Positions 1-64,000 of a stretch of DNA of 64,000 bases are shown here, one piece after another. The notes beneath the pieces were generated by a model. It saw only the letters and a program-made list of their open reading frames with translations, had not been told where the DNA came from and searched no databases. The stretch is from Hydrangea macrophylla (Eukaryota; Streptophyta; Magnoliopsida; Cornales; Hydrangeaceae). Where the stretch lies: assembly GCA_033977485.1 (NCBI GenBank), contig CM066998.1, forward strand, positions 58,804,274 to 58,868,273, given 5' to 3'. The position numbers were made by a program, and so were the translations under genes. Positions within the stretch are counted from its first letter, which is position 1; every line of letters starts with the position of its first letter.

Positions 1-1039
1 TCGAGGTGGATTCTATCTCATATGTAATAAAAGTTGGAATAATACTCAGAGCCGGCCCTGGGCATAGGCGATGTTGGCGGTCGCCTAGGACCCCCAATTT
101 TGGTATTTAATTAGGGCATCAATTTGATCAAGGAAAATTATAAGGTCCCAATTTTGGGGAAAAAATGATATGTGTAATATGTTGGTCCAAAAGACACCCC
201 CATAATTACATATAAAACATAATTACATCTTATCTCTTAGTTTAGCCCACCCAAATTGTTTTACCATCATACCAAACTTTACAAATTTCAATCAACAATC
301 AACCCTTATTACTATTAGGCTTTATTTGGTTCATGAATTTAGTGAGGGAGAGAAAAGAAGAAAGGAAATCGAAAAAGAAAATTAATTCTCTGGTATTTTC
401 CTTGTGTTTCATTCATGATTAATAATATCGAAAATGAATAATATTTAAAATATGAGTAATGCTATACTTATCAAATTTTGTATCCTAAGTGGTTCCCAAA
501 CACGTGGTAGTAGGCCCACTTGATTCTTATTAATGGTTATACTATAACATAAGGTATTAATTGTTTGTCTCGCTTGTAGGATTTACCAAACCTCTTCACT
601 ATTAGTAGCTCGTAAAGCAGACTCAGACAATCTTTGTTTCGAATTAGGGATTGGACTATTTTAATTAAAATTAATGAATTAAAAATTTTGGTGTTTGGCT
701 TGTAGAAGTGAACAAAAAAACTGAAAACAGACCGAAACCGACCGACCAACCAAAAAACCAATTGATCGGTTTATAAAATGCATATACAAGCTAAAACCGA
801 CGAAAAACCAACCAAAACTGATCGAAACCGAACCTATTAGTCGGTTTTAAAATACACAAAAAACGACCGCGTACACCCCTATTGGCTCGCCAATCTCAAG
901 TAAGACTTTTAGGAAATTTGGCCACTAATTATTCTAGAAAGGGGTAAGTTTATTGATTCGGGGTTTAGTCCAATTAAAATGAATCACTATTCCAATACCC
1001 TCAATCCATTTAAACGTGCCCCAATATTACCAGAATCCC
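1..1039. other. Intergenic DNA, no gene
   Basis: AT-rich DNA with stops in all frames. Two small repeat remnants are visible. One arm of a foldback MITE (454-531) begins GAGTAATGCTATACTT. A stretch rich in ACCGAC/CGGTTT (about 715-880) ends in GTACACCCCTA, resembling a hAT-MITE terminus but without a recognisable partner end. The first 100 bases contain a GCCGGCCCTGGGC block of a kind common in plant dispersed repeats. I see no coding evidence. Confidence 0.7.
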
Positions 1040-1971
1040 TAGGGATGTAAAAAAAGCCCGGCCCGATAGGTAGCCCGAAGCCCAGCCCGAAAAAACGGGC
1101 CTTAAGCCCGGCCCAAGCCCGAGGTAGGGCCTAGCCCGGCCCTAGGCCCTTACATCCTCGGGTAGGGCTTGGGCCTATCTCTTGAAGCCCGAGCCCGGCC
1201 TGAAGCCCGACCCGATCAAGCCCGACCCGAAGCCCAGCCCGAGGCCCGACCTGATCAAGCCCAGAAGTTTTCCAACAATTAATTTTTTGGTCATTTCCAA
1301 GAGTTTATAATAATCAAAATTGCATGTGACAAAATTTATAGTATTGCCAGCTTGCGAGTAAATTGAGTAATGATATGCTTCCAAAATTTTGTATCTCAAA
1401 TGACTCCCAAAAATATGTGACAATGAGCCCACTTTGATTGGACGATGTTGAAGTGGTCCTACCATTATTGAAGGTGGGTCCACTACCACTCGTGTTTGGG
1501 AACCATTTAGGAAAAGAAGCATAGTGTTACTCGAATAATTTAAGGATATACTCCGTAATACAATTGTACATAGGAGTAATGTCAAATTTGGGGCGTAATA
1601 ATTTTTATTTCTACTTTCTTTTAGCAAAAGATAATAATTTTTATTTTATTTATTTAATTAGATTCTAACCCTTTATATCTTCCGTTACTTTTTCACTTGT
1701 TTACATATTTATAATGTCTTTATATATCTTATAGAAGTAATAAATTTTAAAAAAAGAAGAAGAAGACAAATTAGGCCAGGCGCTGCCCAGCCCGAGGCCC
1801 GACCCAAGACCCTAGGCCCTCGGGTAGGACCTAGAGCATGAACCCTCTAGCCCGGCCCGAGCACGGCCCTGCCCGAAAAAGAGAAGGAGCCCGTGAGCCA
1901 AAGCCCAGAACCGCCCAAGCCCGATCAATGTTGGGCCAGGCCGGGCCCGATGAACCATTTTGACATCCCTA
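1040..1971. mobile_element. hAT-type MITE with 8-bp TSD
   Basis: The terminal inverted repeats TAGGGATGT / ACATCCCTA are perfect. They are flanked by the 8-bp target-site duplication AGAATCCC at 1032-1039 and 1972-1979. The 8-bp TSD and T-A-G-G start are typical of hAT non-autonomous elements. Both subterminal regions are packed with alternating AAGCCC/GGGC words (1053-1260 and 1776-1950), the left block complementary in character to the right. There is no transposase; the centre holds another MITE. Confidence 0.85.
1365..1532. mobile_element. Foldback MITE nested in the hAT MITE
   Basis: The ends are complementary: GAGTAATGATATGCTTCC at the left and a matching run ending GTGTTACTC at the right. 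The whole 168 bp folds back on itself around a centre near 1450. The flanking 9-mers GAGTAAATT (1356-1364) and GAATAATTT (1533-1541) match at 7 of 9 positions, compatible with an old Mutator-type 9-bp TSD. Relatives lie at 454-531 and 8549-8897. Confidence 0.7.
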
Positions 1972-1979
1972 AGAATCCC

Positions 1980-3395
1980 ATAGAATAAAATAGTGAGCCA
2001 TGTAACTATTTAGTTAAAATAAATAATTAGTCCGACACCAAACTATTCATTAAAAAAAAAAATAGACTACTAGTCCAATTCCGTATGCAAATCTTGCGAA
2101 ATAAACTTAGACCAACACTGCTAATATGATATATGAACCATTAATAAAGACGGGCATGTCAGCTAATATGAATATAACTTACTAAGATAGACTGGTTGGT
2201 AGGTGGACTTAGAAAAGAAAATTTAGTTAAATCATTAGAAACTATGCAGCCGCCAGCCACCACATTACATCTGGGAGGTGCAACTTTGTTAGAATTTGTC
2301 CAAAGGACAAAAATTTGTTCAGCCAAATTTAGCTCACTATTACTAAATCAAGTACCATATTGGGTGTACAAATGGTAGTATGAAATCTATCACTTTCTAT
2401 CATTAATTAATTCTCCTTTTATTCATGAAAATAGTGGATCCTATTTACTCACCTAAGAAGGTGTTTGTATTAGCATAGGGTGGATGCGCGCGCACAACCC
2501 CCACCCCCCCAAGTGTAGAAACTCCATATTTCGTAGTTTTTGAGTTTTGAAAAATTCTACAATACACCCAAGTATAAAGCATTCAATTTTTTTGTGTCAA
2601 TTTGAAGTGATACTGTATCATTTTGTTGTAATCAGAAATTTTCTGATATGCCATTTGATAATAAAAATATGACATCTGGTAGTTATTTTTAGGTGCCATT
2701 TATTAGCTGGTAGTAAAAGGGCCCAAAGTTTTTACAACTTTAATGTTTATATCATACAACAGGAAGATTTATTTAGTTTTTGTATTAATATATTATAGCA
2801 TTATCTTCTATCACCTGTACAAAAAAAAATATATAAATAAACCTCTAAAATAAATCGCATCCGAAGTGCTATCCCCATACACTCAACTACCCTCAAGTCC
2901 CTCAATTAGAAATTTTTATGTATTAACCATTAATAAGAATTTCGGTGAGCAAAATTGTTCTTAAATCTATGTTCGGTCCGCCAAAAAGAGTCGTGTATTC
3001 TCAAAATTCGGGAATGTCCCCCTAGTTTTTGGATAGCTAGGACTAGGAGCCTACGACAAAGGCCAAAAACAAAATAAAGATGCGATCCCACAAAATCCAA
3101 AATTAATTGAGAAGTCACCAACGGATATCATCCTTTATAATAATGTAGACCTCTAGGTAGTTCTTTTTTGTTTTTTTGGGTCCGAACCTAGGTGGTTCGT
3201 TAAAAACACGTTTGTGCATCTGGCGCCATCTCCCTTCTAAAAAATCTCCGCTAGGTTAGAAATGCCAGTATATCACTACTGATAATGTTTGTGATAGTTG
3301 TGTTCATTGGAAAGAGGATGCGCTACACATCCTTTGAGATTGCACCAAAGCTCGTAATATTTAAAATTAATAATTATAGGGGTATAACTCATTTT
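1980..3395. other. Intergenic DNA, no gene
   Basis: AT-rich with only short chance ORFs. There is a GCGCGCGC-containing C-rich patch near 2485-2510. No TSD, TIR or protein similarity is recognised. Confidence 0.6.
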
Positions 3396-3472
3396 TATAA
3401 TTTAGGGTAAATTATACTGACCTCCTTTGAGGTATAGTCAAAATACATAAATTTTTCTTGTGTTTTGCATAA

Positions 3473-3646
3473 GAGTAATACTTGGGGCACAACCAAACAC
3501 ACAACTTTTGGGACACAACTTAATTAATGTGTCTATCTCTCTCCTGTGTCATTGTGGGGTCCAGTGACATCACAGGAGAGAGATAGACACATTAATTGGA
3601 TTGTGTCCCAAAAGTTGTGTATTTGGTTGTGACCCAAGTTTTACTC
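3473..3646. mobile_element. 174-bp foldback MITE (MULE type) inside the MULE TIR
   Basis: The two halves are nearly perfect inverted copies, starting GAGTAATACTTGGGGCACAA and ending with the complement of GAGTAAAACTTGGGTCACAA. The 9-bp TSD TTTGCATAA is present at 3464-3472 and 3647-3655. The transcript would fold into one long hairpin, so this is a plausible source of small RNA. Confidence 0.88.
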
Positions 3647-4336
3647 TTTGCATAATTACAATGACCTATCTTGAGGTTTATGATTATGCAAAACTCACCT
3701 CTCCTCCGTTAGTCAACCGTTAATTGACCTAATGAAAAAGTTAAAGTTTTTGTTAATACTTTTTAAAATTATTGTTCTACCCTTACTAAAACCAAAAAAA
3801 ATTAAAAAGCTTTTAACCCTCTCTTCCCCGTTTTCTCTCTCTAACAAACACTGATGCTCCCTCGCAAAGCCCATCAGCCATCACCACCTCAGAACCCCAA
3901 CTACAAACCATCATGACCACCCAATTTAGTCATAAAAGCCATATTTGAAACAGAGGTAACATACGATCTTATGTATGTACTAGTACATACGGGCAAGGGT
4001 GAAAAAAAAAATATGCAGAGTATAATGACTTCGACACAAATAAGTTGTAAATTTTTTTGAAAAAAAAAGGCTGTAAATCTGGATTTAATCACTTGAAGCG
4101 GAGTGACATTTCATGATCTATGAAGAAAATAAGTTAATAATTTTTAGTTTCAAAATGATTGATGTGTATTCGCCCCCCAAAAATTGGTTGATGAGTGATT
4201 GTATTTCCAAGAATGTATAAAAAAAAGAAAAGAAAGAGAACAATCTTCCTAAATCCCAATAAGAAACCTATTGTGTAAACAAAGAATTAATCTTTAATTT
4301 CATATCATAAATCATAACCATTGATCAAGTGAGGCA

Positions 4337-4363
4337 TAGCTCAAGTGGCGAAGTTCGAACCTC
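4337..4363 (+). repeat. tRNA-derived SINE remnant (A and B boxes)
   Basis: TAGCTCAAGTGG (4337-4348) fits a pol III A box and AGTTCGAACCTC (4352-4363) fits a B box, as in the heads of tRNA-derived plant SINEs. The spacing between boxes is far shorter than in a tRNA or intact SINE, so this is a deleted relic. Confidence 0.4.
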
Positions 4364-4818
4364 CTCTCCCCCATGTTGTCGAAAAAAATCACATAACATA
4401 AGCTTTTTGGGTCATCAAGGAATTTCTTTTAATCAAAACTCATTTTCATTCAGTTCCTATCATCTTTGAATTAGCATCAAATTGTGACCAAAAAAAAAAA
4501 AAATAGTATGAAATCTGCACAAACTAAAAAAACATTACTTTTGTTTTGTCAATATTTTTTTTACTGGTAAGTTTAGTTTTACTGTTGTCTTCTTTTTTTT
4601 TTTATTTACTCCTTTAAAAAAAAAACGAAGACTATTAATGTTCAAAATCATCAACAAAACACTTTTTAAGAAGGAAAAAAAAGGGAAAAAAAAGGTAAAA
4701 CGAAAACCATACTTAAAAGAGAGAAACAAATCTTAAGAAAATCTTATGGTTGAATTTAAAAAGCCCAACTAACTGAAGAAAAAAAAAAAAGAGGTTGAAT
4801 TTAAGAATAACCTACTTA

Positions 4819-5338
4819 GAGCATCCACAATGGGTATAGTAAACTTAAGGAGTGTATTTGGTAAGTTTAGTGTACAGATCTAATACACTAACAATGGGTA
4901 AGTTGTCCAAACGGCACATACAATGCCGTATAGAGTCACACGACACACACAATGCCGCATAAAACTCACACTGCACAAACAATGCCATTCATAATTCACA
5001 TTGCACACTCAAAAGTGTGTGAGTGCTTGCACCATAAGAAAAAAAAAAGAGTCAAACGGCACACATTGTGCCGTTTGAAAGCGGCACGGCACAGTGTGTG
5101 CCGTTTGGGAGATAATTGTGTGCCGTTTAGGAGTGGCACGGCTTTGTGTGTGCCGTGTACACTCTCACGGCACACTCAGTGCCGTAATCCTCGTACATTA
5201 GCGAAACTTAGCTGTACACTAAACTTAAGTTCCACTAAGTTCAATTGTTGTACACTGTTGTACACACTACCCATTGCAAGTATCCCACAACAAACAATCC
5301 TTAAGTTTGTTGTATGCTGTGTCCAATTGTGAATGCTC
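4819..5338. mobile_element. PIF/Harbinger-type MITE, 520 bp
   Basis: The TIRs are GAGCATCCACAATGGG at the left and GAGCATTCACAATTGG (complement) at the right, flanked by a TTA target duplication (4816-4818 and 5339-5341). The inner part of each arm (AAACTTAAGG, TTGTGTACA-like words) is also inverted. The interior carries an array of CGGCAC...GTGCCG near-palindromes. There is no transposase. The TTA TSD suggests PIF/Harbinger; assignment of the family is by structure only. Confidence 0.75.
4912..5185. repeat. Array of CGGCAC/GTGCCG near-palindromes in the MITE
   Basis: At least six imperfect inverted motifs occur here, for example ACGGCACACATTGTGCCGTT at 5057-5076 and ACGGCACACTCAGTGCCGT near 5167-5185. 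The spacer varies while both half-sites GGCAC and GTGCC recur. The half-site is the same as in the arrays of the Tat element at 22784-23100, although the elements are otherwise unrelated. Confidence 0.75.
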
Positions 5339-5893
5339 TTATGGGAAAAAAAACAAAAGACGCGGGGTGTGGGTTTCTCAAATCAAATAGGGAAAATAAA
5401 AGAAGGGAAAAAATGTGCTCTTTTTTTTTTCTTTTTTTTTTCTTTTCTTTCTATAAGCTTAGAAACTTCCATAATAAGGGTTTTTTTTTTCTTTTCTTTT
5501 CAGAAAACAAACCAAATAAAAAAAGAATTGACAATATGTTGTAAACTTAATTTTCAATTGCATTAATCGGGGACTGTTAATGTGAAATTGTCCCTAAAAG
5601 TGTTTTAAGAAAAGGCATTTAAGTTTTGTTAAATAAAAAAAACAAACAAACAAACAAACAAACAAAACTCTTTTCAAACACAAAATTGACAAAACAAAAT
5701 TTACAAAATATTGACAAAACAATATTGTTTTTTTCCTTTCTAAAAAAAACTGTTAATGTTCAAAATCATTAACAAAACACTTTCATGGGCACATGACAAA
5801 AAGTGTGTTTTTCAACAAAATACTAAATACCTAAATACTTCAAAAACGAAAACAAAAAAAGCCTAAAAAAAAAAAACAAAACCCTAAAATCCA

Positions 5894-6432
5894 CACTACA
5901 AGGAAAATCGCTATTTATGTCACTTTTAAAATTGTACTTATGTCACTTTTATTTAGTGGTTGAAATAAATCATGGAGTTGGATTTAATTTTGTACAGGGT
6001 GGTATTGTTTTTATAGGGTGGTATTGAATCAGTATTATTTAAATATTTATGTCGTTTTAAAAAAAATTGACATAACTAATTACACATTTATGTCACTTTT
6101 TTCAAGTATTTATGTCACTTTTCAAAAATTTTTTATCACTTTTAAAGTATTTGTGTCACTTTTAAGAATTTGATGTAATAATTTTGTTTGGTATTTATGT
6201 CACTTTTCTACTTTTATGTCACTTTAGGTTAAAAGTGACATAAATAAAATGGTATTTATGTCACTTTTAAGTAATTATGTCACTTTTTATTAACATATGT
6301 TTTGATTTTGTGAAACATTTATGTCACTTTTATAAAACATTTACGTCGCTTTTAAAAACATTTATGTCGCCCCCATTTATGTCACTTTCTACTGGAAAAA
6401 AAGTGACATAAAAAGTCCTTTTACTTGTAGCG
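5894..6432. mobile_element. Non-autonomous CACTA (En/Spm) element, 539 bp
   Basis: The left end CACTACAAGGAAAA and the right end (complement CGCTACAAGTAAAA) match the CACTA consensus, flanked by the 3-bp TSD CCA at 5891-5893 and 6433-6435. About a dozen copies of TTTATGTCACTTTT and its complement fill the interior, as expected for subterminal transposase-binding repeats in this superfamily. No ORF. Confidence 0.88.
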
Positions 6433-6911
6433 CCACTGTTTTCAAATAATAAAAAAAACATAAAAAAAAAAAAGAAATTTGGTATTTAAAAAGAGTTCAT
6501 TCAAGAGCCATTTTTTTTCAACTTGTTTACTCTAAACACAAAAAACAAAAAAGGAAAGAAAGAAAAAAAAAAGTAGTCATAGAAAAAAATATATAATAAT
6601 AATAATAATAATAAAGGATATGTTTTTTTTACCCCAAATACCAAATACCAAAATATTTTTTTAAAAAAAAACTTTTACTTGGGGGGGGGGGGACCGTGAT
6701 GGTGGGCTGGTGGTGGGTGGTGACGGTGATGGCGGTTTGGTGGTGGTCTAGAAATGAGAGGGAGAGAGGAGACCGGTGGTGGTGGCAGTGATGAGTACTT
6801 GAGGAAGGTGGTGGCGGATGGTGGGAGAGTTAGAGAGAGAGAGGTGGTAATGATGGTAATGGTTGTGGCGGTGGTTCCGGTAGTATCACCACTTTGATAC
6901 ACTATATGTAA

Positions 6912-6971
<60 letters not shown>

Positions 6972-6977
6972 ATATAT

Positions 6978-7021
<44 letters not shown>

Positions 7022-7943
7022 CTAATTAGAAAACTACCAATTTAAATTGTGAAGATAAGGAAAGATAAGAAAAGAATAATACCGTGAGTATGAAATATTT
7101 TACTTTGAAATATAATTTGAGAAATATAATGTGTATATAAAGTGGACCAAAAAAAAAAAGCAGTTAAGGAAAAAAAATTTTGAATTCAAAGTGAGCCTAT
7201 ACTTCCAAATCTAGTGTGTGTGCATAGAAGAGAGAGAGGGAGAGAATTTCAGCTGAGAGTGGGGTAAATAGAGGGTGGAAGTTATATGGTGCATAAGTTG
7301 TGTTGGTGAGCTTGTTTTGTGACCATTGGATTAAATTGATCTAAGGGTGGAAAGTGGATATGGTGTGGATAAGGGCCAAGATTCAAAGTTGAGTAAATAG
7401 AGAACTCTTGGCCCTTGGATTAATTTTTTTTGGGACCCACACTGTTGCCTAATATAAGATAGATATATATGCAAATTATACTGTAGTAACATACGATCTT
7501 TATATAATATTTGTATCTTGAGAGATGTGATCTGGATTCATGATATCTGGCTTAGAAGAGGTACATTCTCTGTATTTTCAATTTTGGGTGGTGGAAATTG
7601 ATGGTGATAGAAGGGGGTGATGGGGTGGTTTCATGAGAAATGAGGGGAGAGAGGAGAGAGGAGTAGAGACATTTAAATTTTACCAACAAAATTTCATCTT
7701 CGTTCTCTTTAACTCCATTTTATCTAAACCACCAGCAAACATCTCAAACCCACTTTCTCATGGATCTCCAAATTGTAGCAAAGTACTCCATCGATCCCCA
7801 AATCGGTTTTGGTTGAGAGAGAAAATTGACACAGCGTTATGATTGGGGTTTGATTTAGCTTGATTGGGAGTTTGATTTAGTCCCTTTCTCCGGATCGGTG
7901 AAGGAAGCTATCATGATCAATGGTTGATTCGGTGGTGTTACAA

Positions 7944-7987
<44 letters not shown>

Positions 7988-8128
7988 GAGGAGAGAAGAT
8001 TGTTAAATAAGAAAAGAGAGATAAAGAGAGAATATTGGTGGTGGTGGTGGTAGAGGAGGAGGAGGAGGAGGAAGACGACGGTGGTTACAATAGTGCTATG
8101 ATGCGTCAACGGGTTTTATATTTTGTAC

Positions 8129-8160
<32 letters not shown>

Positions 8161-8348
8161 ATAAGTGTATAAATTTGTATAATATAAGGTGAGGCAAATA
8201 AATTTGTTTGTTTATGTAGGGGCAAATATGTCTTTTTACTTTAGATTTAACGTCTTTACTTTACCGTCTCAGATAAGGGAGGTTAGTGTAATTATGCAAA
8301 CCTAATTTATTTTGACCAAATCTCAGGGGAGGTCCGTGTAATTTATCC
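6433..8348. other. Right interior of the MULE, low-complexity DNA
   Basis: This stretch holds an ATA microsatellite (about 6595-6615), a poly-G run (6681-6691), GGTGG-rich DNA (6690-6900), a GA/CT palindrome, (GA)n at 7947-7983, a GGTGGT/GAGGAG tract (8037-8085) and (TG)n at 8138-8161. The open frames arise from these simple repeats. I see no conserved protein. Confidence 0.6.
6918..7018. repeat. (GA)n-(CT)n palindrome
   Basis: A GA run starting at 6918 and a CT run ending at 7018 meet at GACATATATGTC (6969-6980). The segment 6931-7018 is a perfect 88-bp palindrome centred at 6974/6975. It can form a hairpin or cruciform and is likely unstable. Confidence 0.9.
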
Positions 8349-8548
8349 TATAATTTATTTACAAACATCTCTCTCCTAAGAGACGAGACCAAACCGCCGG
8401 TGGGGATTGAAGTCCGAAGTGGTGTCACCATCAATCATCGTTATTTGGGGTTAATCGATTAACCACCAAACGGAGAGAAGAGATTGAATTGAGTCAAGTA
8501 ACCACAGTAAAGCTTGTAAAATGGGCTGGTTGGGATTTTAAAATTTCT

Positions 8549-8897
8549 GAGTAGTGCTATATTTCTCGAGAGCATTTTTGTTCACCCATTTTTACTCACA
8601 CATTGCTTACTCAAGACTTAACTGGGTGACATGTGTTATATTCCAGTAACTATGTTGATTATACGGTGGTAAAATGGAAATAGAATGAGACACATGCCAC
8701 CTAGTGAAGGCCTGAGTGAGCAATCGAGTGAGCACCCAAAGTTTGAATCTCAAATGCTTCCCAAATATATGTAGCAGTGGTCCACTTTATTTTGATTGGA
8801 GAATGTTAAGGTGATCACATCATTGTTAAAGGTGATCTCACTACCACATGTATTTGGGAGCATTTAAAATTCAAAATTTGGAAAGTATAGCATTAGT
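8549..8897. mobile_element. Foldback MITE with a second foldback MITE inside
   Basis: The left end GAGTAGTGCTATATTTC and the right end complementary to CTAATGCTATACTTTCC match the family at 1365-1532. The left arm is interrupted at about 8566-8738 by an unrelated self-complementary segment (TGAGTGAGCAATCGAGTGAG on one side, its counterpart near 8590-8610 on the other). Boundaries of the inner element are approximate. Confidence 0.55.
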
Positions 8898-9317
8898 TTA
8901 AAATTTAAGCCTTATGGTTTTTATTGGGATCTGAGGCCTCAATATAATTTGCATTTAGGTGCATTTATATGATTAAATGAAAATATGTTTAAAGTTACTT
9001 TTATATTTTATGGTGTTGCATGTTAGCTTTTGGTAGTAGTTTGGGTACCCATATGAGGGCAATAATGTAAATGATTCATAATTAGTAGGTACGATAGCAA
9101 CTTCATAAAATATTTGGGACCACGTTTGAGACTCATACGGTACTTAGACAAATACCCACTTAGACAATTGGGTAGTTAATGAAATGTTTGGGGAGCTCAA
9201 AATAAAGTTTAGAAAACTTAGGGGGGTTAAAAAGAAATTGGAAGGATGAGACATGTTTGGTTGTAGGAGGGAGAGACAAGTGTCTCTCTTGATTCCATTA
9301 CCAAAGCAAAATAGTCG

Positions 9318-9319
<2 letters not shown>

Positions 9320-9376
<57 letters not shown>
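9320..9376. repeat. (GA)n microsatellite in the LTR
   Basis: A near-perfect GA run within the decayed LTR. A GA run at a comparable relative position occurs in the plus-strand LTR at 14787-14826. Confidence 0.9.
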
Positions 9377-9382
<6 letters not shown>

Positions 9383-9999
9383 GAGAGAAAGCTCCGTCAC
9401 CGTAAATTCGTCGTTCTATTGCCGTCGTTCGTCCAAAATTCGCAAAGCGAAACCATATTCGGACTCGTGGAGGTAAGACGATCATTTCGATACCTTTCTT
9501 TTTTATTTTAATCGTCGAATTTTGGTGACCATTTTAATCGGTGACACGCGGTTTACAAAAAACATTTAGGCTTTACTCCGAAGTGAGAATTGAGCAAGGA
9601 TTTTTAAGGAATTCAGCATCTTTTAGCTTAATCGGGTAAAATTTAGTAGAGGTGAGTTTTCTAAAACAGGATTTGATTGTAGTTTATGTGTTAAATGCTT
9701 CATACATATATATATATATATATATATAGAATTAATAAATTCATGCTTACAAGTCATGAAAATGCTAGAATTGTGATAGACATGTCAATTATGTGAAAAT
9801 TGTCATGTTTATGTGATTACGTGCCTATGTGATATGTGGTCAATGAATACTAGGGAAGATGATTCATTGTGGAGTAATAAGGAAGGAGAACTTATGAATA
9901 CAATAGCAAGTTCTAGAAATGTTTTTAGTTTGGGTTTATGCATTGGAATTGTGTTTGAATCCTTAGTTTTGCTGCAAAATGCTCTGCTGGTGTAAACTA

Positions 10000-10290
10000 G
10001 TCGACTGATCGGGCGTACAATCGACTGGATTTGCTATTATTTTGTAACAATTTTCAATAGGCTTAAAACCCGTCGATTGTATTAGCTAATGTAGTCGATT
10101 GGATCAACATTTTTGGAACTGAGCTAACTGGGACATTGGTACAATCGATCGAACTGGACCAGTCGACTAGGTTTAACAACTCCCTTTGCAAACTTAATCG
10201 ACTGGACCCCAAGTCAGTCGAATGGACCGGGTACTCTCAACATGTGCTCTCTGTAAATGCGGAACCAGTTTACTGGATCCCCGACCAGTC
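10000..10290. repeat. Array of GTCGACTGG / CAATCGACTGG words
   Basis: At least eight variants are spread over about 290 bp, including GTCGACTGATC, CAATCGACTGGA, GTCGATTGGA, CAATCGATCGAAC, CAGTCGACTAGG and CAGTCGCCTGGA. The core TCGA with alternating half-sites resembles the CCAATCGATTGG array of the LTR at 14254-16505. Confidence 0.7.
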
Positions 10291-10435
10291 GCCTGGATCT
10301 GCCAAATTTCAAATGTGAGTGTTTTATAATATATTTGAATGGTTCTACCTTAAACCACATTAATAATTGGAGTTTTACTTTGGGTATCATTTGTTACACG
10401 GTCCTAACCTGTACGTAGCGGGATGAGGTGTGACA

Positions 10436-10664
10436 ATATCAATAAGAAAAGGCACTTGATTCTTTGTTTTATATTCTACTCTCTTTATTCTCTCTCAATT
10501 ATTACATGTTATCAGCACGATAGTCTATCAAGAAGAAAACCCTAGGTATTGAATAGAAGTTCAATCTTCCATTCTTCTTCAATAGAGAGAATCAAAGGTA
10601 AGAAATAATTTAGTTAACTTCTTCTTCGATTCAGAGAAATCGCAGGTAAGAAATCTTAAATCTA
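10436..10664 (+). repeat. Possible LTR end and PBS remnant
   Basis: The pyrimidine-rich run CTCTCTTTATTCTCTCTC followed by ATGTTATCAGCACGATAG (about 10506-10523) looks like the 3' end of a copia-type LTR followed by an internal-tRNA PBS. No matching LTR or coding region follows. Low-confidence assignment. Confidence 0.3.
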
Positions 10665-11262
10665 TAAAGAAGACTTGTGGTATATACGTATATATATATA
10701 TATATATATATGTTAGAAGTTGAAGTTTTATATGAGATAAATAATCTAGATATGTAAATGGATTTATATGAGTATAACGTGACATGGATCCATCTAGATA
10801 TATACATACATGTTTATTAAATAAAAACAACCATGGACCTGTGACACTTAGATCGGCGACCTCATTAATAAATATATGGGATAATTTTTATTTTTGTTCT
10901 TTTTCATTGTTTATAATGATATCCTTTATTATTGGAATCAAATTGATTTTGTATTTTTGGAACCTGAAGTTCCATATAAATAATCCAGACCTGAAGATCT
11001 GTGATATATATTTTGAAACTTGAAGTTCCATACGAACTAAATAATTCATACCTGAAGATCTGTAATACACATGAGAACCTGAAGTTCCCAATGAAATAAA
11101 TAATCAAGATCTAAAGATCTGTGAGAATTATATTGGAACCTGAAGTTCTAATTAATATTCCATTAATTGGAAGTTATTTTTATTTATGTTTCATTATTCA
11201 AATTTGAAACTGGAAGTTTCACATGATAAGATTCGAAATCCTAAAGCATTCCAATTTTTATC
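10665..11262. repeat. Tandem duplication, unit 1
   Basis: This unit runs from AAATCTATAAAGAAGAC-like sequence through a TA microsatellite, TTAGAAGTTGAAGTT, ACATGGATCCATCTAGATAT and a block of GGAACCTGAAGTTCC / AGACCTGAAGATCT hairpin motifs, to GCATTCCAATTTTTATCAT. The same order recurs in unit 2. No ORF of note. Confidence 0.75.
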
Positions 11263-11315
11263 ATTAAATCTATAAAAAAAATCTGTGATATATACATGGA
11301 TATATACGTGTGTGC

Positions 11316-11379
<64 letters not shown>

Positions 11380-14190
11380 GAAGTTGAAGTTCTATGAGAT
11401 AAATAATCTAGATACATAAATGGATTTATATATAATACGACATGGATCCATCTAGATATATACATGCATGTTTATTAATCAAAGCAACCATGCATCTGTG
11501 ACACTTAGATTGGTAACCTCGTTAATAAATATATGGGATTTTTATTTTTATTTATGTTCTTTTTCATTGTTTATATTGATGTCCTTTATTATTGGAATCA
11601 AATTGATTTTGTATTTTTGGAACCTGAATGTAATACCCGTATCCGGAGAAATGAGATAATATCTATTTTGAGTGCAATAATTAGTATAATTAATAGCATG
11701 CGATAATTGGGTAAGTTTTAGTTACCCCGATGTAATAAGTGTTCTGAAAGGGACACAGTTGGACAGCTATGAAGTGGGACCCACGGAAGGTCCGAATTGG
11801 ATAAATTACATTTAGTTGCATTTATGTGATTAAATGAATATTTGCTTAGTTGTTTTAATATCATATTGTTAGCTATGATCTTTTTTGGTACCAGTTTGGG
11901 TACCCGTGTGAGAGGGAATTGGAACCAGATTCATAACTGGTAGGTTAATTAATAACTTCACAAAATCTGTGGGACCACGTTTGGGACCCACATGTGACAT
12001 AGCCATGTACCCACTTAGATATTGGGTAGTTAATGTAATTGTTTAGGGGATTTCATAATAAAGCTTTAAGAAATATTGGGGGAGTAAGTATAAATAGGCA
12101 AAATTTGGCTAAGAAGCCCAAGAGGTACATCTCTATATGACTCATCCTCTTCATTCCAAACAACAAGAAAAATAGGTACAGGAGAGGAGAAGTCGGTCAT
12201 AAGAGGAGCTCCACCATCACTTCGTCGTTTCTTCGCCGTCTATACACCGTTTCGCGAACCGAAGCCGTATTCAGAATCGTGGAGGTGAGAGAATTGTTTC
12301 TATACTTTTCTTTTTCATTTTTGTTAGCATTTTTTCACGACCCTTTTTGATGTGACGATACATATACGTGATATTTATATGTAGGATATCTTCGGATACA
12401 GCTAGAGCTAAAATTTATGAGGAATTCGGGATTTCTAGGCTTTAGTCGGAGTAATTCGTGAGGTGAGTGCTCTAATCCTAAATTGGTGGTTGAATGATGT
12501 TTATGGGATATTGGTTATGGTAGTATGCTTAATTCTTGAGTTAGTAGGAAATCATGTATTAATTAGAGCTTAACATGACAAATTTGTTGAAATTGCCATG
12601 TTGATATGATGATTTGCTTATGTGCTTATATGGGTCAATGGATGTCAAGTGATGATCACATTCATTTATCCCATATTAAAGGAACGATATTCCTCAAGAA
12701 AAAGGGGACGGTGGTGACGACCACAACGATTTGACTACGGTTACGTGAGAGTGTATGAATTCACTATATGCGACGTTAAAGTGAGAAAAGACCTAGAATC
12801 TTGGGTTTGTTGCGATGGTGATTAGTTACTTGACATTCCAGCAATTAGTTTTATTGTTGAAATGTTTAAGATTGCATATGCTGCATTCAGACTCCAATTG
12901 CACGATTAGAATGTTCACTAAGCCTAAACTTAAAACAAAATTGTTTTCTGTGTAGTTATTGAATAACCACCGTATGTACGGATCGTGATGAGGGAAGGAA
13001 GTGATCGGGAATCTGGGCGGAGTATCATCTTGTTTATATAGTTATAAGTTTGTAAATAAGTTTGTAATGGTGGGTTAAAACTCATGTTTGTAAGGTTGTA
13101 GTTGTGGATTTTGGTTGTAAATGGTTTTGTTAGGAGAACAAGTTATGTTTGGAGTTTGTATTTTGGTTGTAGATGGTTGTTGAACCTTTAAATCTTATTT
13201 AAAACTTGTTTCTCACATTCTTTTAGTACTTTAAATGCTATGAATATGTTTGGACTTCATTTGAAACCTTTTAAGTAAGGATTTGGTATGGTTTAGTCAA
13301 GTTTTGACAAAATTTTACTCATGTTATGTCAAAAGTTGGGAAATGATGCGAGTTTATGTTCATATCTTGAGTTACATGGATTCTTAGTGAGTGAGTAAAC
13401 TTTCAAATGCTTTTGAAATAGGTTTGGAAGTGCCCATGAAGTTTGGTTTGGTTTTGGTTTTGGTTATGTTTGGAACTTTTAAAACATGGGAAACTAGTGT
13501 AAAGTCTTGTTTTGCCAAGTCTTAATCGATCCAAGTCTTATGCGGATTGATTCGTAGCAGTTCGAGGAGCCAAAAATTGCATTCTGCCAAAATCAAATCG
13601 ATCCACTCGTCTGTTTTCAGCCTGTTGACTTTTACAGAAATGGACATAACTGTTTCTAAAAAATTCGGATTCGCGCGCCATTTTTGCGTTGGAATTGGGA
13701 CTCAAAGGGCTATCTATTGATATAAAATTTGGGCATGTTTTCTAAATGACCATTTTACGCTTGAGTTGGTTTAAGCTAATGAATTCCTTTTACTATGTTT
13801 ATCTCTTGTTGATTTACTATTAAGGGATGTTTTTGGTTTGGGCAATTGTCATTGTTACACATCCTAACCTGTGTGGGTGAGTTGGGGTATGACATTAAAG
13901 TTCCATATAAATAATCTAGACTTGAAGATCTGTGATATATATTTTGGAACTTGAAGTTCCATATGAACTAAATAATTAAGACCTGAAGATATGTAATATA
14001 CATATGAGAATCTGAAATTCCCAATGAAATAAATAATCAAGATCTAAAGATCTGTGAGAAGTATATTGGAACTTGAAGTTCTAATATTCCATTAATTTGA
14101 AGTTATTTTTATTTATGTTTTATTATTCAAAATTAAAGGGTTAATTGAAATTGGATATAAGATCTGAAATTCTGAAGCATTCCAATTTTT
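11263..14190. repeat. Tandem duplication, unit 2, split by a solo LTR
   Basis: The second copy of the roughly 600-bp unit. It differs from unit 1 by a (TG)n expansion (11309-11377) where unit 1 has (TA)n, and by insertion of the solo LTR at 11629-13894 inside a GGAACCTGAA|GTTCC motif. Sequence resumes at 13900 with GTTCCATATAAATAATC. Confidence 0.75.
11629..13894 (+). mobile_element. Solo LTR, 2266 bp, chromovirus-like
   Basis: It starts TGTAATACCCGTA and ends GGGTATGACA (TG...CA). The flanking 5-mers are CTGAA (11624-11628) and TTAAA (13895-13899). These differ by two transitions, a decay path consistent with methylated-cytosine deamination of an originally identical TSD. Comparison with tandem unit 1, which has an uninterrupted GGAACCTGAAGTTCC here, proves the insertion point. 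A TATA box TATAAATA lies at 12089-12096. No internal region or partner LTR is present, so it arose by LTR-LTR recombination. Confidence 0.88.
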
Positions 14191-14357
14191 ATCATGCTCA
14201 ATTTCATCCCTACTTTACTTGTTTATTTATTTATTTATTTTTCACCCTTCAGATGTTGTAATACACTGTATTTTTGTAAGTATATGAATGTATGCGACTT
14301 GATATTATTCCTTGGACACATGTATGAACCTTACCCTTCTGTTGGGAAATTTAGTGT

Positions 14358-14534
14358 CCCAATCCATTGGAACATATCCCAATCAATTGCCAACTTTGAT
14401 ATCCCAATCGATTGCTCCTTTCCCAATCGATTGAACTCTTGCCGACATAGCCAATCGATTGGCCTCTTACCAATCGTTGCCTTCATAAATATCTGATACC
14501 AATCGATTGCCCCATGGTCCCAATCGATTGGTTG
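14358..14534. repeat. CCAATCGATTGG palindrome array upstream of TATA
   Basis: Eight perfect or near-perfect copies of the 12-bp palindrome CCAATCGATTGG and variants (CCAATCAATTGC, CCAATCCATTGG) lie in under 180 bp. They end 60 bp before the TATA box at 14594. Confidence 0.85.
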
Positions 14535-14593
14535 GGAGTTAAACTTGGTCTCCAAGTTTGCTTGAGCTTTTGACGTGTGGCGCTCTCACCCTC

Positions 14594-14602
14594 TATATAT
14601 AT
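14594..14602 (+). promoter_or_regulatory. TATA box of the plus-strand LTR
   Basis: TATATATAT within CCCTCTATATATATGG, placed directly downstream of the palindrome array and upstream of a pyrimidine/GA-rich leader, as expected for the U3/R boundary. Confidence 0.6.
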
Positions 14603-14780
14603 GGACTCATTTTATCCATTTAGACTTTAATTGATAGTTTGGGAGAGAGAGAAATGATATATACACACTAATATACACACACATTTATATACATCATACA
14701 TACACACACTGTTTGGGCAGAGGAGATAAGAAGAGAAGAAGCAGAATAAGAAGAGAAGAAGAGCGAAGAGAGACAGAAAA

Positions 14781-14786
<6 letters not shown>

Positions 14787-14826
<40 letters not shown>
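14787..14826. repeat. (GA)n microsatellite
   Basis: A GA run about 160-200 nt downstream of the predicted transcription start of the LTR. Confidence 0.9.
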
Positions 14827-14827
<1 letters not shown>

Positions 14828-14994
14828 TAAGCTCCATAGTGCACACACACAACCGCATACAGTTTGGTGAGTTCCAAACTTACTCGATCCCTTTATTATG
14901 GAGTTTTACATGCTTTTAAAGAAGGAAAGACGTAGCAAATACATCCCCCAACGTTTATATTCTGGACTGTCAGTCTCACTGGAGAAGACGAAGT

Positions 14995-15203
14995 CCAATC
15001 GATTGGACTTTTTCCCAATCGATTGTCATAGACTGGGACCAATCGATTGGACTTTTATCCAATTGATTGATATGGTATGACTCCCAATCGATTGCCAAAG
15101 TTGTAATTGATTGGCATTGATTGTGATCCAATCGGTTAAACTTTTCCCTAATCGATTGTTACAGCTTTTTACCCAATCGATTGGACCTCTGTCCTAATCG
15201 ATT
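14995..15203. repeat. Second CCAATCGATTGG array in the same LTR
   Basis: About nine further copies of CCAATCGATTGG-like words lie here, several paired with GGACTTTTTCC or GGACTTTTATCC spacers. This array is downstream of the predicted start site, so it would be transcribed. Confidence 0.8.
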
Positions 15204-15512
15204 GGAAGTTATAGAATATAGATACTTCCTATTAGTTATTATATGAACTGTTCAGCTGTTCATATTTTGTTTCATGTCTTCTATATGCAATGATGCGATA
15301 ACCGAGAGATAATGTGACATCGGAGAATAGTGTGATTAAGAATAAAGGATTAATATTACGACGTTAGATAATGTGTCAATCGTGAATAAGTTTGATATCC
15401 GTTCATTTCAATCAGAGTAGTTAGGCCACAATGGGATGTCATGTATCAATATTAGTACAACGATAAGCAGGTTTGTTAAGTTCTAGGATTCTTATGGGAA
15501 TGAGCATTGGTC

Positions 15513-15832
15513 ATCATATGTCCTTAAAAGTGGTGGGCTGTATATATGTTAAAAGCGGTGGACCGGACCAATTAGCCCTAAGATAGCTAGTAATCCAATC
15601 ATATGTCCTTAAAAGCTATGGACTATTCATATGTCCTTAAAAGTAGTGGACCGGGATTATTGGTAGACGTCGTTAAGTTGTGGCAATAGAATTGATGTGT
15701 CTTTGCTCAAAGCGTTAAATCCCTGACATGCGATGGACTGTGCACATGTTCTTAAAAGCAGGGGATGGACTGAAGCAGTATCCATGACATGCGGTGGACT
15801 ATGCATATGTTCTTAAAAGTGGTGGATAGAGC
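15513..15832 (+). repeat. CATATGTYCTTAAAAG short repeats
   Basis: At least six copies of (C)ATATGTCCTTAAAAG or the TTCTTAAAAG variant, each followed by a GTGG/ATGG + GGAC word, are spaced irregularly over 320 bp in the 3' half of the LTR. No function is recognised. Confidence 0.75.
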
Positions 15833-16512
15833 CTTGGTGTATTCAGGAGTATTACTATCAATTCTGTTCGTCAATTAGTTAGTTATGATAGGTTCTTGTA
15901 TAATAAGACGTGGAACCAGATAACGAAGGCGTTGAATAAAGTGAAGATACTATTGTAGAAGTATATCTTATGTCCTTTCATAAGCTTGTAATTACTTCGT
16001 GTTTCGGTACTTCATTAGTTTCTACTCACTCAGCTTTCAGTAAGCTGACAGCCTTTTATGCCTGGACATTCCCCGTCTAGCCTACCCTGTCTCTGATCAT
16101 GCAGGTAATGGACCCTACAATGATGGCTACTATCTAGAGGGCAATTATGCAGTGGGTGGCTCCACCGAAGATGGATATGTTGGGGAGGACTACTATGCTG
16201 ACACCTACGTATACGCCAGCTGAGGAATAGAATAGGCTGTAATTTCTATTTTATGTCAGACTTTAATAATTAAGTTTTGAAATTAGGCATATGTTGCCCT
16301 CAGACTTTAATAATTCTACTTCGAGACACTAACATAATAATTGAAATGACTTCTTATCATGTTTATATAAGATGAAGTTATATTGTCTCCTGATTTATTA
16401 ATTAGAATTGTGTGGTGTGAACAATTAAGTGACATCCACTAGTCATGGACTACGGACCCAAAAAGGAATTATATTTTCTCTATTTTTGCTGCTCTGGGTG
16501 TGACAGGATTTC

Positions 16513-16530
16513 TGGTATTAGAGCCAGGTT
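16513..16530 (+). other. Primer-binding site, iMet-tRNA type
   Basis: TGGTATTAGAGCCAGGTT lies 7 nt after the LTR end. It matches the common plant PBS TGGTATCAGAGCC (initiator Met-tRNA) apart from one C-to-T change, and supports transcription on the plus strand. Confidence 0.8.
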
Positions 16531-16992
16531 GATACTTTCACTCACTAATTATCCCACACCATCTACTCTTAGAGTTTTGAGATCCCTAAGACATGAGCAT
16601 TAAGATAAGTTTGTCAGTTTGACGTTAGATAGTTGAAGGAAAAATCAGTTTAAATTAAAAGTTTAAACGCGCAGCGGAAAAAGTCGAGTTATAAAAACTT
16701 AAAGGTAGCCCAGGATCTACTACTCGTCAATTCCATAGATGCGTACAAGAGGGGACAGGAGTTATACCTTAGTGTCTTGAACCCAATTCTGATTTTCTTC
16801 TTCTTCCTTGGTGATGCAGCAGCCTCCACTAGGTTGTCTTCACCCTTATGTCTCCTGCGGATACTTCCCGGAGAGACTAGAGATGGTGGGATCTCTAATA
16901 GAGAGGAAGAAGAAGGTTTTGGGGCTCTAAAACAGTTTCTGCAGCTTCTGACGTTCTAAAACGACGAACCACTTTTCCAAAAAGTAGCTGCC

Positions 16993-17002
16993 CTATTTAT
17001 AG
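16993..17002 (-). promoter_or_regulatory. TATA box of the copia 3' LTR
   Basis: CTATAAATAG on the minus strand, preserved at the matching place in the other LTR (44691-44700). It sits about 20 bp from the palindrome array. Confidence 0.75.
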
Positions 17003-17022
17003 ATTCCCAGAACCGACCTAAC

Positions 17023-17132
17023 CTTCAATCGATTGAAGGACTTCGATCGATCGAACATTCGTCGATCGAACCATTCTCGATCGATCGAACCTGCCAATTC
17101 TTCGATCGATCGAACTAGCTTCAATCGATCGA
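17023..17132. repeat. TTCGATCGATCGAA array next to the copia TATA box
   Basis: Six copies of the 14-bp perfect palindrome TTCGATCGATCGAA or close variants (TTCAATCGATTGAA, TCTCGATCGATCGAAC). In the direction of transcription the array lies directly 5' of the TATA box. Confidence 0.9.
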
Positions 17133-18141
17133 GCCTGTCTTAATAGCTTCCTCAAGTGTCTTTCCAAGTATCCTGGCGGAGCTAAGAGTGGGATCTCCTA
17201 GGCTCTTTATTGTTAGCTCAGATCAGTTGATTAATTCCCATGACCAAACTCTTTGATTAGCAAATTAATCGACTGATCAATTAATGTTTACTCCACTATA
17301 AAATGATAACTGAACTCCAACGCAAAAGAACATATCCAAAGCGATAACTAGACTTGTATGTTGTACTAATGTCCCTCTACCTTCAGCATTTGTAATCATA
17401 TTCAGGTAGTCGGATAACTGTTACTGTCAACCTGAATCATGATTACTTCTTGTATTCCTTGAGTCCCATTCACCTCTCATGATTACCAAACATGTTGATA
17501 ACTCTTATCAACAAGACTGCAGTACTCAGTAATCGACTTGGTGACATTCTCAAGGGAATGCTTACTCTGAAACAGAGGGTAGATTCTATCTTGACAATAT
17601 ACGTTCACAACCCTATGAACATGACATACCCAAGATACCCAGGTGTTGATCTTCTGTAGACCTCACTGATTGGTAAGTCAAAGCAGTCATATTCATAGTC
17701 TGTGTTCATAATCGTCTCAAGATTGAGAACACGTACCTTATACAAGTTATGAGTTCTTATTGACTGTTTGACAGTCTTGAGTGTCAATAATAAGCTCAGG
17801 TCCGTCAATGCACTATAAGCACTAGCATATTTACTAAGAGTTACACTCTAGTGATTGAGATTCATCACTCCATCCAATGGTAGTTAATCATGCTATAGTG
17901 TAAACCTGATGAGATATCCAGTCTCATCATCCACCGTGACAAGTTCTAAGTATCAATGAATAGTAATTCGTATCTCACTTGTATATATCTCATACACACA
18001 CAAATTAATTACTATGACACTTAAGGATCAATAATCATCTCATGAAAGAAACATACATAATGAAATATAAAGCTGATATCCATATATTAAAATGTCAATG
18101 TCTCATACATAAAGTAATGGTTTGAGGGCACAAGCCCAACA

Positions 18142-18152
18142 AACTCCCACTT
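18142..18152 (-). other. Copia polypurine tract
   Basis: Minus-strand AAGTGGGAGTT directly abuts the 3' LTR (which starts TGTTGGGCTTG on that strand), as needed for plus-strand DNA priming. Confidence 0.85.
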
Positions 18153-18156
18153 GCAC

Positions 18157-18849
18157 TCACAACCATACAGGATTACATCTGAGACCTAGACTATCTAGAT
18201 GGCGATCAAAGACCTTCTGTGGCAAGGTCTTTGTAAACGGATCAGCAAGATTGTCAGCGGTGGAAATCTTGGTGACAGTCACATCTCCACGTTGAACAAT
18301 ATCTCGGATAAGATGATATTTCCGCTCTACGTGCTTTTCCTTTCTGTGGTTCCTTGGCTCCTTGGACTGAGCCACTGCCCCACTATTATCACAATAAAGC
18401 GTAATAGGCGACAGCGACGCTGGTACCACCTCGAGTTCCATAAGGAACTTCTTGAGCCAAACAGCTTCCTTTGCGGCTTCACAAGCAGCCACATACTTAG
18501 CTTCTGTAGTTGAGTCTGCAATGCATTTCTGCTTAATGCTTTTCCAACTAACAGCACCACCTCCCAAAGTAAAGAGATGACCAGACGTCGACTTCCTCGA
18601 ATCTTTATCTGACATAAAGTCCGAGTCAGTGTATCCTACTGGAATTAACTCACTATCACCGTACATAAGCATGTAATCTTTAGTCCTTCTCAAGTACTTA
18701 AGAATGTGCTTAACGGCTGTCCAGTGCTCTGGACCTGGATTCGACTGATACCTGCTAACCATGCCAACAGCAAAACAGATATCTGGTCTAGTGCATAACA
18801 TCGCATACATGAGACTTCCCACTGCCGAAGCATAGGGAATTCCTGTCAT
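18157..18849 (-). pseudogene. Copia pol: RNase H and end of RT
   Basis: The open 230-codon stretch includes the RT thumb/connection (AMLCTRPDICFAVGMVSRYQ) and the RNase H domain. RNase H motifs are present: GYTDSDF with catalytic Asp, CIADSTTEAKY around the second acidic site, YCDNSGA and HVERKYHLIR. At the second site related elements read STMEAEY, so the Glu-to-Lys change probably damages catalysis. It ends near SLGLRCNPVWL just before the PPT. An in-frame TAG separates it from the upstream RT frame. Confidence 0.88.
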
Positions 18850-18864
18850 GCGATTCCTCTCCTC

Positions 18865-19710
18865 CTATGTCTTTGGACACTGGTCCTTAAAGAAAGCTAA
18901 ACCATGCCTGAAAGGTAACAAACCTTTCTTCGAATTATCCATTGAAAACCTAGTTAGCACCTTATCGATATAACCAGCTTGAGATAATCCCATTATCTTT
19001 CGCTTGCGATCCCAAAAGAGCTTTATCCCAAGAATATAGCTCGCCTCTCCTAGATCCTTCATATCAAATGTACTAGCTAGCCAAAACTTGATCGTTGACA
19101 ATGCCGCTACATCATTCCCAATGAGTAGAATGTTGTCAACGTAAAGCACAAGAAAAGCCACCATTTTTCCTTCACACTTCTTGTATACACAAGGTTCATC
19201 CAGATTTTGTATGGAACCAAACGACTTGACCGCTTGGTCAAATCGGATGTTCTAACTCCTAGATACGTGCTTAAGCCCATAAATGGACTTTTGCAACTTG
19301 CATACCAAGTTCCCTTTCTGACCAGCTATGAACCCTTCTGGTTGCTGCATATAGATGTCCTCCTCAAGATTACCATTCAAGAATGCAGTCTTGACGTCCA
19401 TCTGCCAGATCTCATAATCCAAGCATGCAGCAATGGATAAGAGTATCCTGATGGACTTGAGCAAGGCCACCGGCGAGAAGGTTTCCTCATAGTCAATGCC
19501 CTCCCTCTGAGTATAACCTTTTGCTACAAGCCTTGCCTTAAAGGTCTCAACCTTTCCATTAGATCCTCTTTTCCTCTTGTAGACCCACTTACAGCCAATG
19601 GGTTTAATGTTGGCTGGAAGCTCTACAAGATCCCAGACCTTATTAGAATCCATAGATTCCAATTCAGCCTTCATAGCTATAACCCAATGAGCTGAATCAA
19701 CATCAGCCAT
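18865..19710 (-). pseudogene. Copia pol: reverse transcriptase
   Basis: Two open pieces in one frame (19710-19252 and 19164-18865) are split by a TAG where the family has a Trp codon. Visible landmarks are KWVYKRKRGSNGKVETFKAR, ARLVAKGYTQREGIDYEETF, QMDVKTAFLNGNLEEDIYMQ and LYVDNILLIGND. The last should be YVDD; the second catalytic Asp is Asn, which would abolish polymerisation. A one-base frameshift near 19740 separates RT from integrase. Confidence 0.92.
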
Positions 19711-19745
19711 TGCCTCTTTGTATGTGGCAGGATCAGATTCAGATT

Positions 19746-20416
19746 CTATGGAGACAGCTTCAAAACTTCTCCTAAGAACATGTATCTATCAGGCTGGCTG
19801 ATAATCCTCCCACTACGACGAGGTACCAGTGTGGAAATAGGTGAAGAAGTGGCGTTTTCTTGATTTACATCATTATTAACTGCGGGTTGGACCGAGGGCT
19901 CTCCTTCTACCTCTCTAAGATCTATCCTTCCCTTAGGTTTATGGTTCATGATATAATCATCTTCTAAGAAAACAACATTTGTACTAACAAACACTTTCTG
20001 TTCCCTTGGATCATAAAAATACCATCCATAAGTACCCTTTGGATACCCCACAAAGTAACATACTTCCGATCTAGAATCCAATTTGATCATCTTTCCTTTC
20101 AGCACATGTGCCGGACACCCCCATATCCGGAGATGTTGCAAAGAAGGCTTACGCCCAATCCACATCTCTCGTGGTGTCCTTGGAACAGATTTACTTGGTA
20201 CTAGATTTAGTATGTAAGCAGCGGTTTCCAAAGCATAACCCCACAGGAATAATGGCAACTCAGAATAACTCATCATCGACCTAGTCATGTCTAAAAGAGT
20301 CCGATTCCTTCTCTCCGCTACATCGTTCTGCTGAGGCGTATCAGGTGCAGTCAATTGTGACAGAATCCCATTCTGTACGAGGTGATCAATAAACTCATTA
20401 GAGAGGTACTCGCCAC
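19746..20416 (-). pseudogene. Copia integrase, C-terminal part (right of the Tat insertion)
   Basis: This continues the integrase core after the nested element: [30 protein letters not shown] (with the last catalytic Glu), [18 protein letters not shown], and the GKR-like tail CPAHVLKGK. It starts at the Tat insertion (TSD GCCAC, 20412-20416) inside the catalytic core; codons beyond 20416 belong to the Tat LTR. The other half is at 40912-41415. Confidence 0.9.
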
Positions 20417-22663
20417 TGTGGATATCGCAGGTTTTCTTTCTACCCACAGCTTTTCTTTTAAAATACTTTTCCAAATTCAAAACAAAACGAGTCGCCACTT
20501 AATTTTTAAAAGGAAAATTAAGAAACCATTTCAAAAAGGAAACTGATCTTTTGCGAAACCAAAGATTTGACTAGGTCCGGGGATTATGGAATAAAAAGGG
20601 AAGGAGCCCAATGGACTAAAACACCCCTTTTTATCCTATCTCGCGATAGGCCTCTACTTAACATCCTTTTAATCCGATTATTAATCTAAGTATGCCCTCA
20701 ATTAATACATATGTAAATATACATTACAAAAGCATGTCCAAATGGTGTAAGATTGCTAAGGGGGAAAATATCATTCAAAAATCAAGTAATTCAATTAGCA
20801 AACAACATGATATGCAAGATAGAGAACAAGGGAACTTACCCGGGATTCGGCCGCGAATATTAAACGTGCAATGCATACAAAGTAAAGAAATTCTACTAAA
20901 AAAGGTCTCTAATCACATATATACACATAAGGCAAGACTTAATTCTAAGGCGTCGTAAAAAAAAAGGCTTGAAAATCAATAAAATCAATAAATGAATAAA
21001 CTAGGGAGGACTTTGAGAAATCATACCTTAATAGCGCTACAAAACAAGAGGTTAACCCACATGATATACAAAATATAAGATTGGATCTTAAATAACAATC
21101 TTAGACTTCTAGCTTAAATCTATAAGATGTAATTAAATCTAAGGCAACTAAGTTCTAATTACAAGTGTTAGATCATATGGATGAACATATATACATGAAC
21201 AAAAATAAACCATGGAATATTTAGTGATTTAAATCCTTTAAACTTTGAATCCAAGCTATTCTAGAAACATGGTTTGAACCTTGACTAATGGAAATATCAT
21301 CTAAGCCATTATTCATAAGATTGATGAAAACTAATGCAGAATTCTGAAAATTACTGAGAGCAGATCATAACTTTAAGAAATGAAAAAGCATGGTTCCCGT
21401 GGTTTGATCTCGGTGAATTTTGGACACAAGATGCCTCTGTGTGTCTGGTTTTTAACCCAAAAAATAAATCAAAGTTTCAACGGTTGGATCTCCAGGAATT
21501 GGGCAAAAACCAGACATCACTCAGCATTCCACAACCTTCTGCCCAGAGTTCTTGCACGATTTTCTAAAAATAGCAAAAACATCAGAAATGCTTTATGCTT
21601 TTTAGGGTGACTTCCTAACACATTAATCTACTTAGAAAAAATTATTTTGGGTCACAAACACTTTATTAAAGCTCTGATTTGCTTATTTCAAAAGAAGGTC
21701 ACTGTTCTGAAACTGGGCAGATCGTTGTTACTTTGCAAAACTCATAATCAAACCACTTTGGACATGAAACCACCTCAAAACAAAAATTACAGTGGTAGAG
21801 TGTTGTATTACTGACACTTTTCCGTTGGTTTCACTTGATTTCAACGGTTAGATTTCGAACTAAAAATCTTTGATAAAAAATAATTTGTGAACTCACTGTT
21901 TTCATTTGTCAAGTTCAACTTTTATTTGGTAACTCCAACTATTAAACCATGAAGTTGGGTTTAAACCAAACCACTTCTCCTACCATTTGATGGTCTTTGG
22001 AGACTAAAGACCTTCATATTTGTAGATTTCATGTGAAGTATGAATTGACTTCATGAAATCTCAAGATAAGGAATCTAAACCATTGAGATGGGCTTGGAAT
22101 CAAAACCACTTTCTCCTACCACTTGATGGCCATTGGAGATGAAGACATGACTACTACTCATGAGTCTCAAAGGAATATAGAGAGGATTCCATGAAACATC
22201 AAGCTTAGAGGACCCAAGTCATGAGTATGGACTTGGATCCATCTATTTGCTTATAAAATGAAGTGATGATCAAACTTTGACTCCCATGGAAAGCATAGGC
22301 TTATATGGGATTCAAAAGATCATGTTCAAGAGATTTCAAGAAGAGATATTGAAAATCTCTAAGAGTCTCAAAAAAGAAGTATGACTAACAAAAGAAAGAA
22401 AACAAAGAAAACAAAGTAGTTTGAGGATTAGAGATTCAAAAGAGAAAGAATGTAAATAAACAACTTATGGTTTAGAGGATCACCTCCAAACTATCCTCAA
22501 AGTTTCTCTCCTTTGAAGGTCTTCCAAGCTCTTCTTCCTAGTTTCCTAAACTCTCTTTTTTTCTCAAAATATGTTAGTGTAATAGTAGTGATTTTCTTGT
22601 GTGTTGTTCTTGGTGGTAGCTCTTGTGTGTTCTTGTATATCTTTTCTCAAGAAAGATCTCTCT

Positions 22664-22671
22664 CTTTTATA
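22664..22671 (-). promoter_or_regulatory. TATA box of the Tat 3' LTR
   Basis: TATAAAAG on the minus strand, conserved in the 5' LTR at 40190-40197. It lies 110 bp downstream (in the sense of transcription) of the palindrome array. Confidence 0.7.
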
Positions 22672-22783
22672 GGCAAAATTTACCAAGTATTTTTAGTGAA
22701 TTCGGAGTAAAAGACAGGTGTAAACATCCCATTTGGTGGTACAATACGTACTTCCTGAAAATAGACAGACTACTGACAGGGCG

Positions 22784-23100
22784 ACAGTCAAAACGTATTG
22801 CGGCAGTCAGTGGATGCCGCACCAGCACTCCGTGAATACCGCGGCGGCACTCCATGACTGCCGTGCGGCATTCGCTGAGAGCCGCGAAAAATTATTAACT
22901 GCCGCATTTTAGTCAGCCTTATTTATCAGTTTTTTGTTTTTATCCGCCTACATATACGTATTGTACTCCAAAATACGAACTTTAAAAGCGAACGACAGTC
23001 AGAAAATGTCGGCGGCACTCTATGAATGCCGTTCGGCACTCACCGAATACCGTTCGGCACTCACGGAATGCCGTTCGGCACTCACTGAGTGCCGCGGAGT
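22784..23100. repeat. CGGCACTC/GAGTGCCG palindrome array, Tat 3' LTR
   Basis: Around ten half- or full-site motifs in two clusters (22784-22905 and 23004-23100). Good examples are CGGCACTCACGGAATGCCG (23055-23073) and CGGCACTCACTGAGTGCCG (23076-23094, perfect 8-bp arms). The counterpart in the 5' LTR is at 40308-40625. Confidence 0.9.
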
Positions 23101-23383
23101 TCTGCCGTATGCCATTTTTTGTTGAGCTTCTCTTTTTAGGTCTCTTCTTTCTTCCCTTTTTCTTAAAGAAACTTTATTTTCGAAGATCGTTTCCAAAAAT
23201 GGTGTCTTATACCTGAATTCTCCTAAATACCTGGTATTTTTTCCTTTCTGTGAAATTTTATCGCGTTTGGAAAACTTTCTGAAGAGCTTGGAATATTTCG
23301 AATCTTTTTGGTCCTTATCATTATTGGACGTGGAGGTGACGCTCTCCTAAATTCGACGTTAGGTCAAAATTGGGATGTCTACA

Positions 23384-23397
23384 GTTTGCCCCTCTTT
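23384..23397 (-). other. Tat polypurine tract
   Basis: Minus-strand AAAGAGGGGCAAAC directly adjoins the LTR start TGTAGACA. A second, similar CAGTTTGCCC word (plus strand) occurs at 30066-30075, on the far side of the antisense cassette. Confidence 0.8.
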
Positions 23398-23836
23398 GAC
23401 AGAGCTTGTGGGGCAACGTGTCCCATAAGTGAATGTTAAAGCCTGTGTGAAGACAAGCCTTTGACCAGGCTGTCGAATTTAGGTCAAATAAAATGCGTTG
23501 CAAAAATGTCTTCACAAACGGTTCATGTCGGTCATGCTCAATGGTGAGCTGCCTACGTATCCATTCGGGAATCAGACCAAGACGTAGTTTGGGCAGGAGC
23601 CAAACATACACAAGCACAAGCAGCCATACGGATGGATGCACCTATCTTGTCGTGATGCAAATGCTGTGCGATGGTATCTTCTGAATTGACCTGGTCATAC
23701 AGGCGCCATACTTATCATGTCTTTCCTATGTACGGCACACTTTACGTGACGTATTAGTCGGGGAAGGTCATCTAATTCTTGACTGCTGCGAAATCTGTTA
23801 CGGGGGTCATGAAGATGTTTTTTATTTTGATTCTGG
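23398..23836. other. Tat 3' non-coding region with TGCCTACGTATCC motif
   Basis: No gene. Contains TGCCTACGTATCC followed by GGGAATCAGACCAAGACGTA (23550-23590), which recurs in slightly altered form at 30113-30153. Confidence 0.6.
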
Positions 23837-24462
23837 GGGTTAACGCAAATTTGTTGCGAAAACCGAGAATGTAAATTCGTTGCGGAAATCGGGAATGTAA
23901 ATTCGTTACATTCTCAAGATAAGGATCAATGTAAATTGGTTACGTGGATCGAGAATATAAATTTGTTATATTCTCGGAATACGGGTTAACACAAATTCGT
24001 TGCGAAAACCGAGAATGTAAATTTGTTACATTCTCAAGATAAGGATCAACGTAAATTCGTTACGAGGATCAGGAATATGAATTTGTTATATTCTCGAAAT
24101 GAGGGTTAACGCAAATTTGTTGCAGAAACCGAGAATATAAATTCTTTACATTCTCAAGATAAGGATCAACACAAATTTGTTGCAGAGATCGGGAATATAA
24201 CTTCGTTATATTCTCAGAATACCGGTTAACGCAAATTTGTTGCGGAGACCGAGAATGCAAATTCGTTACATTCTCAAAATAAGGATTAACGCAAATTTGT
24301 TGCGAAAATCGAGAATGTAAATTCGTTGCATTCTCAAAATAAGGATTAACGCAAATTTGTTGCGGAGATCGGGAATATAAATTTGTTATATTCTCGGAAT
24401 AAGGATTAACGCAAATTTGTTGCGGAGATCGGGAATATAAATTTGTTATATTCTCAAGATCT
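23837..24462. repeat. 60-bp tandem repeat, ten units, each with two hairpins
   Basis: Units 2-10 start every 60 bp from 23923 to 24403; the first unit (23837-23922) has an internal 26-bp expansion. Each unit has a small hairpin (CGCAA-ATTT-GTTGCG type) and a larger one (GAGAATGTAA-ATTCG-TTACATTCTC type). Paired arms change together between units. Because 60 is a multiple of 3 the minus strand stays open over 24488-24069 as a 20-residue repeat containing QQICVNPY; I regard that frame as incidental. Confidence 0.9.
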
Positions 24463-24697
24463 TTAATTTTCAGGAATTGGGAGCCCACGGGCTCAAATAT
24501 TTTTTAATTTACAGGAATCGGGAGCCCATGGGCTCATATTTATTCCTAAATTTTGAAATTTGTAGTCAATTTAAACCTGAAAACGACCCCGAGGGCCAAA
24601 AGTGTGATGAGGGTAAATTTTGGGGGCCTCAAATTCAATTTTCGGGACTTGATTTGAATTTTTGGGGGGAAGTGAAATATCTTTGAACCGACTCAAC
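24463..24697. other. Spacer between the 60-bp repeat and the PMD-gene promoter array
   Basis: Two copies of GGAATYGGGAGCCCAYGGGC (24473-24536) and a purine-rich stretch. No gene. Confidence 0.5.
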
Positions 24698-24841
24698 CGC
24701 GGCACACGCGAATTTTAGCAGCAGTCGTTGAATGCCGCGCGGCACTCACGGAATGCCGTTGCGGCTCTCGGCGAGTGCCGCTCGGCAGTCCATCAACTGC
24801 CGCGCACGGAAAACTGAGTGCCGCGTTTGAGCGGCAGTGGC
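24698..24841 (+). promoter_or_regulatory. CGGCACTC/GAGTGCCG array upstream of the PMD gene
   Basis: About eight GGCAC/GTGCC or GCAGT half-sites lie in 144 bp. CGGCACTCACGGAATGCCG at 24740-24758 is identical to the 19-mer at 23055-23073 in the LTR. The array ends about 120 bp before a 5'-UTR splice donor (CAG|GTTAG at 24961/24962). No clear TATA box follows. Confidence 0.75.
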
Positions 24842-25065
24842 TAAAACCGGCGGTTTCAATTCATTTTCCTCATTCTCTCAGTCCTCTCTTTCTCGAAATC
24901 TCTCTGGAGAAAATTTTTTCTTTTTCCTTTTCTTGCTTGGATCGATCTCTGGTACTCACAGGTTAGTTTTGTTCGATCAAGACTTGATTAATCTCTTTTA
25001 TTTCGTTGTTTTTCTAAATTTTTCATGAATTTAACATGTGGATCTCTCTCTTCTTTTGACAGCTT

Positions 25066-27904
25066 ATGGCGAGCGGTTCAGGGAGGAAGAAGAAGGCCAA
25101 GTACACGGCCACCCATCACCCCGATGCTGCGCTCCTGCTCCGAGACCCAGACGAGCACTTATCGGCCCGCGCCTTCAAGCGCGAGGTAAATGCTCTCCCT
25201 TTATATATGTATTTCTTCCTTAATTTCCTTCATGAAGGGAATGTATAGTGAATCATAGCTTTGAATGTCTCATTTCACATGCAAATGTCATGCTTGTAGT
25301 GTATACATACTTTATTCAATGATTTTGCATCTAATCTTACTTCCTATGAATTTTATGAATATCATGCTCGGTGAATCATAATTTATTACCCTCCCTCGTG
25401 TCCATTGGACTTTCGGGTGTCGCACCTGTATCGAGTCCTTTATTTTTTTCTCAAAAGATTTTCGAATGCCGTTCGTGTTAATCAAAGAATCTTTATGCTT
25501 GTGATTTTCCTTTACGGATGCGATGCCTTTTAAATGAAATCCTGAACATTCTCCCTTTTTTATTGTACCTGTGAATTTTCTTGAACATTCCAAACGCCCT
25601 TTTAGTATTCAAAATTGATTCCCGAATGCTTGTGACCACATGCTTCTCTTTGAAACTATACTTCTTTTGGACCCAAAACATTATATATGCATGTATTTCA
25701 AAAATGTGAACAAACTACTTCCCTTTTATTTATTTATTTATTTATTTATTTTTTTATTCATTTTCTCTTGAATGCAAACGAGTGCCATGCTTGTGAAATT
25801 TACTACGAACGTTTCTAGATTTTCCATTTCTTTATTATTACCCATTTATTTCTATTGCTCTCTTCTTTATCCATTTCCTAACAACAAATCTTGTGATTCT
25901 TTCTTGCAGCTGCAGCCCAGGGTGCTGAAAGGGCATGGTAGTCTAGCTCATGGGCATGAGTGGTACATGGAGTTGGGCGAGACCGTACAGGGGCTTATAG
26001 ATGCGGCGGGATTTGGGGACTTCGTCAAACTTTTGACGAAGAGCTCCAATGATTTGAGACAGATCCATGCCCTTGCCGAGCGGTGGTGGGATACTACGAG
26101 CACATTCCATTTCTCGTTTGGTGAGATGACGATGACGCCGTTGGAATTCTCTATGATCACCGGGATATCGTTCGGAGGAGAGCCCTTGCGGTATCTGACA
26201 GACCAGGAGTGGGTCCAGGTGGAGCCCTTGTTGGGAGTGGTCTCGGAGGAGTCTTTGGTCACGGCCCGATGGTTTATGGATACATTTCGGGGCAAACCGG
26301 GTTTCTTTGATGAGCAGATGGCCCGAGGCTTTCTTATGTACATGTTGGGGTGATTTCTGTTGAGCACCAAGGGTGATCGGTCTCTGTTTCCCTGGTGGCG
26401 TCTCTGGAGCACCTGGACCGGGTTGAGGAGTATGATTGGGCTGGTACAGGGTTAGCTATCTTGTACAGGCATATGGGCGACATTTCTCGGGACAGGCCAG
26501 CCTCCACTGGTGGCTATTGGAGAGCGTGGGAGGTATACCCTTTCCTATATTCCATTTATTTTCAGAAACTTATTTAGATTGCGAGACTAACCTCCTCTCT
26601 CTCTTTTTTATGACAGATTTGGTCCCACGAGTATCTTCGCATGATGTCCCCTGAGACACGCGATGCCGACGCCCTTATCATGTCCCAGGGGCTGGAATGG
26701 GCGAAGGATAGAGTCGGGCGGAAGACCGGGGCCCACAATTTTGTTTCGTTTAGGAACTTCCTGACGAACCTGAGGGAGGAGCACGTTCACTGGCAGCCGT
26801 GGCTCAGGGTGCTTCCTGAGGCTCGCGCGGAGATCCGAGAGTCGGTCGGATATGACCCGACGAGGCGACTCCTCGACGGTAGGTCAGAGGGTCAGGCGTG
26901 GTATCTGGGAGAGAGGGTGACTAGATAGTCATTGGCGGTCCCCGGATTCTTTGTGCCATTCCCTCCTCCTGACTCTATGAGGGCCACAGACACGCTTCAG
27001 GGCAGCGAGATCACGGCTGCTCGAGCCGGCTTTGGTATTCACGGTTTCCTGGACGACCCTGCAGGATATGCGGCTTTCCGTGCCGCTAAGCTGATGCCGA
27101 ACTTTCCTCTGATGGAAGTGACTCGGGTGAGTATAAGATTCCTTCAATCTTTTATGAGTTTTCCTTCATTCTTTGTTTATGTTTTATTACTTTTTGTTTG
27201 CATCATGTTCCTGCCGCGGCTCATCCTCCCGCCTTGCCTGAGTGGGATTGGACTATGTCGACCGTCTCGTTCGACGAGCCTCACTTGATGACGATCCCTC
27301 GACTCTCACAGGGCGCCCCCACTATTCCTCTCTATTACGACGTTGTCTCGCGTGCTTACGCGGAGGAGGGCTTGACGTATGCCCACATCGTACAGTAGTG
27401 GGTTCTCGGGCGAGAGTGGATGGAAAGAAACTTATCCCCGCTTTTCACTTTGACTAGGATTATCGCTCTTTTTGCTAATCTTTTATTCTTGATTCTTGTT
27501 TTCAGGCTGAGGGAGCTCGGGCAACTGCTGCGGCTCAGTTGAGGGCCCAGTATGATCTTTTACCCTTTTTTATTCTTGGTATTCCATTCGTCCTTTTCAA
27601 CATTTTTCAGACTTATGTTCTCTTATTTCAGACAGAGGAGATCAGAGGCCTATCTCAGCAGGTGGGGCAGCTTCAGTAGTGGCTCCAACAGTTTGGTATT
27701 CCCCTCAGCGACACTCCTGGGGATGGCGGCGCTGGACGAGGCGTGGGGCGAGGCGGTGGTAGCGGTGTAGGCAGCAGCGGGGGTCGAGGCAGAGACGGCG
27801 GTAGCGGCAGACATGGAGGGACAGGTGGAGGTAGCGGGACAGAGTCGGAAGAGGAGCCTCTTAGGTGCACGACTCGTCAGACTCGCGGCCGGGGTCGAGG
27901 CTGA
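25066..27904 (+). pseudogene. Captured plant mobile domain (PMD) gene, spliced, antisense to the Tat element
   Basis: Exon structure is visible. A 5'-UTR intron (24962-25062) precedes the ATG at 25066. Exon 25066-25185 (40 codons, basic N-terminus MASGSGRKKKAK) joins in phase across GTAAAT...TTGCAG to exon 25910-26532. Exon 26617-27126 follows; later exon borders are less sure. Exon 3 holds the PMD core (AERWWDTTSTFHFSFGEMTM, TPLEFSMITGI, ARGFLMYMLG), the domain of MAIN/MAIL1 and many transposon-borne proteins. The C-terminus is Gly/Arg-rich and ends TRQTRGRGRG at 27904. Lesions: one frameshift near 26350, TGA at 26374, and TAG at 26926, 27396 and 27677. PMD proteins of the host act in transposon silencing; the role of this copy is unknown. 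Confidence 0.82.
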
Positions 27905-28324
27905 TCCTGCTTTTGTTATTTTTGCTTTTGAGTGTTATGGGAGGATTTACACTTTTACTCGGATGATTGTATATACACATACTCTTTATTTTGATGGCTG
28001 CATTTAGGATAGCCGGTAGGGTAGGCACTTGGGTATCTTTTTCATTCTGCTTATTCACCGTCTGTGTGACCATAGCTTGGTACTCCTTTTGCCGTATGTG
28101 GGATCATGGCTTGGTCCCGTCTTTATTCTAATTTTGAAAGCTTTGATTTCTCTTTTCCTTATTGCGAAGTGAAAATGAATGGATGAATGGATGAATGAAT
28201 GAACGTTTCGATCTTTGTTGCACGTGCTGCATGATGCGCACGTTTTATTATTTTTTTATCTAGTTTTCTGTTTGCAGGTGGGCTGAAAGTGTTACAAACA
28301 GACCCTGGCCAATGAAAAACCCAG
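27905..28324. other. Spacer between the two antisense genes
   Basis: Presumed 3' UTR and intergenic DNA; GAATGGATGAATGGATGAAT repeats near 28175-28205. No ORF of note. Confidence 0.5.
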
Positions 28325-28455
28325 AACGGCACTCGGTTAGGTCTTCGCGGCACTCGGTGAGTGCCGCAGCTGCAGTCAGAGAATGCCGCGACGGCACTCA
28401 CGGACTGCCGCGCGGCACTTCGTCGAGTGCCATTCTACTTTATCGAGTGCCGCCC
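28325..28455 (+). promoter_or_regulatory. CGGCACTC/GAGTGCCG array upstream of the second antisense gene
   Basis: Contains CGGCACTCGGTGAGTGCCG (28348-28366, perfect 8-bp arms, 3-nt spacer) and CGGCACTCACGGACTGCCG (28392-28410, one base from the LTR 19-mer), plus further half-sites. It ends 23 bp before a TATA-like TATTTATAT at 28478-28486. Confidence 0.85.
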
Positions 28456-28477
28456 TACCTTCAGGCAGATCTACCTC

Positions 28478-28486
28478 TATTTATAT
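28478..28486 (+). promoter_or_regulatory. TATA box of the second antisense gene
   Basis: TATTTATAT, 58 bp before the ATG and directly after the palindrome array, giving a predicted 5' UTR of only about 30 nt. Confidence 0.55.
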
Positions 28487-28543
28487 CCTCTTTTCTTCAA
28501 AACTCCGCAAAACACTAATTTTCTTTGTTCTCCTTTTTTCCAA

Positions 28544-29635
28544 ATGGCCCCCATTAGCTCCCAAATCCTTTTCCCATGGATGGATACTCTCTCTGGCATT
28601 GACAAGCTCAACTTTGAGTGTTTCAGACTAAACGATCTCTTCTCTTTTCGACGGATGAATTTAAATGAAGGCTTACTTCGAGCTGCCATTCAGTGTTGGG
28701 ATCCTGCTCTCAATGTCTTTCGTTTCGGCTCTCAAGAGACTTGCCCCTTATTTGAAGAATTCAGCGCCATTCTGCATACTGACCCTTTTGCTGATTTGAC
28801 TGTCCCTTTGGTTCAGGCTGGGTACGTCCGGGATTTAACCATTCTTCTTCGCATATCTCGAAATGCGGCGGGTTCTTTCGTTCATGATAGGCAGATCGAC
28901 TTTGAGCGCCTTTCTTCGGTTTATGCTCCCACAGGGGACCCTTACGATGATGAGTATCAGATCATTCGACGTAGTGCCCTGTCGATTGCTATGCTCTCTT
29001 ACTTCCTCTTTCAGTCATCTTCCGACACTCTCATATCCATCGCTTGTGGCTTGCGGGAGATGAAAAGTGCTGTCATGCTGGTCCTTGGTGAAACTCTGAT
29101 TGGATTGGGCCATGCTCATGCTACCAGGGCCATATTGTCTGCCGGGGCACCTTTTGTCCTGCAGATTTGACTCATGGAGCGTTTGGACCTCTTTATACAC
29201 CCTTCCCACCTTCGTGGGTCACTTTCTTATGATCGTGTGGAGATTCACAACTTATTTCAGTCTGCCGATGCATGGCTTGGTTGGCTTCAGGGCCTCTCTT
29301 CCAATGATATCTGCTGGATCTGTCCGCAGTGGTTTTATCGCTCCATTGCTGTACATCTTCCTGGGCGACCCGACATTTGGCTACCGGGCTTGCGTGCTAC
29401 TACTTTCTACATTCCGGATCGGGTGGTCCGCCAGTTTGGACTTTTGCAGGATACTACTGAATCTGTGACTGCTGGTTTTACCAGGGGGTCCGCTTTGCGC
29501 CCTTCTATTGTGAAGGCTTTCACTGAGGCCTGGCATAGCAGGATAGCTGCTCCGTGCCCGAGGATTTCTGCTCCGACTGTGCCTACTGCCCAGTATCTTC
29601 TAGAGATCCAGGATTTGGTTGCGAGACGAGCTTGA
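28544..29635 (+). pseudogene. Second antisense Tat gene, unknown protein of about 363 residues
   Basis: The ATG lies in good context (CAAATGG). The frame is open for 208 codons to a TGA at 29168-29170, then continues in the same frame to TGA 29633-29635. The single stop is compatible with a CGA-to-TGA change. An AATAAA follows at 29649-29654. The N-terminal third contains the pattern LLRAAIQCWDPALNVFRFGS, which resembles proteins of the DUF7745 / PMD-related group that often travel with plant retrotransposons; this link is by memory of the pattern only. The rest (GHAHATRAIL, PQWFYRSIAVHLPG, YLLEIQDLVARRA) I do not recognise. No membrane segment or signal peptide is evident. Confidence 0.65.
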
Positions 29636-29654
29636 CAGACACATGCACAATAAA

Positions 29655-30185
29655 GTAGATGAAAACAGGGAGAAGCTTACCATTTTACAACAATTTTCTG
29701 ACAGACCCTGCCTACTCTTTTTACGCTTTTGAATGTGATTTTCCTTATTATTTATTTATTTATTTTTTTCTTTTCAAGAAGTGTTGTTATCTTTCAGAGA
29801 GGTTCTAACACGTTAAATCAGAAGTGCTCACCCCTTCGATTAATCTTTTATGAAGAATTCTCCTTTCAATGTCTTTACTTGGCTCTTTACTTTGCTTCTT
29901 TGCTTAAGCTTTAATCCTTCTATACTATGAATTCTCATTTGTTTCTCTATAGTACTTATCTTGATAACCAGGTGATCCACAAGAGGGTCTTGTATCTGGG
30001 TTCTTCAGCTAGCAAACGAAGTTTACCCCTAGTTTTAGGGTTTCGAAGTGGTTTCGGGCAAACGCCAGTTTGCCCATAGTTTTTTTTTTTTGAATGACCG
30101 AACCAAGTTGGTTGCCTACATATCCCCTAGCGGGAATCAGGTCAAGCGTAGTTCATCAAGGTAGGAGGTTTTGAAAGAGACGGTC
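29655..30185. other. Convergent gap between antisense gene 2 and the end of pol
   Basis: No gene. Contains a pyrimidine-rich run, a poly-T run (30079-30091) and a second TGCCTACATATCC...GGGAATCAGGTCAAGCGTAG motif (30113-30153) matching the one next to the 3' LTR. Confidence 0.6.
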
Positions 30186-31866
30186 TCAAGCAAAGTATTT
30201 CTTGAGGCGATCGAGGTTAATCGGTTGCTTAAACTCAACCCCGTCCAGGTCCATGCGATAGGCCGCTCCTCCGGAGAGGAGAGTCTTAATGATGTATGGC
30301 CCGACCCAGTTGGGTTTGAATTTTCCTCTGGGATCATAAACAGGCACTTTCAGTTCTTTGAGGACCAGGTCACCCTCAGCAATCTTCCTTGGGCGGACCT
30401 TCTTGTTGAAAGCACGAGCTATCCTCTTCTGGTACCCCCGAGTATGGTCTATTGCGGCCAGCCTCTTCTCATCGAGTAACATCAACTCCTCGTACCTTCC
30501 TCGTACCCATTCCGATTCGGTGATCTCACACTCTGCTAAAACCCTAAGGGAGGGTATTTCTACTTCGACCGGGAGAACGACTTCCATCCCGTAGACCAAC
30601 GAATATAGCGTAGCACCCGTTGAAGTTCTTACCGAGGTTCGGTATCCCCACAAGGCAAACGGCAGCTTCTCATGCCAATCCTTATATGTATCTGTCGTCT
30701 TCCCCAAGATCACTTTGACATTCTTATTTGCTGCTTCCACTGCTCCATTCGTCTGAGGCCTATATGGGGACGATTGGTGACGAGTGATCTTATACTTTTC
30801 CAGGAGTGGGATAACTTCCCCCTGAAAATGACTGCCATGATCGGAGATAAACTCACTCGGGACCCCATACCTGCAGATTATGTTTTTCTCGATGAAGCTC
30901 ACTACGTCCTTGGCTTTCAAAGTTGCATACGAGGCCGCCTCTACCCACTTCGTAAAATAATCGATTGCCACGATTATGTATCGGTGCCCATTGGAAGCCT
31001 TCGAAACTATCTCACCAATGATATCGATTCCCCACACAGAAAATGGCCAAGGGATGGTCATGCTATAGAGCTGTGACGACGGGGTATGCATCAGATTTGC
31101 ATGAATCTGACACTTGTGGCATCTTCTAACATACTCACAACAGTCCTTGTCCAAGGTCGTCCAATAGTACCCCTGTTGGATGATTTTCTTTACCAGCATG
31201 TGCCCATTCATATGGGGCCCACACACTTCCTCATGTATTTCCTCCATCATTCTCTTAGCTTCTTTTCCATATAGGCACTCCAGATTATATCCAGTGTAGG
31301 ATTTCTTCCATAGCTTATCTGCATAAATCACAAATTGAGCAGCGAATCGTCGAATCGCCTTTCTGTCCTTTTCTGAGGCTCCTTCGGGGTGCTCCCCTTC
31401 TTTAATGAACTTCCACACATCTTTATACCAAGGCACTTCATCTTTTCTTTCTATGGCTGCGATCATTTCAAATGACGGTTGATTCCTCACTTCTATGGAT
31501 AGCGGGATCATGGCAACATTGGAAGGGATTTGGATCATTGAGGCTAAGGTAGACAAAGAGTCGGCTAGTTGGTTTTCTTCGCGAGGGAGGTAGTAAAAGG
31601 AAATCTTTTGGAATTGCGCTTTCAGACTTTCCAGATAGTCATGATAAGGTTTCAATTTCTCATGCTTTACCCTCTAATCTCCTCGGACTTGGGATATGAT
31701 CAAGTTGGAATCTCCGAAGACATCAATCTTTCTGACTTTCAAAGCCAAGGCTGCTTCCATCCTAATTATGCATGCTTCGTACTCCGCGGTGTTGTTGGTT
31801 GAGTTATACTTGAGTTTGTCGGCTAGTGGGGTAGAGGACCCAGATGACCCCGACTCCGTATCCTAA
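30186..31866 (-). CDS. Tat pol: archaeal-type RNase H tail and integrase
   Basis: Open over 489 codons (31655-30186), the best preserved part of pol. It begins with the end of the second RNase H (YYLPREENQLADSLSTLASM), typical of Tat elements. Integrase follows: zinc-binding HHCC region (HEEVCGPHMNGH...CHKCQIH), catalytic core with GIDIIGEIVS (first Asp), FISDHGSHFQ (second Asp), NGAVEAANKNVK (Glu), and a C-terminal region with WVGPYIIKTLLSGGAAY. The gene ends at 30186, where YHLD-type elements would reach the 3' UTR. Upstream (31866-31656) the archaeal RNase H frame has a TAA after YFNGAAN and a TAG. Confidence 0.9.
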
Positions 31867-32537
31867 TTAATTGGCTGCTCCATTGAAGTACATCTTCCAC
31901 AGATCTTCTCTTATCTCCATCACTTCTTCATCAGGGAACTTGAATTCTCCTTTCTCTCTAGTTTCTACGGCGAAGTCAGCTAGGTACTCGGCGATGGACC
32001 TCCCCTTGACGGATTTGGAGGTGACATATCTGATATCAAACTCGGCTAGCATCATGGTCCATCGGGATATCCTACTGGTCAAGGCGGGTTTTTCAAACAG
32101 GTATTTGAGTAAATCATTCAGGAGATTAAGATCACGGGGAAGGGTAACATATAATGCCTAAGGCGACGAGTGCACCAGACTAAGGCCCAACAAGCTTTTT
32201 CTAACGGTGAGTACTTTAACTCGTATCCAGTCATCCTTTTGCTCAAGTAGTAAATGGCCTTCTCCACGTGCCCCTCTTCTCCTTCTTGGGCCAACATACA
32301 CCCCATCGAATCTTCGGATATAGAGAGATAAAGCAACAAGGGCCTCCCGGGTGAAGGCGGTGAAAGGACAGGTGGGTTCTGGAGGTAGGTTTTGATTTTG
32401 TCGAAGGCTTGCTGACATAAGGTATCCCACTCGAATCTCTCTCCTTTTCTGAGTAACTTGAATAGCGGGTCGCAGGTCATGGTGAGCCTTGAGATAAAAC
32501 GACTTATGAATTGTATTCTACCCAGGAATCCTCTCAA
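31867..32537 (-). pseudogene. Tat pol: RNase H and start of the second RNase H
   Basis: 32537-32118 contains the RT connection (MRGFLGRIQFISRFISRLT) and the first RNase H (LLLYLSISEDSMGCMLAQE, KYSPLEKACWALVW). The adjoining frame 32082-31867 gives its end (MMLAEFDIRYVTSKSVKGR) and the first acidic motif of the archaeal-type RNase H (MYFNGAAN). A frameshift separates the two pieces. Confidence 0.85.
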
Positions 32538-32549
32538 CTCTTTCTCATT

Positions 32550-33143
32550 TTACGGTGGGTTCATTTCGGTTATGGATTTAATTTTGGTGGGGTCTACCTC
32601 TATTCCCCTCTGGGTAATGAGAAACCCCAACAATTTCCCAGTGGTGACTCCGAACGTGCATTTTTGCGGGTTTAGCCTCATTTGGAACTCCCTCAACCTC
32701 CCAAAGAACTTTCTCAAAGCCCCTAGGTGCCCTTTCCTCTTCTTGGATTTTACAATCATATCATCCACATACACCTCCACCTCTTTGTGGATCATGTCGT
32801 GTAGCAAAGTGGTGGCAGCCCTTTGATAGGTTGCACCCGCATTCTTAAGTCCGAACAGCATGACCCTATAGCAATATGTCCCCCATGGAGTAATGAATGT
32901 GGTTTTCTCCCTATCCTCGGGTGCCATGAGGATTTGATTATACCCAGAGAATCCATCCATGAAAGATAGAAGCTCGTGTATCGCAGTGTTGTCAACCAAC
33001 ACGTCGATATGGGGTAACGGGAAATCGTCTTTAGGGCTTGCCCTGTTTAAATCTCGAAAATCAACGCAAACCCTGACACGACCATCCTTCTTTGGGACAT
33101 GCACAATATTGGCAATCCACTCAGGATACTCGGTGACCATCAA
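32550..33143 (-). pseudogene. Tat pol: reverse transcriptase
   Basis: Contains VPKKDGRVRVCVDFRDLNRA, FMDGFSGYNQILMAPEDREK, ITPWGTYCYRVMLFGLKNAG and YVDDMIVKSKKR. The YVDD active site is intact. The upstream frame joins through two small frameshifts at 33143-33200. Confidence 0.92.
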
Positions 33144-33179
33144 GAAGCTCTTAATTGCTTTTCAACCTCCTCTTTTACC

Positions 33180-34364
33180 TTAAGTGCCCATTCTGGCCTC
33201 ATTCGCCTCAATTTTTGTTTCATGGGTTTCGAATTGGGAAAGAGGGATGTGGTGCTGGACTATTTTTGGATCAATATCTGGCATATCGTTATAAGACCAT
33301 GCAAAAACATCTTTGAATTCATTTAATAGATTGATTAGCTCTTTGCTTTCTTCATTGCTAAGTGTTGAGCCGATAAAGACATTTTGAGGATTATTTTCAT
33401 TTCCTAGATTAATTGTTAGGGTGTTCTCTATGATTTTGCATGCAGATCCATTTTCTTTTTTAACTAATTTTTGCAATTCATCAGGTATTTCACATTCATC
33501 ACATTCATTAAGCGCATTCGAGTAGGCGGAATCAGTCATACTTTCATTGATCTTGTTAGGGGTGATTACAACAGACATAGCAATAGTAAGACGCCTCATT
33601 TGGGCCATTACAGACTCTGGGTGAGGGGGATACTTATCACTAGATTCAAAGACCCACTCCTTGTTGGCTCCCTGCTTGAGCTCCATAGTATTACAACCTG
33701 GCAGTCCCATGGTTTTCGTCTTCTCTTCCTTTTCCGGTTCTCCCCCTAGTTCGTACTCTTCTTCCAGCACATCCTCAACATTCCCCTCTTCAGCCTCGAC
33801 TTTCAGACTCTTGCCTTCTTCTTCTTCTTCTTCTCCTTCGGCTTTTACCCCTCCTTCGCTCAACAGGTTCTGTATAACCGGTCCGTCCAGTACACCAATC
33901 CAATCGTTGACGGTAACAGACTTTTCAGATATTTGCAAGAACGGGTCTTTATACTTGGAAAATTCGTGGGAGAAGAAGATCTCGAATCCTGGCTTTAGAC
34001 ACTTGTCTTTCTGGTCCATCCATGGCTCTGGGAAGCCACAAAAGGGGAAATCTTCTCCTTTCTTCATAAAGTATCCATTGAGCGTCTTTAGGTAAGGGTC
34101 TAACGGTGCATTGACGGCCTTTTTCTTCGTCCTCAGTTCCTTCTTTGTTGGTTGGTACCCCAGACCGTGAGTGTGAGTCTGAGTAGGGATTCTTGGAGAC
34201 TCCGGTAGGCCCTGAAGGTTTTTCCCCAACCCCAATCCTGGAAAGAAACCCATTTTCTTCATGATCCCTGCGACTACTAGACTGGCGGACTGATCAAAAT
34301 GGAGCGGTAGAAACTCTCTTGGCTTTTCCCCTTCCAGCATGCTGATGAACTCAAACCCTTCCAC
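33180..34364 (-). pseudogene. Tat pol: G-patch-like segment, acidic linker and RT N-terminus
   Basis: 394 open codons. Near residue 35 a glycine-rich G-patch-like motif (MGFFPGLGLGKNLQG...GLGYQP) appears, found in many Tat/Ogre elements between protease and RT. A Glu-rich low-complexity linker follows (EGEEEEEEGK region), then the RT N-terminal piece FKDVFAWSYNDMPDIDPKIV. It is separated from protease by a frameshift plus a TAG that stands where CAG is likely. Confidence 0.85.
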
Positions 34365-34393
34365 ACTTGCTTCTTCTTCTTGCAGCTATAATT

Positions 34394-34822
34394 CTAGCAC
34401 CAGCGCGCTGACGATGTTCCGAACAAACGGACCCAGCTGTCCCCGAGAATGTCGCAGACCTGGCCTTCCCAAACGTATTTGACCTTTTGATGAATGGTGG
34501 ATGGTATGGCACCTAAGCTATCCAACCAAGGCCTCCCTAGTAGTAGATTGAAGGAATTAGGGATATCGATGATCTGGAATTCGACTTCTTTGTCAACTGG
34601 CCCAACGGCAAGATTAAGAAAGATAATGCCCATGACTGCTCTCTGGGTGTTGTCATATGCCCTGACCTTTTGTTGGGACGGCACGAAGAACGATTCATCT
34701 AAATCCATTCGCTTGGCTGTTCGAAAATGACATACATTTAGAGTAGACCCGTTGTCAACGAGACAAGCGGGCACGGTGTTCCCCAAACATTTGACAGTGA
34801 TGTACAATGGTTTGTTGATCAT
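34394..34822 (-). pseudogene. Tat protease domain
   Basis: Retropepsin-like: active-site strand CLVDNGSTLNV (DNGS in place of DTGS, usual in this lineage) and the flap/closing motif NLLLGRPWLDSLGA. Its ATG overlaps the stop of the preceding frame as ATGA (34819-34822). Because gag-protease is normally continuous in relatives, I read this as a frameshift, not a designed junction. Confidence 0.82.
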
Positions 34823-36761
34823 GGGTCCTCCGGGGGCATGTCATTTGACGAGACGGTGATAGCCGAAGCCGGGATTTTGTCGATCAGCCCGATGAGGTCT
34901 TCCGGAGTGGTGTCGATAGGCACATCAGATCGATTCAGAGTGTCTAAGACTGCCTGTCTATGGCGTTTGGAGGCAATTAGCAACTCCCAAATGGTGATGT
35001 TAGCCTGGGTCTTCTTCATTTGCCTTAGAACCCTGTCTTCTCCCTCTTCTTCATTCAGCTTCCCTTTTCCTTTGTCCAGATCTCTCCCCGGGTGATCCTC
35101 CTCTAGCTCATGTGATTTAAAGTGTCTGCCCGAACGAGTTAAATGACTGGCCTCTTCCCTTGCCCACAGATTATCAACTTCTGGAGCAACTTTCAGGGTG
35201 CCCTCCACTATCTCTGTTTCTTTGTCGCTCTCGTACCAGAGATCATCTTCCACTTGGCTCGCATCTCGATCGTCGCTCCCTTAGATCCACCAGTCTGACT
35301 GCCCTATTTCACTCTTCATCGGCTGATTCTCCAAAGCATAGATTGTTGAACCCTCAGACAGCTGGTATGGCTTTCTTGGTGTCCCGGCCTTAGTGATTAG
35401 CCTAGACGGATTAGAGATTGTTTCTTCTATCCCGAAGAGATAAAGGCCCCGTGGTGGTGGCACAGCTTGATGATTTGGAAGCGGGTTTCTAGTAACATTT
35501 GGAGCTTTGACAGGTGGTTCTGAAATTACTTTGTTATCAATGAGGTTCTGGATTTCGTGCCTCAATCTCATACACCGATCCGTCGAGTGACCTTTCTGCT
35601 GATGAAATTTGCAGAAGAGGTCTCCTTTGAAATTTGGCAGAAGCGGTCTTGGTAGCGGATGAGGTTCCAATTGACGAAGGTGCCCCTTTGCTAACAGTCT
35701 ATCAAGGGCGGTCGACAGTGATACTCCCAAATCCGAGAATTTTCTTGGTGGATTATCTCCTCCTCCCTTAGGGTAGCTTCCCGTGATATCAAATTTTCTC
35801 TCCGGCTCGCTAAGCGCATTGACATCAGTTGGGCCGGGGTGACCCCCCGAATGTCCTCTGCCTGATCCATAGTTCGGCCTCCTGCATCGGTTCGGTTGTT
35901 CTTCCTTCTTGATGGTCCCTTCTTGAATTGCGTCTTCAATCCTTGTCCCCACATCAAACACCTCAGTAAAAGTATTGATGGATTGAAACCTCATCTTCTC
36001 TTGATAGATCGGTTGCAGGTTCTTCATTAACATCCGGATCTGTTCTTTCTCAGACGGCCTCTGTACCATCTTGGCGGCCTTTCCTCTCCAACGACTCAGA
36101 TATTCAGCGAATGACTCTTTACTTCCCTGTCTGGTTGTTTCTAGATCTCGGACAGTGACATCTAGATCTTGATTGTACTCATACTGGGCCACAAATGACT
36201 TCACGACTTCTTCCCAAATTCTGGTTTTGCCTGGCTCAAGCGTAAGGTATCATGATAGAGCAGCTCCGGTCAGGGTTTGTTGAAATAGAATAGCCATCAT
36301 AGTAGTGCTCTGAAAAGCCCCTATGCACATTCGGATATGACTGTGAGGATTCCCGATGCCATCAAACTTATCAAAAACCGGCATTTTGAACCCGGCAGGC
36401 AACGTCTCGTGGACCCCATCATATAGGCCTTCTAACTCCATCAGATAGGTATCAACTCCCTGAGCCTTGCGCATTACCCTTTCCAACTTCTCTATTTTCT
36501 CGATTAGTAGCTTCTCCTTATCAGCTTTCTCTCTATCTCTGTTGGCCCGCAGTGCATCGGTCCATTGTGCCTCCTGATCATCGAACCAATCTCCTTTCCC
36601 TCCTCCCAAAGGTGGGTCTATAATGGGTGGAATTACATGTGTTCTTCTATCATCCCCATCATGCTGTTCATGTTTTCAGCCTGTCGCCTCATCTGCTCCG
36701 CTTGTTGTTCTACCAGTACCCTTAACCCGGCCATCTCTTCGTTGTTTCTTTCTTCGGGCAT
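34819..36761 (-). pseudogene. Tat gag
   Basis: One reading frame from 36609 to 34819 with two stops: TGA near 36250 where Trp is expected (ALS*YLTLEPGKTRIWEEVV) and TAA near 35281. A frameshift near 36620 joins the N-terminal coiled region (MPEERNNEEMAGLRVLVEQQ). Landmarks are PAGFKMPVFDKFDGIGNPHS, ESFAEYLSRWRGKAAKMVQR, and the CCHC-like knuckle CKFHQQKGHSTDRC. Gag forms the particle and binds RNA. Confidence 0.88.
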
Positions 36762-37874
36762 GTCAGTGTATCCTCTCCTTACTAGCCTCGCCGTGGGATC
36801 TCTAAACCACCCTTGGTTTGCTATTTTTGCTCCTACAATAAATTTCAAAATTTTCTCTTTTAAAATTTTTATTTTTATTTTACCGTACAAAAGATATTTT
36901 AGAAAAACTTTCTTCTCATATGTCATGCAGATGCAATGCATGTGTGCGTGTGTGCCTATGCTATATGCCCAAAAAAGATAAAATCCTAATCCTAACACAT
37001 AAGGCACATAAGCACGTAAAATCCTTACCCATGTCAAGTACGATGATTTCTCCTTTCATTGTGACCCTCTACCCTCTCCAAGGTTGGACATTCAAAAAAA
37101 AATTTCAAAATTCATTTGAAAAGCCTTTCTTTTAAAAAACAATTCCCAAGATTTTGGATTTAGAAAAATGATCATGTGAAAAATGTACTTTGATAAAGGT
37201 AAATTTGGAGTTTCAAAAAGAAGAGAACCTCGAAGATTTTTTGAAAACTTTGGAATAAAAAGGCAAAAATCTGTTTTGCTTTTAAGGATGGATTTAAAAT
37301 TCTTTGGGTAGAGGATCGCATGATCGGATTATCACCGTACTTTTCACGAATTTGGATACATACAAGGTCAATGATGCTTAGCTAAACATGATATAGGAGA
37401 TGTAATCTCATAATCAAAATCTAACATATTCTGAAATGTCATGGGACATGAAGAGGAATTGCTTGAGAGCGATTAAGAGTTTACATGACCCGCATTAGGT
37501 GAGCATCGTCATCATCTCAAATAATCCCTTCCGGGCAGACAAAACTTCCTAGCACGTAACCCTAATCGAGAGCTGATTTCCTAATTTTTGAAAGGTTCTA
37601 TGGAAGCCACCATGCCATGGCTGGGTTTTGGTCAAGTAAGGGACCCTTGACACACATCCGATAGGACGCTTCATATACCAAATCATGGTACGAGATCAAG
37701 GGTGATCACATAGCCCCATGATGACTTGACCGACCGGGTTGCCCTGAGCCTCCAAGGTCATAGTTCCGTGCAATCGACTGGCTGAACATGCAAGTGAAAT
37801 GCAACAGGCACACAAAAATTAAATAAATCGATTAAAAGGATGTTTTTCAAGTCTAATCCTCAAGTGAACCCAAA
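36762..37874. other. Tat 5' leader
   Basis: About 1.1 kb between the tRNA-like PBS and gag. A/T-rich with no recognised ORF; chance frames only. Confidence 0.7.
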
Positions 37875-37878
37875 ATCA

Positions 37879-37933
37879 GAATTCTGGTCTGCGAAACCAG
37901 AGAATCTGGGTTCGATCCCCAGCAGAGTCGCCA
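37879..37933 (+). other. Extended tRNA 3'-half at the Tat primer-binding site
   Basis: Far longer than an 18-nt PBS. On the plus strand it reads as the 3' half of a tRNA: anticodon arm CTGGT-CTGCGAA-ACCAG (37884-37900, perfect 5-bp stem, 7-nt loop with T33 and triplet GCG), 5-nt variable loop, T arm CTGGG-TTCGATC-CCCAG (37906-37922, perfect), acceptor strand CAGAGTC, discriminator G and CCA (37931-37933). The triplet suggests Arg. The minus strand TGGCGACTCTGCTGGGG directly follows ATC after the LTR and is the PBS. No 5' tRNA half is present, so it is not a tRNA gene. Confidence 0.8.
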
Positions 37934-37936
37934 GAT

Positions 37937-40911
37937 TGTGGATATCGCAGGTTTTCTTTCTACCCACAGCTTTTCTTTTAAAATACTTTTCCAAATTCAA
38001 AACAAAACGAGTCGCCACTTAATTTTTAAAAGGAAAATTAAGAAACCATTTCAAAAAGGAAACTGATCTTTTGCGAAACTAAAGATTTGACTAGGTCCGG
38101 GGATTATGGAATAAAAAGGGAAGGAGCCCAATGGACTAAAACACCCCTTTTTATCCTATCTCGCGATAGGCCTCTACTTAACATCCTTTTAATCCGATTA
38201 TTAATCTAAGTATGCCCTCAATTAATACATATGTAAATATACATTACAAAAGCATGTCCAAATGGTGTAAGATTGCAAAGGGGGAAAATATCATTCAAAA
38301 ATCAAGTAATTCAATTAGCAAACAACATGATATGCAAGATAGAGAACAAGGGAACTTACCCGGGATCCGGCCGCGAATATTAAACGTGCAATGCATACAA
38401 AGTAAAGAAATTCTACTAAAAAAGGTCTCTAATCACATATATACACATAAGGCAAGACTTAATTCTAAGGCGTCGTAAAAAAAAAGGCTTGAAAATCAAT
38501 AAAATCAATAAATGAATAAACTAGGGAGGACTTTGAGAAATCATACCTTAATAGCGCTACAAAACAAGAGGTTAGCCCACATGATATACAAAATATAAGA
38601 TTGGATCTTAAATAACAATCTTAGACTTCTAGCTTAAATCTATAAGATGTAATTAAATCTAAGGCAACTAAGTTCTAATTACAAGTGTTAGATCATATGG
38701 ATGAACATATATACATGAACAAAAATAAACCATGGAATATTTAGTGATTTAAATCCTTTAAACTTTGAATCCAAGCTATTCTAGAAACATGGTTTGAACC
38801 TTGACTCATGAAAATATCATCTAAGCCATTATTCATAAGATTGATGAAAACTAATGCAGAATTCTGAAAATTACTGAGAGCAGCAGATCATAACTTTAAG
38901 AAATGAAAAAGCATGGTTCCCGTGGTTTGATCTCGGTGAATTTTGGACACAAGATGCCTCTGTGTGTCTGGTTTTTAACCCAAAAAATAAATCAAAGTTT
39001 CAACGGTTGATTCTCCAGGAATTGGGCAAAAACCAGACATCACTCAGCATTCCACAACCTTCTGACCAGAGTTCTTGCACGATTTTCTAAAAATAGCAAA
39101 AAAATCAGAAATGCTTTGTGCTTTTTAGGGTGACTTTCTAACACATTAATCTACTTAGAAAAAATTATTTTGGGTCACAAACACTTTATTAAAGCTCTGA
39201 TTTGCTTATTTCAAAAGAAGGTCACTGTTCTGAAATTCTGGGCAGATCGTTGTTACTTTGCAAAACTCATAATCAAACCACTTTGGACATGAAACCACCT
39301 CAAAACAAAAATTACAGTGGTAGAATGTTGTGTTATTGACACTTTCCCGTTGGTTTCACTTGATTTCAACGGTTAGATTTCGAACTAAAAATCTTTGATC
39401 AAAAACAGTTTGTGAACTCACTGTTTTCATTTGTCAAGTTCAACTTTTATTTGGTAACCCCAACTATTAAACCATGAAGTTGGGTTTAAACCAAACCACT
39501 TCTCCTGCCATTTGATGGTCATTGGAGACTAAAGACCTTCATATTTGTAGATTTCATGTGAAGCATGAATTGACTTAATGAAATCTCAAGATAAGGAATC
39601 TAAACCATTGAGATGGGCTTGGACTCAAAACCACTTTCTCCTATTACTTGATGGCCATTGGAGATGAAGACATGACTACTACTCATGAGTCTCAAAGGAA
39701 TATAGAGAGGATTCCATGAAACATCAAGCTTAGAGGACCCAAGTCATGAGTATGGACTTGGATCCATCTATTTGCTTATAAAATGAAGTGATGATCAAAC
39801 TTTGACTCCCATGGAAAGCATAGGCTTATATGGGATTCAAAAGATCATGTTCAAGAGATTTCAAGAGAGATATTGAAAATCTCTAAGAGTCTCAAGAAAG
39901 AAGTATGACTAACAAAAGAAATAAAACAAAGAAAACAAAGTAGTTTGAGGATTAGAGATTCAAAAGAGAAAGAATGTAAATAAACAACTTTATGGTTTAG
40001 AGGATCACCTCCAAACTATCCTCAAAGTTTCTCTCATTTGAAGGTCTTCCAAGCTCTTTTTCCTAGTTTCCTAAACTCTATTTTTTTCTCAAAATATGTT
40101 AGTGTAATAGTAGTGATTTTCTTGTGTATTGTTCTTGGTGGTAGCTCTTGTGTGTTCTTGTATATCTTTTCTCAAGAAAGATTCTCTCTCTTTTATAGGC
40201 AAAATTTACCAAGTATTTTCAGTGAATTCGGAGTAAAAGATAGGTGTAAACATCCCATTTGGTGGTACAATACGTACTTCCTGAAAATAGACAGACTGCT
40301 GCACAGGACGGCAGTCAAAACGTATTACGGCAGTCAGTGGATGCCGCACCGGCACTCCGTGAATACCGCGGCGGCACTCCATGACTGCCGTGCGACATTC
40401 GTTGAGAGTCGTGGAAAATTATTAACTGCCGCGTTTTAGTCAGCCTTACTTTATCAGTTTTTTGTTTTTATCCACCTACATATACGTATTGTAGCACAAA
40501 ATACGGACTTTAAAAGCGAACGACAGTCAGAAAATGTCGGCGGCACTCTATGAATGCCGTTCGGCACTCACCGAATGCCGTTCGGCACTCACGGAATGTC
40601 GTTCGGCACTCACTGAGTGCCGCGGAGTTCTGCCGTATGCCATTTTTTGTTGGGCTTCTCTTTTTAGGTCTCTTCTTTCTTCCCTTTTTCTTAAAGAAAC
40701 TTTATTTTCGAAGATCTTTTCTAAAAATGGTGTCTTATACCTGAATTCTCCTAAATACCTGGTATTTTCTCCTTTCTATGAAATTTTATCGCGTTTGGAA
40801 AACTTTCTGAAGAGCTTGGAATACTTCGAATCTTTTTGGTCCTTATCATCATTGGACGTGGAGGTGACGCTCTCCTAAATTCGGCGTTTGGTCAAAATTG
40901 GGGTGTCTACA
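37937..40911 (-). repeat. Tat 5' LTR (2975 bp)
   Basis: Pairs with 20417-23383. Drives minus-strand transcription from TATAAAAG at 40190-40197. Its first 540 bp show only about three differences from the other copy; later parts show somewhat more, by eye. Confidence 0.95.
40308..40625. repeat. CGGCACTC/GAGTGCCG palindrome array, Tat 5' LTR
   Basis: The same two-cluster layout as in the 3' LTR, about 110 bp upstream (minus-strand sense) of the TATA box. Several sites differ by single C/T or G/A changes, e.g. GGAATGTCG here for GGAATGCCG there. Confidence 0.9.
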
Positions 40912-41415
40912 GCCACCTCGATCATATCGAATGGCCTTGATATGTGTGCCCAATTGCTTCTCCACTTCTGCCCTAAACTCTTTGAACTTTTCAAAGGCTT
41001 TAGACTTGTGCTGCATCAGGTACACATATCCATACCTAGAGTGGTCATCAGTAAATGTTATGAAATACTCATAACCACCCCTTGCTCTAATATTTATTGG
41101 TCCACACACATCAGTATGAACTAATTCCAACAATGCATTGATTCTATTGCCCTTTGCAGGAAAGGGCCTTTTGGTCATCTTACCCTCTAAACAAGACTCG
41201 CAGACTTCCATTGGTCCGAGAATCAAATCGCCTAAGACCCCTTCTTTGACTAGTCTGCCAATCCTATTTAGATTGATATGGCCAAGCCTCATGTGCCAAA
41301 GCCTTATTGGATTAGTGGAAGGTCTCTTTCTTTTAGATGGTACAGTTACCACTGAGTTATTAAGTTCCATGTAAGAATCTTTAGAAATATTGGGAGTAAT
41401 CACATACAAAACCAT
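40912..41415 (-). pseudogene. Copia integrase, N-terminal part (left half in coding sense)
   Basis: GAG-pre-integrase and zinc-binding region (HMRLGHINLNRIGRLVKEG, CESCLEGKMTKRPF) followed by the first catalytic Asp strand (LVHTDVCGPINIRARGG) and TFTDDHSRYGYVYLM. It is cut at the GCCAC TSD (40912-40916) by the Tat 5' LTR; the remainder is at 19746-20416. Confidence 0.9.
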
Positions 41416-41820
41416 TTGATTTAATACCAGAACATATAAAAGAACTATTTCTTTTAATCACAACTTCAGTTCCAAAATGAAAAGAATAACCATTATTCGA
41501 TAAATTAGAAACTGAAATTAAATTACGTCTCATTGAAGGGACATAAAGTACATCTGATAAAATCAAAACTTTATTGTCTAGAAATTCTAAAACTACGACT
41601 CCTATAGCAACCGCAGAAACGGTTGCGCTAGAACCTAGAGTAAGTACGATTTCCCCATCACTGCACCTCCTGGTTGATCTGAACTCCTGCAAATATGGTT
41701 AGTCGCACCAGAATCAATGCACCAAGTGTTTGAAGTACCCGTTATAAAACTTACTTCAATCACATATGATTTAATCATACCTTGAACTCTTGTAGCTAAG
41801 AATTCTTCTAGTGGCCCTTT
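41381..41820 (-). pseudogene. Copia protease
   Basis: TWCIDSGATNHI (DSGA active site at about 41701-41715) and, after a frameshift, VLILSDVLYVPSMRRNLISV. A frameshift inside the preceding gag zinc knuckle (CFQCSEKGH then stop at 41808) separates it from gag. Confidence 0.82.
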
Positions 41821-42626
41821 TCACTGCATTGGAAACACTTTCCTTTGCCTTGGCCACTCACCTTCCCTTTGCCCTTACCTTTTCCCTTAGATTTTACAGT
41901 CTTAGGAACCGGTCCAACACTTGAACCACCAGTGCCGGCTTTTTTCTTCCCTTTCTTTCCTTTCGGCATAGATCGGGAAGAGTAAGCGCTTTTCTCAACG
42001 TTCAGAACATTAACCCCAGGTTTGATCACCCCTTCCACTGCCAGTAAAGAACTCATTAATTCGCTCATTGAAAAATCCATTTTATTCATATTATAGTTTA
42101 GTTTAAATTTAGCGAATGACGGTGACAGCATGTTGAGGATCATATCAACTTGGGTCTGTGCATCGATGTTGGCACCTAGGGTCTCCACCTCGTTTAAATA
42201 ACCAATCATTTTTAAAACATGTTCTTTGACTGGAGTCCCTTCCGACATCTTAGCACTCATTATCTTCTGCATAGCTACCTGTCTAGCAGGCCTACCAAGT
42301 TCCCCAAACATCTTCTTCAGGGATTCGATAATGTCACTGGCGGAATTATTCGACTGGAATTGGTGTTGCAACACACCAGCCATTGAGGCCAGAATGTAGC
42401 AACGAGCCATTCCATTCGACTTTTTCCATTTATCGAACTCGCGTCTGGCAGCTGCCGAAGCGTTTGCCACAGGTTCTTCGGGGCATGGGGTGGTGAGGAC
42501 ATGTATGTGATCCTCCGTAGTTAATACGATGTCAAGGTTTCGTTTCCATTCAGTGTAGTTATTTCCAGTTAACTTGTTTTGAGTGAGTATGGTGGCAAGT
42601 GGACTAAATGCAGATCCAGAAATTAT
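41808..42626 (-). pseudogene. Copia gag
   Basis: UBN2-type gag: LTQNKLTGNNYTEWKRNLDI, then KKMFGELGRPARQVAMQKIM, VKEHVLKMIGYLNEVETLGA, and a Lys/Gly-rich tail leading to a truncated CCHC knuckle (CFQCSEKGH). No ATG is found at the expected start near 42626, and a small deletion breaks the knuckle. Confidence 0.85.
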
Positions 42627-44314
42627 GATTACTGAAAATCAAACAAACAAAATAAATACGGATATTAGAATTTGACAGTTTGAAATAATAGAATCCTTAA
42701 AAACTCTTATTTTTAAAACAAAGTTGCCGGAATATCGAAACGAAAGAGTAAAACCTCCGTGTGGTGGTCAAAATTCGATCTTTCGATTAATCATGACTTA
42801 TCCGCTATGCAACTCTTGCAAAACAAGTTATGACTCCCAATCCCTTTTGATCTCTAAGTTTCTGAATAATGCCCCGTGTGGGATCCCTTATCCATAGCTT
42901 AGCTAGTGTGTACCATTAGCTAGGATCCAATCACAACTTCCCAAGTAGCGCCTCCGTGTGGTGGTCACCCTCTAACACGTCTGATTGATCCTATCAAAGG
43001 TAGTTCACATCTAGTAACCAATGAGTAATGCACCCTCCGTATGGAATGATCACCCCTGGCGAGGTGACACAGAATGCACCACTCATCTTATAGTGAACCG
43101 TCAATAGAAGATCGTGGGTGTTTATTAATAAGACCCTCTCCCACTAGATTCAGAAATTAAGGATTTTGCCTTTTAGAAAAAAGTTTTTACACGTTACCCA
43201 TAAACATCCAATGTTTACTAATGCGTTAAAACGGTTTTTGAATTTTATTTTAGAAAACTTGTTTTACGTGCATGTAAGTAGTAACAATATAATTAAATGC
43301 CAATCACAAACCAAGCACATAAAACAAAAAACTAAAATTAAAATAAAGACATCCAAACGATGCCTCTATCTCCCATGGCTCTATCTCCATAGAACCTCCT
43401 TTTGGTTTGATCGCCTCCAGCTCCATCTTCATGGACAACGGCTCCTTGCTCCATCTTCATGGATTTTCTAATTCTATTACATTTATCCTATGCTTCTTTC
43501 GAAGCTTACAATTTATCTAGAAATAGAAATAGTAACAACAAAATAAAAGGCTAGGGAAACCGGTGCGACTTTCCTTTTTGTAGGATTGAAGTTGTAGCGC
43601 CCTTTACATATGCCTTAAAACCAAACCAAACTTAAATTATAACATGCTCCAATCTCAAACAATTTAAATACAAATATTCAAATGACTTGGTGCCATGGGA
43701 GATAGCGACTAATCTAGCTGCAAAAGGGTTAGTCGTACACGCATCCATACATACATAACAAATATATGTAACTATTGGAACACTTAATTGACTCACACAG
43801 TATACAAACTCTTTACATACTGAATTAGAACTTAAAACAGCATCTTACTTCTCTGTCACAGTTCGATCGATCGAAGACTGTTCCATCGCTCGAACCTTCG
43901 ATCGATTGAACACTGTTCAATCGCTTGAACATACTGTTTCACATAGTGATTTGAAAAAATTTACAGAATAATTTAAAATTAAAGTATTTAATTTTAAAAA
44001 CTCTTTAAAACTGTGAAACAAAAATCCCGACAAAGAGTCTGTCTCGACCGATCGAACTCTGTTCGATCGATCGAACAAATCCAAAGTTCGATCGATCGAC
44101 ACCTGTTCAATCGCTTGAGAACAGAGGATCTTCGATCGATCAAACCTACTTCGATCGATCAAATCCAACATGCATCCAATGCAATCACAGATTTGTATTC
44201 TACTGTGAAAACACTGCAGAAACAGATCTATGACGATGCAGTTTTGAAAAAGTCCTAAAATCAACATGTAAATCAAAATAGTGTTCCAAAACGCATCTAT
44301 AGATCCAAACGAGC
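42627..44314. other. Copia 5' leader
   Basis: About 1.7 kb with no ORF of note. Repeats of CTCCGTGTGGTGGTCA-like words at about 42755, 42950 and 43030. A second TTCGATCGATCGAA array occupies 43861-44165. Confidence 0.7.
43861..44165. repeat. TTCGATCGATCGAA array in the copia leader
   Basis: Around eight perfect or decayed copies (TTCGATCGATCGAAG, GTTCGATCGATCGAAC, CTTCGATCGATCAAAC, TTCAATCGCTTGAAC). Same family as the U3 array, here downstream of the LTR and therefore transcribed. Confidence 0.85.
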
Positions 44315-44329
44315 GTGGCTCTGATACCA
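44315..44329 (-). other. Copia primer-binding site (iMet)
   Basis: Minus-strand TGGTATCAGAGCCAC, two nt after the LTR end, matches the initiator Met-tRNA 3' end. Confidence 0.9.
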
Positions 44330-44331
44330 AT

Positions 44332-45844
44332 TGAAGGAAAAATTGGTTTAAATTAAAAGTTTAAACGTGCAGCGGAAAAAGTCAAGTTATAAAAACTTAA
44401 AGGTAGCCCAGGATCTACTACTCGTCAATTCCATAGATGCGTACAAGAGGGGCCAAGAGTTATACCTTAGTGTCTTGCACCCAATTCTGATTTTCTTCTT
44501 CTTCCTTGGTGATGTAGCAGCCTCCACTAGCTTGTCTTCACCCTTATGTCTCCTGCGGATACTTCCCGGAGAGACTAGAGATGGTGGGATCTCTAATAGA
44601 GAGGAAGAAGAAGGTTTTGGGGCTCTAAAACAGTTTCTGCAGCTTCTGACGTTCTAAAACGACGAACCACTTTTCCAGAACGCAGCTGCCCTATTTATAG
44701 ATTCCCAAAACCGACCTAACCTTCAATCGATCGAAGGACTTCGATCGATCGAACATTCGATCGATCGAACCATTCTCGATCGATCGATCGAACCTGCCAA
44801 TACTTCGATCGATCGAACTAGCTTCAATCGATTGAGCCTGTCTTAATAGCTTCCTCAAGTGTCTTTCCAAGTATCCTGGCAGAGCTAAGAATGAGACCTC
44901 CTATGCTCTTTATTGTTAGCTCAGATCAGTTGATTAATTCCCATGACCAAACTCTTTGATCAGCAAATTAATCGACTGATCAGTTAATGTTTACTCCACT
45001 ATAAAACGATAACTGAACTCTAACGCAAAAGAATATATCCGAAGCGATAACTAGACTTGTATGTTGTACTAATGTCCCTCTACCTTCAGCATTCGTAATC
45101 ATATTCAGGTAGTCGGATAACTGTTACTGTCAACCCGAATCATGATTACTTCTTGTATTCCTTGAGTCCCATTCACCTCTCATGATTACCAAACATGTTG
45201 ATAACTCTTATCAACAAGAATGCAGTACTCAGTAATCGACTTGGTGACATTCTCAAGGGAATGCTTACTCTGAAACAGAGGGTAGATTCTATCTTGACAA
45301 TATACGTTCACAACCCTATGAACATGACATACCCAAGATATCCAGGTGTTGATCTTCTGTAGACCTCACTGATTGCTAAGTCAAAGCAGTCATATTCACA
45401 GTCTGTGTTCATAATCGTCTCAAGATTGAGAACACGTACCTTATACAAGTTATGAGTTCCTATTGACAGTTGACAGTCTTGAGTGTCAATAAGAAAGCTC
45501 AGGTCCGTCAATGCACTATAAGTACTAGCATATTTACTAAGAGTTACACTCTAGTGATTGAGATTCATCACTCTATCCAATGGTAGTTAATCATGCTACA
45601 ATGTAAACCTGATGAGATATCCAGTCTCATCATCCACTGTGACAAGTTCTAAGTATCAATGAATAGTAATTCGTATCTCACTTGTATGTATCTCACACAC
45701 ACACGAATTAATTACTATGACACTTAAGGATCAATAATCATCTCATGAAAGAAACATACATAATGAAATATAAAGCTGATATCCATATATTAAAATGTCA
45801 ATGTCTTACACATAAAGTAATGGTTTGAGGGCACAAGCCCAACA
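44332..45844 (-). repeat. Copia 5' LTR (1513 bp)
   Basis: Partner of 16634-18141. TATA box CTATAAATAG at 44691-44700 with the TTCGATCGATCGAA array at 44722-44838 directly upstream on the minus strand. Confidence 0.92.
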
Positions 45845-45849
45845 ATAGT

Positions 45850-46760
45850 TTCTTCGCAGATTAGCATGGATCCAGACTTTCATAAGTTTATGGATGACAC
45901 TTACGGAGGAGACATGATCTATGGGGACACCATGGAGCCGGCTGACCCGGAGTTGTACTATAAGCACATATGCTATACAGCTAGTCGCTACCTAGAGGAG
46001 GACTTATGGAAAGCCCTTTATGTTAATGGATGGACTCATCGACAGAGATGTGTATGGATGCCTACCACTACGCGAGGACTGATGAGGCGATATATCATAA
46101 GATGGCTCGCTTGTTTCAAAGCAAGCTAGAGGTGGATGTGATTGAGTTGCAAGCTATTCTAGAGAGACCTGACTCTTTGCCAGCTTAGGCAGCAGTAGCA
46201 GCAGCAGCAGTACCGGTGCCAGAGCCAGCAAAACCCAAGCCGATAAGGGATGATGAGGAGGATGAGGATCTCGTTGAAGATACAGAGCCTAAGGTTGAGG
46301 ACCATGGAGATGACTAGGATATCGACAATGATGGGAACTAGAGGAGGATCTAAAGGAGCCAGAGTATGACCTAGTAGAGAAGCCAGACCTGACTAATATG
46401 GATATCATAGCTGGAGAGGACATTATAGTAGTAGAGGGTGATGAGATCGTTGAGGACTAGGAGCTAGAGGAGGCAGTTGTACCTGAGGCACCCGTAGGAG
46501 CTATAGCACAGATGGTAATTGTATAGATCGTTGAGATGGCCGCACAGCTAGACAGATTTGTCATAGGGGAGGCTGAGTTAGCAGAAGCTATTACAGTAGT
46601 TGAGGAATTCGCCACTGTAGCCGTCAACACTGCTGAGTCAGCAGTGGATGATATGGATAAGGGAGATGATGCTATGATTGAGGACTGGGATGTCGGGATC
46701 ATTATAGGAGATCTTGATGCACCGATGGAGATCCACTGGAGGAGTTAGATATTGCATCTG
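45850..46760 (+). pseudogene. Decayed acidic ORF of the plus-strand element
   Basis: An ATG at 45866 opens 87 codons (MDPDFHKFMDDTYGGDMIYG...). The neighbouring frame continues with DEAIYHKMARLFQSKLEVDV, an Ala/Pro-rich stretch and long Asp/Glu-rich runs up to 46748. At least four TAG/TGA stops interrupt it, several where CAG (Gln) would fit. It lies in the internal region of the element whose LTR is at 14254-16505. I do not recognise the protein; it could be a gag-like ORF of a non-autonomous element. Confidence 0.5.
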
Positions 46761-47760
46761 AGGATGAGGCTTCACCATTGGGATCAAACATGGATGAGTT
46801 TTGCGCCAAGACATTCAGGATTAGATTTTCTAGTATATATCAGAACATGTTGTCCAACTTTTGAGGATTTCAGAGATAGCTATTGATTATAGCCTTTTTG
46901 TATAGGTAGAAGCCACTAGTAGCGGTATTGTAAATAGTTGACTGTAGTACTTGTATTAGCTCATATCCCATACGGTACATAGCTTGACTAGTGTGTACTC
47001 TGTGGTACATCTTTTGATATATATATATATATGAGTATCGTCTTTTGGTAGATATTTGTGATGTGTTCTTAATATGGTCTTATTTTGATGGTAATATATA
47101 ACTGATAGTTATATTACTTTTGTCTTATCTTGATTGTTGTTTCTTCGCGAAGATGATTAGCTAATCGATTGGACTTTTTCATAGGTACACATCACACAAG
47201 ATCACTGTGGCTACCTATGAGACAACAAGCACATTTAGGGGTGAAAGTGCTTTGATCTCTCTCCTATCCTTTCCCTACTCTTTCTCCCTCTCTCTGCTAT
47301 GTCTTAGCTTCTCCCTCTTCCTATTCTTCTTTTTTTCATTCTTTTTAGACCAATTTATTTTGATTGCATTATGTTTGTAAAACTTCTTGGAAGAGCCAGG
47401 TTACATCGCAATGAGCACATTAGTTACAATATAGAGAGAGTGATCAAAGACCAAATCATGTGTTGTCATTTGATCAATCAAGTTGACTTGGTCCTTTTCA
47501 TCCAAGGAATTTCTTGATATGCAGCTTTGAATGTCATACCTATCACCCAAATCCCATGGAAAGAAACCTAACTGCCATTCTTAAGAAGAACAATTGATTA
47601 AGACAAAGATAAAATGAAGGAATTAAGGAACCTGTAAATTGTGCTTATAAAACATAAATTTGAACTTTGACATCTACATTCTAAGATCTGTACCATGATA
47701 CGACTGAAAAATTGATGAAACACTTTCCTAAGATGTTAAATTGAAGGCACAACGCACAAG
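46761..47760. other. Unassigned DNA
   Basis: AT-rich, (TA)n at 47020-47034, one CTAATCGATTGGACTTTTTC word at 47160-47179 like those in the LTR array at 15000. No gene recognised and no 3' LTR found. Confidence 0.5.
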
Positions 47761-48160
47761 TAGAGGTGTCAAATGAGCCGGGCTGGGCCTAGTCAAATAG
47801 GGCCCAACCAGGCTTTCGGGCCAGGCTTAGAAGGAGGGGGGGTGTGTCAGCCCCGAATCGGTGGCCCGGGCCGGGGTTAGTAGGAGGGAGGGCGACTAGG
47901 GAGTGTTTGAATTTTAAAATTTGAATTAATGTTTTTGGGAAAAAAATTGGTTGGGAATAGGGATGGCAATGGGGCGGGTTTTTCGCGGTCCCCACCCCGC
48001 CCCTAATACACTGAGTATGGGGTGTATATAACGGGGTAGGGGCGAGTAAGGGATTGATTTTCAGTATCTGAGTCGGGTTTGGGTCAGGGTCCGGGTAGGG
48101 GTCCGGGTCGGGGTCGGGGTCGGGGTGGGGGTAGATTTCCCCGAACCCGCCCCGATTATA
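47761..48160. mobile_element. Two unpaired hAT-like MITE ends
   Basis: TAGAGGTGTCAAATGAGCCG at 47761 and TAGGGATGGCAATGGGGCGG at 47958 are typical hAT-MITE starts. Neither has a matching right end. The following GGGTCGGGGTCGGGG tract (48095-48135) is low complexity and gives chance ORFs. Confidence 0.5.
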
Positions 48161-48629
48161 CATATATTTTACACTATCACCCCCAAACATCTCTTATATT
48201 ACCTTATCTACCGGGAGTACATAAAGAAACTAGGGTTCAGAAAGCATATTTAGTATCTCTTTTCACACACAGCCACAACACTCCTTCTATCAACTATGTG
48301 AAATCCAATCACCTCTCTCTCTCAACTTCCCTGACACTATTGAAGCCCCCCTCTTCTCTTTCAGTCAAATCGTCTCTCTACTACCTATCTCAATATGATC
48401 GTTTGTCTACCGTTCACTCGTAACCGCTGTTCTTAGGTCGCTGGTCATCGACGATCTTTGTCGTTCGTTGGTTGCTTGTCTTGTGATGGAGGAACTCGGC
48501 TATTGACTAGAGAGTGGGCATTCTGGTGTATGTTGGTTCAGTGTTCAAATATAGAACTCATCTGTTGACAGGAGATCAACTGTTCCATGTTATGGTGTAT
48601 TCAAGAGTTTCATTATTCTCTCTACTTTT

Positions 48630-48800
48630 TTTTAATAATCTCTCTCTCTCCCAAGTGATTAACTTTATCATTGGAGGGGACTTAGGGAAGTTACCCCTAA
48701 GTCTTTCTTCTATTTTTCGTGCAGGATGAAGCTCTGATGAACCATCGTATGCTACTCATTTCCTTGCTGACACGAGCTTAGCCTCAACTTGATAACATCA
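48630..48800 (+). mobile_element. 3' end of a Tat-like 5' LTR, plus strand
   Basis: A CTCTCTCTCCCAAGTGATTA...GGAGGGGACTTAGGG stretch with a pyrimidine-rich run and GTGCAGG is in the style of Tat/Retand R-U5 regions. It ends AACATCA at 48800 and a PBS follows. The 5' limit of the LTR is not visible. Confidence 0.55.
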
Positions 48801-48802
48801 TT

Positions 48803-48820
48803 TGGCGCCGTCTGTGAGAA
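48803..48820 (+). other. Primer-binding site of the Tat-like element
   Basis: TGGCGCCGTCTGTGAGAA, 2 nt after the LTR end. Its first nine bases match the acceptor end of plant tRNA-Asp. A second copy is at 63188-63205. Confidence 0.75.
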
Positions 48821-48860
48821 AGACAGTTCCTTGTCCTCATACTTGTTCTTCCTCGGCGCG

Positions 48861-49063
48861 ATGGTTTCCACCAAATCTTCCTCATCACACCCTGTACAAA
48901 ACTTAAATCCTATCGCTCTAGAAACGTCGACTGGGGTAAACCCACCACTTCAGCATCCTCGGCTGCCAACTACAATGGAGCTAATGATGCAATAGATCAA
49001 GAGCTTGACGGATACGGTTCAAGTCTTGGTCCAACAACAACAGGCAATGTCCAAGTTGGTAGG
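48861..49063 (+). pseudogene. Tat-like gag, 5' part
   Basis: Starts MVSTKSSSSHPVQNLNPI at 48861, has a TAG at 48993 in place of a likely CAG, and continues (TVQVLVQQQQAMSKLVGDL) into the Athila insertion at 49064. The rest is at 57837-58700. Confidence 0.65.
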
Positions 49064-50587
49064 TGATCTTGTCAGAATCAAGAGAAGAAGTATGCTTTAC
49101 TTTAAAAGATTTGCAGTGTGGAAGTAAAGGTCGAACCCACAGAGATTGAAATACTAAAGCACTTTAATTTTAAAACCGAAATCTAGTTAATTAAGAAAAT
49201 AGAATTTTGATTTTAATTAAACTAAGAACAATAAAAATAAATCTAAACTATGAAAGCAATTAAAAGTTGTTTTAAACAATATGTAAAGTGAACCTAGGAT
49301 TGCAAATCCACCACTAGCTTCATAATAAAGGGTATTTATGCATTCAATTAGCTTATTACATTGGATGATAATGGGGAATTGTAGCTACAAGCCCAGTTCC
49401 TCCGTCAAGAAGGTAACTACGATTTAAACACCAACATAATTCATCTTCGGTTGGCACGAATTGTCTCACACTAAACTAGGGTTGCGGCACATTCCGTCTT
49501 TCCTAGGCATGAACTATTCGGCTACTTGATATCACAATTCAATTAAGCACCATTACATGTAAATAATCCATACAAGCACAGCAAATATAGATCATTGAGC
49601 ACATCACATTCAAAATAGATCTAAGACAAGAATAAAATTTGAAAGTAATGATTTAATTAATAGAAGTACGATTTTATTATAAAAATCCTCGAAACATGTA
49701 ATCATCATCCATACATAATAAAGCTAAAAGAAAAACATAAATAACACCATATTACTTGGCTAAGGTTTTATTGAAATCCTAGATCTTGGTCTAAGCGGCC
49801 ATAGAAGCGATGAATGGCAAGAGGTTGATGGAGGAGGCCATGGGAATCCTTGGTCTTCTTCTTCTTTTTCTCCTTGCTTTCTCTCTTCAATGGCTAAAGT
49901 TTTGGTTATGGAAGGATGTGAATAATGTTGTGTAATGTTGTGTAACCTCCAAATTGATTTACAATAAGATATATATAGATTTGGAGCATTGGAGGCTTTC
50001 CTAAACCTAATCGCACTAAAACTGCTTTATTTATGTTTCTAGACATATTGAGCCAATGCCGTTCGCACAGGGCTCTTTAGGACATCAAAATACGTATTTT
50101 TGACTTTTTTATACGGGGCACTCGCATGGGCCGCTTGCGCACGATCCCCAAAATCGCACGAGCGGGCCGCTCCAGCGAGGTGCCTTTTTCCGGCTTTTTC
50201 CAAATTTTCTTAGCTTTGCGCACCGATCGTAGAACTGCGATAACATTTGACTCGGATCTAGGATTGACTCCCCATTTTCCATCACATATCCGTAACTGGA
50301 AGATCTACATTTTATATCTCTGGAGAAATTTCTCAAATCCAAAGTCGTCATGGTCAAAAATGTCATTTTCCGAGGCTGCTACTACATTCAGCTCTCACCA
50401 GAATCAACTTTTGAGCCCAGAATGATTTTCAAAGCCACTAATCATTAGTTTTTTGTGCATTTTTAAGTTAAAGCTCTAAAACCTACAAAATACAGAATAA
50501 TTATTAAAAATCACTTAATAACTAAATGAAATGGGCTAACAAAGCGTAATTTTAAGACTATAAACAACAACCATTCATCGCCGATCA
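49064..50587 (-). repeat. Athila 3' LTR
   Basis: TATA-like ATATATAT on the minus strand at 49969-49980. Upstream of it (50040-50180) lies a GC-rich block with CGAT-CCCCAAA-ATCG inverted motifs. The left part is repeated almost exactly at 63449-64000. Confidence 0.9.
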
Positions 50588-50600
50588 CACCCCCAAACCT
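50588..50600 (-). other. Athila polypurine tract
   Basis: Minus-strand AGGTTTGGGGGTG abuts the 3' LTR. Confidence 0.8.
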
Positions 50601-53218
50601 GTACTTTGCTAGTCCTCGAGCAAAGAAAAACGTAAAAAAAAATACTGAAATACAATTAAAATATGTCACAGACAACGCGATTGCATTTAGCATATGCAAC
50701 AAGTCTTTTAAACCCCTAGGTGTCCCTAGTAGGACGAGTAAAGTCTCGTAAGGGTTCTCGTCCAATAAGACACCCACAACCATCTTTATTTCATTATACA
50801 TTTCAAAAGTTTTATTAAAAGCAAAAAACATAGCATTCAATACTCCTTATCATAAAATAATGATTTGAAATAGAATAACGAACAAGAAGAAATGAAACCA
50901 AACATCCACTTACGTCATGAAAAACAATCCCAAGCATGCATCGCATAAATCAATAGAGTTTCTCATAAAATTGCACGTGTGTGATGTGGTAGTCAAATGA
51001 ACACGCACATGTCATGAACTTGAAATATAACTTGGATAACCATCCAACTATGCTTGGACTACGAATCTCACAATGTTCATTACTATCTAAAATGAAACAC
51101 TCAGGAAACAGGTGTAATGTGTCTAAGATATGGGAGCAAATGAAATATGTTTTCAAAACGAGAAACGCTCACATATGACTCGTAAAAGACGTATGACATG
51201 AAAGAACAGTAGTCTCATGGATAGGACGCCAATAGGCAAGAAAAATTAATCATTACCATGTTTTAATCCCCTCCCATTATTTTCATAACCAAAATGTTTT
51301 CTAGGATCATATAGGACTTTTCAAAAGTAGTAACGTGGCTCAATTAATGAAAAAGGGTAGAAAGGATTCATTAGGTAGTTTCAGAGTGGCGTTGTAATGC
51401 ATGTTCGATTTCTTTCATCTTCTCTTCTACCAACTTTCATCTTTTTATTCTTTTCTTTTCATATTTCTTTTTATCTCTTTCCTCTTTTTTTTTTCTTCTT
51501 CTAACCTCATTCTTTTCCTTTTCGTTGCTTTTGAAATGATTGTTCATTTTATACCAAGGCAACTACCCCAAACATCATATTATTTTCTTCTTCTTCGTAA
51601 TCGCACACCGCCTTATCACCACTAAAAGTTGATCAATATATCTTTCAGTGGTAAACTCCAAGTTGGCCAAGTTGGAGCAAAAAAAAAAAGGATCATGGTG
51701 ATTAAAGAAAAATAGGCACTTTAAAGGCTCAAAGGGGCGAACCAAGGATAAAATATCTTTTATCTGGGTAGGTCAAATGGTAAGAATGGTGAAAAATAAA
51801 GAGGGCCTAAAATCATTTCCTAGGGTGATACAGTTCTTCAACATGTACAATGAAAGATTATTTAGCATGGTAACGAATATTTTAACTTGACTATCAACCA
51901 AAACAAGAATAATGAGACTAAACAACGAGTTATTGCGCTATTCAAATGAAATTCGACAAACACAAAATGTATTTATAACCCTCTAAAAATAAAAGATAGG
52001 CTCAAAAAGCTCACTGGGTTTAGTCTCCACACTATGTTATCTAGAGATTCGAATCATATTATAGTTCACATCAAACATATATTCAAGTGACTATGTGCAG
52101 TGCATAGCTTTGTGTGCAAATCTATGATATAAAACTACGATTCGAACAATACATATCCTAAACATCGCATCATGACTTTAGCATATGTTTTAACCACATC
52201 TTTCCTTGTTTGCCATTCTATAACAATCCAAGTTTCCTAACAAGAAGTATCGACTCAAGATTGCAAAAACATCGGTAACATCGTTTATTTAAGCACAAGT
52301 ATCGAAATTTTTTTGAAAAATCAGCGCATAATAAAAATTGGTGCATAATAATGTACATGTGAGTACATACCCCCAAACCTAAACCTTTCATTGTCCCCAA
52401 TGAAACAATAAAACGAAAGAAAGGAAAGTACATAAGGAAGGAACGATATTACCTTGATCTTGACAATCACAAACAGGTGAATGTATAATAATATGGAATG
52501 AAAGTTCAAACATGTTCCAATTGAAGCTACTAATTCACCTATCAATACTTGAAAAAAACAAAAAAAAAAACAAAAGAACTACGATTGCTAATAAAAATAT
52601 AAATATGTAATGTAGATCGTGACATACTTGTTAAAAAACTAACTAAGACCAAAAAGAACAAGCATAAATGGAATAATCAAAACAAAGAATGACTCGATGT
52701 CCTAAGGGAGCAAACAGAAAAGAAGCTGACCAAGTTTGGGATAAAGAAGGTAAGAGAACAGAGAGAAAAACATAAAAAAAACCCTCCCTCGCGCGCGCGA
52801 GTCCCTCCTCGAGGAGAAGCTGAGGCTTGTTTTAAGTTTCTTGAAAGAAAATTTCTAAGCAACAGATCATGCGAGTGGGACGCTCGGGTGATGTACTCGC
52901 GCGCGCTATCTGTGGCACGATCTGTTACTGAGAGTATTTATAAACAATTTGGAAAATTTTTCTCGAAGGTAAAATCTCGCGCGAGCAGGTCACGTGCGCG
53001 ACGTGGTCTTTTTCTCTTTTTTCACTTGTTTTATGTGTATAAGTTCAAAATAACTTAACCCCGATCCCCAAACTTGTCCAGTTCAAAAACTGACCAAAAA
53101 TGAACAAAAAATGATCAAAAAGTGTACAAAAATGAGGAAACGGAACGATAAAAGCTTGGGTTGCCTCCCACGAAGCGCTGTCTTTTACGTCTTCAGCTAG
53201 ACCCTTCTAGCTCACGAT
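50601..53218. other. Athila non-coding region where pol would lie
   Basis: 2.6 kb with no RT, RNase H or integrase motif in any frame. A pyrimidine-rich tract (51395-51530) and a GC-rich patch with CTCGCGCGCGCGAG palindrome (52787-52803) and related CTCGCGCG words to 52990 are the only structure seen. Confidence 0.75.
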
Positions 53219-54300
53219 TTATGGAGGCAGCATCTCGGATTTTGTACCCTTGAAGGCATTCGGTAGATTCTGGTGGAAAGCAGAAAGAATGTCGTTATGA
53301 GTTAATTCATTCGACAGTTCACTTTGATCATGTTCAAATCGATTTCTTACCTTCTGAGTAAATTCGTCATTAGGATCCGGATTATTTGAATTCGTCCGCC
53401 CATTACTCACCATATTTCTGTAGTAGGTTTAATAGTTTGTCTAACCTCACTATCTGCCTCACATAGGTAATCATCATCATTGAGAGGTTGATCAATAGCG
53501 TTAAAAACGTTTAATTTTAGGTTCATGTTCCCAAATGACACTTTCATTACCCCCATTTGACAGTTGACACGAGCGTTGGCCGTGGCTAAGAACGGACGAC
53601 CTAGAATGACAGGAGTGTATCTCCTAGCATCTAGCACAGGTTCGGTGTCAAGGACCATGAAATCGACGGGATAGTAACAATTATCAACTTTAACTAGAAC
53701 GTCTTCGACCATTCCTCTAGGGATTTTAACAGAACGATCCGCTAATTGTATGGTAGCGGCTGTGGATTTCAGTTCACCTAATCCTAGTTGTTTCTATATA
53801 GTGTAAGGTAAGAGATTAACACTTGCCCCTAAGTCAAGGAGAGCCCGATGAATGACAGTGTCACCTATGATACATGAGATCGTTGGTGTGCCAGGATCCT
53901 TATACTTTGGAGGAGCGTGTTGGAAAATCGAATATACTTTTTCCGTGAGAAAGACCTTTTTCAGAGTATTACTACGCAACTTGCGCTTTTGAGTGCATAG
54001 GTCTTTTAGACATTTAGCGTAAGTGGGAATTTATTTTATAGCTTCGAGGAATGGAATATTGATTTTTACTTGTTTAAACACCTCGAGTATATCTTTGACT
54101 TTTGACATTTTCTTTGAAAATTGTGACGGTTCGTCGACATTTGGTGGGAAAGGCATTCTCGGTACATAATTAGTCGGGGTTGGTTCATTTTCTTTCCTAA
54201 TTCGACTCGTGCCCTCACCCTTCTCTTGATTCAAATTAATGTTCACATCTTTCTCACTCGCATTTGGGATCTCAACAACTTCCTCTTCTCGAATAGTCAT
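53219..54300 (-). pseudogene. Athila protease region
   Basis: Pieces in shifting frames: KVEVPNAS-like linker (54300-54031), protease core ALLDLGASVNLLPYTI (53979-53794; DLGAS, with Leu where DTGA is classical, as in many Athila proteins), then VILGRPFLATANARVNCQMG (53712-53407), a C-terminal Asn-rich tail ending about 53219. Frameshifts near 53990, 53790 and 53410. Confidence 0.82.
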
Positions 54301-54539
54301 CCTAGTCGAGACGACATTTACTTGCTCATTCGAACCCCCAATCTCGTATTGTCCCTTAGGATTTTGAATAGTTTCTACGACCCATTGTATTAGCTATTTG
54401 TCCCATTTGGGACACGAGCTTCGCAATGGATTGTGTGTGAGAGTGCACTATTTGTGCTTGCACTTGCACTTGCATTTTGAGATTCTTAAGGGACGTCAAC
54501 ACCTTTTCCTCAAAAGCGTTAACCCTTGGAGGGTTAGGA

Positions 54540-55793
54540 TTAGGAGGGGGGGTGTTGGTATTGACTTTGTTGAAATTGGGGTCGATAAGTATTAGGAAAA
54601 TTAGTCATCATAGGATTATAACTATTTCGTGGAAATTGTTGAATAGAGTTAATGTATTGCTCCACGAATTCTGAAAATTGAGACGTAGATGGGCATGCAA
54701 GCATAGAATGCGAAGGATCGGAACATAATTGACAAATTTCATAAGAGGATGAGCCTGTCGTTTGGTTCATCGTCATAAGTCGATCAAGTGTTTTAGATAG
54801 TTCTTGTATTTTGATTGAATGACTTGACTCGAAACATTCCTCTCGCTTGGGCTATTTAGGTGGAAGACATCCCTCAGGACATACCGACACGGCTTGATGC
54901 ATCGAATTCTCACTTAATGTTTCAAAAATTTTTCATGCCTCGTCGGCGCTTTTGTGTAGGAAGGTACCCGCACAAACGGCATCGACGGTATTACGAAGTG
55001 AGGGAACAAGTCCCACGTAGAAGACCTATACCAATTGCCACTTGGGAACTTGATGATGTGGGCAAGAGTGTAATAATTCTTTAAATTGTTCCCAAGTGTC
55101 ATAGAGTGTTTCCCCATCTTGCATCACAAAGTTAGTTATAGATTTTCTTATCTGGTTAGTTCTTGTGATAGGGAAAAACTTTTGTAAAAATGCGGTATGT
55201 AATGCTTCCCATGTTTTAATAGTGTTTGGCTCAAGAGACTGGAGCCAGTACTTAGCTTTATCCTTTAAGGAGAATGGAAAGAGTCACAATTTTAATTCAT
55301 CATCAGTTAGGTGTTGGATTTTTAATGTGGAGCATATATCTTGGAAATCTCCTAAATGCTGATAAGGATCTTCTTTAATACGGCCATGGAATAAAGGGAG
55401 TAGCGCGATGGTAGATGACTTTATCTCAAAGTGAGATGCCGTCACCTCCGGTAATTCGATACCTGCCTGTGGCGTATAGGCCGTAGGAATGAAATAATCT
55501 ATAAGTGGAGGACGTTGAGGTATATTAGGATTATTTCCATTATTTCCGTTGTTCCTGTTGTTTCCAATGTCGGCCATTGGAATAGGTTGAATGTTAATAG
55601 TTCGAGTTTTTCTTAAGCGTTTAAGGGTACTTTGAATTTTGACCTGAAATAACGACGACGGCTTCGGAGTCGATTCGCCGTCTAGCAACTGAGCTCTAGA
55701 AGCTTGGGTTGATGACCTAAGGACTCTTAGGGTATGTTCAAGTTCAAGGTCGAAAGAATGTAGTTCGGGTTTACTTGAACGCGTACCAAACAT
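54540..55793 (-). pseudogene. Athila gag
   Basis: Opens at 55793 (MFGTRSSKPE). Landmarks are ITASHFEIKSS-like TASHFEIKSSTIALLPLFHG, EDPYQHLGDFQDICSTLKIQ, then after a stop at about 55284 the SLKDKAKYWLQSLE motif. The C-terminal piece 54776-54540 has a zinc-finger-like CQLCSDPSHSMLAC. Broken by at least two frameshifts. Confidence 0.85.
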
Positions 55794-55799
55794 AAACTA

Positions 55800-56302
55800 T
55801 AAAAAAACAACACTAATATAAAGACTGACTCAAACAAATAATAAAATAAACTACGCAATTAATCAAGCACACAATACTACTATGATGCATGTAAGCTATC
55901 CTGTAATGCAGTGATTCACGTCAAAGCCAAGTGCCCCGGGTTTCCTAGCTAATACAGTGCTCACTCCACACCTAACCTAATGCAAGTAATTGCTTCTCAG
56001 CGCCCTGACTTACAGTAATTTGATGTGAAATTTAAAACAACGGATTTATTTGATATTTTTAAATTGATTGCAATTTTATTTTTCAGGTTCGCGTAAGCTC
56101 CGTTGATGTGCACAGCTACTCCACTAGAACATGCTAGAATTTGATGACTTGTAAGCTGCAAAACACGGATAATTTTAGTGACTCGAAAATTAAAATGGAA
56201 AAGTAAGAAAATAAAATCTAATATAATATTTACGAATTAACTAAACTAAGATTCTAAAACTAAAGGTAGTAATTTGCAATCCCCGGCAACGCTGCCAAAA
56301 AT
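55800..56302 (-). other. Athila 5' leader and tRNA-Asp PBS
   Basis: About 500 bp non-coding. The PBS on the minus strand is TGGCAGCGTTGCCGGGG (56281-56297), closely matching plant tRNA-Asp, five nt from the LTR. Confidence 0.82.
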
Positions 56303-57831
56303 TGATCTTGTCAGAATCAAGATAAGAAGTATGCTTTACTTTAAAAAATTTGCAGTGTGGAAGTAAAGGTCGAACCCACAGAGATTGAAATACTAAAGCA
56401 CTTTAATTCTAAAACCTAAATCTAGTTAATTAAGAATATAGAATTTTAATTTTGATTTTAATTAAACTAAGAACAATAAAAATAAATCTAAACTATGAAA
56501 GCAATTAAAAGTTGTTTTAAACGATATGTAAAGTGAACCTAGGATTGCGAATCCACCACTAGCTTCATAATAAGGGTATTTATGCATTCAATTAGCTTAT
56601 TAGATTGGATGATAATGGGGAATTGTAGCTATAAGCACAATTCCTCCGTCAAGAAGATAACTACGATTCAAACACCAACATAATTCATCTTCGGTTGGCA
56701 CGGACTGTTTCACACTAAACTAGGGTTGCGGCACAATCCGTCTTTCCTAGGCATGAACTATTCGACTACTTGATATCACAATTCAATTAAGCACCATTAC
56801 ATCTAAATAATCTATACAAGCACAGCAAATATAGATCATTGAGCACATCACATTCAAAATAGATCTAAGACAAGAATAAAATTTGAAAGTAATGATTTAA
56901 TTAATAGAAGTACGATTTTATTATAAAAATCCTCGAAACATGTAATCATCATCCATACATAATAAAGCTAAAAGAAAAACATAAATAACACCCTGTTACT
57001 TGGCTAGGGTTTCATTGAAACCCTAGATCTTGGTCTAAGCGGCCATAGAAGCGATGAATGGCAAGAAGTTGATGAAGGAGGCCATGGGAAACCTGGGTCT
57101 TCTTCTTTTTCTCCTTGCTTTCCTCTCTTCAATGGTTGAAGTTTTGGTTATGGAAGGATGTGCATAATGTTGGGTAATGTTGTGTGACCTCAAAATTGAT
57201 TTACAATAGGATATATATAGATTTGGAGCAAGTTTGGAGACTTTCCTAAACCTAATCGCACTAAAACTGCTTTATTTACATTTTTGGACGTATTCAGCCA
57301 ATTCAGTTCACACAGGGCTCTTCAGGACATCGAAATATGCATTTTTGACTTTTTTTTGTATGGGTCGATTGTGCAGGCTGCTCGAGCGCGATCCCCAAAA
57401 TCGCGCAAGTGGGCCACTCCAGCGAGGTGCCTTTTTCCAGCCTTTTCCATATTTTCTCAACTTTGCGTACTGATCGTAGAATTGCGATAACTTTTGACTC
57501 GGACCTCAGATTGACTCCCTGTTTGTGGCCACGCGTCCGTAACTCAAAGATCTACATTTTATATCTTTGGAGAAATTTCTCAAATCCAAAGTCTTCATGG
57601 TCAAAGCCATTTTTTGAGGCTGCTACTGCATTCAGCTCTCACCGGAATCAACTTTTGAGCCCAGAATGACTTCCAAAGCCACTAATCATTGGTTTTTTCT
57701 GCATTTTCAAGTTAAAGCCCCAAAGCCTACAAAATACAGAATACTTATTAAAAGACACTTAATAACTAAATGAAATGGGCTAACAAAGCGTAATTTTAGG
57801 ACTACAAATAGCAACTATTTGTCGTCGATCA
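56303..57831 (-). repeat. Athila 5' LTR
   Basis: TATA-like TATATATC on the minus strand at 57209-57220. Upstream lies GCGCGAT-CCCCAAA-ATCGCGC (57385-57405), a perfect 7-bp inverted repeat that has decayed in the other LTR. The two LTRs differ noticeably more than 49064-49615 differs from 63449-64000. Confidence 0.9.
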
Positions 57832-57836
57832 GTATG

Positions 57837-58700
57837 CAGTCAGCTCAATCCCCCTAAGGAGCACAGGGAGGAGATTCATCCTACTAGAACTGGTCACAAC
57901 CCAGCGGCTAGGGGCACCAACGAGCTACATAGCAAAAATGGAGAACAAATTGATGAATCTAGAGATCACTACAAGACCGATCTGACGGATCATGCCAAAT
58001 GTGACTCAAAGGACCAACCCAAAAAAGATCAACCGAATAAAGATCAACCGAAGGAAGACACACCTGAAGCATTGCAGCTTAAGGTTGAACAGGAACTCTA
58101 GGAGCTTTTGGGGCAAGATGGCCCTCTATTCGATAGATCAATCACAAATCAAAGGTTTCACCTTGCCAAAGCTCACCATGTATGATGGAAAAACAAACCT
58201 TGCAGAACACCTGAGCCATTACCAGTGAGCCATGGCATTGTATAGCCATAGTAATGCTTTGATGTGCCGAGCTTTCTCAAATACGCTCGCTGACATGGCT
58301 CTGTGTTGGTTTAAAAGGCTTCCACACAGATTAGTCACGTCGTTTGCTGACCTGGGGGAGAAGTTTATCAACCAATTATTAACCAGAAAGAAAATCAAGA
58401 AGGGACCGGATCACATACTGACTATACGCTAGGCCAAAGGTGAGGGGTTTGAGAGATTATATAACAAGGTTCAATACCGAGCTAAATATGATGGAGGGGT
58501 GCGATCAGGGCTTCGCCAACTCGGCATTAAAGGCAGGGGCTCCACCCTGGCATATTCCTTACCTTCATCAACAAGAATCCCCCTAAAAGTCATGCAGAAT
58601 TGTTGGCTCGGGCCAACAAATATATATTGGTAGAAGACATAAATACGGCCAAGAAGGTGCTGAGAAACATGATAGATCCTATAGCACTCAAAATTTCTAG
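57837..58700 (+). pseudogene. Tat-like gag, 3' part
   Basis: Resumes after the Athila element. Ty3-type gag: GFTLPKLTMYDGKTNLAEHL, MCRAFSNTLADMALCWFKRL, SFADLGEKFINQLLTRKKIK, and near 58610 LLARANKYILVEDINTAKK (shifted frame). Two stops and at least two frameshifts. It breaks off near 58700 with no pol following. Confidence 0.85.
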
Positions 58701-61700
58701 GAATTCCACGTAGGAATAATAATATTAGTGACTTCACCGTGGTACGGTTACAGAAGGTCCATTAGGATGGCCTCAATTAGAAATCTCTGTAAGAAACCTT
58801 AGTAAACGTCTTGTCAACAACAATGACGTTAGTAATAAACTATAGTTTATTAGAAATGTAACCTTGACATGTGTAGTTTTTAAGTTGGAAATCACCGATA
58901 GGTTATTATACTTAAGCCCGTACACAGCCTCGTACATAGGCACAATTTCATTTGTGCACGTACATCGAGATATGCATGCAACCCTATGAACTTGCACGTA
59001 TATGAGATGCGGGCCCCACACATGGCCACGTGGCAGCCATGCATAGTCCCCTCACTACTTGGCAAATAATGCACCCACACACCACATTTGGCACACATGT
59101 ACCCTCATGTGTGACACTTGTCAAGATTCTCCCCTCCCACACATACTTATACCACAACACAATACCACCCCCACACATTACTGCGCCCTCTCTGCCTCAC
59201 ATTGCACACTTATTCAGCACGTTCACACACACCATTTTCTGCATCGCACACACATTCACAGATTATGTAGAAGGAGAGAGAGACCCAAGAGTGAGTGAGT
59301 GAGTGAGAGAGACGAGCTTGTCTAAAGATCAAACCCACACCCCTACAACTCCCGGCTTATACATTACACCCACATTCTCTACACTCTCTGTAACCCCACA
59401 CACCCACACACACACTGTCACGCAAACCAGATAAGGAGAAAAGACACAGAGGAGAGAGAAAAAGAAGATCGGAGAAGTTTGAAGAGAACCCGAGGCCACC
59501 TAAGGTAAAACCCACAACTCACTCTCATTTTTGTGTCCTTGCATGATATTTAGAAGACCCTAGGGCCACATGCACGCAACCAAACAGAGCCTTAAGCTCT
59601 GGACTAGCTCCGGCCACCATTAAAGTTTCACACTTGAAGCTCAGTTTTTCCAACCATCACCAAGACGCCTCTAAGTTGTACCAATCTGACCGAAATAACC
59701 TCCAAATACCCCTCGTTGAGCAGCTTTTCATTTGAGGTACATTTAGTAGACCATGCAAGCCATTATTCCCGTTTTGACCAAAAAGAATAATCCAGCGGTT
59801 AGGCCACTAAACGAATGAACCCAACTCCCAGCTTAGAGTATGATATAGAGGAATGAATTCCGGTTCTTTTACCATTGGATTCATCAATTTCCATGGAAAA
59901 ACGTGAAAGTAATGAAGCCTAGAAGTTTTCCGGTGAGTTGCATTTTTCCGGTGACACTGTCTCGCCGGAGAAGAAAATATATTAATGGGTTATAACACTC
60001 GGGTTTGGGCCGGGTCGGGTATGGGCTAGGGTGGGTTAGTCTGTGTCTGTATGTAGGAGTGGATGGCGGGTCGGGTTCAGTTTTTATAACCCATGGTCAT
60101 TTTTAAGTGGAACGACGTCGTTCTGGGTTGGGGGCGGGTCGCGGGTAGGTGGTTCGGGTCCTATTGTGTGTGTTAGTGGGTAGTTCGGTTAGCTTGGATC
60201 GGGTCAGGGTCTGACCCGATGGGTAATTTTGTTGGGTTTCTTTGAGAGTTTACATGGGTAGTTCATTTAAGCTTGGGTTCGGGTCGGGTTTGACCCATTG
60301 GGTCACCCATTTGGATCCCTCTGAGTGTTGAAATGAGTTACCCATTTAAGGTCGGGTCGGTCCGGGTTGACCCGTCGGGTCCTGATTATTATTTATATTA
60401 TTATAAATACTTATTTATAGTTTTAATAGTTTTAATTAACTAAAGTAGTTTTAAGTTATATAATTAGTATTTCTAAGTTATGACATATTATTATATAATA
60501 TTTCATAAATTCCGAGTATTATTATTATATCATATAATATATATATATTTATTATTTATATGTATAATATAAATAATAAATATTTAGTTTTCTTAGTATT
60601 TTAATAGATTTTAAATACTTATGAGCTTTAATAAATTATGAAAAATTAGGAAAATGTCCCCAATGCTATTTTATGATATCCCAAGATTTATAAAGCTATA
60701 ATGTTATATCTTAGTATTTTTAATAATTAATAAGGAGCTATTTTAAGAGTATTAATTATTAAAAATACCAAATGAGCTCCGAAAATTATAGGATAAATAC
60801 TGGTAGCGTACTTTTTTATCTAGTACTTAATAAAAACATTCCCAAGTACTGGTTTTTTTTTTTTGTTATATCTGAGAATAATGATTTAATTAAAAGTCTT
60901 TTCACGACTATTTTCTGTAAATGAATTATCTTTGATAATTCATAATAAATAATCTAGGACTCCGAAAAATATGCGGTCAGTTCCCAGAGTCTTAGAACAA
61001 TGTCTACAATGTTCCCTTAAAGTTTGGTGATCTATTGTTGAGGTAAAAAATACAGCTTGTTTTTAGGGCCCGGCCGCATTAGTGTAGTAAGCCCTACATA
61101 TTATCTTGTAAAATGCGACAGACTCCGATTTGAGTCTAGTCAATGGCGCTGGACATTGAATGACACGTAGATCACTACCTTGAGGTTTATATCCTCATTT
61201 GGTAAAAATTACCATTTTGCCCTTGTAGTTGGCACTCATACTTTATCATCGTTTCTATTATATGTTGTAGGATCCGACATTTGTCTTTTACCGAGGTTCA
61301 GAGCTTGCTATATTATCGAGGTGAGTTTCCTAACCTCACTCTAATCAGTATTAAGATCTAATCAAGATATCTACAAGCTACTGGTATGATGTATTGTATA
61401 TATATTGTGTTGATTAATCTTGTTGCGTACCTCAATATCTGTATCGCTATGAATATTCGTGCTATGGTAGTGCTATCGCATAGATGAACATGTTAAGGGT
61501 TTTATCTATATGTTGTTGGTATCAAATCCATGTTAGAGTTCCGTGAGCTATATGCTATGCTTTCGTTGTGTTGAATATAGGGTGTTGATGAATACAGTGG
61601 TGTAAGCCTAATGCTACTATGACCATTGATAGTTCATGCCCAAGCTATAAGTATGTTGAAGAAACGTTTATCGGTTATGTTTCCATCGTAAGTATTATTG

Positions 61701-62158
61701 GTTAGTCGTGTCCTGGGTGTACTACTGAGGATATGAGCAAGTAAAAGAGTCTTATAGAGATGTGCTATGGGACTGGAATGGTTATAAGTGTAACGATGAT
61801 GCATTATATTCAGAAGTCGTGTAAAGACCCTAATCTTGAAATAAGTGACGTGAGTATTGTTGATTTACGTCGGGGACGTGAGTGTTGTTGGTTTACGTCG
61901 GGAATCAGCCAGGTGATGTCAGGAGTGGGTCAGGTTGGTATGGAATACTGGGTTGAGTAAACAAGGCCGTGGAGGCTAGAATAGTGTGGAAAAGGTATAA
62001 TTGTCAGGTCGCTGGACATGAGGGCCTAGTGTGAAAATAGCATGGTAAGTCGGGACTTCGTGTCAGAATCAGAATGGTTATGTTGGGACTTTGTGTCAAA
62101 CTCAGTTGGGTATGATAAGACTTCGTGTCGAGTTGGTTGGGAAAGCTTTGAATCCATG
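58701..62158 (+). mobile_element. Chromovirus-LTR-like DNA, no gene
   Basis: CAC-rich region (59000-59460), GA/GAGTGAGT repeats (59275-59310), near-palindromic GGGTC...GACCC words (60000-60380), an AT-rich tract (60400-60960), and TCGAGGTGAGTTTCCTAACC at 61317-61336. The last matches the GAGGTGAG signature of the two LTRs at 8900 and 11629. Late short repeats follow (GGGACTTCGTGTCA, three copies, 62048-62130). Boundaries uncertain. Confidence 0.4.
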
Positions 62159-63185
62159 TGTGGATATCGCAATTTAACTTACCCACGGCTTCTCTTTTAA
62201 AGTTCTTTTTCAAATTTCAAATTCAAAACAAATGAGTCGCCACTTAATTTTTAAAAGGAAAATTAAGAAACTGTTTCAAAGGAAACCGATCTTTTGCGAA
62301 ACCAAAAAAATTAACTAGGTCCGGGGATTATGGAATGAGAAAGAAAGGAGCTCGTCGGACTAAAACATCATCTCTCATCCTATCTTAACATCCTTTTAAT
62401 TAAATTACTAATCTAAGCATGCCCTCAACTAATACGTAGATATAAGTATACATTACAAAAGCATGTCCAAAGGGCATAAGATTGCAAATAATAAAATATC
62501 ACTCAAAACCACATATTTCAATTAGCAGGTAAATATGATATGCAAAATTGAGAACTAGAGAACTTACCCGGGGTCCAGCCGCGAATATTAAACGTGCAAT
62601 GCATGCGAATAAAAGAAAGTCTTAAAAAAAAGTCTCTACTCACATATATACATATAAGGCAAATCCTAATTCTAAGGTGTCGTACATGGAGTCGAGAAAT
62701 CAATAAAATCAAGGAATAAACAAAACTAGAGAAGGGATTGAGAAAATGTACCTTGAAAGCGCTACAAAACAAAGGGTTAGTTTACATACTTTAAACAAAA
62801 CACATCACTAAATCCTAAGCAACAAGTCTTAACACAAGGTGAATTCTATTTTCAAATATCAGTCTACATGGATGAATGCACATAAACACATGAGTATGAA
62901 TGAAATTGCTATGAACTATTCATTGGTTTGGATCATTTAGCTTCTGGTTTTAAGCTTACTCAATCATTATTAAGGCATAGTATGAACCCTAGGTTAACAG
63001 AAGATCATTTGAACCTTTATTTATAAAGTTGATTAAATCTGTCACTACATTCTGGAAATTCCAGAGAGCAGACCTAAACTTCAAAGAAATAAAAAGCATG
63101 GTTCCCATGGTTTGATCTTGATGAATTTTGGACACAAGATGCCCCTGCGTGTCTAGTTTTTATCCCAAAACGAATCAAAGTTTCA
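62159..63185 (-). mobile_element. Truncated, diverged Tat LTR
   Basis: Begins TGTGGATATCGCA and follows the first 1.06 kb of the LTR at 20417/37937 (to about 21479), with many substitutions and small indels, so it comes from an older or different member. It stops at AAAGTTTCA and is directly fused to the duplicated segment that follows. Confidence 0.88.
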
Positions 63186-64000
63186 TTTGGCGCCGTCTGT
63201 GAGAAAGACAGTTCCTTGTCCTCATACTTGTTCTTCCTCGGCGCGATGGTTTCCACCAAATCTTCCTCATCACATCCTGTACAAAACTTAAATCCTATCG
63301 CTCTAGAAACGTCGACTGGGGTAAACCCACCACTTCAGCATCCTCGGCTGCCAACTACAATGGAGCTAATGATGCAATAGATCAAGATCTTGACGGATAC
63401 GGTTCAAGTCTTGGTCCAACAACAACAGGCAATGTCCAAGTTGGTAGGTGATCTTGTCAGAATCAAGAGAAGAAGTATGCTTTACTTTAAAAGATTTGCA
63501 GTGTGGAAGTAAAGGTCGAACCCACAGAGATTGAAATACTAAAGCACTTTAATTTTAAAACCGAAATCTAGTTAATTAAGAAAATAGAATTTTGATTTTA
63601 ATTAAACTAAGAACAATAAAAATAAATCTAAACTATGAAAGCAATTAAAAGTTGTTTTAAACAATATGTAAAGTGAACCTAGGATTGCAAATCCACCACT
63701 AGCTTCATAATAAAGGGTATTTATGCATTCAATTAGCTTATTACATTGGATGATAATGGGGAATTGTAGCTACAAGCCCAGTTCCTCCGTCAAGAAGGTA
63801 ACTACGATTTAAACACCAACATAATTCATCTTCGGTTGGCACGAATTGTCTCACACTAAACTAGGGTTGCGGCACATTCCGTCTTTCCTAGGCATGAACT
63901 ATTCGGCTACTTGATATCACAATTCAATTAAGCACCATTACATGTAAATAATCCATACAAGCACAGCAAATATAGATCATTGAGCACATCACATTCAAAA
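63186..64000. repeat. Near-identical copy of 48801-49615
   Basis: Contains the Tat-like PBS (63188-63205), the gag start (ATG at 63246) and the first 552 bp of the Athila LTR. I saw only two mismatches in 815 bp (one C/T at about 63277, one G/T at about 63388). The copy runs off the window end. Confidence 0.92.

Follow-up and report, generated by a model that had tools for sequence, protein, structure and literature searches.

In a 64,000-bp stretch of the Hydrangea macrophylla genome (the window), a Tat-type retrotransposon carries arrays of one near-palindrome, CGGCACTC-N3-GAGTGCCG, at four promoters: in the U3 region of both long terminal repeats (LTRs) and upstream of two antisense genes. 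In relatives of the element the arrays are kept or jointly changed, which suggests a self-made regulatory circuit. We place the probability at about 0.52 that the arrays serve as operators bound by a protein encoded by the element itself, whatever the direction of the effect.

The element and its palindrome arrays

The ends of the element, its LTRs and its 5-bp target-site duplication are exactly as given in a preliminary description of this DNA, as revealed by direct reading and self-comparison. Its features are as follows.

20412-20416 (left) and 40912-40916 (right): target-site duplication GCCAC, sequence read directly
20417-40911, gag-pol on minus strand: element, 20,495 bp, Tat/Ogre type
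20417-23383, minus: 3' LTR, 97.5% identical to the 5' LTR by self-comparison, TG...CA ends; the element reads on the minus strand
22801-22884: LTR block A, 4 palindromes in 21-22 bp steps
23013-23094: LTR block B, 4 palindromes in 21 bp steps
24719-24823: gene-1 array, 3 palindromes, a degenerate unit and a lone half-site
24962-25062, plus: 5'-UTR intron of gene 1, from comparison with related copy L013
25066-27904, plus: antisense gene 1, plant mobile domain (PMD; PF10536) protein, E 2.7e-13 for 25913-26353
25066-25185, 25910-26532, 26617-27126 and more to 27904, plus: exons of gene 1, from comparison with L013
28327-28452: gene-2 array, 3 palindromes and flanking half-sites
28478-28486, plus: TATA box of antisense gene 2, by eye
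28544-29635, plus: antisense gene 2, DUF7745/PMD-type protein, no intron seen
30186-31673, minus: C-terminal end of an additional RNase H (31530-31673; RVT_3, E 1.5e-5), then integrase (rve, E 1e-11)
32118-32549, minus: RNase H (RT_RNaseH_2, E 3e-25)
32550-33161, minus: reverse transcriptase (RVT_1, E 1e-26)
35281-36249, minus: gag (Retrotrans_gag, E 9e-7)
37916-37933, minus: primer-binding-site-like stretch, by eye, 3 bases after the 5' LTR
37937-40911, minus: 5' LTR, by self-comparison and direct reading
40190-40197, minus: TATA box of the 5' LTR, by eye; 3' LTR counterpart at 22664-22671
40328-40411: block A of the 5' LTR (the transcribed promoter), palindrome scan
40541-40622: block B of the 5' LTR, palindrome scan

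Ogre/Retand elements contain an additional RNase H between RNase H and integrase, according to the available text of PMC6317226. Here, the RT_RNaseH match (32118-32549) is followed by the end of the RVT_3 match (31530-31673) and then by rve. By this additional RNase H, the order of reverse transcriptase, RNase H and integrase, the TG..CA ends of the LTRs and the 5-bp duplication, the sequence fits a Ty3/gypsy element of the Tat clade. As in Ogre elements with an extra PMD reading frame, PF10536 is found both in the window exon (E 2.7e-13) and in the intact copy L013 (E 9e-34). Other tandem repeats are present in the array-bearing region of these elements.

A scan that allowed three mismatches found 21 palindromes within the element, every one of them within four array ranges that together span 899 bp; a unit at 40393, in block A of the 5' LTR, has four mismatches and was left out of the 21. 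The remaining 43,505 bp of the window outside the element contain none at this threshold, and 200 permuted half-sites of equal composition yielded at most 1 site each in the control scans (mean 0.035). The arrays at the LTRs, the PMD gene and the second antisense gene thus stand as first described, as does the identity of the 19-mer at 23055-23073 with 24740-24758 and its single difference from 28392-28410. General spread of a satellite or simple repeat over the element, which had been named as a finding that would speak against a circuit, is rejected because the motif is confined to these 899 bp.

Reading by eye also bears out the claims that the LTR arrays lie upstream of TATA boxes (22664-22671 and 40190-40197, minus strand) and that the gene-2 array lies directly upstream of another (28478-28486). 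A TTAT/TATA-like stretch occupies the aligned position in 7 of 8 U3 rows (the exception is L017), and of 19 gene-2 relatives, all but L031 and L033 (17) have a TATA-like word some 65 bp ahead of the ATG according to a text-pattern search. At the PMD gene promoter we could make out no TATA box by eye; the gene start there follows a CT-rich stretch and the 5'-UTR intron.

The arrays form a lattice of alternating inverted 8-bp half-sites spaced approximately one helical turn apart. Inward-facing half-sites are separated by 3 bp in 48 of the 50 listed places and outward-facing half-sites by 2-3 bp in all 50, which together give 21-22 bp per half-site pair. This layout would suit cooperative operators on which several neighbouring protein dimers line up along the same face of the DNA. 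The dyad symmetry could also reflect selection for hairpins in RNA or single strands that act in packaging, dimer linkage or transcript processing, and the gene-1 and gene-2 arrays do lie within the genomic RNA as well. We consider this highly improbable. The arrays sit upstream of promoters, and across 142 distinct palindromes arm complementarity is 0.776, compared to 0.780 with shuffled arms, so that changes in one arm are not compensated in the other. The arms do not co-vary like RNA stems, and the hairpin reading was rejected.

The antisense genes

Both antisense genes encode, as judged from their sequences, proteins of the plant-mobile-domain type; the relative of gene 2 in the intact copy L013 matches PF24924 with 31.8 bits (cut-off 26). 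Gene 1 of the window copy contains several in-frame stops and gene 2 a single in-frame TGA near its middle, which indicates that this copy has decayed. The open reading frames are kept in other copies. Both genes are under purifying selection, and dN/dS, where computable, is 0.05-0.32 for the PMD exon and 0.10-0.57 for gene 2. Homologue searches returned six PMD proteins for the gene-1 protein, the best being a Coffea MAIN-LIKE 2-like protein (35%), two proteins for a piece of gene 2, and eight, including itself, for protein P0002, for which a sequence search of the PDB found no relative. Structures predicted for a gene-2 relative and a MAIN-like relative reached a mean pLDDT of only 43.1 and 41.6, respectively. 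Pfam recognises no DNA-binding domain in either antisense protein.

The multi-exon PMD protein of gene 1 would be our first choice for the putative binder, perhaps acting with the DUF7745-type product of gene 2. The binder's sites would lie upstream of its own promoter, upstream of gene 2 in elements that have an array there, and in the LTR upstream of the TATA box. In the resulting feedback circuit, expression of the regulator and of gag-pol would be set together, such that the element regulates itself. DNA binding, the identity of the binding protein, its dimers and the direction of its effect are what we infer.

Conservation and joint change in relatives

Of 150 gene-2 copies found by protein, 19 were taken without regard to the motif; all 19 have the array, and shuffled motifs gave 0. 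Window-type LTR sequence was present at 20 of 20 palindrome-sampled loci (14 distinct). In aligned U3 regions, identity is 84.6% for half-sites, 59.5% for spacers and 71.4% elsewhere. The L020/L044 family, which is 90% identical to the window element in reverse transcriptase, 49-57% in pieces of the PMD protein and 61-71% in the main pieces of gene 2, has a U3 that matches the window LTR only inside the array, and despite this divergence each of the three promoter kinds still carries arrays. Enrichment of the motif in relatives, which had been proposed as a check, is seen at gene 2 and at the three promoter kinds of L020/L044, but it is not universal: 3 of 15 loci sampled by the PMD exon are without arrays.

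The palindromes might also have no function and represent a recombination-prone repeat that was copied between the LTR and the internal region and homogenised by gene conversion. In one element of a second family, the LTR and PMD promoter share 62 bp at 100% and nothing else; in the window, the arrays of genes 1 and 2 show 83% identity in a 65-bp alignment; and other tandem repeats occur in the same region. Such copying accounts for origin, not for retention. Divergence has affected the spacers but not the half-sites, the spacing is held at 21-22 bp, and the arrays of the window element lie just upstream of promoters and nowhere else. We regard absence of function as improbable.

The second family, designated G-type, carries a changed half-site, CGGCACTG, both in the LTR and at the PMD gene. 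Half-sites end in ...CTC in C-type families and in ...CTG in the G-type family, with a core, CGGCA, common to both. Perfect palindromes number 10,205 (C-type) and 7,163 (G-type) in the 2.22-Gb genome, in which palindromes read backward number 0. Position 8 is C in 97 of 132 LTR, 57 of 76 PMD-promoter and 39 of 51 gene-2 half-sites of C-type families (G in 4, 5 and 2, respectively), compared to G in 35 of 51 LTR and 15 of 18 PMD-promoter half-sites of the G-type family. Judged by these sequences, the half-site of the G-type family differs in step at the LTR and the PMD promoter. Since this is the only clear change of the kind observed, a single event carries the case for coevolution of protein and motif. 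The G-type code is not pure. Seven of the eight G-type LTRs scored begin with one C-type half-site (the first site of the eighth is outside the scored range), and 18 of the 50 listed outward pairs are mixed C/G; the arms of the inward pairs are C/C in 35, G/G in 14 and mixed in 1. Loci sampled through the G-type palindrome fell in the LTR U3 in seven of eight cases and at the PMD promoter in one.

No array precedes the second antisense gene in the single G-type element examined. Relatives lacking arrays at the antisense genes had been named as evidence against a circuit; they exist in this gene and in the 3 PMD loci, and the 19 gene-2 copies all have the array. The proposal of a self-regulatory circuit accordingly stands in part: it is supported by the array common to LTR and antisense promoters, its retention in diverged relatives, the lack of satellite spread and the in-step change, and those exceptions speak against its strictest form.

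A host transcription factor may instead bind the arrays, with the element keeping host sites for transcription in the right tissue, as is the case for ONSEN and Tnt1; LBD-type factors, which recognise a GCGGC core, are candidates. We consider this possible, with odds well short of even. The deletion derivative L007/L008 has lost most of the PMD gene and gene 2 yet keeps the arrays of the LTR and PMD promoter, the core is common to both families, and the element's proteins have no DNA-binding domain recognised by Pfam. However, ...CTC and ...CTG differ together in the LTR and PMD promoter of one family, so a second or loose host factor would be needed. Moreover, the DOWN motif of host PMD proteins, CATGCAGTTT, searched in one published instance, occurs 0 times on either strand of the element, and its identity with the array was rejected.

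If the binder is encoded by the element, we lean towards activation or anti-silencing and away from repression, for two reasons: the arrays are placed upstream of TATA, not across the start, and they persist in the derivative without genes. A repressive version of the same circuit, in which an autorepressor acts as a copy-number brake on the LTR and its own genes, seems unlikely on the same grounds. In its favour, autoregulated repressors also use dimer operators in arrays. Antisense transcripts could, in addition, restrain sense transcription, an idea discussed in the available text of PMC7264820.

Comparison with known systems and implications

The available portions of the cited papers describe several related systems. 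VANC proteins, encoded by VANDAL transposons, have short target motifs that accumulate as arrays in the element's own noncoding regions; motifs differ between related families, the accessory protein diverges fast, and VANC binding and demethylation were shown in Arabidopsis (PMC5735166, PMC10398659). The likeness lies in dense, family-specific short motifs in noncoding regions, with the reservation that the G-type family is not pure. Unlike VANDALs, which are DNA transposons (MULEs) with motifs in one orientation, the present element is an LTR retrotransposon with alternating inverted half-sites on a fixed 21-22 bp lattice. Pfam found in its antisense proteins only PMD/DUF7745 families and no VANC protein. 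VANC activity is known biochemically, whereas the circuit proposed here is predicted from sequence.

The foamy virus Tas gene lies in the sense direction; the element described here has antisense internal promoters, and the array they have in common with the LTR can be seen in the sequence. The proposed use of a single regulator for LTR and internal promoters would by analogy resemble Tas/Bel1, one element-encoded protein that acts on both (PMC8670036, PMC4929722). TnpA of En/Spm-type CACTA elements binds repeated subterminal motifs, direct and inverted, that differ between subfamilies (PMC2613891). Subfamily-specific repeats and an element-encoded binder, here putative, are features in common, but TnpA belongs to a DNA transposon, its end motifs serve excision and the protein is of another kind (PMC2613891).

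Tat/Retand/Ogre elements have antisense extra reading frames between pol and the 3' LTR, and PMD occurs in 57% of Ogre elements; a regulatory role and an own promoter were already proposed, and tandem arrays lie nearby (PMC11963269, PMC7264820, PMC6317226). The present element shares the position of the antisense genes, the PMD and the nearby tandem arrays. In the available text of these papers we found no cis-array that connects the LTR with antisense promoters, and no report of this motif or of such a shared array was found in the literature searched, which lay outside subscription papers. This agrees with the initial view that PMD capture is known and that the shared array had not been seen described. 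Host MAIN/MAIL1 PMD proteins regulate a group of genes distinguished by the promoter motif DOWN, and direct DNA recognition by them is presented as a hypothesis only (PMC7156037, PMC9899485). The tie of PMD proteins to a promoter motif is similar; the DOWN motif given for MORC1, in contrast, is unrelated in sequence to the array.

It is tempting to speculate that the PMD is a sequence-specific DNA-binding module used by Ogre/Tat elements for self-recognition. A family-specific operator code (C- or G-type) on the LTR and PMD promoter would allow each family to regulate or unsilence only itself, and host MAIN/MAIL silencing proteins would be descendants of such regulators or have a common ancestor with them. 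We advance this tentatively, at somewhat under even odds.

To our knowledge, no function has been assigned to the antisense genes of Tat/Ogre elements in the years since they were described. The array points to a specific target and a specific protein, and the contrast between C-type and G-type provides an internal control for specificity. If the proposal is true, LTR retrotransposons have arrived at a regulatory circuit that recognises its own element, as VANDAL transposons have, and a molecular activity could be ascribed to a host domain related to silencing.

Organization of the element and its palindrome arrays

The window was located at G000:C17:58804274-58868273 in a genome of 2.22 Gb (19 contigs). 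The Tat/Ogre-type LTR retrotransposon at 20417-40911 encodes, in minus-strand order, gag, protease-like, RT, RNase H, additional RNase H, and integrase domains, and has the following further features:

20417-23383 and 37937-40911: LTRs, 97.5% identical by self-comparison, with TG...CA ends
both flanks of the element: target-site duplication, GCCAC
between integrase and 3' LTR, plus strand: two genes, designated gene 1 (the PMD gene) and gene 2

The element appears to be inserted within a Ty1/copia integrase reading frame, the halves of which were recognized by eye on the minus strand (19746-20498 and 40849-41457). A G-patch domain (PF01585) is predicted in the pol frame at 33180-34385, in the protease-RT interval (23.4 bits; cut-off 22). 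Tandem repeats of 60/120 bp occupy 23868-24460, between the 3' LTR and gene 1; a G-type element (L046; see below) has 154-bp repeats of different sequence in the same place.

The preliminary description proposed that the LTRs and both antisense genes share one palindrome array. The element contains 21 sites with at most three mismatches to CGGCACTC-N3-GAGTGCCG, all of which lie inside four array ranges totaling 899 bp, whereas 200 permuted half-sites yielded a maximum of one site each (mean 0.035). These counts bear out the sharing of arrays within one element and argue against a satellite spread over the whole element. The other 43,505 bp of the window, outside the element, contain no site at the same threshold. 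Of 89 steps of less than 60 bp between neighboring palindromes (up to four mismatches allowed; window element and 14 loci), 78 measure 21-22 bp, so that half-sites alternate in orientation approximately one helical turn apart. By eye, the TATA box of gene 2 lies ~26 bp downstream of its array and that of the LTR, on the minus strand, ~130 bp from the nearest palindrome; no obvious TATA was found by eye for gene 1, which has a 5'-UTR intron. In most copies compared, the two palindrome blocks of the LTR are separated by 147-149 bp (22866-23013 in the window), a distance of approximately seven 21-bp steps or one nucleosome. This spacing may be explained by plain homology, as the interval between the blocks can be aligned.

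In a U3 alignment of eight copies (the window element, L005, L013, L016, L017, L022, L023, and L024, with L017 aligning poorly left of the array), the half-sites show 84.6% pairwise identity, compared with 59.5% for the 3-bp spacers and 71.4% for the remaining sequence. Corresponding values are 91%, 72%, and 76% for the gene 2 array region (four copies) and 86.5%, 80%, and 73% for that of gene 1 (six copies), where the contrast is weaker. Position 6 of the half-site is unconstrained. RNA stems were rejected as an explanation: arms of 142 distinct palindromes match no better (0.776) than shuffled arms (0.780), as would be seen with a pair of independent DNA half-sites.

Arrays in related elements

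Twenty regions of 10 kb around early listed palindrome places were compared with pieces of the window. All 20 contain window-LTR-like sequence; judged from match patterns, they represent 14 distinct loci owing to segmental duplication. An array precedes the PMD gene in all six distinct loci that cover its start (L005, L007, L013, L017, L020, and L024) and gene 2 in all three that cover it (L013, L017, and L024). Several regions at 0.16-1.44 Mb of contig C1 (L005-L015) resemble near-copies in direct and inverted orientation with the same match patterns, which suggests that about 300 kb has undergone segmental duplication.

Relatives were also sampled by criteria other than the palindrome. A search with the gene-2 protein gave 9,555 first-look candidates; 150 were scored, and 19 of these, on 17 contigs, were taken, with ~560 bp spanning and preceding the gene-2 start examined in each. 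All 19, which are close relatives (88-95% identical to the window protein), have two to three palindromes beginning ~130-200 bp before the ATG, for a total of 50 compared with 0.0 in shuffled sequence. A PMD-exon DNA pattern had 2,999 matches (control, 0), and 2.1 kb upstream was examined for 15 of 100 listed matches, selected for differing codon forms. The script found a palindrome with at most four mismatches in 10 of the 15; two others, L056 and L059, show by eye a decayed or shortened G-type array. Neither script nor eye detected an array in the 2.1 kb examined at L045, L052, and L057. The first coding exon goes unmatched at all three, and at L045 integrase-like sequence intervenes; L047, likewise without a first-exon match, nevertheless has an array.

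Two half-site codes

The half-sites follow two codes, ending in ...CTC (C-type) or ...CTG (G-type). The genome contains 10,205 copies of the perfect C-type palindrome and none of its backward-read pattern, which is also a palindrome and of equal composition. The perfect G-type palindrome occurs 7,163 times (control, 0). Position 8 in C-type families is C in 97/132 LTR, 57/76 PMD-promoter, and 39/51 gene 2 half-sites, and G in 4/132, 5/76, and 2/51, respectively; in the G-type it is G in 35/51 LTR and 15/18 PMD-promoter half-sites. This change of code was observed once.

The G-type PMD exons (L046, L047, L051, L056, and L059) are associated with a promoter array of CAGTGCCG-N3-CGGCACTG with a 22-bp period. 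Among eight of 50 listed G-type palindrome places, six of them selected for odd spacers, seven fall in the U3 of a G-type LTR and one in a PMD promoter. One such element, around C1:2268054-2288211, has an LTR (L060:4055-7393) and a PMD promoter (L046) whose only common sequence is a stretch of exactly 62 bp (100%, E 2e-28); between its LTR and the window LTR, no match was obtained at E 0.01. Coordinates alone give three LTR-PMD-LTR sets on C1: 2270433/2273318/2288167, 4180588/4183136/4198375, and 4241027/4243235/4255686. Identity of the G-type to the window is 89% in RT, 37% in gene 2, and 36-59% in PMD pieces. The stretch before the gene 2 ATG of the one G-type element examined has no array; sharing there therefore involves the LTR and PMD promoter, and in other families the LTR and both genes. 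The expectation that relatives carry arrays at their antisense genes holds for all 19 gene-2 copies sampled by protein and for 12 of 15 PMD-exon loci, and fails at L045, L052, L057, and the G-type gene 2.

A diverged C-type element, contained in adjacent stretches of C1 (L020 and L044), has C-type arrays in U3, before the PMD gene, and before gene 2. It is 90% identical to the window in RT, 49-57% in PMD pieces, and 61-71% in the main pieces of gene 2. Its LTR can be aligned with that of the window element over about 1.7 kb (74%), and U3 matches are short and lie inside the arrays. Across families, divergence in the accessory genes far outpaces that in RT (identity in gene 2, 37-71%; in RT, 89-90%; L061:2087-3083, L044:6356-7430), as would be expected of an arms race or a change in specificity.

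Half-site pairs with C or G at the inner end and gaps of 0-14 number 14,210 inward (control, 4) and 18,291 outward (control, 28). The places listed run from the beginning of C1 and form a non-random sample. Among 50 inward places, the gap is 3 in 48 and 9 in two, and arms are C/C in 35, G/G in 14, and mixed in one; among 50 outward places, the gap is 3 in 45 and 2 in five, and 18 are mixed, mostly the edge unit GAGTGCCG-cgg-CGGCACTG known from G-type LTRs. One C-type half-site opens seven of eight scored G-type LTRs, leaving their array mixed at one edge. Because of such mixed units, we rate the main rival explanation, binding of the arrays by a host factor, slightly higher than we otherwise would, as a serious possibility with odds well short of even.

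The antisense proteins and a candidate binder

In the window, one exon of gene 1 matches the plant mobile domain (PF10536, E 2.7e-13), gene 2 has weak DUF7745 and PMD matches below cut-offs, and both genes contain in-frame stops. Gene 1 of L013 is intact, with six coding exons, 592 residues, and all five introns between GT-AG. Its protein (PMD, E 9e-34) has by eye a basic N-terminus and, after the PMD, a heptad-like stretch followed by a glycine-arginine-rich basic tail. A dimerizing, nucleic-acid-contacting protein would suit the array; Pfam recognized no DNA-binding domain in either antisense protein. Database relatives of the gene 1 protein are six PMD proteins (29-38%), from Coffea (named MAIN-LIKE 2-like), Prunus, Jatropha, and Chenopodium. 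Against DUF7745 (cut-off 26) and PMD (cut-off 34.9), respectively, intact gene 2 of L013 scores 31.8 and 30.5 bits and the G-type copy L061 51.9 and 37.9. For computable pairs, dN/dS is 0.05-0.32 in the PMD exon and 0.10-0.57 in gene 2, with synonymous sites saturated in many comparisons.

A deletion derivative (L007/L008; C1:437000-446999 and 448500-458499, with 1.5 kb between them unread) measures ~11.3 kb from LTR to LTR. Its LTR and PMD-promoter arrays are still in place, although most of the PMD gene, gene 2, and integrase is gone, as expected if it relied on a function supplied in trans, or on a host factor.

Excerpts of earlier work describe PMD eORFs in 57% of Ogre elements (PMC6317226) and antisense ORFs with their own promoters, for which a regulatory role was proposed (PMC7264820; PMC11963269). 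The literature searched yielded no earlier report of an array common to LTR and antisense promoters. VANC (PMC5735166) shows that motif arrays and a protein to match them can evolve in a transposon; the likeness to VANDAL elements would lie in this pairing of a transposon's own protein with motif arrays, those of Hydrangea being known from sequence. The simplest reading is that a putative binder, encoded by the element, regulates both its own gene and the LTR. At the sequence level, operator-like arrays are kept at the promoters for the genomic RNA and the accessory gene(s), and both kinds of promoter differ in code from family to family.
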